From NCBI GenBank assembly GCA_944474755.1, contig OX104122.1, forward strand, positions 23,461,714 to 23,525,713: DNA of 64,000 bases. Direction: 5' to 3'. Under the pieces are notes generated by a model. That model was not told where the DNA came from. It saw only the letters and a list, made by a program, of their open reading frames with translations, and ran no database searches. This DNA is from Limnoperna fortunei. Taxonomy: Eukaryota > Mollusca > Bivalvia > Mytilida > Modiolidae. Positions 1 to 64,000 of this stretch are shown piece by piece. Position 1 is the first letter of the stretch. Every line of letters starts with the position of its first letter. A program made the translations under genes and the position numbers.

Positions 1-2030
1 GAATGTATGGGCCAGATCTGCGTCTTATCTTTTAGGGAGGAAAAATGTATGTCTTCGTGACAAAATTCAGCTGTTTCTAAACTGTTCGTCAGTTACTGCA
101 CAACAGTTTTTTCCAAATTTTTGGGAGTTCTCTTGGAACTTTTTCACATTTGACAGCTTCAGTTCTATCTCATTTGAACATCAAACAACGACCTTCCAAG
201 ATTGGGAAGCTTTGGCTCCTTTTCTTATGGCGGTTTTTTCTCGCCTTTTGGTGGATTAGCATGTAATGTTTTAAAGGGTGTGGCATTTGCACAACCAATA
301 ACCTCCCTAACCCTGTACACCAATTCTTCGCGTCTAGGTCGGGAACCTTTCTAAATATGAAATCAAGTTCTAGCATGTGGCCTCTTGCTCAGCGTCACTA
401 AATTCTGGTGTTTCAAACTTGCCGTCAGTTACGACAGTTCTCATAACATCTAAGATTCCTGCACTCTCTAGATAATGTGGTCGCATTGGGAGGCCTTCAC
501 GTTGGTCTATTCAGTTCTAAGAGTCAATGAGAGCTGCCCTGTAATAACTAAGTCTTACAAGATTTGTCTTTTCTTTAAGACACTAACACTAACAACAGAC
601 AATACCGTACATGGGGTTATTTGGATGTAGTTTTAGTTTGGTTTATTTGGCGCTTTCAGTGGAAAAGCTAAAATAAAACACACATTTTACACGCCAAAAT
701 AGCGGACCGGTTAAACAATACCGTAAGATCTCTGGCTTAAAATACTGGTAATACACAAGTGTGTCTAAAGGAAACTTATAGGTATACATTTGCATGCAAA
801 AACACAATGTATGAACTTCTATTCATGCATAATTATGTCCTGCTTAGCATTTACTAATTAGGCTCTGTTATTGATAATAAAAAAACACCTTAATCGTAAT
901 TCAATCTAGATGTACTGCTGGAATACAAAAAGGATTAAAATTTAAATCCGTGATCGTTAATTATTGATAAATGTACAACAATGAACATTTGTTTTATATG
1001 ATTTGTGTTATATTTACTTAATCTGATAAAATTAATTACTTGGCGTTTTAGGTGTCAGGGCTGAATCTCTAAGTGGAAACTCGCTGTCCCCGGAAATTAT
1101 ATACAATATATAATATATAAAACACATATAATAACCTTGCTAACTGATGCGATTTTATCGAAGGTGCCATAATTTTACTCATTACTTGGATAAAACACTA
1201 AAATTAAACACACCAAAATAAAACACATGTTTGTTTAGAGAAAAACGCCCAAATATCCTGACGCCAAAATAATCCGATTTACCGTACTACAGTTGTCGGT
1301 TACCTGAAAAATCAGTCATCATCCTGACCTCTTTACCAGTCTGTTTCACTATCTGGAAATAGCATCTTTTTCTAGTTTCAGAGAAGGCCTCAAAGAGAAA
1401 GGCTGTTCTGAAAGAGCTGCCTCCCACATTTTTTAGATATTCTACAGTGTGATGCCAAGTGGTTTATCTTCTGTTATTGAATTAGTGGACAGGACATTGA
1501 TCCCGTCCAAGTCACTGTCCCCTTTCTAGCTGATTTATTAGTTTTTCGCTTTTTTATGTTTAACTATCAAAGGTAAACAGGTCGGCTATAGGTAGACTGT
1601 TTCTCTTTTGGTGGTTCAGACTTAGTAATAATGAATACATATCATTATTAATGAGTGACTTTTTGGTTTAGAAGATCTAAATAGAATTAGTTACTTACCT
1701 CAGTGGAATTTATGGTTAGTACTGGCTACTTAAACTCCTCTTTGTGAGCCAGCAAAAAGTTTACTTTCTTTCTTACGGCATCGGGAAAAGAAATCTTGAG
1801 GTGACAAATTCAGCACCTTTTACCTTTGGTCTACTTTATTTTAAATGTCCCACCCTGCCTCCCGTAATCCCCCTAATAATACAGAAATGGAATGAGTTTA
1901 TAATGGGTAAAAGAGATATGATATCCGGTTAGGGGAATATCTAAAAAAAATATTGTTGTCTCCTTATTGTGTGAAGGTCGCTAGGGGGTATCTTAGAATT
2001 TATAGTGGTAAGTATTTATTTAAAAAATGT
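1..2030. other. AT-rich intergenic DNA, no gene seen
   Basis: No open frame with recognisable domain content is visible on either strand. Two short stretches, about 640-730 and 1195-1290, share 'ACGCCAAAATA' followed by a 'TACCGTA' motif, so they are probably pieces of one dispersed repeat. Short frames in this interval show no motif and no splice-phase partner. Confidence 0.5.
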
Positions 2031-2240
2031 ATAATTTAACTGAGAAAAATTACAAAGTCTTTCCCACTTCCAGTTTAAAGGCCTTCTTGCTGTTTTACTT
2101 TGACTAGTTTTAAGGTCTTTCTTACTTCCAGTGAGATGCCTTTCTTGCTTGTGTTTTGATTACTAAGGTCTTTCTCATTTCTAATTGGAATAGCATATTG
2201 TTTTGTTTTTCTTCGGATTATTAGTCTTTTTCTTTTCCGC
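2030..2240. repeat. Degenerate ~65-bp tandem repeat (about 3 units)
   Basis: Three diverged units share 'AAGTCTTTC-CACTTCCAG' followed by 'GCCTTCTTGCT'. The units start near 2057, 2110 and 2165. No coding potential is seen. Confidence 0.5.
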
Positions 2241-2377
2241 CCCTTTTTAAAGTGATGCCCTTAAAAAAGTATCAGGCATGTAATCTTGATATTTTGCGAC
2301 ACTTTTTGAGGCCTATTCAAAGTTCACGCAATGACATGGGTTTTTTTTGTTTCAAGAGTTATAAACCCAAACACGAA

Positions 2378-2885
2378 AACCTTGTTAACGAAATGGCCAA
2401 AGCCATAAGAGATATATGACAAGACGGAAATGTTAAGGAACTTAACGGACAACCTTGTTAACGAAATGTCCAAAACCATAAGAGATATAGGACAAGACGG
2501 AAATGTTAAGGAACTTAACGGATAACCTTGTTAACGAAATGTCTAAAACCATAAGAGATATATGACAAGTTGGAAATGTTAAGGAACTTAATGGACAACC
2601 TTGTTAACGAAATGTCCAAAACCATAAGAGCTATAGGACAAGACGGAAATGTTAAGGAACTTAACGGACAACCTTGTTAACGAAATGTCCAAAACCATAA
2701 GAGATATATGACAAGTTGGAAATGTTAAGGAACTTAATGGACAACCTTGTTAACGAAATGTCCAAAACCATAAGAGATATATGACAAGTTGGAAATGTTA
2801 AGGAACTTGACGGACAACCTTGTTAACGAAATGTCCAAAACCATAAGAGATATATGACAAGTTGGAAATGTTGAGGAACTTTTGC
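2378..2885. repeat. 73-bp minisatellite, about 7 copies
   Basis: The unit begins AACCTTGTTAACGAAATG and runs through CCATAAGAGATATA to GTTAAGGAACTTAACGGAC. Seven near-identical units follow head to tail. A 'GACGG/GTTGG' dimorphism (GACAAGACGG versus GACAAGTTGG) alternates among units, which points to higher-order copying. The unit length is not a multiple of three and no frame stays open through it. Confidence 0.85.
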
Positions 2886-2889
2886 GAAA

Positions 2890-4535
2890 ACTTTATGACA
2901 AACTTTGGCTAAAACACTTTAAGGTGAACGGTATCTTTGAATGTTTCAAGCAATCCATTTATCACCACCTACAAACTGGAAAACATCTAGGGTCTTAATC
3001 ATTTGTAAACCCGTGAAATGTCCTTAAAGGGAAACTTCGCGAAAAAAAAATGAAAATTTGATATGTTATTCTTTGAATAAAAAAATATATAATTGCCTTT
3101 TGATTTTTTATTTGTATTCTTTACCGTTAAGCTTCTAGATTGGATTAAAGGTGGTAAAATTGTAATGTATGGGGCCGCAATATTGACAGTATTTACCGCG
3201 AGATTGTGGTTGTGACGTGATAACTGTCATTATCCAGTAAATATGATAAATAATCCAGATAAATGTGTTTTTCTGCCTTTGCTCTTTGAAGAATATAAAA
3301 ACTGTGGCGATGACTAATGACTAGCTGACAACATAAGATTACCAAATACGTCTTAATGTTTTAATGATCTTTGTATTAATAAAGTATTTTAGACAAGTTT
3401 TAACCTGTCTTTATTTAACTCAGATAGAATTTACCTAAATAATAATTGTAATAAAAGATATATTTATATAATTATTTGTTTAAACATAAAATAAAATTCT
3501 GAAGACAATTTTGCACGTCTTGAAACGGTAGTTGTACCTGGACGTGAAAAGTGAAAATTTTACAGGTAAATTAGTTCTCGTTTAAGAAAGGTAATTAACA
3601 GAATTAGCAAGTATACAAACAGGATTTTCATTGCAATTACGAGATTATTTGACGCCGACATTGAAGTATGAATATTAGGACATTTTCAAAAGCTAACCAT
3701 ATTTAAAGGTTAATTAGAAATTAAAATGGTATCATATGGAAATTATTTTAGATCAAAGAATCTATGTCTTTAATAAGCACTCAATTGTTTATTTTGATAA
3801 ACAAATGTTGTTATAATTTCTCAACTGTGAATTTCTCTAACCAATTAGAATTATCACTGATTGTGTTTAATTATTTCCTGTAAGGTATATGAAGTGTCGT
3901 AGCACAGAATGTATATAAGATTTCGAATACCTTAAGATGCCAGGTAACACGAAACGTACAACTGACACGATGACACAAATATATACACGTAAAATTTTTT
4001 AAACTAGGTTTATTTACACACATTACAAAATTTTACCAGTAATAATAATAATACATTTACGAAACGTAGTGAAATTTGTATGCTCAAAAACAAAAAATAA
4101 AACAATTTAGCTCAAAAATACTCCTCATTAAAACTTGCATTTGATTTTTGTGTCCGAAACTGTTCGATGAACCGTTTGAGAGTAGTTAGCTCTTGACGCG
4201 TTTCGGGTAATCGGTTTTTAGCTTATAACTTGAAAACGGTTAGAGATAATAAAGTAAACATTATTTTAACATTATCACCAAGTCAAGACCTTCAATTTGA
4301 GCCCATGGTCACGGTTCAAGGTCACGCTATAGCAACAAAGTTAAGGTATTCAAAATCTCCAGCAGCTTCCATATATTTTTAGAATCAGGATGATCTACTT
4401 TACTTCAATAGGTCATTTTACAACCGTAAGATGTATTATTTTGTCTCTGAAAGTGGCCACAAAATACCTTAATCATATATTTTTTTGACTCGGGACCACA
4501 AAAATAGCTTCTTGCGCCTAAAAATGATCTAGCAA
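2890..4535. other. Intergenic DNA, no gene seen
   Basis: AT-rich sequence without a supported gene, RNA or clear repeat. Short runs of simple sequence occur but nothing forms a defined element. Confidence 0.45.
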
Positions 4536-4539
4536 TCTA

Positions 4540-7500
4540 TGTTGTCAAATTCAAAACAACAAAAAAGGAATACGCTTTCACACAGGAATCTGGGAAAGAC
4601 CTTTTTATTGTTCTTAAACAATTATCCCTATCTTTTTTCGTTTTTTTTTCTCCACCAACTTTCAAAACCTAATAGCTTAAAAAATACGAGACATATCATA
4701 TTGGCCTTACACGACATGTTTTGGGCATTGACAGTCGAACATTTTTCTTATACTTAAAGAAAACAAACACTTAAAACCTTTTTATCGCGTAATCTCTTAA
4801 ACTATAACGAATATAGGAAAACGGATGGTTGGTAAATATAATGGTACTGATGATACAACTTTATTGAAGATTATCAAATATTTATGGAAGAGTGCATACT
4901 ACCCACTGACATTGCAGTATTTGAAGACTGCGTTAAATGTCAAAACTCACAGACCGTAAGTCATAAACACCTAAGATCTAATCAACTAATCATCTCGTTA
5001 CATATTCATGATAAAAGCCTCCGTCCGTGTAAAATATAAGAAACAAAGATCTATCACATATTTTAGCAAATATCACATACAATTACATATAAAAACAGCA
5101 ACCGTTTAAACATCATGTTGTATACAAAGTACTTTACATATTAATTTGGTTTTGCAACAAGTATTGGGTGTCTAAGGATTATTCAGAGTAGACATTAAGA
5201 AACACGAAACACTTTTATTTACGGAGAAATCTCCCCAAACACCAAAAGCCTTGATATTGCATAATCTCTGTAAGTATAACAGATAGAACCAATAAGACAA
5301 CTGCATTGTATATTATCAAAAAATTTTAAGTTAATCGTATACGAGCAACTGACATTGGAATATTTGACACCTTCCTTATGGTCAAAACTTACACACCGTA
5401 AGTCGTAAACAACTATGGTCTGCACCAATAGTCAACTAAATACTTGACCTTGTTACTTCCGGTTTTCAAAAGTCATTTCCGGTTGACAGTCCTCAGCAAT
5501 AATGTTAGGGATAACATTTCCTGGTGAAAGACATAACTTCCGGGTTTTAAACGTGACTTCCGGTTGACAAAAAAACCACATTTTAGGATTCACAAAAAAT
5601 TTGCATGTACAAAGACTTCTGGTTTTTAAATATCACTTCCGTTCTCGAACAGTCTTTTCAAGTCGAAAAAAAGTCCTCAACATCTCATATGTTTCAGATT
5701 CAGAACAAAATGTAATGATATCAAAAATAACTTTCGATTCTGAAATGTAACGTCCAGTTTTCAAAAAGTCACTTTAGGTAGATAAAAGTCTACAGCAAGG
5801 ATATGTTTTCGAGTTAAGTACAATATAATCTATCAAAAGCCAAATTTTCCGTTTTAATTGTTTTTCCTGCCAACTTTGAATACAAAACAGTATAACAAAT
5901 ACATGACATATTATTTTGGTCTTTGGCGACATGTTTTGGGCACCAAAAGTGTATTTGGTATTAACCCTGTGAAATGGAAACATTTTCCTACACAGAGTTA
6001 TCTCCCGAAACAGAGAAAATCTTTGGAATCTAATGGATAAAGGGAAAACTGATGGGTGGTAAATGTAAAGAAACTGATGGGGACAAATTTATTGCATATT
6101 ATAAAAAAATGGAAGAATGTATGTGAGTAACTGACCTTGCGATATTTTACAACTCGTAAATGGTCAAAACTGACAACCGTATGTCATAAACACCTAAGGT
6201 CTTCACAACTTTTCAGCTGGGGACATTTATGATTAATTTCTCAATTTGAAATGTTACAAATTGGAGTTCTTGCAAAAATGGCAAGTTCCATCCTATCTTT
6301 TTTCTAAATGCCATATTTTTTAAATTTAATAACAGCAAGCTTTTCGAAACCATGCTGTAGAAAAGGACAGGAAACATCATTTGTATGTTTTGCAAAAAGT
6401 ATTGGGTATCTTAAGACTATTTGGAATTGTAACTTAAAACCTTGTTATCACAGACAAATTTAATTTGCTTTGTAAGCTAAATCTGATTGGCTTACTCAAA
6501 TGGAGAAAACCATATTATATGATATTAATTGCGTTCGTCACATGGCATTGGTACGCCGTTAAAATTTAATAGTCCCAAGACGTCATCGAAGCTTTTACCA
6601 TTAAAATTTAAGATTTGAAGTTAAATTATAAGAAATATTTCAAATATTTGGAACTATAACAGATATAGGAAACCTGTTGATCATCTGTGCGACATATTAT
6701 GATAAATACCTCATGGTTAAATGTTGTATTCTGATTTGTATGCAAAAATGGCATTTTCCATACAAAGGCCCATCCCATCTTTTAGTCAATGCCATAATTT
6801 TTACATGTAATAACAGCCACTTTTTCAAAATCATGCTTTAGAAAAAAGGACGCAACAAATCATTTTGATGTTTTGTGACAAGTATTGGATACCTTAGGAC
6901 AATTCAAAGTCGACACTGCAAAACCAAAAGTTTTCTTTACAGAGTTTTCTCCCCAACACCAAAAACAAAAAAACCATGTTATTGCATAATCTCTGGAATT
7001 ATAACAGATAGATGAAATCAATGGTTAAAGTAAAGTTACTGATAAGACAACTGTATTCCATATTTTCAAATAGTTTTATACGAGCCACTGACATCGTAAT
7101 TTTTTATGACTCCTCTCTGGTAAAACAACAGCAAACATATGTTAAAATATTAAGGACATTTCCTGTTAAACGACATCACTTCCGGTTGACAAAGGTTCCT
7201 TGCAAACAAAGTTTTCGGATTCATGAAAGCATTTTGTGTAGAAAGACATTCAATTCTGGTTTTAAATATCACGAAAAAAAATCACTTCAAGTTGAAAAAA
7301 AAGTCCATACCAAACAAATCAAAAACAGTTTAAAAGGTATGCAACATATCATTTTGTCTGTTGCGACAAGTTTTTGGCACAAAAAGTTTATTCAGAATTT
7401 ACTCTGTGAAACCAAAAGTTAAACATATGAATTTTTTATTGCGTTATTTTCTCGAAAATCGAAAACCTTGTTATGGCGTAATCTCTGGAACTATAATAGA

Positions 7501-7900
7501 AAACTGATGGGTAATAAATCTTGAGGGAATGTTTTATTTATTATCAAAAAAAATTCAGGGAAAGGGTATACTATGTAGTTGCCCTGGGAATATTTGACGA
7601 TTCCGTTAATTGTCAAAACTCATAACCGGAAGTCAAAAACACCTAGGGGTCTTCACCAATGTTCATCTGAAGATTTGACCTTAAAATTACAGCATGTTTG
7701 GTCAGTGACTTCCGGTTTTCAAACGTCACTTTCAGTCAACAAAAGTCACTTGCAACCATATGTTTATGGATTCATTTTGCTTTGTTCACATATTCTTGTT
7801 TGTGTCCGTTTTGTAAGTAATACCCTACCCGCTATTACACTTGTAACAATAATTGTGAATTTGAAATTGTTGAAAAGCGGTTTTTGATTCATTAACACTA
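4540..7900. repeat. Diverged long-period repeat array
   Basis: A segment containing 'GCGTAATCTCT' or 'GCATAATCTCT', then 'ACTATAACAGATAT', then 'GTCAAAACT(C/T)A(C/A)A(A/G)ACCG(T)A(A)GTCATAAACACCTA' recurs near 4770, 5255, 6015, 6640, 6975 and 7465. Between hubs, 'CACTTCCGGTT' phrases recur (5455-5660, 7170-7210, 7705-7745). Spacing varies from about 330 to 760 bp, so this is an old degenerate array or repeated insertions of one family. Many short frames here, such as 7012-7422 and 7579-7887, are chance frames through it. Confidence 0.55.
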
Positions 7901-8234
7901 GAAAAAAGTCCGCGTATTAAGCTAAAAATAACAAACCTTGTTCCGTTACTAAAACTTCCGACCAGGAAGCTTACCTCAAACTCCGACCAGGAAGCTAAAT
8001 GGTCACATGACAGATACATACCCAACTATGTTCCATTTAAAATTTTTATTTGATTTGAAATGTTGTATGCTTATCACGATCCGTGTTTATGTTTAATGGT
8101 TATATCGTTTCTTCTGTTCAATACTATTGTGCGCATTCTTTGTTAGGTCAAACTGTATAACAAACTAACCACAGTCATTAATTGTCTTCAGCATGATCGG
8201 ATTTGTTGTCTTTCGCTTGCAACCCCCACCCCCT

Positions 8235-8278
8235 CCACACACACACACACACACACACACCCTCACACACACACACAC
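8235..8278. repeat. (CA)n microsatellite
   Basis: An interrupted run of CA dinucleotides follows a C-rich stretch. It lies just upstream of a LINE relic. Confidence 0.9.
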
Positions 8279-8299
8279 TTTAAAAAATAAAAGAACTGT

Positions 8300-9180
8300 T
8301 TTACAAAGTGTTAAATAGGATTTTTGATTATTGATATTAAGATACGGATGGTATCTTACTGGTCCAAACTTGTAAATGGCAAACAATCCAAATTATCTTC
8401 AATACTCTATCGTTTTACTCGGCAATCGAACGAAAATTATAGTATACAATATTCTTGGATTAACTGTGTTAAAACAATTTTAAATGATTGTGGTTTTTCT
8501 CTAATATGGGATTCAATAATGAGTGGCTAAAATACGTAGTAAAACAAAGGTTAACAGACCAGTTTGCGCAAAATTGGAATTCGGTTGTGTTTCATTCAAA
8601 AAAAGCAATAAGTTATAGAATTTTAAAAGCAAAATTGGAATTCGAACATTATTTTAATGTCTTGAACTTCTCGGAAGTTATAAAACTATGCAGATTTAGG
8701 ACAACAAACCATCATTTACCAATAGTAACTGGAAGATGGAAAAATATTCAAAGAGAAAATCGTCTTTGTCATTGTGTAACTGTAGCTGTAACAAATTAGG
8801 AGATGAATACCATTACATGTTTGAATGCACTGCTTTCACAGAACAACGTAACAAATTCGTCCCAAATTACTATGTGAAAAACCACAATGTTTATAAGTAC
8901 TCAGAATTCATGTCCAGCAACAGAAAATATCTGCTAAGAAATCTTTGCAGGTTTATTAATATTATTAATGATCATGTTTGCGCCCCTGGCTTACCTGTTG
9001 TGTAAGCATAACCTTATTATTGTTAGTATATATTGTATATAGCCTGTTGTTTTGTTTGTTTATTTGTTACTTTCTCTGTCATGTCTGTACCAATTGTATT
9101 ATTGGGGTGTTCACAACTGTTTACTAAGTGTGAACACCCAAACTTATTTTATAATTCAATAAAAAATATTACAAAATATA
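8300..9180 (+). pseudogene. Broken LINE reverse transcriptase C-terminal end
   Basis: Three reading frames in series encode the C-terminal part of a non-LTR retrotransposon polyprotein. Residues such as YSWINCVKTILNDCG (about 8450-8500), then WLKYVVKQRLTDQFAQNW (about 8523-8577) and FRTTNHHLPIVTGRW (about 8694-8738), then a cysteine/histidine cluster LCNCSCNKLGDEYHYMFEC (about 8770-8827), are in the order usual for the region after the reverse transcriptase in bivalve LINEs. Frame changes near 8500-8520 and 8750-8790 break it. The sense frame ends at the TAA at about 9003. A perfect 11-bp stem lies in the 3' tail. The 5' part of the element is missing, so this is a dead, 5'-truncated copy. 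Clade within LINEs was not assigned. Confidence 0.75.
9105..9139 (+). other. Stem-loop near LINE 3' end
   Basis: GGGTGTTCACA (9105-9115) pairs perfectly with TGTGAACACCC (9129-9139), leaving a 13-nt loop. It lies about 100 bp after the LINE stop codon and just before an A/T-rich tail. Several LINE groups are known to carry a 3' stem-loop that their reverse transcriptase recognises; assigning that role here is inference. Confidence 0.6.
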
Positions 9181-9550
9181 ATCACTCCTTATTAATAAAT
9201 ATTAGACAGGTAGACAGGTAAAGGAAACCGAAACAATTAAATAAACAAAACAATTAACAAGTTTAAAAAATTGTAAACAATATTTATTTAATGGCGTATT
9301 TTTAGCACGCGGCGAATTATCAAATCCACTACACAAAAAGACCCATGAAAAAATTGTTATTGGTAAATAAAAAATGCGTTTGTCTTATCAAAAAATACTG
9401 TTTAATGAATATTTATCTATTTATAACAAACAAAGGAAATAAATAATAAAACTAACAACCAGAAACCTGAAAAAAAAATACTGTAGAGAGAACAAATATA
9501 TATTTGCCGGTTTTTTAAGCTTTGTTTGTTAGAATGATGCTTAATATATA

Positions 9551-9583
9551 GCGCCATTCCCATTGAGGGCATGCACGTGTGTT
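9551..9583 (+). promoter_or_regulatory. Orphan copy of HES upstream motif
   Basis: 'CATTCCCATTGAGGGCATG' followed by CACGTGTGTTC matches 'CATTCCTATTGAGGGCA' plus CACGTG upstream of the HES gene (11077-11097) and CACGTGTGTTC upstream of its decayed copy. No HES exon follows, because a repeat begins within about 40 bp. It is a candidate remnant of a third promoter copy or a detached element. Confidence 0.4.
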
Positions 9584-9612
9584 CTATCACCAATTCTACA
9601 GCTAATCGTGTA

Positions 9613-9667
9613 TTTATTTGGAGAGGACGCCGGGGTAAACCCTTACCTTTGGTAGGAAACTCTAACC
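9613..9667 (-). repeat. SINE fragment, left half split by LINE
   Basis: The 'GGAGAGGACGCCGGGGTAAAC' to 'GGTAGGAAAC' stretch matches the middle of the tRNA-headed SINE seen complete at 19261-19523. The element resumes at 10418. The copy also seems to have lost roughly 90 bp of the normal SINE body at this point. Confidence 0.6.
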
Positions 9668-10417
9668 TTCCCCTCCCTCCCACTCCCTTCCCCTCCCTCC
9701 CACTTCCCTTCCCTCTCTACCACTTTTATTATGGCTCAAGGCCACTTAATATCATACTCTGCCAGTTGCGCAACTTACTAGTAATCTAAATCATCACAAA
9801 TTTTTATCTCATCTGTGATCTGCCTGACAGCTCACAGTGTATCCGTGGGGATGACATTGAAGATAATTTTCATTATTTTAACGTATGCCCATTATTTCTA
9901 CGACAAAGATATAACCTTTTTTTTTAATTAAGAAGATTCACTGATACTCTTAACATCAATATTCTACTTATGGGCTCCCCTAATACATCTAAAGATGATA
10001 ACATAGAAATAACCAATGCAGTACTTAACTTTATACATGAAACAAAACGATTTAAAAAAATAACATTATAAAAATACCTTCTTAAATACCATTCATACTA
10101 TTTGAATGGACTCTTGTTTATTAGCTTACCAATCTATTACGTTCCTTACCCCTTATATGTAATTACGAAATTTAAATTGATAATTTACAAAATTCATTTA
10201 TAATTAGAATGTCTATATGGACAAAAATACATGTTGTATATAATTCTATATTTATTATAGTTTATATTGTCTATATTGCCTATACTGTCTATTTATTGTA
10301 TTTACCTTGATGTCCACTTTAATTTATGGGAGAACACCTATAAAGGCTGTGCCTGCTGTGTAATCCCTTTGAACATTGTATCTATTGATGCATTTTCAAT
10401 AAAATCATTTGTATTGT
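9668..10417 (+). mobile_element. 5'-truncated LINE insertion with 11-bp TSD
   Basis: The insert is bounded by exact copies of AAACTCTAACC at 9657-9667 and 10418-10428. It starts in a C/T-rich tract, then encodes LINE C-terminal pieces in more than one frame: LNIILCQLRN (about 9750), CIRGDDIEDNFHYFNVCPLF (about 9837-9896), then LNINILLMGS and NAVLNFIHETKRF up to a TAA near 10070. The rest is 3' UTR ending in 'TTTTCAATAAAATCATTTG'. Frame breaks near 9780, 9810 and 9935 show it is dead. It interrupts a minus-strand SINE. Confidence 0.75.
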
Positions 10418-10504
10418 AAACTCTAACCTCAGTCTCAGTGTTGGCACACCATGTGATCAATAGCAGACGAACTACCTCAACCACTCGGCCACCGAGTCCC
10501 CTTG
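10418..10504 (-). repeat. SINE fragment, tRNA-like head
   Basis: After the TSD the SINE continues with CTCAGTGTTGGCACACCATG and ends in the reverse complement of the tRNA-like head, 'CCACTCGGCCACCGAG'. With 9613-9667 it forms one SINE split by the LINE. Confidence 0.7.
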
Positions 10505-11075
10505 ATTACGCAGATTGACATTAATCTTCTCTATCATTTTGTACTGATTTGTCATTAGACGCATGTATTAGGTGAACATTAGTTATTGTATTTATTTCTC
10601 TAGTAAGCTAATTAATGAATATATTTTTTGGTAATATCACGTGCTTCGGTTATTTAATCCAATTCCTTGTAAGTTTTTGTAACGTAATTTGACACGTAAA
10701 ATATAAATATACTTATAGCAAATTAATTATATATTTACAAAAATTACATCACTTATAACAAACATTTTACAAGTGGTATAGCAAGGATTGGCTAAAACAA
10801 CAGCAAATAAACAAATTATCAGTTCATATTACTCCCCGTATTGAAGTCGTACATGTACTGAGTAGATATATAGATTTTAATTGCAATAAACGTACTTATG
10901 AAATATCGCAATACATTTATGCAGACTACTATAATATTGCAATTAACGTTAATTTGTCTAATGTGTTAAATAGACATCCACGAAGACACGCCTTGAAAAT
11001 CTCCCGGGGTAGGAACGTGAAATTTCTCATACATACGTATATTTAAACTGTAATTAACAGGTTTAAGCCATAAAC
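10505..11075. other. Intergenic DNA upstream of HES gene
   Basis: AT-rich sequence with no supported gene. It would contain distal promoter DNA for the HES gene, but no clear Su(H)-type site such as GTGGGAA was seen close to the start. Confidence 0.4.
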
Positions 11076-11076
11076 G

Positions 11077-11097
11077 CATTCCTATTGAGGGCACGTG
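11077..11097 (+). promoter_or_regulatory. HES upstream motif with E-box
   Basis: 'CATTCCTATTGAGGG' leads into a palindromic CACGTG E-box (11092-11097), about 90 bp before the proposed start codon. The E-box and the downstream 'TTTTCTGCTATTAATATA' stretch are both echoed upstream of the decayed minus-strand copy, so this block was part of the duplicated unit. An AATATATA run at 11110-11116 could serve as a TATA-like element. Function is inferred from position only. Confidence 0.4.
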
Positions 11098-11185
11098 AGT
11101 CCTTAAAAAAATATATAGTGTTGGACGAACTGGTTGCAGGTTTTCTGCTATTAATATACCAAAACAATATAAATTTAGAGTTACC

Positions 11186-13019
<1,834 letters not shown>

Positions 13020-13103
13020 TTTGACAAACATTTTTTTTTTATATAGACAAAATTGGTGCAAACAGTGTGAATAGTGCTTGTTTTGGTAAATATTTATTAA
13101 AGA

Positions 13104-13109
13104 AATAAA
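13104..13109 (+). terminator. Candidate HES polyadenylation signal
   Basis: AATAAA lies about 85 bp after the HES stop codon in a T/A-rich context. It is the nearest canonical hexamer. Confidence 0.55.
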
Positions 13110-13295
13110 ATAAGGGTTTAATATAAACTATTACGTACAATGAAATACCAAGTCATGTATAATAGTATATATTTACTTTATTGTTTTGTTCGAAATAAAA
13201 GTTTACAATTTTGCTGTCACATCTTGATTCTACAGTCAAAGCGTGTTATGAGTTATTATTGCGACATACATTTTTCAGAACAAGACACAAACATA

Positions 13296-13420
13296 TGCAA
13301 GTTTAACGGGGGACGAACAAAATCTCCCGAAGAAAATCCCATTGTGTAATTTTGCAAATGTCGACAAAATCCCTCCTGTAGAATTTGCAAGGCGAACAAA
13401 ATCAGCCTTGCAATATATAC
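13296..13420 (+). repeat. 'ACAAAATCCC' repeat element, copy 1
   Basis: Three loosely repeated subunits of about 35 bp read GACGAACAAAATCTCCC, GACAAAATCCCTCC and GCGAACAAAATCAGCC. The same family recurs at 19125-19257 (plus) and 21303-21385 (minus), with related flanks such as 'AATCTGATTATAATAAT'. Confidence 0.6.
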
Positions 13421-15480
13421 AATGCTAATCTGATTATAATAATAGCAAATAGTATCGTTTATATTTAGATAGTCCCTAAAGAATTAAGTATTCCTAGTTC
13501 AGTACTTGAAATGATTAATGAGACAAAGATGAAAAATGTGGGTGTTTTTGTTTTTCTTGTTTTGTTTTGTTGTTTGTTTCTTTTGTTGTTGTTTTTTTTT
13601 TTTTTTTTGCTTTTATTTTTTTTCCACTGGGGCATATTCGTATCTATTCGCATATCCGAATAGATAGATTTATCATGAAGCGATTTGAGTTGTTCCTCTT
13701 TATGTGAATTATCTCCCTTGGAAAGTATAAATAGGGAAATTTTGAAATTTCCGGTCCTTTTCATTTTTGCTGTCAAGAGGTTCGAATCGCATCACACATT
13801 TTATTTGAAAAATCTTAACTATCGAAAATCCCTCCCATAACCCCCCCCTTTTTTTGTTTAAATAGATACTGCTTTTGTGTTCATGTATTTTCAGGGCATG
13901 CTGACAAAGATGTATTCCACCATAAAACGGCGCGGCTGATTAGATGCCTGTTCTTTTTATGTCAGACGGTGATCTGTTTGGACGAAATTCAACAGACTAG
14001 ATGAAGGCGAAAGCGCGGCACAGTTTGAACTTTTGGTGTCTTGACTACTGTTCCCATGGTCAAGTACAACGTTAAATATATATACGTCGTGCTTTACGAA
14101 ACATATTTTATTTGAACTTTGAAATCCAAAGATATTGGAATATAATTTGTATGCTTGTGTGCTTTATTAAGTGAACAATTCGTGTGTGCCTTATTAATTG
14201 AACATTCTTGAGTGCCTCTGCATTTTTAATTGAATATATCTTGTGTGCCTTAAAATGATTGATTGACATTTCTTGTGTGCCTTTGACATTTCTTGTGTGC
14301 CTTTGACATTTCTTGTGTGCCTTTGCCATATTTACAATTGTTTGTGCTTTTGACCAAATATTATACATAAACATTATAAAAATACACACAACTCCATGAT
14401 TACTTATTTCTTATTTCTGAACAGATCATGCGTTATAACATGATTTTGATATGCTTACGCCCAATAAACCGCTTTATGGATGGGTTAATTAATTAAACAG
14501 GTTATAGAGTATAACCTGTTCAAAAATTTCAAATAATCCTTATAATTTAATTTTTACTATAAATCTTAACATCGTAAATGAAAAAAAAAACATTTATGAC
14601 CTCATGAGACTATTTGAATTTTAACGGCGTAAGAATATGTCATTAGTATCGTGTAATATGGGTTGGTTCATTCGAATTAGCAATTCAGATTTCAACCTAC
14701 AAAGCAAATTAAATTATATGAGAATATTACCAGCATACCTCAATTTAACTAATTACTTGAAGCCAAAACGATTTCAATGGTCAGTTCGTTTTATATTTCA
14801 AACAATTTCTAATACTTATACAGTCACCTTTAAAACCAAGACAAAAAATATATATTTTCGATTTCGGTCTACATTAATTTTTTGAAACCCATAATATCCA
14901 TTCCACAGCCTCAACCCACAGATATAAAACTGGATCTAGCTTTTCGATCCAGCCAGCGTGATAAAGTAGTATTCCATAGCTTTGGTGATGAATTAAAATT
15001 CCATAATATTACTATATATCGAGATTGGAGAAATTAAGAAATTAAAACAGGAATATATAAATTTAATTTACATATCCCAGTGCTTATTAATTGAAGCTGA
15101 TTTCGAAATTATGTCTGAGATATTTTTTAAACGTATGCGGATCAAAGTGACCTTAAGATTGGCATTTGCAGCTGCCAAACTAAAACTCACTTACTTGAGT
15201 AATTCAGAAAATAGTAAATGTATGTGTTTAAATGGGACACAGGAACTAATGACGTACAACACAGCCATCTTAGCTAGCTGTTCTAGCTGCAATACAATGC
15301 ATCCATTGAAAAAAAGTTATGTATTCGCCATTGGTGCTACGCACATGCGTATTTGTGTTTGTTTACAAAGTGCATAAATATGAAAATATATATGAAATAC
15401 ATATTACATCAATAATTTTATTAACTCGAGCACTATTCTTGCATTCAATGTTTATAGTACAAATAAATAATCATAGTCTT
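13420..15480. other. Intergenic DNA between HES gene and decayed copy
   Basis: No gene is supported. It includes a T-rich tract (13585-13622), a short 20-bp repeat TTTGACATTTCTTGTGTGCC in about three direct copies (14268-14322) with diverged relatives on its left, and AT-rich DNA. The frames at 14637-14885 and 15111-15377 show no domain or splice context. Confidence 0.45.
14268..14322. repeat. 20-bp short tandem repeat
   Basis: TTTGACATTTCTTGTGTGCC occurs head to tail about three times, with looser 'TTGTGTGCCTTA' copies upstream from about 14155. Confidence 0.75.
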
Positions 15481-17192
15481 CAGACGGACACCTTGTAGTG
15501 TCATTTCATTTATTGGAGGCGCATAACCTTGGCTGAAACAGCCAGCTTTGTTTTCAACCTGCCTGAAAAATGAGAATACAAGAATATGTTATGTCAGGAA
15601 TCATAAAACAAGAGAACTAGGATTGTTCTACTATAAAACAAGGGGAATAGTATTGTTGTCATATGAAACAAGAGGAAACGAATTGTCCTGTTATAAACAA
15701 GCAGAATAGTATTGTTCTATTTTAAACAACCGGAACAGAATTGTTATGTTATAAAACATGCGGAATAGTATTGTTCTATTTTAAACTACTGGGACAGCAT
15801 TGTTCTGTTATAAAACAAACGGTCTAGGATTGTTCTTGTATGAAACAAGCGGAATAAGATTGTTCTACTATAAAACATCGGAATAGAACTTTTCTATTTT
15901 AAACAGGCGGGATATAACAGTTCTATTATAAAACAAGTGGACTAGGATTGTTCTGTTATAAACAAGCTGACTTAGATAGTTCTATTATAAAACAAGTGGA
16001 CTAGAACAAACATACCTTCTGTTGACTGTGTGTATTGTAAAGCCTCAATGTATCTGACCAGCTTTGTATTGTCCTGAAAAACATAACTGATTATTATTGT
16101 CATCGTACAGATATTAAAATTCAGCTTCTTTAGTATAAAGTGTGGGATAAACACTTCTTCAAAATTTTTTATGGGTTTTGCGTTAAAAAATATTATTATA
16201 ATTACTTTGAAGGATATCGTCAACATAAAGATGAAAGTCGAAGTTCTTCAAGACATTCTTAATTGCATTATCTTTACTTTAGGGGAATTTAGCCTGGAGA
16301 AGTTATACGTTATACGGTTAATAATACTCGGTCAGACGTCTGCGCGTGTCATTAATAATATTTAACATGAAAACTGACAATTACAAAAAATATAATATTT
16401 ATTTTTTTGGGATAAAAATGTTTGGTCATTTTAATAGACAATATTTCAAACCATTTTCGAAAACCCAAACAGGAGTGATTTTTTTATTAAAAAAACAAAC
16501 AAGGAAGGAAGTTCTCTTGTGAATCATACGTTTCGATTTGTTTAATTTTATGATTTGTTGAGCATAAATATGTATACAGATTAGTTTCTGTGCAATGTCG
16601 TTCGCCAATGATATAAAATGAATCCTCACCACTTTATATGTACCCCGCAAAACTAGTTTCATTGACTGATGAAGACTATAGTTGCTGCGTTCACCTCGGT
16701 GTTTTTCTGTCATCGCCTTGTTGGTCTGAAGCAGAAACAGAATACTAGAAACTTGTTTTCGTTGTATAGACATGCAAATAGTGCCAAAGAAATATCAATT
16801 CTAGATATTAAGTTTGTTAGCAAATAAAATATGTGTTATACAATTTTTACCATAATTCAATTCATGATGACGATAAAGCTAAAGAAAGAAACAATACATT
16901 GCCTTTAGCTTAACACGAACACAATTCAAACGCCGTTTATGTATTAAACACTTAAAAATTTGACACACTTAAAACCGAAAACCTATTAACCATCAAGCGT
17001 TAAATATAATACGGAACAATAAAATAAATAAAGAAATAGATATCCTACAAATTTCAATTTAACACGTAATTATTCTATATGAACTAAGGAGGTTTTACGA
17101 GATAGTTTATTTCGAATTTAATCTTTATAAATTTACAGGAACAATGTTATTACCTTTATTTCCTGGTGAAGGTAGTTTTTAACGCTGTCCAT
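15480..17192 (-). pseudogene. Decayed inverted copy of HES gene
   Basis: On the minus strand the four HES exons are all recognisable: 17192-17154 (MDSVKNYLHQEIK), 16725-16630 (TEKHRGERSN, then KLVLRG), 16073-16016 (DNTKL joined to VRYIEALQ) and from 15562 down (KLAVSA, then GYAPPINEMT in another frame). Splice sites are kept. The basic region has lost key residues (KRRRERIN became KHRGERSN) and the family proline. Exon 3 lacks exactly 27 nt coding LEKADIMDM-like helix 2. A frameshift in the Orange domain gives a stop at 15510-15512. No WRPW tail follows. A spliced product would have about 81 residues. I call it a pseudogene because every functional module is damaged; a non-DNA-binding remnant protein is the alternative. 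Confidence 0.8.
15600..16010. repeat. ~32-bp minisatellite in pseudogene intron
   Basis: About a dozen diverged units of the type 'TATAAAACAAGCGGAATAG' followed by ATTGTTCT fill the last intron of the decayed HES copy. Confidence 0.85.
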
Positions 17193-17284
17193 GATGACTT
17201 TATAGATTAGTTCGTTGTGTTTTGGGATCTTACCTATATTTAAAGCAGAAAATATGAAGCCAGTTTGCTCAGCTAACTTAGGAA

Positions 17285-17296
17285 CACACGTGCCGT
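17285..17296 (-). promoter_or_regulatory. E-box motif upstream of decayed HES copy
   Basis: On the minus strand 'GGCACGTGTGTTCC' lies about 95 bp before the pseudogene start codon, at the same relative place as the CACGTG of the active gene, and is followed by a related 'TTTTCTGCTTTAAATATA' stretch. It shows that the duplication included proximal promoter DNA. Confidence 0.45.
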
Positions 17297-17299
17297 CCA

Positions 17300-18150
17300 T
17301 GATTATGAGCTGTATGGTTTCTATCTGTAAATTGCTAAATATATCAATACATGAGTATTGCCACCTTTCTATCCCAGGATATTTTTAAGGCGTGGTTTCG
17401 CTGATGTTTATCAAACTTGTCAATTAGTTCTATATTACTGTCAACACATTACAAACCAATTACCCTTAATTGCAGTATAGTATTCGGTAAAAATATATAC
17501 ATGTACTGTGTTTATTTAGAAAGTACTGTTATTGCAATTAAATTGATCTATGTCTACATAATGCTACACGCATGCAAGATGAGACGTAATCCGATAAGAT
17601 TCAATCCTTTAACTTTAAGCAATTAATGTTTATCAGTAAATATTTTACATAGTACAAATTAAATTTACGACAAACATCAAATGAGTAGTATGTAGATACA
17701 GTTTTATAACAATAATTCAGTACGTAATTTTGATTTACGTTAAAAATTATGTTATGGGATGAAACGTCCTGCAGCGAATTTTGAAGAATAAAACAAGTAT
17801 TTGCAAAGATTACATATATCTTTTACATTTTCAGTACTAAAAAGTTGCGCACAAGCTAAAAAGAGGATTGCTGCATATAACAATAACGCTTGATATACTT
17901 TTGTATAAAATCTCCGTGACATGGGCATAGAAGTATAAAGTGAAATTCGTCCTCAAAGATTATACAATATTTTCTGTTGATATCATGGTAACGACCAGTT
18001 TCAAGGAATAAATTATGCGATGTTATACGATATTTCGTTTTATATGTATTACCCACATATTAACATATGTACTCAGAAAAAAATTCAAATTAATGCGTGA
18101 AACACAATATTTATAAAGGTACCACTCCGGTGAATTATGCAATATTTCGC
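17300..18150. other. Intergenic DNA, no gene seen
   Basis: AT-rich sequence without a supported gene or clear repeat structure. The minus frame at 17856-18056 has no recognisable motif. Confidence 0.4.
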
Positions 18151-18151
18151 T

Positions 18152-18839
18152 GGTAAACGGAAATAAAGTCACAGGAAATAAAGTCACAGTTTTGATAGAA
18201 AAAAAAAGGAAAAAAAGTCACAATTAATGAGTTATGTTGTCATAATATGATAATATTTCTATGTTTATTATAATTATAATCATAATTTTATCTAATACTT
18301 AATATTTAGAACTTTAATATACTACTTATTAGTTATTTAATACCATTAGTTAACATTTTATTTCAAGTTCATTAGATCTAGAAAGCAATTTAGAAAAAAA
18401 AACACATTACTGTCAACAGTTCTTTTTATGCTGCTTTAACAGTTAATAGTAAGTATACCAAGTGAAATATAGCATAAACAACTATTAATTTTTTTTAAAT
18501 ACATAGTTCCAAGACGAGAATATGGCTTCAAAATTTAATGATTTATTTATTAAACAATATGTAGTGAAAAATGAACATGTGTGACAAATTACTACACTAC
18601 TTATTGCTACGTATTCCTTTGTTTTTATTTTTTTTTAACATTTTCTTAATTAGTTATGATATATATGTCCTATATGTCTTTAAATATTTTACTTTTTATA
18701 CACAATAACATAAAACTTGCAAAAAGCACAGTCACCAAGTAAATGTAAAACCCTAAAAAACACATTCAATACCAAGAAAACTTATTCATTGTGACTTTTT
18801 TTCCTGTGACTTTTTTCCGTTACTTTTTTCCTACAACCG
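18152..18839. mobile_element. Non-autonomous DNA transposon, repeat-built TIRs
   Basis: TTTCGCT occurs directly repeated at 18145-18151 and 18840-18846, flanking an element whose ends are inverted repeats made of the phrase GGAAA(T/A)AAAGTCACA in two or three copies. The left end reads CGGAAATAAAGTCACAGG and the right end, reverse complemented, CGGAAAAAAGTCACAGG. The interior is AT-rich with no coding sequence. The 7-bp duplication and subterminal repeats suggest a cut-and-paste element; the superfamily is not assigned. Confidence 0.65.
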
Positions 18840-18846
18840 TTTCGCT

Positions 18847-19124
18847 AAGTCACTGTAATGCTTGGTAAAATTCTGCACTTGACCACATTAAGAAGTCCAT
18901 TATTTACGACAAGGTTGTCTTGATTATACCAAAGGTCACTGAAACCCAATCAACAACCATTTTACACCAGAAGCCATGCAGAGAAATAACAGTTCGAAAA
19001 CCAAGTTTTCGTATTATGTAAGTCGTTATCGTATAAATCACGCTGCTTTGTGTTAAATGTGTTTTTACAAGATCTTTCCTTTTTTTAAACTTTCATAAAT
19101 CATAAAACAATTACGTACGGGAGA
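18847..19124. other. Spacer, no gene seen
   Basis: Short unremarkable sequence between a DNA transposon and the second 'ACAAAATCCC' element. Confidence 0.4.
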
Positions 19125-19257
19125 AAGACGGGGGACGGACAAAATCCCCCTTGTGTAATTTAGCATAGGCTGACAAAATCCCCCCCCCCCGTAAAATTTA
19201 CAATGCGGACAAAATCCCCCTTTTAAATTTTCAAGGCAGACAAAATCACTCCCGAAT
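19125..19257 (+). repeat. 'ACAAAATCCC' repeat element, copy 2
   Basis: Four subunits of GGACAAAATCCCCC followed by TTTAAATTTxCAAGG lie head to tail. It is interrupted at its right end by a SINE. Confidence 0.65.
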
Positions 19258-19260
19258 CTG

Positions 19261-19523
19261 TTTGTTTGTTTGATGGTGTTTAACGCCACTTTCAGCAATT
19301 TTTCAGCTATATCATGGCGTCCAGTTTTCATTGGGGGGAGGAAGCCGGAGTACCCGGAGAAAACCCCCGACCTGCGGTAGGAAAACTGGCAATCCTTGTC
19401 AATTAAGACTGGAGTCGAGTACACCCTGCCTGCAGTGAGAATCGAACCCGCAATCTCAGTGTTGACAGACCACGTGATCAATAGTAGACGAACTACCTTG
19501 ACCACTCGGCCACAGAGGCCCCA
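19261..19523 (-). repeat. Full-length tRNA-headed SINE
   Basis: A complete minus-strand copy: T-rich tail (TTTGTTTGTTTGATGG), the 'GCAATTTTTCAGCTATAT' conserved tail domain, the body, then the tRNA-like head with a B-box (GGTTCGATTCTC on the minus strand) and A-box (TGGCCGAGTGGTCAAGG). It is flanked by 8-bp copies of CGAATCTG (19253-19260 and 19524-19531). This family recurs over a dozen times in the window and resembles tRNA-derived SINEs described from bivalves; the published family name was not checked. Confidence 0.85.
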
Positions 19524-19676
19524 CGAATCTGATCATGATAATACCGATATAATGTGCGATAGCTTTTTACGTGGTACTTGAAATGGTGAATGAGGCACAG
19601 GTTAAAACTTGGTTAGTTTATTTGTTCACAGGGACACATCGAGTCGTTTGTTTTGATTGGTACAACACTGTACAAT

Positions 19677-20930
19677 GAATCCTAGTCAACTCGTACCTCA
19701 ACCAACTCGTACCTTTGCATTATTTGGTAGAATGAAAAGGGACACATTCAATCTGAAAATGGCTGAAATTATGTTAACCTAAAAAAAATAAATTTTTTAA
19801 TATTTATTATCATATTTATTGTACAGCACTAATGCACTAACAAAAACAAAGCAAGCAACACAATTATTAAACACACTAGACAATTTTAAAACCAGATGCA
19901 TATCTCATAAGACATGGCGTTTATGTAACACCAGTCTTTGGTAGTCTATAGGCACTTTAAACAGTTATATTATATATATTTTAATAGTTTGTATTTAATT
20001 TACGCGTCTTGTGATAGCCCATTCAACTGCCCACACTTCCGCAGAAGTTGGCTGGCGGAGATCTAGCCGCTAGAATACAAATCCCACAGCTTGAAAAATT
20101 CCGCCTGTATATATTTCATAGTAGATCTCTACTGCCGACTAAGTTTGGATTCTGTAATCATTTTTAGTTGTGTGGGTAGAAGAGCAGCTTTTTCTTGTAG
20201 TTTTGGAACTAGCAGATAAAAGGCTTCTTCTTATCGCTGGACGAATGTGTTCGGCTGGTAGGAATGGCAACGCCATCAGCTTTCTAATGTACTTGAAAAT
20301 ACTGACATCTTGTCAATAGGCTGGCTGTAATAAAAAAATTCATACTTTTAAATTTCATTTAAGTAAACTGTTATCAAAATTATGAATTAGTTGTATAAAT
20401 TATATTGGTTTGTTATGAGGTATAGCAACCTACGTGTACATGTATATCCGCATACGGTTCTGTAAACTTTCAATTTGGATAAATAGCAAATCTAGTTGTG
20501 GTTAATCACATTTAGACTGCAGAAAATTTATAAAGCTTCGGCAATACTGAGGGTATAACTACCAATTTGATACGCGAAAATTTAGTTATTTAATATTTGA
20601 TATTTGATGCACCAAGGCCTAGTACGTGGTATTTCATAAAGTGCATGTCAGGGCATAACGGTTGTTGAAATTTTATCAGTTAATTTGAAATACAAATCAA
20701 ATATGCATTAATTTGGTTTTTTTTTTAATGAACTGCAAAATAATTGTAAATGGTTCGAATATTTTAATATATTTTTATCTAATATACAGCATATATTGTT
20801 ATTTAGAACTAATTAAGAACATAATGTACAGAATGTACAGATTAACTAGATTAAAATCAAAGGTACGAGTTGGTAGAGGTACGAGTTGGTAGGGTACGAG
20901 TTGGTCAAAGTACGAGTTGACCTGCACCCG
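19677..20930. mobile_element. Decayed MULE-like DNA transposon
   Basis: GTACAAT flanks the element on both sides (19670-19676, 20931-20937). Both ends carry inverted GTCAACTCGTAC, continued by extra copies of CCAACTCGTACC (left 19686-19715, right 20865-20920). On the minus strand, about 20030-20300, a broken frame reads FKYIRKLMALPFLPAEHIRP, similar to the C-terminal part of MULE/FLYWCH-associated transposases, followed by stops. Element type is inferred from this remnant; the ends are well supported. Confidence 0.55.
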
Positions 20931-20937
20931 GTACAAT

Positions 20938-21302
20938 ATGTTTTAATAAGGGAACCGCGCCATTTGATCCCTTTCATTATTATTTACCGAACAAACAATT
21001 CAATTTATTGAACTAAATTATGCCATTATTTTACTAAATTATAACCTATTAGTAAAAGCCATACATGTCTTAATGTCCTACAAGATGTACGAAATGTTTT
21101 GCTCAAGTAAGCGATGATCGTTTGATCAATGCGAGTATACAAATACATTGATTAAAGGTCACCAATTAAGCACTGCAAATTCGACAAACAATTATTATTA
21201 TTCAAAATCTTGGGTTTTTGTAAACTATAAGGTCATTTTTCAAGGTTTTTCTGTAGATGTATGAGACTGTACGGTGTTAACATTAAAACAATGCATTTTA
21301 AA
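20938..21302. other. Spacer, no gene seen
   Basis: AT-rich DNA without a recognisable gene or repeat. Confidence 0.4.
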
Positions 21303-21385
21303 AAATCTTATTCGGGAGCTATTTTGTCCGCCTTGAAAATTTAACAGGGGATTTGTCCGCCTTGTAAATTAAACAATTATACAAT
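21303..21385 (-). repeat. 'ACAAAATCCC' repeat element, copy 3
   Basis: Reads on the minus strand as two subunits of GGCGGACAAAATxxC. It is the shortest of three copies in the window. Confidence 0.55.
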
Positions 21386-21544
21386 TTTCAGAAGATAAAA
21401 GCTTACACAAAAATTTCAGTGTAATGTACAGTCTAGAGTAGACTAGGTACAGTCTATACTAACAGATTAGTATAGATTGTCCCTAAGTAGACTAAAGGAA
21501 GATGAATTCTTCTCAATTTAAACTATAAACCATTACATCTGTTT

Positions 21545-21804
21545 TTTGTTTGTTTGTTGTTTGTTTAATATTATATTAACGCCACTTTCAGCAAGATTTC
21601 AGCTATCTCATGGCATCCAGTTTTTATTGGCGGAGGAAGCCGCAGAACCGGTAGAAAACCCCCGATCTTCGGTAGGAAATCTGGTAATGTTAATTAAGAT
21701 TAGAATCGAGTACACCCTGTTCGCAGTGTGACTCGAACCCGCAATCTTAGTATCAACAGACCAACCGATCATTAACCACTCGGCCACCGAGACCCCCCCC
21801 CCCC
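21545..21804 (-). repeat. tRNA-headed SINE
   Basis: Tail TTTGTTTGTTGTTTG on the left, conserved 'CACTTTCAGCAAGATTTCAG' and head 'CCACTCGGCCACCGAGACC' followed by a C run on the right. Moderately diverged, with a shortened head. Confidence 0.8.
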
Positions 21805-21809
21805 AATTA

Positions 21810-22833
21810 CATGTGGTACATTATTTGACATGCAATATATTTGCACAAAATCTATTCGCAACGTAAGATTACATGAAAACCCCATATTACACTGACATAA
21901 ACTTAGTACTGTACATGTACGTTAAAAAATTAAATGAAAATATATTTAGGTATGATGATAAAACAATAGCTTTTAAGACTAACATAGCTTTTCTATCTTA
22001 ATTTATCAGAAAGCTGTTTGAGCTTTAAAAAGTTACAATTATAGTAAAGTAAAATGCCAAGTTGTATCAATACTCATCAACAATATCAATCATAATATTT
22101 TAAAATACCATTTTTTTCTGTCTCTCTTCTATTACAACAGGGATATTATATATTAACCAATTATATGTATACGTTTAGTATAGACTGTCTCTTATTACCT
22201 TAACTTATACAAGAAAAGAATAAAGCAAACATAAAAAAAAACGAATTTTATCATTTATATCTTCTAACTTGGTGAAACAGAAAGAATTCAAACATTTCAT
22301 TTTTCCATTAGCAGTGTTTCGCTTCACCGAATGTGTATTCAGAAAAATAAAAAGTAGCTCGACTTTTATAATAACTAATATAACATGACACCGGTCTTCA
22401 TTATTTATCTCCGCCTGTTCCGGTATCTTGTCCGATATTGCGGTTTCTCTCATGACAACAATATCAACAAAAATGTTCTGCTGTAAGATAAGACAAGAAA
22501 ACATAAGCTGTTTTTGAAGTTTACATCTCACATAAACATACAGTACCATTAAGGTCAACTGAGCTTTTGACGGCACAAAGAAGTAAGAGACACACACATA
22601 AAAGGGCATGCCATTGGCGTTATTATATGGTTCTATGGTATTCGAGAAAAAAAAACAATGAATGAATAAAAATTTAATGATGGAATGATTAAACTTTTGA
22701 TCATATATTATTGATCATCATGCATATTTTTTCTTGGTTATGAATATGGGGGGGGGGGGGAGTTAAAAATAAGGAAACATCAATTTTCTAAATGGTTTCC
22801 AATTAATATAACGAATGTTGATATGAAAATGAT
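21810..22833. other. Intergenic DNA, no gene seen
   Basis: AT-rich, with a G-run at 22748-22761. The 134-codon minus frame at 22205-22609 has no domain, no splice partner and no compositional sign of coding. Confidence 0.45.
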
Positions 22834-23189
22834 GCACAGCCTAAATGCGAGCACTGCATATTTTATGGTTTATTATGTTACTTCAGAGCACCCTAACAGT
22901 GCCTCTGCATTCTGTTGGTGACGTCACGTCTTTCTTAAATAAAATATAGCGTTTCTGGGATTGGAAATAATTTGTCTGCAATTTTTTTTGTTATTTAAAA
23001 ATTAAACATTTCAATTTTATTGATGTCAAAATAATTTTTGTCTACTTTTAAATTAATTTTAGTGCTCGTCTACAATATTTTCTTCTGATAGCTAACTATC
23101 TTCTGAAATGGGTTTGTTCATATGGATCACATGACTTTTTTTACACACTTGCATGTAACTGTAACTACACATCGGTGATGCTTGCTATT
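22834..23189 (-). mobile_element. MITE, 'GCGAGCATCGC' family, uninterrupted copy
   Basis: Starts GCACAGCCTAAATGCGAGCA and ends GGTGATGCTTGCTATTA. The interior carries 'GGTGACGTCACG' and, near the right end, GGATCACATGACTTTTTTT. The same landmarks occur at 27341-27574 and, split by an insertion, at 36999-37870. Confidence 0.7.
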
Positions 23190-23219
23190 AAATTATGTAA
23201 AGATACTTTTTAAAGGCAA

Positions 23220-23485
23220 CGCGTTACTTGTAAAAAGCATCACGATGCTTTGAGTATCGCGATAGAAAAAAGAAAAGCCAATGGTAACATCACAATTGTG
23301 ACACGATTGGTCAGGTAGATGAAAAAAAGCAAGCCGATGCTTTTTTAAAGTAAGCTGATACTTTTTACACTATGCATAAAATTTTTTTCCATCACGATGC
23401 TTTTAATAAGTATCGCAATGCTTTTAACAAGTATCACGATAGAAACATGCAAGCCAGTAGAAAAATCACAATTGTGACATGAACT
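23220..23485. repeat. Imperfect duplicated palindromic block
   Basis: Two diverged direct copies (about 23240-23307 and 23389-23480) each run from CATCACGATGCTTT through a GTATCGCGAT-like phrase to the self-complementary TCACAATTGTGACA. Its identity is unknown; a nested MITE pair is possible. Confidence 0.5.
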
Positions 23486-23987
23486 GCCACTGAAACAACA
23501 CTAGCAAGGAAGAAATACAGATTGTAGGATATTTCATGTACAAAGTAATATGCCTTTTTATTTAATAAATATTTGAATATATAGTTTCATTATTTTTAAT
23601 GAAATTCGTTGTTATTTATAATAAAGGAGCTAGCATCTTTACATTTTAAACTAGAAATCCATTGGGAAATATGAAATAGTTAACTTTCAACATTAAATAG
23701 AATCTTCATAAAACCAGGAACCTATAAATCAACGGAATCTTAAGATATGCTATACATTTCTTTGTTGTCTGCTGCTCTAATAAGCGAACAAGTGTCGATA
23801 GGGATATGATGGTATTTATGACTGTTGTAAGATGACAATCGTCAATAACGCTGTCTGTTCGAGCTCGGTCTGCTTGTCAAATATACATATTTTTATTTTC
23901 CCGGTAGTTGATTATTGCGTCGGCAATAATATAGTACTGGTACATTATCAAAATCAGGTTGAAATACTTTTTTTATCAATTTAATCT

Positions 23988-24168
23988 GTGGCTTCCTCCC
24001 CAAATAAAAACTAGAGCTGAAAAATTGCTGCAAATTGATTTAAATTCTATTCAAACTACAACAAAACTTTCAAAATACCATATTGCACGTCCCCTTAAAA
24101 CTGGATGCCATGATAAAGCTGAACAATTTCTGAAAGTGGCATTAAACAACATTGAAACAAACAAACGA
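23988..24168 (+). repeat. Two SINE tail fragments
   Basis: 'GGCTTCCTCCCCAAATAAAAA' to 'ATTCAAAC' (23988-24056) and 'ACTGGATGCCATGATAAAG' to 'GAAACAAACAAACG' (24101-24168) both match the SINE 3' half. The first has a decayed core. Confidence 0.7.
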
Positions 24169-24247
24169 TTGTTGAGCTTAGTCAGTTTTCAGCAATATCT
24201 TTTTCAAGGTACCTATTTTGCAATTAAATCCTCTTATAGTTTCCCGT

Positions 24248-24501
24248 TGCCTATGGCAGAGTGGTTAAGGTAGTTAGTTAGTCATCTAATATTGATAATG
24301 TCTGTCAACGAGGTTGCGGGTTCGAGTCTCACTGCAGGCAGGGTGTACTCAACTCTAATCTTAATTGACAAGGATTGCAAATTTCCTACTGCAGTTGAGT
24401 CTTTTCTCTTGGTACTCTGGCTTCCTTCCCAATAAAAACTGGATGCCATGATATAGCTTAAAAATTGCTGAAGGTGGCATTAAACACCATTCAAACAAAC
24501 A
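24248..24501 (+). repeat. tRNA-headed SINE
   Basis: Head 'CCTATGGCAGAGTGGTTAAGG', B-box GGTTCGAGTCTC, body and tail 'TTAAACACCATTCAAACAAA'. It sits about 0.5 kb upstream of the large gene's first coding exon. Confidence 0.85.
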
Positions 24502-24911
24502 GTATAGTTTCCATCCCAGAGCCTTCAAACTTGGTGGAACGTTGCATATACTGGTATATTGGACATTTGCACCTGCTATAAAAAATGCCCTGTATGTGGT
24601 CAGTTAGGCACATATCCGACATACATTCACAGCTTATAAAAACCTTTTTTTTTTGTGGATTTATGCTTCTCAAAATCAATGATTTTAACACCATACCCAA
24701 AAGTAAATATCAGATTAAGATACATGTATTAGGAACAAAAGAATAAAAATAAAACAACACTGCTAATTTTTGAATAGTGGTTTTATAAAACTATGACATT
24801 TATTTACATGCTTTCAAGCATACTGAACTCTCCATAAACATGTAACTAAATAAATAAAGTAAATAAACTTGTGCACTAATAATGTACCAAACATTTATTA
24901 ATTTTTTTCAG

Positions 24912-25076
24912 AAAATGTTAGCTTGAAATGAAGATGGATTGAGTTACTGGCTACAAACTGAATGTTAGCAGTTCAAAGGTTAAATTTGATATGAATTAAG
25001 CCACACTTCTATTAGATAAAATGAAGAAGTCAGTTATGAAGAAGAAGGCGAAAGGATTTAGTGGTGGGTTCGGAAA
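24912..25076 (+). CDS. First coding exon and 5' leader of the Roco-MBT gene
   Basis: A T-rich tract ending TTTTTTTCAG precedes 24912, so this may be an internal exon whose first part is untranslated. The start codon is at 25021, and the coding part is 25021-25076, ending at a GTAAGT donor. It encodes a basic start, MKKSVMKKKAKGFSGGFGK. Joined to the next exon it reads on in frame through SFAN into MDEAAGDKG. The alternative start is the methionine at 26153. I prefer 25021 because splice phase and the strong donor fit; the leader is inferred. Confidence 0.65.
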
Positions 25077-28000
25077 GTAAGTAATGAGTAAGAACAGGAA
25101 ACCATTGGCGGTATTGTTGTGGATTTGTCACCCTTTACCCCCTGCCAGGGCTTAACCATGCACCCACTGGGGGCCTATGGCAGCATTAAACTCTTTGACA
25201 TCATTCAGAACATAGCTATATGCCCATGTCTTCTGTAAATTCTAAAAGAGTAATTGATACTGTAGCAGTGTTTAAAAAAATCTCAGGAGATGAGAACATT
25301 TTTCATTATCACAAAAGAATATTTTAAAAAAACATGCACTTCCTAAATAAAAATTAGTTTTCAAAAAACTTTCTAAAGTGTAGACATTTTAACATAAGTT
25401 TCAGTACCTGTAATATGTACTACTCTCCAAAAATAAAACATTACACTCGTAAAAGATATAATTCTATAATACATTTGGCCCTCTTAAAATATACTGTGTT
25501 TTAAGCTATTTTTAAAATATAATATTGTTTTCTTTAATTTTAAAAGCTGTTTTGATAAGGTTAGTTAACGTTGTTGCGTGCTATTTTGTTATATAGTGAT
25601 GGGAGTTTCTGTCTGTCCGTCTTTCCGTCTGTCTATCTGTCTGTTATACTTTCTTTTATGCGCAACTCCTCTATCACTACTGAATGGAATTTGATGAAAC
25701 TTACACAGAAACTTGGTCGCATAGTCCCACTGTACACCTGATATTTAACATTTGATCTGAATGATTTTTCGGGTTTCCCATAGCAAAACATGGACTTTGT
25801 CATTGACCTAACGGGGTACTATCTTTTCCGCAACTCCACCTACACCACTGAATGGAATTTGATAAACCTTTCAAAGAGTCTTTTTCACGTAGAGCCATTG
25901 TGCACCTGATATTTAACATTTTGATCAGATAAATATTTGGTATGTTTTAAAAATTGGGAAGAGGGGAGGCATCAATTAGTGAGCATTGCTCACAGTTTTT
26001 CTAGTTTTAATTCGTTTGGAATTTTCTTTGGAATGAGGCAACCAGGTATATCACCCTTGTACCAAATCTCTTTTCCAATTTAACATCCCTCACCTTTGCC
26101 ATTTACCATTAACTCATGCCAGATATAAAAAATTTTCAGAAGTTTTGCCAACATGGATGAAGCAGCAGGGGATAAAGGAGTTTCTTTTGGCAAAGCAATT
26201 GACAGCTTGAAAAACATGGAGAAAGATTATTCAACTGCTAGTACTTCTGAACCGAGGAAATTGATAAAGAAAATATCATCTATTACAAAAGTCACCACCT
26301 TGAAGACGTTAGACAAATCTAGCTTTACATGGGCAGATATTTCTACTAATTATTTGGCCTTTGTTGAGGTGAGAACATATGAACATTGGGTAAAAATTTT
26401 GTTTTTTTGAGTTGTGCTACTAAAGATTTTATTCCAGGAATTTGTTGTAGTTTTCTGCTTAGAAGTTGAGAATATTTTTACTGTACATGCAATTATTTTA
26501 CATTCGAATATGGCATCGTTCATACACTTTGAGAACAAATTAGGGCTCTAATAAGCATATAGCCTGCTGTGACGTCACAATTAGAATTTGATGTTTTATA
26601 TGCTGATCTGAAAATTTTAAACTGGAACAACGCAATTTTGTTAAGATTTCTTAATATTTTTTGCTTAAAATGTACATTTTGCTTAAAAGGTACGTATATT
26701 CAATAAAAGGAAGAGCATATATTTATCTTTTCAGTTTCTAAAACCAATATTACCATTGAAAGCGTCCTCTTATATCCGCTTCAAATTTAAAAACATTTGT
26801 TAGACATATTAGAATCTAAAATAGATTATTGCATTTGGGCTCTATGCCAATTAGAACATGGTCTGACCTTGTTAGAACTCTGTATAAAATATTGACAAAT
26901 GTAAGGTCTGACCATGTTTTAATTCGCATAGAGCTCACTCATAATAATCTATATCTTTATTAGCCTATGAAGAAAAAGCCAATTAGATTTGGTGAACTAC
27001 TTGGAATTATAATTCAGAAAATGTCATTATGCCCTCAGATTGGTATCAGAATGCATGTATCTCGTATGATTTATGCAGATTAATAATTTGTTTGTAAGAC
27101 TTTCTAAAGATCTTTATAAAGATAAGAGGTTTATGTTGGACTTTCTTCAGAAATTTACTGACTTCATTGTCATACCTAGTAATAACAATGTAACTAACAC
27201 TGTGGGAAGTTAAAGTTCTACAATAAAACAGAAGGAAGTTAAGAGAGCTGTTTATTAAAGCATTATTCATTTGAAACTGAGTCTTAAATATGATTGCAAA
27301 TTATAAATTACCAGTTTACAATCAAATAATATGGGTATAGGTGCAACCTGGATGTGATCATCACACATTTCATGGCTCGTTACGTTATTTCAGAGCACTT
27401 AAACTGTACATCTGCATTCCATTGTTGCTGTGGCTGCTTTAAAATTAATTTTAGTGCTCTTCTACAATTTTTCTTCGGATAGCTCACTACCATCTAAAAT
27501 GTTGATATGGATCATGTGACATTTTTTCACACACGTATGTGGCCGTATAGCTCACATCTGTGATGCTAGCTATTAATGTGTGTAACAGTGTTACAAAAAG
27601 TGGACTTTTAATGAATGACTCCCAAAGCAACAAAAATATTTTCATTTTCAGAATGTATATGGAAAATTAAAAGATGCAAAGGAGAATGAACCAGTCAGAC
27701 TGGACTGGACTGGTTTAGAACATCTGAGTGATGCTGTTTTTGGTTGTCTTGTAGAAAAGACAAAGATACCAGGATACAACCATGTATTGGGTATTGTGTT
27801 AACAGGATGCTGCCAATTAACAGATATCGGAGTAAGATGGATGTCTCAGTGTTTTCCTAAATTAAAAGAGGTAAAACTAAAAACAACTTTCAAAAATTTA
27901 ATGAGGTCATTCATATAGGAGGCGTATTAGGTTTTTTGTTTGTTTCATGTTGTACATAGTTATTTTAACCAAATTGAAATGTACATATCTAAATATAAGT

Positions 28001-31000
28001 AATAAGTTATTTCATAAAATTGTATGAGATATGATAAGAACATGAAAAGATATACAAGAACAGCTATTAAAATATTCACTTAATATAAATATACTTTTTA
28101 AAGTCTTTTCACAGTAAATTGCAGATTTTGGCAGTTTATCTTAAAATATACAGGACGCCCAGTGTTTTTAAGTGTAGACACTCAAAATTACCCACAAATT
28201 ATCTCTACCCCAAATTGCAAATATTAATTGTTTTATTCAATTTGTTGTCAGTCACTCTTGCATTACCAACAGCCTGGATGTAGACTGGTAAAGTCATGTA
28301 AATACGAGGAAATTTAGAACTTTAAAATTTTTAATAATTTTCGTAAATAAATCGGAACTTGCACTAGAACAGATTTTTTAGAACAACTTGATATACGGTA
28401 ATTAAAAAAAAGACAATATACTCCCTTAGTTCAATTAACAACAAACGGTATACCAGTGATAATGTGTTTTGTCCTTATTATTTCATATACACTATATCAA
28501 TTCGTTTTTTGCAGGCAATACACAAATGTTAACGTTTTCTCTAGACAAGGTGCACGTGACATAAATAAATACACAACTGTTTAACCACACGGTCAGCAGA
28601 AAGTAATCAAGGTCACATTTACATCTTTCTTTATGTAACAAAAACCATGAAATAAAAATAGAAGTTTCATTTTAAAAAACATTAATTGTATACACATTAA
28701 AAATGTCAATTTTTTTTACACCTAAATTGACCAATATTAGAGATAAAAATAGATCAATTGGTTTATGTGCCAAGTAACTGTTACCAGTATAACGATGATT
28801 GTTGTTTTTATCGTTCTGATTTCATTATGTTTTCACTGAAATAATATGCGAATTTAGTTTTGTTTGTCCAATCAATTGACAATAGGCATACGCTTAAAAT
28901 ATTTTTCTCCCTACTCTAGACTGAAGACACGTGTAACATGTACATAAATACACAACTGACCTGTTAAACCGCGTGCTTTGCATAAAGTATAATTCGGGAT
29001 AGAAGCTTTACATTTAACTTCAGTATTACCGAAATTAAAAAAAAAATGAAGTTCTGTTTAAATGCTCACCCAAATAAAAATAAATAAAAATAGGTTTCCA
29101 GGCATGCGCACTATTGCATAAATTTGTGAAGTGAAAAAAGCTGAACTGTGAATTGTACAAGCACAGCTCACTCTCGGACTTCCAGGATTGCAATAAATAA
29201 AATTGTTAACGTTGTTGAAACCACTAAAGACACTAATTATTTATAATTAATTTTTAAATATAGATAGACATATAGATTAAGGCAGACAAGTTATTTCTGC
29301 ATGTGCAAAACAAAAGAAACATCGTGAAGTTTGAAGATTGAACACATTTTAATATTTCAGTAATGAGAAAAGCAAGACATTAGTTGGTTCTTTGCTTGCA
29401 ATAAACAATCGATACAATATATATTCTACATCCTGCAAATCCAAAAAACACAGTGTCACACCGTGTTACACCCGAAAGTCAGTACATCAAGGGGATTAAT
29501 TTTAAGGTGGTGATAGATAACAACACTCTGAAACACTGATTCGCTGAGAAAATTTCGGTGATACACCGTGTAACACAGAGAAATTTCTCGTTTTTGAGTG
29601 TTTGAGTGACGATACACTCTGGGCGTACTGTACATTTTATCAAATAAAAATTATCATTTTCTGACAGTAAAGTCATTAAAATTTCAAAGCTTAAAAAAAA
29701 AATATGTCTAAGATCATCATAAACCAGGCATGGTAGAGTAACATGGCTATCTTCATAAGTTCTAACAGTACAATAATACATTAGCTCTCTCCTATCAGTA
29801 AGTTTTCATATCACAATTAGCATTGGTGTAGCACCCAGAAATAGTGGTACAGTTGGAGATGTGACCAGTAGGGACATTATGTACATTTATGATAAGGGTC
29901 TGGAGGGCTTTGAGCTCTGGGGTAAATGGTGTAAAATCCTGCATTCTGGGAGTTTCCTGACACTAAAAGTGAATGACTATAAGTGGCAATTTTTATACCT
30001 GATCAGTTGAAAACCGGCATTTTTTATTTCAATGTACAAAAAAACTGGTGCAGTTTTTCCATACCAGCAATTTAATATGGTACAGACAGACTTGTACAGG
30101 CTGTACCCCTTGCTGTGGCAGTGGTTAGTGAAGTGCCACCCACACTTACAGCAAAGCACTAAAGTCGTTAAAAAAAACTATTATTAACTAATTTATTCTG
30201 TTCATTACCAAACCTGATCTCTGCCATATTTTTTTACAGGAAGTAAAACTAGTGCATTATGCGTAAACATAATTAACAAAGAGTCGTTAGCAGGTTCTCT
30301 TTGGTTTTAGCTTAGTTTGTCATTAAATGTTTTTGAACAACAATTAATATTTAACATAAAGTTAGCTAAAGATTTTGTTAAATATTTAACAAGTTCTTAG
30401 CTTAATCATCGCTAACTTTAATGACACTTTTGAACAACTGGCCTCAGATGGGAGTCTTCAATTCATCTTTGCTAAAACATATTTACCAAAAAAATGTATA
30501 TTTATATCACATGTTATGTAACATAAAAACCTAATGCTACTTGTTTTTTTTATGCTATAATTCCATATTTTGGCAATTTTATTCCCCCAATGTACTTTAT
30601 CTGCCCAAATAAAATTGATGTAGATTCGTTTTTGTTCCAATTTCACTATCCTAGCTTTCTGTCTAGTAATGACCTTCCAATTTGTTTTTGTTCCATATTC
30701 ACTTGCCTAACCTTCTGCCTAGCGATGCATGACCTTCCAATTTGTTCTTGTTCCTTAGTCATTCACCTAACCTTTTGCCTAGCAATGACCTTCCAGCTTC
30801 TGCCTAGCGATGACCTTCCAGCTTCTGCCTAGCAATGACCTTCCAGTTTCTGCCTAGCAATGGCCTTCCAGTTTCTGCCTAGTGATGACCTTCCAGCTTC
30901 TGCCTAGCAATGACCTTCCAGCTATCAATGACCTTCCAGTTTCTGCCTAGTGATGACCTTGCAGCTTCAGCCTTGCAATAACCTTCCAGTTTAAGTGAAA

Positions 31001-34000
31001 ATGCTTTACACATAACATACTTACTACTATTTATGTACTAATTTACTAATAAGACAGTGTATTACTGTGGTTTCATTGATTTTCGTGGGTATCAATTTTC
31101 CTGGTTGGAGGAAAAAAGACATTTCGTGGAATTCTTAAATTCGTGGTTCACAGAATAAATAAAAATTAAAAATTAAAAATGAGGGAATTGCTTACAAATT
31201 TTCGGTATTCACATACAGTGTTAGTCTGTACATTTTCTGATACGTCATTTGCAAGATATAATTGCTCTCGGGAGGTGACAATTGTAATGCTGATCACAGG
31301 ATTTCATAGAAATTTACGGTACTTTTATTGGAAAGCATCGACATTTAAACAAAATGGGACAGCTTAAGAAAGACGATGCAAAACCAAACCTGTTTTCTGT
31401 TGCTGCGTGGTGCAAAGGGCACACTAAACATAAATTTATGAAAGGGGTTGCGTTTTATGTCGTTTGTAAACACAATTTTAAAAGAAGCACGGTGCATTGA
31501 GTAAAGTGCCCTAAATAAAATCATGCAATGCCATATATCACATGATAGTGTACATCTAGCTACCTATCTTGAAAACGGCGTAATGACTGTTTGGTTTTCA
31601 AAAGAACACAAAGTAATAAAGATTAAAAATATAAAATAATTATCATAATTAATAAACATGCCATTTTATTAAAAGCAACCTAAGTAAACAGTTCATTGTA
31701 AATTCGTCTTACATTCCCTGGGGCAAAGATTAAGTTTGTTTGTTTGACAATATACTTCATGATATAATTAGTGGTTTTTAAAGATGGAAATCAGTATAAA
31801 AGGTGTAAATGAAAAATATATATTGCTTTAATTATTGATCATTATTTCAATTCAGAATGTTACTTCAAGATTTGTGTATACATCAACACTTTACAACGAA
31901 AAATGAAAATGCACAACAGGAAATGCTCCTTATTGATGGGATTACGCAATTAATCCTAATTATGCCTAGCGATGACCTTCCAGCTTCTGCCTAGCAATGA
32001 CCTTCCAGTTTCTGCCTAGCGATGACCTTCCAGCTACTGGAAAAACTATGACCTTCCAGCTTCTGCCTAGTAATGACCTTTTAGCTTCTGCCTAGCGATG
32101 ACCTTCCAGTTTAAATGCAGATGCTTTACACATAATATACTTTCTACTAATTATGTAAATGTACTAATTTACTAATAAGACTGTGTATTAAAATAAATCT
32201 ATCATAATTTCAGGTGTCATTAGCTGGGTGCACAGAAGTTACAGAATCTGGCATTTTTAACCTGGTTATGAACTGTCCCGACTTGAAGTCCATAGACCTG
32301 ACAGCAACCAATATTATGGTACTGCCTACGCAGATCGTTGGTAAAGACGTTGATACTGCTGGATGTCCACTGGTATCACCCAATGATGCATTCATACAAA
32401 AAAGTGGCCTAAATGCCATGAAAGGTAGGTCACTGCTGCAACAGTTAAAAGCCCTGATACGTAAAACGTAGGTCACTGCTGCAACAGTTATACACCCCAT
32501 ATATGTGAGAATGTAGGTCACTGCAGCAACAGTTATACACCCCTGATACATAAAATATATGTCACTGCTGCAACAGTTATAGCCCCCTGAAATGTAAAAT
32601 GTAGGTCACTGCTGCAACAGTAATATGCCCCTGATACGTTACATGTAGGTCACTGCTACAACAGTTATACACCCCTGATATGTAAAATGTAGGTCACTGC
32701 TGCAACAGTAATATGCCCCTGATACGTTAAATGTAGGTCACTGCTGCAACAGTTATACACCCCCTGATACTTTAAATACAGGTCACTGCTACAACAGTTA
32801 TATGCCCCTGAAACGTAAAATGTAGGTCACTGCTGCAACAGTTATATGCCCCTGAAACGTGAAACGTATGTCACTGCTTCAACAGTTATACACCTCTGAT
32901 ACATAAAACGTAGGTCACTGCTGCAACAGTTATACACCCCTGATATGTAAAACGTAGGTCACTGCTGCAACAGTAATACACCGCTGATATGTAAAACGTA
33001 GGTCACTGCTGCAACAGTAATACACCCCTGATATATAAAACGTAGGTTACTGCTGCAACAGTTATAGCCCACTGATACGTAAAACGTAGGTCACTGCTGC
33101 AACAGTTATACAGCCCTGATACTTAAAACGTAGGTCACTGCTGCAACAGTTATATGCCCCTGATACTTAAAACATAGTTCACTACTGCAACAGTTATACT
33201 CCCCCTGAAACATAATACATTCCCATGTTTTTGATCATGTTTCGTTTTCCATTCATTTGTATATAGTTTTTTTATCTTTAAGTCTTTCATCCATCTATTC
33301 ATTTGTTCATCCATTTGTTCAGCTGCTTGAGAAAATAAGTAAATTTGTTCTTTGCCAGCCTGCACAATACAGTTAAAAATAAGCATTTTTTGTTCGTCCC
33401 CATTCACAAAGAAAAGGGTATAACAGTATGTTCAGTCTGCGGTCTAAAATTAGACAGTGTGTTAATTCATCTCATAGATAATTCAATTAATGTACTGTTA
33501 GCAAATTCAAATAAAGTATATACAAAAGTAAAAAGGAACATTTTAAAGTAAATTCATTAAATTTTTTCAGGCAGTGATTTAGCTAGCGCTCACCACTTTC
33601 TCAATTGGCAAAGACTATTCACAAGTGACCAAATATTTTGAACGTAATTTGCCTCTTAAAATTTTGAAGTTTCAACATTTTTTTTGTCAAAATCGCCACC
33701 GGTAAATCCAAACACCTTACCTAAGATACAAGTTTATGACCCAAGGCAATCAAAGTAATTATGTAATAGACACATGTCACTGCATATGTTTTGATAATAA
33801 ATCATTTAATCACTGTTTACACATGGCCGAGTGGTTAAGGTAGTTTGTCTTCTATTGATCACATGGTCTCTCAACACTGAGATTGCGGGTTCGAGTCACA
33901 CTGCAGGCAGGGTGTAATTGACTCCAATCCTAATTGACACGGATTGCCCGTTTTCCTACCGGGTACTCCGGCTTCCTCCCCCAATAATAAATGGACGCCA

Positions 34001-37000
34001 CGATGTCTGAAAAATTGCTGAAAGTGGTGTTACAACACCATTCAAACAAACAAAAACTGTTTACACACCATCACATGCAATCAAGCATCATAGCCACAGG
34101 TACCAATGTTTGATGGCAACTTAGGGCAGTCTTATCGTGGTCCCACATCACTTTGTTCAACTTTAAAAGCATAGTTGAAGTTGCCTTGTCATTTTGAAAA
34201 AGTCGCCTCATGTCTCCTTTTAATTTTATTGCAGATTTGTCAGAAATCCTCATATTTTTGTCATAGCCTCATGTTTATCATGATTATGTGCCATTTGTTA
34301 ATGCTGTTTCCCACGGGATTTTAATTTGTAAAATACTAAAATACAATGAAAACCAGTTCAAAGCAAAAGTCTTATAGTCAAAATACTATGACCTGTCAGG
34401 TATTTTCTACCTATTGCTCAATCAATTTCAAAAGTAGATAACAGCTGTTTAGAAAACTGCTTCAATCTGTTTTATTTAAAGCTCTTAATCAGAAAGAGCT
34501 GGACATTTAAATTGCAGCTATTCATGCATGACTCGGGTAACTTAACTGGAGAGATTGCCATACACATTAGTAGCTGCAATTTAAATGTCCAAGCTATCAC
34601 TGATGAAGAGCTTTAAAGAATACAGATTGAAGCAGTTTTCTAAACAGCTGTTATCTGTATTAAGAATTGGTTGACCAATAGGTAGAAAATACCTGACAGG
34701 TCATTGTATTTTGACTAAAATAGCGGATATTAACTCTGTGCTGCAGATTGCAAAATACAATGCTGCTAGAATCTAAGTTCTTTTTGCAAAATCTGTTTTT
34801 ATAGTTGCATCATCAAGGTCTATGGAGTGACTTTATATGTGTAATATATGGTTTTTAATATCATCACTAAGGTTTTAGGAGTGATTTTATATGTGTTTGC
34901 TTTTTAATTGCCTCTGTGAGCTCCCAGGAAAGAGTTTATATGTGTAACAGCTTGATATACATTTTTCAAAATGTGGGAAATAAGTTAATAAATTATAACA
35001 CTAAGGTTTAACAAATATTGTGCCTCGTCTTTGATTGGTTAAGCATGTTATGAAATCAATGGTTTGTCTAGATGATAGGAACGTTTTTATAGTCTGTTCC
35101 ACCATTCATTTTTTGTTTTACCTATATAGTTTTTAGTCCGTTAGTCTACTGTTTGTACTGGAACATTTTAAGTATCCAGGGTGCCGTTTCAGAAAGCGAT
35201 TGTTAGCTTAACGTGCACGTTATCCCATTTAAATTGCATGGGATAACGAGCACGTTAATTAGCGATCGCTTTATGAAACGGCACCCAGATGTGTTTAACA
35301 AAGTAGATAATATATTATTTATGGTTTAATGCTATAATGGTTTACTAATTGCCCATTGGTATATCTTTTAGCTGTTGTGGTGTAGGGTGGCCTTGGTGGC
35401 AGAGTCGTTGAGGTAGTTCGTCTACTATTGATCGCGTAGTCTGTCAACACTGAGGTTGCAGTTTCAAGTTTCACTGGGGGAAGGGTGCGCTCAACTCCAA
35501 TCTTAATTGACAAGGATTGTCAGTTTTCCTTCAGAAGGTTGGGAGTTTTCTCATGGTACTATGGCTTCCTCCCCAATAAAAACTTAATGCCATGATATAG
35601 CTGAAAAATTGCTGAAAGTGGTGTTAAACAACAACATTCTAACAAACAAACAATCAGGTGGTGTAAAAATAAATGACCTTTAACTGTCATGTTAACTCTG
35701 GTGCTGAAAATCCAACCTAGTTTGTTGTTGTAGAACAAATCAGTTATGATAGACAAGTCTTGTTTTATAAAATAACCACAAAAATCTCACTAATCATTAT
35801 TAAACATGCACTGCTTGATTCGGCCTATGACCTGTCACATTCCAGGCTATCGATAACATCTAAAAACCTAACAGCCAGACAGGCCTCGTTGTTGTTTAGT
35901 AACCTAGATGGTTATTTGTATCTTTTTTTTGGTAACTGGAAGATCATTTATTTATAAGAAAATATTTTATTTTGTTTTTCAGAAGCAAATTTCAAAAAAC
36001 CAGTTAGTAAGAACCTGATAAAAGTTTGTATTGTTCGTCAACAAAACTTCACATCCAATTTTATGCCACAGATTACTGGGGAAAAAATAATGAAAAAACA
36101 AGACCTATTATATAAATCTTCAGTCCAGTTGAAAAACGCAGACATAGTGGCAAATATTATTGAATCTGAAGAGGTGAGTAAACAAAAAAACAGTTACTTC
36201 TTTTTGCTCCGATGTGCTGGACATGACATGAAAACTGTTGCCTGATGCTGAAGGCAGAGGTCACCAGTTCGCAAGTCATCTCCAGCACAGAGGAACAATT
36301 TGACTGTTCCTGAAACATGCATAAATTAATTGTTTTATTAGCATCGATATTGAGCATGTAACAGTGTTAATCTGGAAGTAGAGTTAACCTGTAGAACTGT
36401 GCATCTATATCAGAAAGGTTGTACATGAATTGAAGCTGTGCACTTTCAATTATGGAATTGTTCGAGGATATTTTTCTCAATTTTCAAGACTTGGGAACTT
36501 AGTCATTTTTCAGAACATTTGCAGAATGTTCTCTGTGAAGTTTCAGTGATATGGATTGAACACTGTAGGAGGAGTTGATTACACAAAATAATCAACTCCT
36601 CCTACAGTGTTTAACCCATATCCCTTAAACTTCACAGAAAAGTTGCACATGTATTGAAGTTGTGAACCTGCAATTATAAATTGTTTGAGGAATTTTTTTC
36701 CATATTTTCCAGACTGGGAACTTAGTCATTTTTCAGAACACTTGCAGAAGACGGTTCCTATTTTGTGTAATTAGCTCCTCCTACATTTTTTGACACAGGT
36801 CCAAACCTTCTTCCAACAAATTGTTAAATATTCCCTATTTACTAAGGTACATGTACTTGCTTTTCTGACTTTTGTGATTTCTTATAGTGTTAGGGTCAGA
36901 GGTCAGTTCTAATAACTGTCAGGTCTGCAGTACAATAATAAATCATACAATAGATATGACTGCCCCCGTTTTAACAGACGTTACCAACAAAGGTTTTGTA

Positions 37001-40000
37001 GCGAGCATCGCAGATGCGAGCTATACGGTTACATGCGTGTGTGTAAAAAAAGTCACGTGATCCATCAATCGGAACATCTCTCGGTCATTTCCGTCAAGGG
37101 TCGAGAAAGTGACCTCGGAGGTAAGTGATCTCCATTTTGAACTATTTTCAGTGATTTCAAAGAATTTGTGACGTCACAAGTTCGTTTGTGACGTTTCAGT
37201 TCATTCATTGATTGGCTTGTCATTGACGTTTAGTTGATTGTTACTGATGACGTCAGATTGTAAACAATAACTTATCCATTTAAACGTTGTCAAAGAAGGA
37301 ATTTGTTGGTAGTGTTAGCGAATTTAAGTTTAAAAATATACAATCTTGTATTAGTTTTTAGTTCTGCTTCAATAAAGATATCTATAGTTGAATAATAAAA
37401 GGATAATCTATTTCATCGCACTAAAATAATGTTGTTGTGTAAACAGGCTAACCGCATCACATTTGGACCGATTTTTGGTCCATATCCATACACTTACCTC
37501 CGAGATTACTTTCCGACCATAGGCGGAAATAACCGAGGTGATCCGATTGGTGATCCATATGAACAAATCCATTTCAGATGGTAGCTGAGCTATCCGAAGA
37601 AAATATTGTAGACGAACGAAAAAATATATAATATAAAAGTAGAAGATAATAATTTTGACATCGAAAAAATTAAAGTGTTTATTTTTTAAATTACTACAAA
37701 AATGTCAGACAATTTTTTTTCAATCTGAAACGCTGTATTTGAAATTGATTTTTGTGACGTCACCAACACATTAGAAAAGACGTCACGTCATCAATGGAAT
37801 GTAGAGGCACTGTTAGGGGGCTATGAAGTAACGACATGAACAATGTGCGATGCTCGCATTTAGGCTGTGCCTACATTCATATTATTTTACAGGGAATGAT
37901 GGACAAATTTGTTTCCAAGCGGTCAGTAATTGTTGTACCATATGAACATGATGAAGCTAAACCATTGGATGATCTGGTTACCTGGCTGTTCTCTGTTTAC
38001 TGCCAAGTATTGACAAAGGTAGGGTTACCAGACTGCCTATGTAACAGTCAGAAACATGTTTTGCATTTCGTTTTTGTTAATCTTGCTCAGTGTGTAGTTA
38101 AGGTGGTAGTTTAATATAGGATCTTATATTGGTATGAGTGGATTATGGGATTTCTTTAATCAAGAGAGTTTAAAATTGCATAATTTAACTATATCAAGAT
38201 TGGAGAAATCTGATAATCCAAGAGCATTAATGTAAAATTTTGTTTCAATAATATTAAAAAGCCGTAAATTTGTTAAATGAAATGCAAATTCTCCCAACCC
38301 AGTTTTATGATCATGGCTTAAATACACAGTAAATGGAAGTTGTTTTGTTTATGAAGTCATTATTTTTGTTTATGATGTTATTATTTTTAGCCAATAAACA
38401 CATAATAATCACAGATTCACTTTTGATGAGAACTATATTTTTGCACACCGGTCTAGCAGTTGAAATATTATGTCAAAATTAGAGAATCTTTTAATAACTC
38501 TTGTGTCAACACTAAGGTTGAAAGTTCAAACATAACTTCCACCAAAGTGTTTATTGGCTAAAAAGTTTTCCTGTTCAATGTCCTTTACTATTGCTGAAAA
38601 ATTGCTGAACGTGGCAATCCGTTCGCACAATAACCCAAATGGCCTACTATTATTACATTCAAATAAAGGTCTTAAAATTTAAAAATTTGGAATGAGACAG
38701 ATTTTTTTTGTCACCATAAAAGGATGATTGATGGTTGTAATTTTATTATCACACACCTAAATTATATAGAATAGAATCCACAGTATACAGCTGCCTAATT
38801 AGCAGTTATCTTGTGTGGAGAAAATCTATAATAAATCATATTATTCCAATCTTTTATTGTTCACGAAATTACACCATTTTGCAGGTTATCTATTACAATA
38901 TCGTTGGTCAACCCTGAAATTTTAATTCTGTGTGCTGTATCTTTTCTTATCCTATAATTTGTATGGAAATTAATGAAAAATAGTGGTTGTGACTTGGGAG
39001 TGTGCAGGAAATAATTTTCTTTGCAATTTATGACTTGGGAGTGAGCAGGAAATAATTTTCTATGTAATTTATGACTTTGGAGTGAGCAAGAAATAATTTT
39101 CTTTGTAATTTATGACTTGGGAGTGATCAGGAAAGGAAATAATTTTCTTTGTAATTTTTATACCCCTGCTCGATAGAGTCGGGGTTATATAGTGGTCCTC
39201 ATGTCCGTCCGTCCGTCCACATTTGGTTTCCGGATGATAATTCAAAAAGTTTACATCCGATTTGAATGAAACTTTGGGATATTGTTATATATCAGGTTGG
39301 TAAGAAGCCTATCGATTTTGGGGAAAATCCGTCAAATTTCAAGGTCACAGTCCACGAAAAACGTTAGAAATTTTAACAAAAAAGTTGTTTCCGGACAATA
39401 ACTCAAAAAGTTTACATCCGATTTGAATGAAACTTTGGGATACTATCATATATCAGGTTGGTAAGAAGCCTTTTGATTTTGGGGGAAATCCGTCAAATTT
39501 CAAGGTCACAGTCCACGAAAAACGTTAGAAATTTTAACAAAAAATTTTTTTTCCAGACAATAACTAAAACAGTTTGCATCCGATTTGAATAAAACTTTGG
39601 GATATTGTTATATATCAGGTTGGTAAAAAGCCTTTTGATTTTGGGGGAAATCCGTCAAATTTCAAGGTCGCAGTCCACGAAAAACGTTAGAAATTTTAAC
39701 AAAAAAGTTGTTTCAGGACAATAACTCAAAAAGTTTGCATCTGCTTTTAATGAAAGTGTAAAATATTGTTATATATTTTGTTGGTAAGAAGCCTATTGAT
39801 TTTGGTGGAAATCCATCAAATTTCAAGGTCACAGTCCACGAAAAACTTTAGAAATTTTCACAAAAGCGGGGGTATCAGCGATCGCTAGATCGACTTTGTC
39901 TAGTTTATATCTAAGGCTTTCATAATACTTGTTTCCCTACTTGTCAAAAATTGCACATGAACTACATTTTTACCTCTGTCTACCATGGGATGGTGCTGTG

Positions 40001-43000
40001 GCAATTTAAATAGAAAATTGAAATCTCTTTTCATGCAAATATTTTTAGCTGGTATTTGCAGCTATTGCAATTAGTGAAGATAAACTTGAACACGTTAATT
40101 GGTTGTCGTATGCTTTTGATGTTTGTTTGTTTGTTTGATGGTGTTTTAATGCCACTTTCAGCAATTTTTCAGCTATATCATGGCATCCAGATTTTATTGG
40201 GGGAGGAAGATGGTGTACCCGGAGAAAACCCCCGACTGTAGGAAAACTGGAAATCTTTGTCAATTAAGATTGGAGTCAAGTACACCCTGCCTGCAGTGAG
40301 AAACGAACCCCCAATCTCAGTGTTGACAGACCATGTGATCAAAGGTAGGCGAACTACTTTAACCACTCGGCCACCGAGGCCCCATATGCTTTTGATAACT
40401 TTTCATTATATTTCAGGTGTCAAAGACTTCTGTATTGTTTGTAGCACTTGTCGAAGACATAAACAAAACAGTCAAACATCATACTGCTGCATTTGATCAT
40501 GCAACTCAAATGGCTGTGGAAAAACTAACAAAACAAAAGAAGTTATTGTAAGTTAGACACGGTCACTTTACCTATTTAACCCAGCCACATATGGTTTTAT
40601 TTGACTGTTTTAAGAAGCTCATAGTTTATGCCCATATATTGGTCCTTTCTGTCTTTTGTTTTTCGTAAATTTTTAGGTTATTTGTTACTTTAGTGTTTAA
40701 TTGAAGTGCGAGGTGTTGGTTGGTTTATCCCTTTTTAGCTCACCTGACACATTGGGTCAGTGTGAGCTATTCTCATCACTTGGCATATGTCATTGTCATT
40801 GTTGTTGTCAGTCGTAAACTTTTTACATTTCAATTGTATTCTCCAAAACCACTTGGCCAATGAGAACTAAACTTGGCATGAATGTTAATTGGGTGGTTCT
40901 TAAGTTTAAGGTTTTTGGTGCTGACCAAATATTAAACATGGCTGCCAGGGCAATTAATGCCTTCTGATTGTCTAAATTTAAAAATCTTATCACAAACCTC
41001 TTTGCAGATTGATTCAAAATATATGAAATGTACCTTAGATGGTCATCTACAAAGTTGGAGTTTTTTGTGATGATCCAAGATGGCCATCACCACGGAACAC
41101 AGCAGGACCCTATGGGAAAAATACAAATAGCTTCTACAAAACTGTTACACACTATATGCACTATATATTTTGAGTTTTTTAAGGGTTCCATAAGATATGA
41201 TATCGCATGCACTGAGCTGCCCTGATTGTTTTATTATATTTCACTAAATTTTCTACTCTTATTCTTGGTCTCTTTAATATATTGGTGTACAATATACAAG
41301 TATGTATATTCATTCATTTTTTGAGGTCTTGGTCATTATCTGATTTTTTAAATGTAGAATTTTGTCATTATTTTGTGATAGAAAACAATTTTAAAGTGCA
41401 TAATTCAAAAACACATTGCGATATTGCATGATAGAAGCTTGGTTGCAATTGATATTGCACAGCTAATCAATTTTTTGGATTTTGTTCTTGTACTGAAAAA
41501 ACCAGCCATGCAATATCACTTGTAATCAAAACTTCAGCCGTGCAATGTCTTAAAATATGGGTTAGTGAGAGATACATTGTTTTAATGGACGCTTAAATTA
41601 CGAAATGTAATACAGAGGATTCCTCTTAATTGCTTTACCAATTTGTCAGAGAAAAATACGCAATTAACAGGAGCATGCAGTTAACAGAAAGGCAATATTT
41701 TAACAGAAAATATAAAGTTTTCACTTTAATTATCTAATTAAAAGCTGCGTTGATACATAAAACAATTAAGATGACTCTTTTAGCTTACCTTAATTCTCGT
41801 AACAACAATTATAATATAAAAGAAGGTTGTGAAAACATGTTTTGATATTTCTAGTGCCTCTACAATAACTTTTTTTTTAAACTTGTCCCTTCGGACAAGT
41901 AACTTTCAAAATTTACTTGTCCGAATGAAAACATCACTTGTCCGAAAATTTTGACCCAGAACATCCAAAATTTGTATGTTTCAATTATGTGGTTAAAAAC
42001 AATACATATTATGCTTAGCTAACTTTACGATAGATTGAAACAGAATTTTGTCAGATCCATGTGTGTGTTGATGTTTTGATGTCAAATTAGTTTTACAACT
42101 ATTATTGGCAAGCTCAGTTCCTTCAAGTGTTTTCTTGATCACGAATAAAGTTGTATACTGGTCCCATCGCAGCTTGTAGTTAGGGCTATGCATCTGTATT
42201 TTCGAACCAGCGCTAAGTAATTTGCATAAATTTGTTGACATGTTATCTGCAATGAAAAAAATGTAATGGATAATAAATTCAGAAAAAATATTGACCAAAC
42301 TTGCATTTTCAAGAAAAGATACTTCAATTCTTTATGATACTTCATTATAGGCTTATTTTTTTACTTCTCCTGATGGACAAGTGACTACTGAGTTTTACTT
42401 GTCCGACAGACATTTCCACTTGTCCCAGGCAATCGGACAAATGTTATTGTTGAGCCCTGGTGCAAAACACTGTTCTTGCCTCATTTGGAAATGTTAGATT
42501 TTGACAAGTAACAAGTCCATTTCTGGATAATTTAATGCAATAAACAGTTATTTTTGAATTTTTAATATTTTTCATGCAATCAACAGAATTTTTGTTTACT
42601 TAGAGATTATAGGAAATGGTTAGGTGTTTTAAAATCTCATGCAATTAAGAGAAATATGCAATTAACAGATATGCAATTCAGTGGAACCCAATGTAATATT
42701 ATATATTGTACTTTCATTATAGGTTAGAAAAGAAAGGCAGTCAAGAATCTCCATTGACCAAGTTAGACCAGGACAACATGGCATCTACAATGGAACTGTT
42801 AAATGCCTTAAAGACTCAAGCCCCAAACATCAAATTCATTACTGCATTCAAAGACAATGTGCAGGTAAGACTGTTAAATGCCATAAAGACTCAAGCCCCA
42901 AACGTCAAATTCATTACTGCGCTCAAAGACCGTGTGCAGGTAACACTGTTAAATCCCATGAAGACTCAAGCCCCAAATGTCAAATTCATTACTGCAGTCA

Positions 43001-46000
43001 AAGACAGTGTTCAGGTAACACTGTTAAATGCTTTACAGACTTAAGCCCCAAATGTCCAATTCATTACTGCATTCCAAGACAGTGTGCAGGTAACACTATT
43101 ACATGCTTAAAGACTCAAGCCCCAAATGTCAAATTCATTACTGCATTCCAAGACAGTGTGAAGGTTACACTTTTAATGCCATAAAGACCCAAGCCCCAAA
43201 ATATCAAATTCATTACTGTGGTCAAAGACAGTGTGCAGGTAATAATTTTAATGCCATAAAGACACAAGCCCCAAATGTCAAATTCATTACTGTGGTCAAA
43301 GACAGTGTGCAGGAAACATTGTTAAATGCTTTAAAGATTCAGGCCCCAAATGTCCAATTCATTACTGCTGTCAAAGAATTTAATTTATAGTCAGACCTGT
43401 CTAATTTTACCTTCATATGGACCATTGTATGTAATATATAGGTAGCACAAAACAGGTAGTAGGTTATGGGTTTATTTAGTATGCTATGCACTTCCAAGTG
43501 AAATAAAATTGAAGGTAACACACGACACATTAATGCTTGAGAACTGTGATTACTAAGGCAGGTTTTACTAAACCTATTACTATTTACGGGTACTTTTGCA
43601 AATACATGTATGTGTCAGATGTAAAGTGCCATTCTGTTTTTCTTTATATTTAAAATTTTTTTTGTTATAGATAAATAATTCCTTAATACAAGAAATCCTT
43701 CTAGCATCAGAGAATGTCATCAAATTGTATCCAGAGTATGAGGAGTTGTCCTCCCATATATTCCAGTATGCTCTCTCAGACACATGTTTAAAAATGTTTG
43801 AATCAGATGATATGACTGGTGCCCTGTCTCTAGAAGGTGCTGCTCCATCGTCTGCTGCTACCATGGAATTATTACATTTGTTGGTATGTGCTTCATAGCT
43901 ACAGGGTAAATGTATTATTTTTGGATTTTTGTAATGTAGTTTGTAACCACTTAAAATATTTTCAATATGTTAAGATTATTGCATCCATTAATTTGTAAAA
44001 TAAACAATTGAAATGCTGAAATCCAATCAATTTTTGTTTATTATCGCTATTTTGCAGTATTTTCCTTTGATCTTTGTGTGCGATATTATTCCATCTCACT
44101 TTACTAGCTTGAGATGGGCCCATCTCAGCTCGCTGTCAAGACAGCGATAAACAGATTATTTACGTTTTATGAAACTCGATGCATTTTCTCGTCATCTCAT
44201 CTCAGGGCTATCGCCCTTCGACAAGATATGAACGAGAAAACGCATCTCCCTATCGACATAATATATGCAGGTATTGTGATTACACAATGAAAGTATATTA
44301 CACTGTAACAAAAAGTACATTACACTCCAACAATTGCTGATCATGCATGAATTTGTCTTATGACGTAAATTGTATGACATTGTTAAGAAAATATAATGTT
44401 TTAAATCATATATAAATAATACTGGTATATTTGTCAGATCTGAATTTTCACGAGTTTGCAAAAATGTCAAGATAGCGACTTTTTCCACTAGAGAGTTTGA
44501 AATTACTGAAAGGCAAACTTACAAATCTTAGTGAAAAGAGTCCCCCTTATGTAAAGAGAAAATATAAAATATTTGTACATTGTTGTAATTATACAGTTTA
44601 TTTGTACAAGCCTTAGAAACAGGTAGAAATGTGAGGTTCTGCGAGCATTTCTTACCTGTTTCACGGTGACTACAAATAAAATTAATTTTTTGACAATGAT
44701 CGAATATTGTTTTTATTCTGCAACGAGGAAATACATTTTAAACTTATGAAAAACATGAAAAAAATGCACTTCTAGCCAATTTTGACTTAAAATTTTCTGC
44801 ACGTATTTGAGTGATAGCCTGACATCACAAACAAATATCATATTTGACAACATGCAGTAAACTAAAACAGAATACTAAGTATCGTTAGAAGTAAAGACAA
44901 GGGTACCTCGAGCTCATGTCATTATTTACAAATAAAGCTTTGCTGTAATCGTATGGTCATATTTGTATAGTAAAAAACCGAAGTTGCAGAATAAAATATG
45001 GTATCTGTATGGCAAATGATACATTTTTATCTGTAATCTAAGATTATCGCCAGCTAACCCTAAGATAACTCGTTTGTTTCATTGAATTGTGATGATGTTT
45101 AATTATGTAACATTACACAAAACTGCAATAACTGTTTTACTGTAATTTTAGGGAAAATTGCTATATGTGAAGAGTGTAGAAGAGTCTCCTGTAGTAATGG
45201 ACATCCACTGGTTGTCAAAGGTTTTGGAACTGATTGACCCCCAGCCCAATGCTGGAAAGTTTCCATATGTTTCAGAGAAAACGAAAACAGTATTACTTGA
45301 TGACTTGGTAAAAAAAGTGGTTGAAGGAAAACTAGGGGAGGTAATTCCACTTATAGATGTGTACCTCTAACTTGCATTAAGAGGCAATAAGGGGAGACAA
45401 TTCTACTAATAAATAAAATTGTGTTTACATATTGTTCAAGAAGAGTTTATTTTGAGCTGCTGAAGTTGCACACCGCCAAAGCATTTTTGACTTTCCACAC
45501 TTGTTTCAATTTGTTTTAAGTGAAATCCTATAAAAATACAATTTTTCTTAATCTATATACAAACTTTTCTTTTCAGAAAAATATGACAGCTCTTCTGCCA
45601 AAGCTTGGATTCGGTTTTGCAACCAAACATGCTTATGTTCCATACAGATTTCTAGACAGTGAACCTCCTGTTTCCATGGTAACCTTTAGTAGCTTACTTG
45701 TCACATTAATTACTGTCAGACTCTGTGAATTTGTATGTTATTATAGTCAAAATACAATGACCTATCAGGTATTTTCTACCTATTGGTCAATCAATTCTTA
45801 ATTCAAATAACAGCTGTTTAGAAAACTGCTGCAATCTGTTTTCTGTAAAGCTTTTCATAAGTGATAGCTTGGACATTTAAATTGCAGCTGCTCATGTGTG
45901 ACTCGGGTAATTTTAAACCTCTAACTCAAGTTCCAACTACATTACACCCTATGACAAGATTATAAATTTAAAGTTACCTGAGTATACCAACCTTTCAAAA

Positions 46001-49000
46001 ACAGTCTATTAATGGCAAACTTTGTAAAAGATATTTCATACTTTAATATTTCGTATTTATATACCATCACTGTGTTGTGTTTGTTTTTGTGTTAACAACA
46101 CCAGAAAAATAAATAGCTGCAATTTAAATGTCCAGCTCTTTCTGATTAGGAGCTTTAAAGAAAACAGATTGAAGCAGTTTTATGAAACAGCTGTTATCTA
46201 TTTTTGGAATTGATTGAGCAATAGGTAGAAAATACCTGACAGGTCATTGTATTTTGATTATAACAGATTTCATGATAGATTGTGTCAATCAAGTACAATG
46301 GAAGAATTACTTCATCAAATCATAGCTGTTTTGCATTATTTTGAGGTTTGGCTATTTTTGTCTTCTTTGATATATAAGATCTTACATTAGTAGGAGTGGA
46401 TTATTGGATTTCTTCAATCGAGAGAGTAAAATTATGGAATTTTAAATCTGCACCTTAGCGAGAAATCCTATAATCCTAGAGTACTAATGTATGATGCCGT
46501 TTCTCTTATTATACCCCCGCAAACTTGTTTGTGGGGTATATAGGAATCGCCCTGTCTGTCCATCTGTCTGTCTGTCCGTCTGTCCACATCCCTTGTAAGC
46601 GCAACTCTTCCTAAACCGCTTGATGAAATTTAATGAAACTTAGCATAAAGGAAGTACATTACATGAAGGATTTTTATTTACCTTGAATATCATTATGGGG
46701 AGATAATTGGACTTGAAAGCGAAGCGGGGGTATCGCATTGTGAGCACGCTCACAGTCCACACTTGTTTTGAAAAGTAGTGAATATGTATGAAATTAAATA
46801 CATTTTCTCCTAACCCCAATTTTATGGTCACCCGATAAATGACATTTGTTTTTATTTCTGTTTTTGATATTATTATTTTAAACTAATCAACAGATGAGGA
46901 CGACATATTCACTAGTGATGAGAATTTGTTTACACTGGTCAAAGGCATGAACTGTTTGGTTTCCATACATTATCTCAGTTCATTGCAATTTTCGTAACTA
47001 GCTTTAGACAGATAAAATTCAATTTAAGTTCAATTATCAGACACCTGTGGTTTCAGAGCTGAGCCCTTTAATGTGAAAATGGCTGTTAATAAATATTGGT
47101 TTCTTAGCATCAAATCTAAAACCAAGCTGTAGACAGATAAAATATATGTCAAGTTTTTAAGAACAATGTGTTGTTGTTTGGCAATGGGTATGGGGCTGAC
47201 GGTGTGCGTCCTGTAATTGGAAGAATTGAGGTGGCAGGTGCAATATCAATTCACATTTTTATACCCCAGCTTCGATGAAGAAAGGTATACTGTTTTACCG
47301 TTTGTCAGTTGCAGTATTCTATGCAACTATAGCATGTAGAAGCCTGATATTTTGCGTATTGCTTTATTCTATAGTGCCATTGGGTGTATGGAGATTTCAT
47401 GCTCTTTGGTCATCTACTTCCTGTTTACCGAATACTTTTTGGTAGGGCTGTCACATTAAGTGAGCTTTAGCTGACAGATACACTTGTTCAATAATTTTTG
47501 CACACCAGTGTCACAGCCTCAGATGTATATCTTAAGCTGATTTGCAATATTCTTGGATGTTTCTACTATGTTTATGCAATATTTAGTGAGCTAATGACCA
47601 ATATTTTAATTTCTTTTACATACTCAATACATGAGCAAAGTTGGTTATTTCCTATAACCTAACTTGGTATTTCAGCCTGTGACTGATTGTGACGTCATAA
47701 TAAGATGTATTGATGACGTTGACTATACATGAATTCTTCTGCAAACAACAAGTGACGACCCTAAAAACATTGAATTTGCAAATATTATTTAATTACTTGT
47801 AAAATATTGTTCTCGTTATTTCCTTTTTACTATGGAACTTAAAAAATAAGGTTTGTTTTCAATTGTTGGTTAGATTATTGGTTAAACACGACTTTGGATC
47901 GATTTATGCTGCAACATAAACCGCTTCGCGGTTTATTCAGCGTAAATCGACCCAAAGTCATTAATTGGATAAAAACGACTTTGGATCGATTTATGCTGCA
48001 ACATAAACCGCTATTTAAACACATGTTAACTTCAAACCAGAAAGACCATGCCAGTGTCTCTTTGTGGAAGGTTTGTTAGCAATATTAGGATTTTGGGTTT
48101 TTTTAAGGCCCCGCCAATATTTGTTCTTCAACATGGTAGCCAGATATTTAACAAGAATCAAATATAATTTCAGGAAGAGTATATAGGGAAAGAAGCAGAC
48201 GTACAGGAAGTCAGATACCAGTTCAATCTGGTTCATGGTCTGGCTACAGATATAATGAGTCAGCTATTTACCTACACATCCTTCATTAGAAAGCCTATAC
48301 TCATGTGGAAAAATGGTGTTGTAATTCAGGAAAATCTAGCACAAACTGTTATACAGCTGAAAAATAGTCGAGGTACTTATACTCTTAAATAGTTCAATAG
48401 TCACAATACTGCTGACAGGAATATCATCGAGGGCCTCGGTGGACCAGTGGTTAAGGTAGTTTGTCTACTATTGATCACGTGGTCTGTCAACACTGAGATT
48501 GTGGGTTTGAGTCTCTTTGATTTTTAAAGAAATTACGGACTTGGAATTGCTCAAAGTGGAGTGCCGGGACATCATATGTACATCCCAAACACATAACCAT
48601 TTCTAAGGAAGTGCTATTTTATTATCAGTTATAATACAGCTGTGTCAATTAGTGCGAGGCATTACTTACTCTAGTTTGTTGTTATTACTCATAATAAATA
48701 AATTCAAACATAAGAATAAGCTGAGCAATTTAATTTGTGTAACTTTACGTTTTTGACAAAAATATCAACACACAAATCTGTAAGTGCTTTGCATAGTAAT
48801 AATACCTCAAAAGGGATTGTCTCCATGAGGATTATTTTTTTCTTTCATCCTTTGAAGGAATATTTAGTTCTAAACAATCGAAAGTCAGTTTGCTCGTACA
48901 ATTTATTTGAATCATTTGAGAAATAAATATCAGTGTCAGGGACAGGTTTCAGTTTACATTTAAAATGCCACATCACTTTGGTAATCAAGAAATGGCTAAA

Positions 49001-52000
49001 AAAAGTGAAAATGAGAATATAAAAACATGCTGTTACAAAGGTATCATCTAGTTATTAAACACATGACATTACAAAGACTCAGAAATTATTTTTAAATGAT
49101 TAAGAATTTTTTTAATTTTTGGTCAGAATTTTAGATAAAGCTTAAGGTATTCGACCCATAATTGAAGTCACAGTTTAATTTTATTTTTCGACCACAAAAT
49201 ACTGCTGTATAAAATTAATGTAATGCTAATTAATGATTCAAATTCATATTGTTTTACTAGAGTCAATGTTAACAGTTTTGAGCAAAAAAGTTAGTTACTC
49301 AAATAGTATTTCCGATGTTTGCCGAACATTACCGAAGTCTGTTCCATTGAAAAACAATGGACATCCGACACACCAAATATGATCACGTGGTCAATTGTGG
49401 TCCGGGTACCTTAAATTTGTTGATTACCTAACTGATTGTCTTACATTATGTCTGTGTTTCTCTTACCGTTCACACTGGATATTTTCAGAATTTATGTCAG
49501 TGATAAAAAAAAATTTCCAAATGTAATTGTATAAATAAAACAATCGGGGTCGGCAGACAAAGAGAATGTAGGAGTTTTTTTTATTATGGCCGAAAGCAGA
49601 TTTCAACTGTAACTATTAGCTTTTTATTCAGAGACATTTTACGGGTCCTTGGTCCCTTGGTCCTAAGCCTGTAAAATTCAAATCAAGACCACCCAGCTGT
49701 ACCTACATGCTGATTCTTAGCATTCTTGATTTTTTTACCCCCGCTTCGAAGGAGATGGGGGTATACTGTCCGTCCGTCCCTTTGGGACAAAAATGTCAGT
49801 CGCAGTTTTCTAAGCAACTTTTGGATACATAAGCCTGATATTTTGCATATTGCTTTATCCTATAGTACCATATGGTGTAAAGCGATTTTATGCTCCTTGG
49901 TCATCGACTTCCTGTTTACCAAATTCTTAGATTTTTTCACATAGTTGACACATGCAAAATTTTGGGGAAAGCGGGGGTATCACTAGTGAGCATTAGCTCA
50001 CAGTCCAGACATGTTTTTTCATTATTCATACTTCTACATAACTTCTTCTAGACTTAAGGGACAACTGGTCCTTTAAGCCAACGAACATGAAGAACACTTA
50101 TAAGTATTGTTTTTTTTTTTTTTGTTGTGTTGTGTCATTTCTTTTTTTGAATACTTTTAATAGATACTCCACATCTTGAGCTGCTTGTACAAACATCCAG
50201 TACTGATACCGGTTCACTGAAGGATACATTGCCCAGAATACTGATCCACACTGCCAAGAAGTTCAAGATTGTCATAGAATACATACTGTGTAGTCACCGA
50301 GTACCATTTGAGGTAAGTCATATTTGCTAGTACTATCATCACAATGAAACAGGGTGCTTGGTTGCCGATTTGTTAAGGAAGATCATCAACTATTGATCAT
50401 GCTGTCTGGCTACACTGAGATTGCGGGTTAGAGTCTCACTGCTGGCAGAATGCACTCGACTCCATTATTAATTGACAAGGTTTGCCAGTTTTCCAACCGA
50501 AGGTCGGAGATTTCCCTTTTGTACTCTGGCTTCCTCCCCCAGTAAAAACTGGATGCCACGATATAGCTGAAATATTGCTGAAAGTGGCATTATCTGTGGA
50601 CCAGAATGTTATTAGAAAATTGTGGAGTATTGTAAGGTTCATATTTTTACATCAGTGAACTTAATTGGGTTATAATGTTTGTTTGTTTGTTTGATGGTGT
50701 TTAATGCCACTTTCAGCAATTTTTCAGCTATATCATGGCGTCCGGTATTTATTGGCGGAGGAAGCCGGAGTACCCGGAGAAAACCCCGGACCTGCGGTAG
50801 GAAAACTGGCAATCCTTGTCAATTAAGATTGGAGTCGAGTACACCCTGCCTGCAGTGAGAATCGAACCCGCAATCTCAGTGTTGACAGACCACGTGATCA
50901 ATAGTAGACGAACTACCTTGACCACTCGGCCACCGAGGCCCCCATTGGGTTATAATGAAACGTTCAAAGATGCTGGATTTTTTGTGTTTGTTATATATGT
51001 ATTTGAACAGTAGTTAATATAGCATTCATTTTCTTGTACAAATCAATCATCATATTAAAAAATCATGAATCTTAAACAGATTGATTGATTGGATGTCTGC
51101 TTTACGTCCAGCGAGCAGTATTTCAGCTATATTCAGGACGGGAACAAGTTAACAAACAATAAATCAACGGAAAATGGGGGTGGGATGGGTCACAAGGAAT
51201 ACAATTTTGACTGCCACTGGAAAAGTATGGAGTTTTGGGTAGGGGCGGAGAATTTAGCCTTTTGTAGCGGCTACAATGAGCCTACTCTTTTTCGAAATCT
51301 ACAAAAGGGGTCTTTATCGTGCAAGAAGCTTGGCACTCTCTAAACACGTTACCCACTATGGTCCACGGTCAGGCTTTCCGTATTATGACCTGACAACCCC
51401 CCAACGAGAGGGTCTCCCCTATCCGCCACCCGTGGACGCGCTGGGCTGCTCTGTGGGTCGAGCACTGGGAACCCTCCCAGTATGGTCCCAGAATCTTAAA
51501 CAGAATATAGATATAAGAGAAATTTGGAGAAAGGGACTCATTCAAACATTAGCTCAATTGTTGCCTTAAGCAAAATTGTACTTTGTCATTTTTTTAACTC
51601 AGAAGTTTAAACAGTCATTTTCTGAGGGTGGAAATTGCATGGAAAGTTTGTGAATTTTAAATCCAAAAGAATTTTTATACCCCTGCTTCGAAGAAGAGGG
51701 GGGTATACTGGTTTACCTCTGTCCGTCCGTCCTTCAACATAACTTTTTCTAAATAGTTTTCTCAGCAACTATTTATCACTACCACTTGAAATTTTATGTT
51801 ACTTTACCATGTGGTCCTATATTGCAAGTACAGATTTCAAGTCTGTCACATATCTACTTCCTGCTTACCAACTTAGTCAATTTTCAATAAAGAGATGTGA
51901 ATAGCAGGGTATACTGAGTGAGCAGTAGCTTATTTTTGTATGTATTATTAAAAATAGTTTATCAAGTCCAGTACTTAATAAGGAAATCCACCTTTATTAA

Positions 52001-55000
52001 AAAATGATTTAAGCACGGATATAGTACTGATTCATTTTGAAGCTAATGTCATGGATTTTGTTTGGAATAGATAAACCACACATTTTTGGAACGATTTAAA
52101 TGCAATTTCCAAGTTAGGAACAGATAACAAAATGATAAAAAATTATTTATCTTGGAAACCGCAAACATGTATGAAAACTGCAAACATTGGTATCCAGGAA
52201 ATAAAATAATCCACATTATTCATTGAATGAAATGTTTTCTATTAAAGTATTGTCTGAAAATTGTTATAAAGTTATGTTAAGGCATCGTTATTGTTATTAC
52301 AGTGATATTAAAAAATAAAATAATGTTACAGGTTGTTCTGAAAGAAAAACTTACAGCGAAACCCACAGGTATGTTAGTTCAAATTATTTTGTTTGTTTGT
52401 TTGAATGGTGTTCTATACCACTTTCAGCAATTTTTCAGCAAAATCATGGCGTCTAGTTTTTATAGAGGACAGAAGGTGCAGTATTCAGTTAAAATCGAAC
52501 ACTTAAACCTTAAATTAAAGTTGATCATCCAATGAAATTGGTTTATATGGCCAAGCTGTTTAATATGTCATGTACCAGCTACATACTGTTTATTATGAGG
52601 CCTGTCATGTGCTAGCTACATACTGTTTATTATGAGGCCTGTCATGTGCTAGCTACATACTGTTTATTATGACACCTGTCATGTGCTAGCTACATACTGT
52701 TTATTATGAAACCTATCATGAGCTAGCTACATACTGTTTACTATGAGACCTATCATGTGCTAGCTACATACTGTTTATTATGAGATCTGTCATGCGCTAG
52801 CTACATACTGTTTATTATGACACCTGTCATGTGCTAGCTACATACTGTTTATTATGAGATCTGTCATGTGCTAGCTACATACTGTTTATTATGAGACCTA
52901 TCATGTGCTAGCTACATACTGTTTATTATGAGATCTGTCATGTGCTAGCTACATACTGTTTACTATGAGACCTGTCATGTACTATCTGCATACTGTTTAG
53001 TGTGAGACCTGTCATGTGCTAGCTACATACTGTTTATTATGACACCTGTCATGTGCTAGCTACATACTGTTTATTATGAGACCTGTCATGTGCTAGCTAC
53101 ATACTGTTTATTATGACACCTGTCATGTGCTAGCTACATACTGTTTATTATGAGACCTGTCATGTGCTAGCTACATACTGTTTATTATGACACCTGTCAT
53201 GTGCTAGCTACATACTGTTTATTATGAGACCTGTCATGTGCTAGCTACATACTGTTTTATTCCACTTGGTCCATATGAACTGTTTTATACACTATGAATG
53301 TTTTATTATGAAAGGCACCATGTTCCATGTACTTATTACTGGTACCCTTTGTTTGTTTACAGATGAGATATCTGGGATTGTCATTGGTCATAAGGTTCAT
53401 ACTAAAGAGACTGGTGCTACATTATGTCGATATTGTGGAACAGCCACTAAACAAACAAATTTCTTATTGGTAAGTTTAATTGTGCATTTTAAGCTGTCCA
53501 TCTGCAAGGTAATCTATTTATATCTCTATTAAAATTTTGAAGGTATAGTTACGTAAGCAAACATCTCTTTTCAAACAGACTTTGTGTTATATTGATTATA
53601 ATTTTAATTTGAATGTGCTACGAACGTAATTTTATTCTGGAGTACATGGATTTTAATTGCCAGGTGTGACTGGATTAGGTCTGTCATTTTCATTATTTGA
53701 GATTTTAGTGTGGTACATTTATTATAGCCTGGTTTTCTTTTAAAAATAAATAACACTAAAGCAAAACAAGCTCATGACCACAAATGATTGAATCACAGTT
53801 TTGAACAATGTCACATGACACCTGCTATTGTCACATGACACCTGCTATACTAAACATAAACAAGGAAGTTGATTTTAAGCTAAACATAACTTACAAACAT
53901 CTCTTTGAATCACAATTACTAAATTTTTTTTAATTTGGCATTGACCCAACACTTCTGAATTTTAAAAAGTCAAAGGTTTGTCTGGTTCAGCTAATAACCA
54001 AAATCACAAGTCTAATTGCAGACCAGAATGGTCCTGGACTTCAGACCACCATTAATTTTGAAACCTTGGAGTATATGGGTGGTAGGTAAAAGGTTAAGCA
54101 TCAGTATTTTATACATTAAAATTAAAAGGTTAAAAAATGGGTCATTTATTATAAGAAAAAAGAACTGTAGATACATAGGAGTTATCAATAGACAATTTTT
54201 AGTCAGGGACAAACAAAACCTAGTGAAATAAAACAGAGGACAACAACAACAAAAAATAACCAGACACACAACCCAAAAACAAAAAACTGGGTGACACAAA
54301 CCCCACCTACCTTGTTGTTAAGAAGCTGTTGTAGAAAATCCTCCTCATTCCTATAGATTAATAAGTTAGCAAAAAGGCCGCACAGTTGGTACTCATTGGA
54401 ATGCATACAGTCTGCTGCAAAACAGGTCCCCAAAAACAGTAAAAATAATAGTACAAGCAGAGTTAATATGTATGCTAGACAAATAAGCACAAAATAAAAT
54501 ACAGTAGAACTTGGATAACTCAAACTCGCTGGGGTTGCGAAAAATAGTTCGAGCTATCGGTAGTTGTAGCCACCAAAGTTGGACAACTTACAAAAATGTA
54601 TCTGTTCTGTACTGTGACAGTTTTTGTTTTTATGTCACTTTTTAATTTCTTACATGCGGAATGGGTGTTTTGGGAACTAAAATTCGTTTTAAATGTCTAT
54701 AGATGTTTATTTCATGAATTTTGACACGAATAAAGTTATTTTGGGTGTTAGTTTGTGAAATTTAAAGTTTCATCATCAGTTATTTACTTCCCTTGATTGC
54801 ACAAAAAACCAGTTTGTGCATGGTATATCTACCATAGAAGTTAAATTAAGTAAATAATTTCCACAGTATTTATTGCCGACATGTTTTTTTTTAAAATTAT
54901 CTTGGCTTTTACAATTGGTTTTTTAATATCAATTAAACCGCAAATGTCAACAAAAGTCGTAAATGATTTTTACTTGGAATGGTTTCGTTTTGATTTCATA

Positions 55001-56027
55001 ATCCGCTTGGTACCTGTACTAATCTTATGACTTCTGTTATCAACGTCCTTTGTACCGAATTTAATTACTTCTCACCGAGGCTTATATTTTAGTTCGAGTT
55101 ATTGATGGTGACTTACAAGAATTGGCTATCAAAGGGACCTATAAACGAGTTCGAGTTTTTGAGAAATCAGTGTTAGAAAAACCTGTGTTTTTTGTTCAAA
55201 CATATATAGAAATAAATGAAGGGACTTTAAAAACAGTTCGAGAAATCTGTGGTGTTCGAGCCATCCGAGTTCTAGCTACTGAAGTTTTACTGGATGTATC
55301 TTTATTGTACAGAAACAAAATGGTTGTACTTTTTACACCCATGATAAAATAATATCGCAAATCTTCTTATACATTGGTAGTTTTTTATTAACTATTTTAT
55401 CATACAATATTTGGTTTTTAAGGAACTCAGGAAAAGTTTGTACAGAAAAGACACCATTTATACTATAGATCAAAAGGACAAGAATTATAAAGAGACGGAG
55501 GATGACAATAAGGGGCTAAACATTATAGCATTAGGAAAAGATTTGGGAAACATTGAGAAAGGAGCTGGAATTATAGTCAAGGCATTGTTAGAACCATTTG
55601 AACAGCCAGAAATAAGCTTCACTGCACTAGAGTTGGATTCAGCTGAAGATGTTAAAATTGAACTCAGGTTTGCATTGTTACGACATTCTTTGTGGTCATG
55701 AAAACGTGGCCTGTCTTTGTGGCTCTGATCGTAGGGGCAGTATATGTGGCCAGTATCAGAGAGCAGTCTTTGTGGCTGCATGCTCATAAAAAAAGTCATA
55801 TATATATTTATGTAGGCAGTGTTGTATTGCAGTCTTTATGAGGGGTCTCAGTGGCCGAGTGGTTAAGGTAGTTTGTCTACTATTGATCATATGGTCTGTC
55901 AACACTGAGATTGAAGGTTCGAGTCTCACTGCTGGTAGGATGTACTCAACTCCAGTCTTAATTGACAAGGGTTGTCAGTTTTCTTCCGAAGGTCAGGCAT
56001 TTTCTCCAGGTTTTCCGGTTTCCTCCC

Positions 56028-56058
<31 letters not shown>

Positions 56059-59000
56059 AACCAAAAAAAAACTGGACACTATAATATAGCTGAAAAATTG
56101 CTGAAAGAGGCATTAAAAAACATTCAATCAAACAAACAAACAATTTACACACACATTGCTAACAACTGTGCCGATTGAAGAAGGAGAAAAGTTATTTAAG
56201 AGAATGTTAGTAGAAGGGCTTAGACCCGTGATATGTGCTAAATTCACACAAACTATTAGGCCATACAAATTAAAAAATTTTTTGTTTGTAAAATATTTTT
56301 GTTTTAAAAATAGACATGAATTCTTCTTTAAATTGTTTTGTCCAATTAAATTACAATCAGTATGTTACTGATTAAAAAAACCCAATTTGTCTATGTAAGC
56401 ATAAAATGTGTGCAGACTTTCTGATGCCATTATGACGTAGTCTGATGTATATTTGTGGAATACAGTTTTTGGTGGATTTGGTGGATACAGGCAAAAGCAA
56501 GCATTTTATCCAGGTCTTTTTGTTCTTATGAACTTTATCTTAAACCATGTGAATTTGTCCATCCAAATTTGGTTTCCTCGATGATTATGTCCAAATTTGG
56601 TTTCCTCGATGATAATTCAAAAAACTTGCTTCTGATTTAAATGAAACTATGGGATATTGTTACATATCAGATTGGAAAGAAGCCTGTTGATTTTGAGGTC
56701 AAATTTCAAGGTCACAGTCCTCAAAAAACTTTGATAAAATTTTGATAAAAAGGCTGTTTCTGGACAATAACAAAAAAAGTTTGCATTTGATTTCAATGAA
56801 AGTTGGGGATACAGTTTAATATTAGGTGGATCAGAAGCCTATCGATTTTGGCAGAAATCTATCAAATTTCAAGGTCACACTTGCCAAAATATTTAAATGT
56901 TTTTACAAAAAAAAAGCCGTTTCTGGACAATAACTCAAAAAGTGTGCATTTGATTTCAATGAAACTTCAGGATATTATTACATATCAGGTGGGTAAGAAG
57001 TCTATTTATGCTGCAGAAATTTCATCAAAGGTCAAGATCACCAGTCAACAAAAAAGAAATTTGTACAAAAAAAGTTCTGCAAAATTTAAGCTGGGGTACC
57101 AGTGATCTCTAGATAAACTTTTTTATTAATGAAATGGACCAATGAAATTTTAGCAGAGCAATTCTGCAGGAAATAATGGTATTTATTCTTATTTATTTTT
57201 GTAGAAATGGTACATACGATTTATCATACTCATTAAAAACAGGGCAGCTAACTCATGGTGGTAAATCCCAAACACTATATGGAAATGATCATCTTGGGAA
57301 AACAGTCAGAATCAGCGTTTCACCAGTTTTCCAGCAGGAGGCAATTTTTTATAATGTTAAAGTTACCGTAAACAAAGAAGCACAGGTACAGGTCACGGTG
57401 CCTGCCAAAACGTACAAACCATACATAGTGCCAGCAAATGAAATAAAGCCAGAAGATATGAAGTCTGTGATAATGGTGCATGGCCACAGTATTAGAGGAC
57501 ATAAGGTTAGTATTACATTACTGCAATAAAATTCAAAATGGGGTACAAATGGGATAATGTGAAACAGTGGGGTACAAATGGGATAAAATGAAACGGGTAG
57601 GTTTGATAAGGTCAGAATTTAGCCTTATTTTCTTATGAAATATGAACGTTTATTTTTTGACTTCATATACAATATTCATACTATGTATGAAAATATAAAA
57701 TTTATTTATACGAACCTTACAAACAGGTAGAAATGCGAGGCTCTGCTGATCATTTCTCACCTGTTTCGCGGTAAGTACAAATAAACTTTATATATTCTAA
57801 CACTGTACGAATAATGCTTTTATCCTGCAACCCTGAAATACATTTTACCTTGATGAATTACATGAAAATTTGCACTTTTAGCAGATTTTTCCTACATGAA
57901 GTTTTTGTCATGTTTTCTAGTGAAAGCCTGATGTCACAAACAAATATTGTATTCAACAACACGTCGTAAACCAGAACAGAATGCTAAATATCATTAGAAG
58001 CGAGGACAATGGTACCAGGAGACTTATATTCTGCACTGCCGAATAAAGCAAAAATTTGTTTGCCTTCCCTTATTGAACAGCAAATGTAATGGTTGCAGGA
58101 TAAATCATTATACTGTGACATAATCCTAGCAATAATAAAGTTAATTACCTCTTATTTTGAGACAATAGCAACTTTAAATTTTCATACAAATAATTCAGTG
58201 AATGCATGTAAGAGCAAAATTCATATTTACTGAAATGTTAATTATTGTTATTAATCTTTTATGGATTAAATTTATGAAGTAAGAAATATTTGTTTAGGTC
58301 TTGTAAGGACTATTTAGCACCTGATCCTTTTAGTTGTTCAAAATATTTCTAAAATTGTGAGGGGCCTGAGTGGCTGAGTGGTTACTATAGATCATGTTGT
58401 TTGTCAACACCAAGATCGCGGGTTCAATTTTCACTCCAAGCAAGGTGTTCTCAACTCCAATCTTAATTGATAAGGATGCTAGTTTTCCTACCGCAGGTCG
58501 AGGGTTTTTTTCTGGGTACTCCTGCTTCCTCCCCCAATAACAACTGGACACCGTTATAAAAAATACAGAACACTGATGAAACTGTCAAAAAAAGACAATC
58601 CACAAATCAAAGTCCGAGAAACTGGCAAACTCCAGAACCATCAACCAAAAATATAGTAACTACAGCAATGGTCCTGACTTGGTACATGAATTTCAAAAGA
58701 AATGGTGGGTTAAACCAGGTTTTATGGCATGCCAAACCTCTGGCTTCCATTACTGTAGAATGTGAGTTGGCTGGTAAACCAGGTTTTATTGCATTCCAAA
58801 CCTCCCACTTCCATTATTTTTTGTGAGTTGGTTAGCTGATTAAAATGAATGGGTATTATATACCACTGGTCACTATTAGGTGTATCCAACAATCATTGTA
58901 GCACATTCACTGTATACTTAATTCAAAAATTGGAAAAACTATCTGCAACCATATTTTCAAACGAGATATTTTTGGACAAGGAAGTGGTATCTATAGTAAA

Positions 59001-62000
59001 ACATACAAAAGGGGTTGACCAGTCATTTTTTCTTTTGGTTTATAAGTTTATCTGGAAAAAAGGTGACGTTTGTAAAAATCAGTATACTCTCTACAGGCTC
59101 TTGCATACCTGATCATTTAAGAAATATAGACACCGTATGCAGGAGAAGCTGGAATATTGCTACATAGTTGAGGAAAATAATTTATAATTTTGAAATTAAA
59201 ATCGTAAATTCTTGTGCTAAGACAAACAAAAATCTTTCCTAACCAGTCATTTAAAATACATACAAAATATTTTGACAGGTGACTACTTATTTAATTTTCT
59301 TGCATTATTATTACATGCATTAAAACAAAGGATTTTTTTCTTTCAACAGAAATTCGAAATAACAGCAGGAATGAGGGTAGAAGCTTTAGACCGGAAAACT
59401 CCTTCATTGATATGTGTAGCAACAGTTGGTAGGTGGTTATTCATAATCAAATTTCTCTTATGTTTTGATCTTTACTGCATTTAACACAATTGATTATATT
59501 ATTATTTCATATTTACAAAATTATTAACTTGACTTGATAACAAACTGATCAAACTGATTGATTGATTGATTGATTGACATCCAGTGAGCATTATTCCAGA
59601 CAAGGACAAGTCAACTATCAATAAATCAACATGGAAATAGTAAAACAATGCCACTGGAAAATGTCTCCGTCCACAATGCCACTGGAAAATGTCTCCATCC
59701 ACAATGCCACTGTAAAATGTCTCCATCCACAATGCCACTGGAAAATGTCTCTATCCACAATGCCACTGGAAATGTCTCCATCCACAATGCCACTGGAAAA
59801 CATCTCCATCCACAATGCCACTGGAAAACTTCTTTGTCCCTACCTAAATCGCCATAGTTACAAAGCCACTGGAAAACATCTCCATCCACAATGTCACTGG
59901 AAAACATCTCCGTCCACAATGCCACTGGAAAACATCTCCATCCACAATGCCACTGGAAAACTTCTTCATCCCTACCTAAATCGCCATAGTTACAAAGCCA
60001 CTGGAAAACATCTCCATCCACAATGTCACTGGAAAACATCTCCGTCCACAATGCCACTGGAAAACTTCTCTGTCCCTACCTGAATCACCATACTTACAAT
60101 GCCACTGGAAAACACATTTTTCTATTTTGTTCATCACATGTTCTATTTTTCACAGTTCCTACAAATTTCATGAACATATTTATCTTTTGTATAATAGGAA
60201 GTCGAGAGTAATTTGGCATTACTATTTTTCATAACTTGATATCTCCCAGTACCTTAGGGTTGAAATTTTTTAGTCCTTGATATTTCTCAGTACCTTGGCA
60301 TATCCATTTTTTATTCCTTGAGATTTCCCATTAACTTGGCATTGCCATTTTTTATTCCTTAACATTTCCCATTAATTTGGCATTGCCATTTTTTATTCCT
60401 TGACATTTCCCAGCAACTTGTCATTGCCATTTTTTATTCCTTTACATTTCTCAGTAACTTGGCATTGCCATTTTTTATTCCTTGACATTTCTCAGTAACT
60501 TGGCATTGCAATTTTTTATTCCATGACTTTTTTCAGTAACTTGGCATTGTCATTTTTTATTCCTTTACATTTCTAAGTAACTTGGCATTGCCATTTTTTT
60601 TATTATATGAAATTTCCCAGCAACTTGGCATTGCTATTTTTTATTCCTTGACATTTCCCAGCAACTTGGCATTGCCATTTTTTATTCCTTTACATTTCTC
60701 AGTAACTTGGCATTGCCATTTTTTATTCCTTGACATTTCTCAGTAACTTTTGCAATTTTTTATTCCATGACTTTTTTCAGTAACTTGGCATTGTCATTTT
60801 TTATTCCTTTACATTTCTCAGTAACTTGGCATTGCCATTTTTTATTCCTTGACATTTCTCAGTAACTTTTGCAATTTTTTATTCAATGACTTTTTTCAGT
60901 TACTTGGCATTGCAATTTTTTATTCCATGACTTTTTTCAGTAACTTGGCATTGCCATTTTTTATTCCTTGACATTGCTCAGTAACTTGGCATAGCCATTT
61001 TTTATCCTTGACTTTTTTTTGTTGGACCGTAAGGCCACTACTGTTTATTTGTTTGCATAGTATGCTTTATGTTTTTCAGAAAAAGTTTATGAAGATGGTA
61101 AACTGCTCATTCATTTTGATGGTTGGACTAGTACATATGATTATGTTTGTGAACCAACAACCGTTGACATACATCCAGTTGGTTGGTTTGAAGCCAACCG
61201 AGGTCAAGAGTTCATGAGCAAATTCAATGCAAATCTACAAAAACCAAAAGGTAATGAACATACTGTGACAAAAATTAGTTGAATGCAAGGATGATAATCT
61301 AAAGGACAGAGTGCATTCAACATTTAAAACAAGCAATTAATTAATTTATGGAAACTTTGGTTCTATTAATAGAAACCTATTTCCCGTGTGACTTAACCTT
61401 GAAATATTCTGTACTGAATACTGATATATAATGTCTTCAGGGGAAATATAAATTTATAATTAAGACTATAAGGGTAGCAATAGTCTTAATTGATCAAATT
61501 TTCTAGATTCTTGACCAGATAAACTATGTTTTAAACAAATAAATAAATAAATACCCAATAAAATTATAGCCTTCCACAAAAATTAATAAGCAATACACTT
61601 ATTGTAAATGCCATCTCCATGAAGACTTCATTTCAGAAGGCAAATATGTAGATTCTGTGATTTAGTTTTTTGTTGTGTTCACAGAATTGACATCTTACCT
61701 GTGATTTAGTTTTTTGTTGTGTTCATGTAAATTCAAAAATAATTTTATGCGAGTAAAGCCATCTTTATTACATGTTCTCAGTGTTCACAAGATATGCCAG
61801 CATTGGGTGATTTCTTCAGCTATTCAATCTCATTGCTGGCACATCTTAGAAAATTTTTGGAAAAAAAACACCTATATATCAGTCAATTAATTACGGTATT
61901 TTAAATCTTTCTGATAACCTTGTTTTTTCAGGAATTCCAGAATCTTCCAAATTGCTGACAATTGATTGTCTAATTCAAATCTTTCTGATAACCTTATTTT

Positions 62001-62565
62001 TTCAGGAATTCCAGAATCTTCCAAATTGCTGACAATTGATCCTTCTAATTCAAATCTTTCTGAGAACCTTGTTTTTCTGGAATTCCAGAATCTTCCAAAT
62101 TGCTGACAATTGATCTGTCTAATTCAAATCTTTCTGATAACCTTATTTTTTCAGGAATTCCAGAATCTTCCAAATTGCTGACAATTGATCTGTCTAATTC
62201 AATTCTTTCTGAGAACCTTGTTTTTTTTCAGGAATTCCAGAATCTTCCAAATTGCTGACAATTAATCTGTCTAATTCAAATTTTTCATAGAACCTTGTTT
62301 TTTCGGGAATTGCAGAACCTTCCAAATTGCTGACAATTGATCCATCTAATTCAAATCTTTCTTAGGATCTTGTTTTTTCGAGAATTTCAGAACCTTCCAA
62401 ATTGCCTAAGATAGTAACATTATCATCACTTTATCTTTATAACATGGCCACAGAATAACACTTATACTTAAATATTTTATAACAGGTTACATGGAATTGT
62501 TTAGCTGGGATACTTACTGCAAAGTAACGGACTCTCTGCCTGTACCTTTTGATTTTTTTACTGAT
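25021..62565 (+). CDS. LRR-pseudoRoc-COR-MBT multidomain protein, 3' end beyond window
   Basis: Twenty exons join without a phase conflict into 1059 codons: 25021-25076, 26140-26368, 27652-27870, 32214-32424, 35983-36173, 37893-38018, 40417-40547, 42723-42864, 43671-43883, 45152-45340, 45577-45678, 48174-48372, 50164-50312, 52332-52368, 53363-53469, 55423-55667, 57205-57505, 59350-59428, 61080-61250, 62486-62565. Order of parts: lysine-rich N-terminus, cysteine-type LRRs (about 135-215), Roc-like domain (about 248-475), COR (about 495-720), linker with CxxC (753-756), beta-rich part (770-949), MBT repeats (from 950). Roco proteins use Roc-COR as a GTPase and dimer device; MBT repeats bind methylated lysine. 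A role coupling the two is inference. The last exon ends in phase 0 at a GTAAGT donor inside a second MBT repeat, so more exons follow beyond 64000. I know no named gene with this layout. Confidence 0.85.
25570..25995 (+). repeat. Dispersed bivalve-type repeat in intron 1
   Basis: Contains TGTCTGTCCGTCTTTCCGTC, two diverged copies of 'GAATGGAATTTGATGAAAC' to 'CACCTGATATTTAACATTT', and the end 'TGAGCATTGCTCACAGTTT'. The same ends and inner phrases occur at 46510-46770 and 49735-50020. Confidence 0.65.
26140..26368 (+). CDS. Exon 2: N-terminal region
   Basis: Encodes residues 19-95. It is rich in Lys, Ser and Thr, with a TSEPRKLIKKISSITKV-type basic helix and a TWADISTNYLAFVE end. No domain is recognised. 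The acceptor is TTTTCAG and the donor GTGAGA. Confidence 0.8.
26805..26965. repeat. Inverted-repeat MITE in intron 2
   Basis: The left arm 'AATAGATTATTGCATTTGGG' to GAACATGGTCTGACC pairs with the right arm GGTCTGACCATG to 'CTCATAATAATCTAT', around a short spacer. No coding content. Confidence 0.65.
27341..27574 (-). mobile_element. MITE, 'GCGAGCATCGC' family, short copy
   Basis: Diverged copy with an internal deletion. It ends 'CACATCTGTGATGCTAGCTA' and carries GATATGGATCATGTGACA, the uninterrupted form of the site that holds a nested insertion in the 37-kb copy. It ends about 80 bp before exon 3. Confidence 0.6.
27652..32424 (+). CDS. Exons 3-4: leucine-rich repeats
   Basis: Exons 27652-27870 and 32214-32424 encode residues 96-238. 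The repeats are of the cysteine-containing type known from F-box/AMN1 proteins: LTGCCQLTDIGVRWMSQCFP, then LAGCTEVTESGIFNLVMNCP, then LKSIDLTATNI. The segment ends AGCPLVSPNDAFIQKSGL, matching the 'GNPL..PP......G' turn that closes the LRRs and leads into Roc in animal Roco proteins. The 4.3-kb intron between the two exons holds duplicated 25-bp minisatellites and other repeats. Confidence 0.85.
27875..30640. other. Intron 3, left part: two related direct copies, otherwise plain
   Basis: 'CTCTAGAC' to 'AAATACACAACTG' and following text occur twice, about 28540-28700 and 28915-29065, giving a diverged direct duplication. A pair of inverted phrases CACACCGTGTTACACC (29458) and GATACACCGTGTAACAC (29560) may mark a small MITE. 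No exon is seen. Confidence 0.45.
30640..30990. repeat. 25-bp minisatellite, block A
   Basis: Units of TTCTGCCTAGCAATGACCTTCCAG, about a dozen, some diverged at the left. The block is followed by 'TTTAAGTGAAAATGCTTTAC', which recurs after block B. Confidence 0.85.
30990..31964. other. Spacer between duplicated minisatellite blocks
   Basis: Begins with a stretch (to about 31070) that is repeated after block B just before exon 4. The rest holds 'TTTCATTGATTTTCGTGGGT' and other AT-rich sequence with no supported exon. Confidence 0.45.
31965..32112. repeat. 25-bp minisatellite, block B
   Basis: About six units of the same TTCTGCCTAGCGATGACCTTCCAG repeat. With the shared right flank (CTTTACACATAATATACTT and 'ACTAATTTACTAATAAGAC'), it shows a duplication of repeat plus flank. 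The exon 4 acceptor follows within about 100 bp. Confidence 0.85.
32425..33205. repeat. ~43-bp minisatellite starting at exon 4 donor
   Basis: About 18 units begin GTAGGTCACTGCTGCAACAG and end in a CCCCTGATACGTAAAAC-like phrase. The first unit's GTAGGT is the splice donor of exon 4. Most later units still carry a donor-like ACGTAGGTCA. No exon copy is included. Confidence 0.9.
33210..33820. other. Intron 4 segment, no feature seen
   Basis: AT-rich sequence; frames at 33150-33407 and 33345-33551 have no motif or splice phase. Confidence 0.4.
33822..34054 (+). repeat. tRNA-headed SINE in intron 4
   Basis: Head ACATGGCCGAGTGGTTAAGG, B-box GGTTCGAGTCAC, tail 'AACACCATTCAAACAAACAA'. Confidence 0.85.
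34376..34716. mobile_element. Long-TIR foldback MITE, copy 1
   Basis: The ends AGTCAAAATAC and GTATTTTGACT begin inverted arms of about 150 bp that include GACCTGTCAGGTATTTTCTA, 'AACAGCTGTTTAGAAAACTG' and 'TGCAATTTAAATGTCC'. A related copy is at 45745-46259. Confidence 0.8.
35179..35286. repeat. ~105-bp palindromic MITE
   Basis: GGGTGCCGTTTCAGAAAGCG pairs with CGCTTTATGAAACGGCACCC. Inside, TTAACGTGCACGTTATCCCA pairs with TGGGATAACGAGCACGTTAA around a short loop. Near-palindromes of this kind (ends like 'GTGCCGTTTCATAAAGC') are widespread in animal genomes. Confidence 0.8.
35385..35650 (+). repeat. tRNA-headed SINE in intron 4
   Basis: Head 'TGGCCTTGGTGGCAGAGTCG', body CTCCAATCTTAATTGACAAG and tail 'GTTAAACAACAACATTCTAA', with some divergence in the A-box. 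Confidence 0.8.
35983..42864 (+). CDS. Exons 5-8: Roc-like domain without GTPase motifs
   Basis: Exons 35983-36173, 37893-38018, 40417-40547 and 42723-42864 encode residues 239-435. Strand and position match a Roc GTPase: NLIKVCIVRQQNFTSNFM stands where the P-loop GxxxxGK(S/T) belongs, SVIVVPYEHDE where the DxxG/switch strand belongs, TSVLFVALVEDINKT where the (N/T)KxD strand belongs, and APNIKFITAFKDN as the last strand. The glycines, lysine and Ser/Thr of the P-loop are absent, as is NKxD. The domain is probably a pseudoGTPase kept for structure. Exon 8 ends at the first unit of a 75-nt tandem repeat. Confidence 0.7.
36532..36637. repeat. Palindromic element in intron 5
   Basis: CACTGTAGGAGGAGTTGATT pairs with AATCAACTCCTCCTACAGTG around a 10-nt centre, and the arms extend outward to CTGTGAAGTTT / AAACTTCACAG with mismatches. 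Flanking 'GGGAACTTAGTCATTTTTCA' occurs on both sides in direct orientation. Confidence 0.75.
36999..37870 (+). mobile_element. MITE, 'GCGAGCATCGC' family, with nested insert
   Basis: The 12-bp TIR GCGAGCATCGCA (37001-37012) matches TGCGATGCTCGC (37846-37857), and 'ATTTAGGCTGTGC' extends the right end. A second element sits inside at 37066-37549. The right end lies only 22 bp before exon 6. Confidence 0.75.
37066..37549. mobile_element. Nested MITE with perfect 9-bp TSD
   Basis: GTGATCCAT occurs exactly at 37057-37065 and 37550-37558. Inside, the left end CAATCGGAACATCTCTCGG mirrors the right end, reverse complemented CAATCGGATCACCTCGGTT, and the match continues through TTTCCG to CTCGGAGGTAAGTG. 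The 9-bp duplication suits a MULE-type element. The other copies of the host MITE lack it, which confirms the insertion. Confidence 0.85.
38020..38985. other. Intron 6 left part, decayed repeats
   Basis: About 38140-38240 matches a palindromic repeat also seen near 46380-46490 ('GGATTATGGGATTTCTT'). 38505-38625 is a decayed SINE (ACACTAAGGTTGAAAG to 'GCTGAAAAATTGCTGAACGTG'). No exon is seen. Confidence 0.45.
38988..39158. repeat. ~41-bp tandem repeat, 4 units
   Basis: TATGACTTGGGAGTGAGCAG followed by GAAATAATTTTCTTTGTAAT recurs four times with small changes, directly before a dispersed repeat. Confidence 0.8.
39170..39905 (+). repeat. Dispersed repeat with four ~160-bp internal units
   Basis: Starts 'TTATACCCCTGCTCGATAGA', has (GTCC)n, then four units that run from 'GATAATTCAAAAAGTTTACA' to 'AAAACGTTAGAAATTTTAAC', and ends AGCGGGGGTATCAGCGATCG. 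A related array with three units is at 56545-57115. Confidence 0.75.
40121..40384 (-). repeat. SINE with 12-bp TSD next to exon 7 acceptor
   Basis: Full-length copy flanked by TATGCTTTTGAT at 40109-40120 and 40385-40396. Its tRNA-like head ends about 32 bp before exon 7 (40417). Confidence 0.9.
40735..40930 (+). repeat. 'AGCTCACCTGA' dispersed repeat fragment
   Basis: TTTTTAGCTCACCTGACACA and 'GTGTGAGCTATTCTCATCAC' are followed by 'GTCGTAAACTTTTTACATTT', a common type of dispersed repeat in molluscs. Only the left part is clear. Confidence 0.5.
41610..42695. mobile_element. TIR element with inner 'CTTGTCCG' element, intron 7
   Basis: The left end (AGAGGATTCCTCTTAATTGC, then ATACGCAATTAACAG) is inverted at the right ('GCAATTAAGAGAAATATGCA', then CAGTGGAACCC). 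Inside, 41879-42450 begins and ends with repeated ACTTGTCCG phrases, suggesting a second nested repeat. The right end is about 28 bp before exon 8. A minus frame at 41993-42298 lies inside; no domain is recognised. Confidence 0.55.
42790..43380 (+). repeat. 75-nt tandem duplication of exon 8 end and its donor
   Basis: Copy 1 (42790-42864) is the last 75 nt of coding exon 8. Seven more copies follow: 42865-42939, 42940-43014, 43015-43089, then copies to 43380 with one or more unit-length changes. Each begins with a donor-like GTAA(G/C)A placed right after CAG. Copies 2 and 3 stay open in frame; copy 4 has a stop (LLNALQT). Confidence 0.92.
43671..52368 (+). CDS. Exons 9-14: COR domain
   Basis: Exons 43671-43883, 45152-45340, 45577-45678, 48174-48372, 50164-50312 and 52332-52368 encode residues 436-731. 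After an alpha-helical connector (IQEILLASENVIKLYPEYEE), COR hallmarks follow in order: SPVVMDIHWLSKVL (the 'D..WL' start), LLPKLGFGFA, YVPYRFLDSEPP, then VRYQFNLVHGLATDIMSQLF and PILMWKNGVVIQEN ('lW..Gvv'). The C-terminal beta part ends around HTAKKFKIVIEYI. COR is the dimerisation unit found only next to Roc, so it anchors the Roco assignment. Confidence 0.8.
44600..45010. repeat. Dispersed repeat in intron 9 (copy 1)
   Basis: 'ACAGGTAGAAATGTGAGGTT' to 'ACCTGTTTCACGGTGACTAC', then 'AGCCTGACATCACAAACAAA' and 'AACAGAATACTAAGTATC'. The same order of phrases is at 57717-58110. The two short inverted AGGTA/ACCTGT motifs suggest hairpin ends. Confidence 0.65.
45745..46259. mobile_element. Long-TIR foldback MITE, copy 2
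   Basis: Same arms as 34376-34716 (AGTCAAAATACAATGACC and GGTCATTGTATTTTGATT) but with a longer centre that holds about 180 bp of extra sequence. Confidence 0.8.
46380..46770 (+). repeat. Palindromic repeat and 'ATACCCCCGC' dispersed repeat
   Basis: 46380-46495 is a small palindromic repeat (ACATTAGTAGGAGTGGATT / 'AATCCTAGAGTACTAATGT'). 46512-46770 runs from TATACCCCCGCAAACTTG through (GTCT)n to 'AAGCGGGGGTATCGCATTG' and 'TGAGCACGCTCACAG'. Confidence 0.65.
46771..47885. other. Intron 11 segment with one dispersed repeat
   Basis: 47262-47520 is a 'TTTATACCCCAGCTTCGATG' family copy. The rest is AT-rich with no exon or RNA seen. Confidence 0.45.
47886..48012. repeat. Palindrome plus half copy
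   Basis: GACTTTGGATCGATTTATGC and 'ATAAACCGCTTCGCGGTTTAT' form a hairpin closed by CGTAAATCGACCCAAAGTC (47889-47960). A half copy, ACGACTTTGGATCG to AACATAAACCGCT, follows at about 47977-48013, some 160 bp before exon 12. Confidence 0.75.
48429..48520 (+). repeat. SINE head fragment
   Basis: GGGCCTCGGTGGACCAGTGG to 'GGGTTTGAGTCTC'. The 3' half is missing. It starts about 56 bp after exon 12. Confidence 0.8.
48525..49730. other. Intron 12 segment, no feature seen
   Basis: AT-rich sequence without recognisable exon or complete repeat. Confidence 0.4.
49735..50020 (+). repeat. 'ACCCCCGCTTCGAAG' dispersed repeat
   Basis: Begins TTTACCCCCGCTTCGAAGG, has GTCCGTCCGTCC, and ends 'AAAGCGGGGGTATCACTAG' with 'GAGCATTAGCTCACAGTCC'. 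Ends are inverted (ACCCCCGCTT / AAGCGGGGGT). Confidence 0.75.
50352..50594 (+). repeat. Diverged SINE
   Basis: 'GCTTGGTTGCCGATTTGTTA' to 'GAAAGTGGCATTA'. The A-box is degraded. It starts 40 bp after exon 13. Confidence 0.75.
50678..50943 (-). repeat. Full-length SINE with 14-bp TSD
   Basis: Flanked by exact copies of ATTGGGTTATAATG at 50664-50677 and 50944-50957. The best-preserved copy in the window, so probably the youngest. Confidence 0.92.
51075..51495 (+). repeat. Dispersed repeat, GC-richer (copy 1)
   Basis: Begins GATTGATTGGATGTCTGC, passes 'GGGTAGGGGCGGAGAATTTA' and 'CCTGACAACCCCCCAACGAG', and ends 'GAACCCTCCCAGTATGGTC'. Inverted relatives lie at 63710-64000, and a left-end fragment at 59558-59630. 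Frames through it (51089-51569) are not supported as genes. Confidence 0.7.
51673..51935 (+). repeat. 'ATACCCCTGCTTCGAAG' dispersed repeat
   Basis: TTTATACCCCTGCTTCGAAG, GTCCGTCCGTCC and an end 'AGCAGGGTATACTGAGTGAG'. Confidence 0.7.
52390..52470 (-). repeat. SINE tail fragment
   Basis: TTTGTTTGTTTGAATGGTG to 'ATCATGGCGTCTAGTTTTTA'. It begins about 20 bp after the tiny exon 14 and is directly followed by a minisatellite. Confidence 0.8.
52560..53256. repeat. 37-bp minisatellite in intron 14
   Basis: About 18 units of CATACTGTTTATTATGAGAC followed by CTGTCATGTGCTAGCTA. A GAGACC/GACACC/GAGATC variation alternates, which suggests higher-order units. It ends about 105 bp before exon 15. Confidence 0.92.
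53363..53469 (+). CDS. Exon 15: possible H-x2-H/C-x2-C metal site
   Basis: Encodes residues 732-767. The spacing H741-x2-H744-x8-C753-x2-C756 (GHKVH, then LCRYCG) would suit a zinc site. No named zinc-finger family is recognised. It lies directly after COR. Confidence 0.6.
53475..54500. other. Intron 15 left part, repeat relics
   Basis: A short direct repeat TGTCACATGACACCTGCTAT occurs twice near 53810-53850. 'CAGAATGGTCCTGGACTTCAG' near 54024 resembles text at 58670 (dispersed repeat). Frames here have no domains. Confidence 0.4.
54502..55292. mobile_element. pogo/Tigger-like non-autonomous element
   Basis: Left end CAGTAGAACTTGGATAACTC; right end, reverse complemented, CAGTAAAACTTCAGTAGCTAGAACTCGG. 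Both ends repeat GTTCGAG phrases near the termini. 'CAGTA.A.C..GGATAACTCGAA' is the type of end seen in pogo/Tigger elements. A TA duplication is visible on the left only. No transposase remains. Confidence 0.55.
55423..57505 (+). CDS. Exons 16-17: charged linker and beta-rich region
   Basis: Exons 55423-55667 and 57205-57505 encode residues 768-949. The first part is charged (KDKNYKETEDDNKG), followed by alternating hydrophobic strands (TVRISVSPVF, IFYNVKVTVN, VQVTVPAKTY). It looks like a beta-sandwich but no family is recognised. It ends just before the MBT core. Confidence 0.75.
55841..56143 (+). repeat. SINE with long C and A tracts
   Basis: Head GGGTCTCAGTGGCCGAGTGG, tail 'AACATTCAATCAAACAAAC'. 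A C-run and A-run at about 56029-56070 replace 'CCTCCCCCAATAAAAACTGG', probably an expanded slippage site. Frames here (poly-Pro) are artefacts. Confidence 0.85.
56545..57115 (+). repeat. Dispersed repeat with ~160-bp internal units
   Basis: Three units of GATAATTCAAAAA to 'TTTCAAGGTCACAGTCCTCA' match those at 39225-39870. The right end TACCAGTGATCTCTAGATAA matches the end of that copy. It lies about 90 bp before exon 17. Confidence 0.7.
57717..58110. repeat. Dispersed repeat in intron 17 (copy 2)
   Basis: 'AACAGGTAGAAATGCGAGGC' to CACCTGTTTCGCGGTAAGTA, then 'AAGCCTGATGTCACAAACAA'. Same order of phrases as 44600-45010. Confidence 0.65.
58361..58553 (+). repeat. SINE, shortened head and no 3' tail
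   Basis: GGGGCCTGAGTGGCTGAGTG followed by a short deletion in the tRNA-like head, then 'AACTCCAATCTTAATTGATA' and 'TTCCTCCCCCAATAACAACT'. The conserved tail domain is missing. Confidence 0.75.
58560..58835. repeat. Dispersed repeat relic
   Basis: 'TAAACCAGGTTTTATGGCAT' with 'GCCAAACCTC' occurs twice (58714 and 58781), as a short tandem part of an older repeat that reads 'GGTCCTGACTTGGTACATGA'. Confidence 0.5.
59350..62565 (+). CDS. Exons 18-20: MBT repeat and start of a second
   Basis: Exons 59350-59428, 61080-61250 and 62486-62565 encode residues 950-1059. The MBT core is clear: GMRVEALDRKTPSLICVATV, LLIHFDGWTSTYDYVC and VDIHPVGWFE. Compared with L3MBTL1 repeat 2, the cage residues Asp (963), Phe (988), Trp (991) and Tyr (995) are kept, while the Asn of the pocket is Thr (966). 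The usual N-terminal arm (F.W..YL) is not seen before residue 950. A new arm, LFSWDTYCKV, then VPFDFF, opens a second repeat whose core must lie beyond the window. Confidence 0.9.
59558..60112. repeat. 28-bp minisatellite in intron 18 with repeat fragment
   Basis: After a left-end fragment of the 51075 repeat ((GATT)n, 'GACATCCAGTGAGCATTATT'), units of CAATGCCACTGGAAAACATC followed by TCCATCCA run from about 59645. A larger unit including 'CCTACCTAAATCGCCATAG' is duplicated. The 150-codon frames through it on both strands are repeat artefacts. Confidence 0.9.
60215..61015. repeat. ~41-bp minisatellite before exon 19
   Basis: About 19 units of TTTCTCAGTAACTTGGCATT followed by GCCATTTTTTATTCCTTGACA. 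Several units carry 'TTTTTTCAGTAACTT', an acceptor-like text. The array ends about 65 bp before exon 19. Confidence 0.92.
61255..61905. other. Intron 19 left part, no feature seen
   Basis: AT-rich; a short direct repeat GTGATTTAGTTTTTTGTTGTG occurs twice (61658 and 61700). No exon is seen. Confidence 0.45.
61905..62405. repeat. 75-bp minisatellite with acceptor-like motif
   Basis: About 6.5 units contain CTTTCTGATAACCTTG, TTTTTTCAGGAATTCCAG and 'AATTGCTGACAATTGATC'. TTTTTTCAG is a full polypyrimidine-AG signal and recurs in at least four units, upstream of the true exon 20 acceptor at 62485. Confidence 0.9.
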
Positions 62566-62747
62566 GTAAGTATTCTCAGACAATACTTTAGTTTTGAACC
62601 TTAAAAGTTAAACCTTTCTTAAATCATGATGCTTGTAAAATAGTGGTGATTCATAGTAGAAACAAACACAGCTATGAATGCATTTTTAGATTGCTGCTAG
62701 GTCACACAGAGTTTTGTAAATTTCTGGGTCTTGTTTGAGTTATTTTG

Positions 62748-63010
62748 GGGCCTCAGTGGCTGATTGGTTAAGGTAGTTTGTCTACAAATGATCATGTGGT
62801 CTGTCAATACTGAGATTGCGGGTTCCAGTCTCACCAGGGGCAAGGTGTACTCGACTCCAATCTTAATTGACAAGGATTGCCAGTTTTTCTACCAAAGGTT
62901 GGGGGTTCTCTCCGTGTTCTCCAGCTTCCTCCCCCATTATAATCTGGACACCATGATTATATAATAGCTGAAAAATTGCTGATAGTGGCATTAAAATAAC
63001 ATTCAAGCAA
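62748..63010 (+). repeat. tRNA-headed SINE after exon 20
   Basis: Head GGGGCCTCAGTGGCTGATTG, 'GGGTTCCAGTCTCACC' B-box variant, tail GCTGAAAAATTGCTGATAG and a short A-rich end. Confidence 0.85.
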
Positions 63011-63709
63011 ATTCAAAATTTTAGTTATGTTCTTGAATACATATAATAGATTTTGTTATTGTTTCTTGATGGATCTCCCAGTTTAGTTGTTCTGGTGTAC
63101 ACCTTATATTAAACTACATGTACTGGCTTTTGATTGGTCAATACACAGTGTATTTTTCATAAATTTTTTCATTTCTAACACTTGCAGAATTTGCAAACAA
63201 TTACCCTCATCCTGGTATTTGGTATCCAATACACATGTAATGGAGGTCATTTCAGCTGTAGAGGGCATTAAGATTTTTCGATGAAATTGTTTAAGTTACA
63301 GTAGTATTTGATACAGATTATTATGCCTTGGAGGGATATTAGCCTAAAATACCAGTCTCAAGTATAAATTTACCTTGCCTATAAGTTTCGGGAAATTATC
63401 CATCTCAAGACTTGGCAATTATCCCTCTAAGGCATAATATATCTGTTTAAAATTAATTGCTAACAAGTCCACTCTTACACTTGGAACAACTTCGAAATAC
63501 AAAACCATTTTTTAAAACATGGGCTTTTTGTCTTTACCATAAATCACATCCTGGGGTATTCTTAAAACAACACCATGTGCAGTCATGTTTATTTCCAATT
63601 CGATTTAAAAAATGTTTGCTTAAATGCAGTTTAACAGCAATTTCTTAACATCATGTCACATTTGTGTATTTCCTTACTGAAAATTTCATTTTACTGATGG
63701 GTTCACTTC
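63011..63709. other. Right-edge intronic DNA, no exon seen
   Basis: An inverted pair, ATTATGCCTTGGAGGGATATT (63320) and 'AATTATCCCTCTAAGGCATAAT' (63418), forms a roughly 120-bp hairpin element. No frame matches the missing MBT core, so the next coding exon should lie beyond 64000. Confidence 0.5.
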
Positions 63710-64000
63710 TCCACATGATTGGCGGCCCAGTTCGTCCCGCGGATAGGGGAGACCCGTTTGTTAGTTGGTTGTCAGGTCATAATATGGAAAGCCTGGCCAT
63801 GGACCATAGTGGGCGATTTGTTTGGAAAGTGTCATGCTTCTTGTAAAAGAAAGACCCCTTTTGTAGATTGCAGAAAAAAAGTAGGCTCATAGTAGCTGCT
63901 GCAAAAGGCTAAATTCTCCGCTCCTACCCAAATTCCGTTCTTTTCCAGTGGCCGTCAAAATTTTGATCTCTATCTCTATCCCCTTTTTCCTGTTGATTTA
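63710..64000 (-). repeat. Dispersed repeat, GC-richer (copy 2, cut by window end)
   Basis: Inverted relative of 51075-51495: 'GTCAGGTCATAATATGGAAA', 'GAAAGACCCCTTTTGTAGAT', 'TAAATTCTCCGCTCCTACCC' and 'TTTTCCAGTGGCCGTCAAAA'. Confidence 0.75.

Follow-up and report, generated by a model that had tools for sequence, protein, structure and literature searches.

Gene model and features of the locus

The stretch of DNA analysed here in full (the window) comprises 64,000 nt of Limnoperna fortunei DNA with a GC content of 33%, and carries on its forward strand a chain of 20 exons running from 25021 to 62565, which in the rebuilt gene model adds up to a stop-free frame of 3177 nt, or 1059 codons. Exons were searched by combining six-frame reading with splice-site and codon scores, and all 19 introns of the model are of the GT-AG type and consistent in phase. 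An earlier, sequence-only reading had proposed a gene with matching phases, and its start, end and exon count are identical to those of the rebuilt model. The open frame runs past the end of the window, so that the 3′ part of the gene lies outside it; indeed, the splice donor that follows exon 20 indicates that the gene extends further 3′.

The exons are listed below, together with the evidence on which each is based; E values and identities are from tblastn of a predicted Mytilus protein (P0001, see below) unless stated otherwise.

25021..25076, +, exon 1: start codon and lysine/glycine-rich N-terminus (splice donor and phase; no separate tblastn row)
26140..26368, +, exon 2: N-terminal region (E 1.8e-17)
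27652..27870, +, exon 3: cysteine-type LRR (E 4.6e-34, 70% identity; FBXL2 LRR match)
32214..32424, +, exon 4: cysteine-type LRR, ending in the LRR-to-Roc linker (E 2.0e-25, 68%)
35983..36173, +, exon 5: putative Roc beta-1-like strand without P-loop and putative G3 strand (splice sites and phase)
37893..38018, +, exon 6: putative Roc-like beta-3/alpha-3 (E 4.3e-14, 68%; in register with LRRK2 Roc)
40417..40547, +, exon 7: putative Roc-like beta-4/alpha-4 (E 4.1e-05)
42723..42864, +, exon 8: putative Roc-like beta-5 (E 1.3e-06; 3′ end tandemly repeated downstream)
43671..43883, +, exon 9: putative Roc alpha-5 and start of COR-A (E 3.0e-17)
45152..45340, +, exon 10: COR-A, with DIHWLSKVL (E 1.0e-10; aligns to LRRK2 COR)
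45577..45678, +, exon 11: end of COR-A (E 2.9e-08, 66%; aligns to LRRK2 COR)
48174..48372, +, exon 12: COR-B, with MWKNGVVIQEN (E 2.2e-22; Pfam COR-B below cut-off)
50164..50312, +, exon 13: end of COR-B (E 1.8e-12)
52332..52368, +, exon 14: micro-exon (best-scoring candidate against the Mytilus peptide; no tblastn row)
53363..53469, +, exon 15: C-x2-C segment (E 7.0e-05)
55423..55667, +, exon 16: linker region (E 3.8e-08)
57205..57505, +, exon 17: linker region holding GNDHLGKT (E 5.8e-16; string check)
59350..59428, +, exon 18: first half of the MBT core, with the cage Asp (Pfam MBT 6.5e-05 on the ORF; tblastn E 2.4e-05)
61080..61250, +, exon 19: second half of the MBT core, with the cage Phe, Trp and Tyr (Pfam MBT 1.7e-11 on the ORF; tblastn E 6.1e-11)
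62486..62565, +, exon 20: MBT arm, followed by a splice donor (E 4.6e-04; arm aligned to L3MBTL3)

Exon 5 is the least certain of the model. The 37-nt micro-exon at 52332-52368 is needed because exons 13 and 15 would otherwise join out of phase, and it scored 20 against the Mytilus peptide, compared with 5 for the next-best candidate. A draft of the model, lacking exons 13-15, contained a false exon at 55093-55295 which was dropped after tblastn of P0001; the stretch 55092-55301 has an open frame and coding-like codon use, is unmatched by P0001 and is excluded from the model. It was this draft that served as the query for the full-protein Pfam analysis, the first protein search and the FBXL2 match, and its N-terminal and MBT parts are identical to those of the final model.

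Three tandem arrays lie next to exon boundaries. An array at 42795-43377 (75-bp unit, 25 codons) extends from exon 8 into the intron and repeats the exon's 3′ end and splice donor about 7.8 times; its initial copies leave the frame open, so that the length of exon 8 could vary by splicing. The array as a whole was ruled out as coding, since it runs into stops and is absent from P0001. A 44-bp array of about 17.8 copies (32421-33204) begins at the exon 4 donor and repeats donor-like sequence, and a 75-bp array of about 6.7 copies (61903-62405), with acceptor-like TTTTTTCAG units, lies shortly before exon 20. Elsewhere in the window, ORFs at 11449-12815, upstream on the same strand, match HLH (2e-06 and 7.9e-05) and, below cut-off, Hairy_orange (7.7e-05), and probably belong to a Hairy/E(spl)-type gene. 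A dispersed element sharing a 28-base core occurs at eight places on both strands between 10454 and 62794 (8 matches with at most 3 mismatches, versus 0 expected by chance), and neither a tRNA (ARAGORN) nor an Rfam family at gathering score was found within the window.

The Mytilus homologue and the continuity of the gene

Queried with the draft model, a collection of about 5.8 billion proteins yielded P0001, a protein of 1682 aa (E 5.6e-284) that is annotated as 'Hypothetical predicted protein [Mytilus galloprovincialis]'. It was the only one of 7 matches among 7991 scored candidates to present the full architecture, the other six covering 6–11% of the query and carrying MBT repeats, and it was recovered as the single match in two further searches, among 6701 and 7994 scored candidates respectively. 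These counts are to be read as minimal, as the searches of 7991 and 7994 candidates scored only those sharing most words, by which relatives may be missed, and the length limits left out shorter fragments.

Global alignment of the final model with P0001 evidences the same segments in identical order, with 542 of 999 aligned residues identical. The identity amounts to 53% in the N-terminus (47 of 89 aligned residues within residues 1-95), 74% in the LRRs, 53% in the Roc-like region, 56% in COR, 38% in the C-x2-C segment, 43% in exons 16-17, 53% in the MBT core and 48% in the arm. At the DNA level, tblastn of P0001 on the window returned 20 rows at E ≤ 10, 17 of which correspond to exons 2-4, 6-13 and 15-20, ordered and on the forward strand, with E ≤ 7.0e-05 except for exon 20 (4.6e-04) and identities per exon of 33–70%. 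Exons 1 and 14 gave no row of their own, and exon 5 aligns only by its last 20 residues (E 9.5, not significant alone), most of this exon being absent from P0001; two further rows are out of order and chance-like (E 7.2 and 1.1).

The LRR part was described in the sequence-only reading as cysteine-type, which is confirmed by its match to FBXL2 (E 3.8e-14, with a piece of the draft model). Beyond the MBT unit P0001 has LRR_8/LRR_4 repeats (Pfam, 9.5e-15 and 3.8e-13) and, in its last 117 residues, a weak EF-hand match (0.015, below cut-off); NCBIfam adds four bacterial LRR-protein families, all below cut-off and all on the C-terminal LRRs, and PADLOC gave no match. Inside its Roc-COR region, residues 403-553 match the dynein microtubule-binding stalk (PF12777, 3.2e-17), for which tblastn found no counterpart in the window, and this insert may be a gain in Mytilus or a prediction error.

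The comparison bears on whether the COR and MBT exons belong together. The fusion of LRR, Roc/COR-like and MBT segments in one frame, as originally proposed, holds as a gene model, and its order is kept in a predicted protein of another mollusc, where such an orthologue had been suggested as a check. The alignments thus make it very probable that COR and MBT are encoded by exons of a single gene, P0001 having the same segment order with 542 of 999 aligned residues identical. The one-gene model does rest on genomic DNA and a predicted protein, which leaves a very small chance that two neighbouring genes, one LRR-Roc-COR and one MBT, were read as one; but P0001 holds both halves in a single protein that aligns along COR, linker and MBT, exons 12-20 are consistent in phase, and it was the joined protein that led to the micro-exon lacking before. 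As P0001 is likewise predicted, the two models could share an artefact, but this is unlikely at 33–70% identity per exon. In particular, a separate MBT gene starting at 57–59 kb, the case named at the outset as refuting the fusion, is unlikely given the conserved COR-MBT order.

Roc-like, COR-like and MBT regions

The joined protein contains the four motifs quoted earlier for COR and MBT, DIHWLSKVL, MWKNGVVIQEN, FDGWTSTYDY and DIHPVGWF, which start at residues 523, 647, 988 and 1005. The profile evidence differs from one domain to another. Pfam Roc was found neither in the draft protein nor in P0001 or the pieces of the final model, and COR-B was recovered only below the curated cut-off: 0.015 on the exon-12 ORF, 0.0069 in P0001 and 0.0039 on exons 10-15, where it is the sole Pfam match (17.4 bits versus a cut-off of 27); in the full draft protein it was not found at E ≤ 5. 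The strings quoted as clear COR signatures are present, but the profile support for the domain is weak.

We have compared this segment with LRRK2, using a two-sequence profile and an LRRK2 sequence identical to that of the PDB chain. With hhalign, the Roc half matches over 62 columns (profile 51-116 to LRRK2 52-119) with a score of 17.5, which is reached by 4 of 100 shuffles (best shuffle 30.3) and compares with 13.0 for the reversed sequence, while the COR half matches over 76 columns in COR-A with a score of 21.0, likewise reached by 4 of 100 shuffles (best 23.7; reversed 15.9); the reported probability is about 1% for each half. The halves had been cut apart beforehand, so that the Roc-COR order in this comparison is imposed, and the weight thus lies on the register within each half, on COR-B following COR-A and on the LRRs preceding them. 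When the segment was left uncut, only the Roc stretch was found, 8 of 100 shuffles being as good.

A PDB profile search with the Roc-COR segment yielded 3 matches at E ≤ 10, no Roco protein among them, and the two structure predictions had mean pLDDT values of 42 and 37, too poor to be used. In the former, strands and helices alternate in the Roc-like part at low confidence, and Foldseek with one of these poor models gave 88 matches at E ≤ 10, 0 at E ≤ 0.001 and no Roco protein among the best 50 of the 88. We regard the Roc and COR identities, as read from these alignments, as weakly supported. The fusion could also be real with a middle that is not Roc-COR, consisting of an unrelated alpha/beta domain and an unknown domain between LRR and MBT, as would fit the sub-threshold COR-B, the absence of Pfam Roc, the hhalign probabilities near 1%, PDB matches devoid of Roco proteins and unusable structure models. 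We consider this improbable, as the stretch from Roc G3 to beta-4, COR-A and COR-B each match Roco proteins weakly but in the expected register, and proteins with ROC, COR and MBT are listed elsewhere, in the available parts of two reports (PMC9334734, PMC4104024).

Within a Roc-like reading of this region, exon 5 provides a beta-1-like strand followed by a loop without a P-loop motif, and a string scan found GxxxxGK[ST] neither in the Roc-like exons nor in those of COR. A single [GA]xxxxGK[ST] string occurs in the joined protein, GNDHLGKT at residue 875 (57281-57304, exon 17), where P0001, which lacks most of exon 5 and has no P-loop string, reads KKDSLGKT; it is probably a chance occurrence and, as it lies after COR, the Roc-like region can still be read as a pseudo-Roc. 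Because its exons hold no P-loop, we infer that this region is such a pseudo-Roc, with a GTP switch that seems to be dead. The label Roc-like is weakly supported: the register match with LRRK2 is reached by 4 of 100 shuffles, the exons hold no P-loop and Pfam Roc was not found.

A distinct scenario resulted for the MBT unit. Pfam MBT reaches 73.9 bits on the full draft protein, where the curated cut-off is 22 (E 1.2e-20), so that the domain search accepts the MBT core that had been called clear, and we take the identity of the unit to be certain at the sequence level. It matches solved structures of 34 distinct sequences at E ≤ 0.001, with L3MBTL3 and L3MBTL1 ranking highest; within L3MBTL3, repeat 2 scores 79.3 bits versus 52.9 for repeat 1 and 46.0 for repeat 3, and the match extends into the next arm. 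Since each MBT arm is packed against the core of the repeat before it (according to the part of PMC2747274 available), the succession of core and arm observed here would be a complete unit and not a truncated second repeat. The linker upstream of it, encoded by exons 16-17, matches no Pfam family at E ≤ 10.

The methyl-lysine cage of MBTD1, as given in the available part of the same study, is formed by Phe526, Trp529, Tyr533, Asp502 and Leu508 (PMC2747274). Its counterparts here, Asp963, Phe988, Trp991 and Tyr995, are identical in P0001 and keep the spacing of MBTD1 Asp502/Phe526/Trp529/Tyr533 as listed there, except that the first interval is longer by one residue. The model also has Leu969 and Cys971, of which P0001 keeps the Cys and has Phe at the place of Leu. 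Binding by L3MBTL1 is confined to repeat 2, and the same study credits this to a pocket Cys replacing Phe or Arg (PMC2747274). By our own mapping, based on the alignment with L3MBTL3 in which repeat 3 holds Arg at that column, Cys971 would correspond to this Cys. The conservation of the cage residues suggests that methyl-lysine is still read by this unit; the reading of methylated lysine proposed earlier is supported as far as these residues, kept in both the window and P0001, can speak for it.

Relation to known proteins and proposed role

Members of the L3MBTL family have three MBT repeats with SAM. The protein studied here resembles the second repeat and next arm of L3MBTL1 and L3MBTL3, its best solved-structure matches, in keeping the cage Asp, Phe, Trp and Tyr, and differs from them in having one MBT stretch embedded in a Roco-like protein; neither SAM nor a C2HC zinc finger was found in the window part (draft model) or in P0001. 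With LRRK2, LRRK1 and other LRR-Roc-COR proteins it shares the order LRR, Roc-like, COR-like, with a weak alignment to LRRK2, and it differs from them in the Roc-like exons devoid of a P-loop, the MBT unit after COR and the FBXL-like LRRs. The LRRK/DAPK subfamilies are marked by a kinase, which was found neither in P0001 (E ≤ 10) nor in the window part of the draft (E ≤ 5). Protostomes are described, in the accessible portion of a survey, as having LRRK and DAPK1, with MFHAS1 restricted to deuterostomes (PMC4104024).

The sequence-only reading knew of no described protein joining the two modules, but such proteins are in print. Two putative TLRs of Aplysia with ROC and COR form a clade, LOC101848126, with the domains LRR, TIR, ROC, COR and Mbt, and LOC101845043, which has an EF-hand, and a novel signalling cascade has been suggested for them (PMC9334734, partial text); MBT is likewise among the domains in the legend of Figure 1 for the Trichoplax ROC-COR proteins, the legend and the accessible text giving no domain order (PMC4104024). 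The available text of PMC8195603 has no occurrence of MBT, and no functional study of a Roco-MBT pair was found in the open-licence literature. Judged by the domains listed in these excerpts, the protein, with its LRRs, its Roc-like and COR-like regions and its MBT unit, resembles LOC101848126, likewise from a mollusc, and it is like LOC101845043, of the same clade, in the EF-hand, weak in P0001. It is unlike LOC101848126 in that TIR was not found in P0001 at E ≤ 10, the window covering the 5′ part of the gene. The Roco-MBT pair is thus already in print, as far as these excerpts go, and the present form differs by its degenerate Roc and, in P0001, also by the absent TIR.

Taken from the sequence, our reading, which we hold to be somewhat more probable than its alternatives together, is that of one gene encoding cysteine-type LRRs, a P-loop-less Roc-like region, a COR-like region, a linker and one complete unit of MBT core and arm, with COR as a dimer scaffold and MBT for docking. 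COR would, by analogy with Roco biology, hold the protein as a dimer; the seemingly dead Roc would be a fixed structural piece instead of a GTP switch, and the LRRs would bind a partner or cue. The MBT cage may dock the complex on a protein that carries mono- or dimethyl-lysine, whether a histone or another, and the gene, judged by the Mytilus homologue, would continue into more LRRs and an EF-hand.

A role in defence is conceivable by analogy with Aplysia. The protein would then be a cytosolic innate-immune receptor, as in the LRR-TIR-ROC-COR-Mbt protein of Aplysia, with LRRs sensing a microbial or danger cue and MBT serving only as a protein-interaction module. The listing of LOC101848126 and LOC101845043, both with ROC and COR and in one clade, among the putative TLRs of Aplysia (PMC9334734) would fit this, as would the C-terminal LRRs and weak EF-hand of P0001. 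However, P0001 has no TIR at E ≤ 10, no feature seen in the window points to immunity and the kept cage residues suggest that MBT still reads methyl-lysine, and we consider such a receptor possible but on the whole unlikely.

Returning to the methyl-lysine scaffold, we would suggest, as a speculation slightly less probable still, that this is a Roco-type protein without a GTP switch, in which a COR-held dimer presents two MBT cages and a cue sensed by the LRRs targets methyl-lysine proteins, within a metazoan lineage of such pseudo-GTPase readers reaching from placozoans to molluscs. The join between Roco and MBT modules amounts to a gene whose order is conserved between Limnoperna and Mytilus, with an intact-looking methyl-lysine pocket and a seemingly dead GTPase-like module. 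Should binding be demonstrated, a Roco-type scaffold would be connected with the recognition of methylated proteins, and the function of a group of invertebrate Roco proteins would become open to direct testing.
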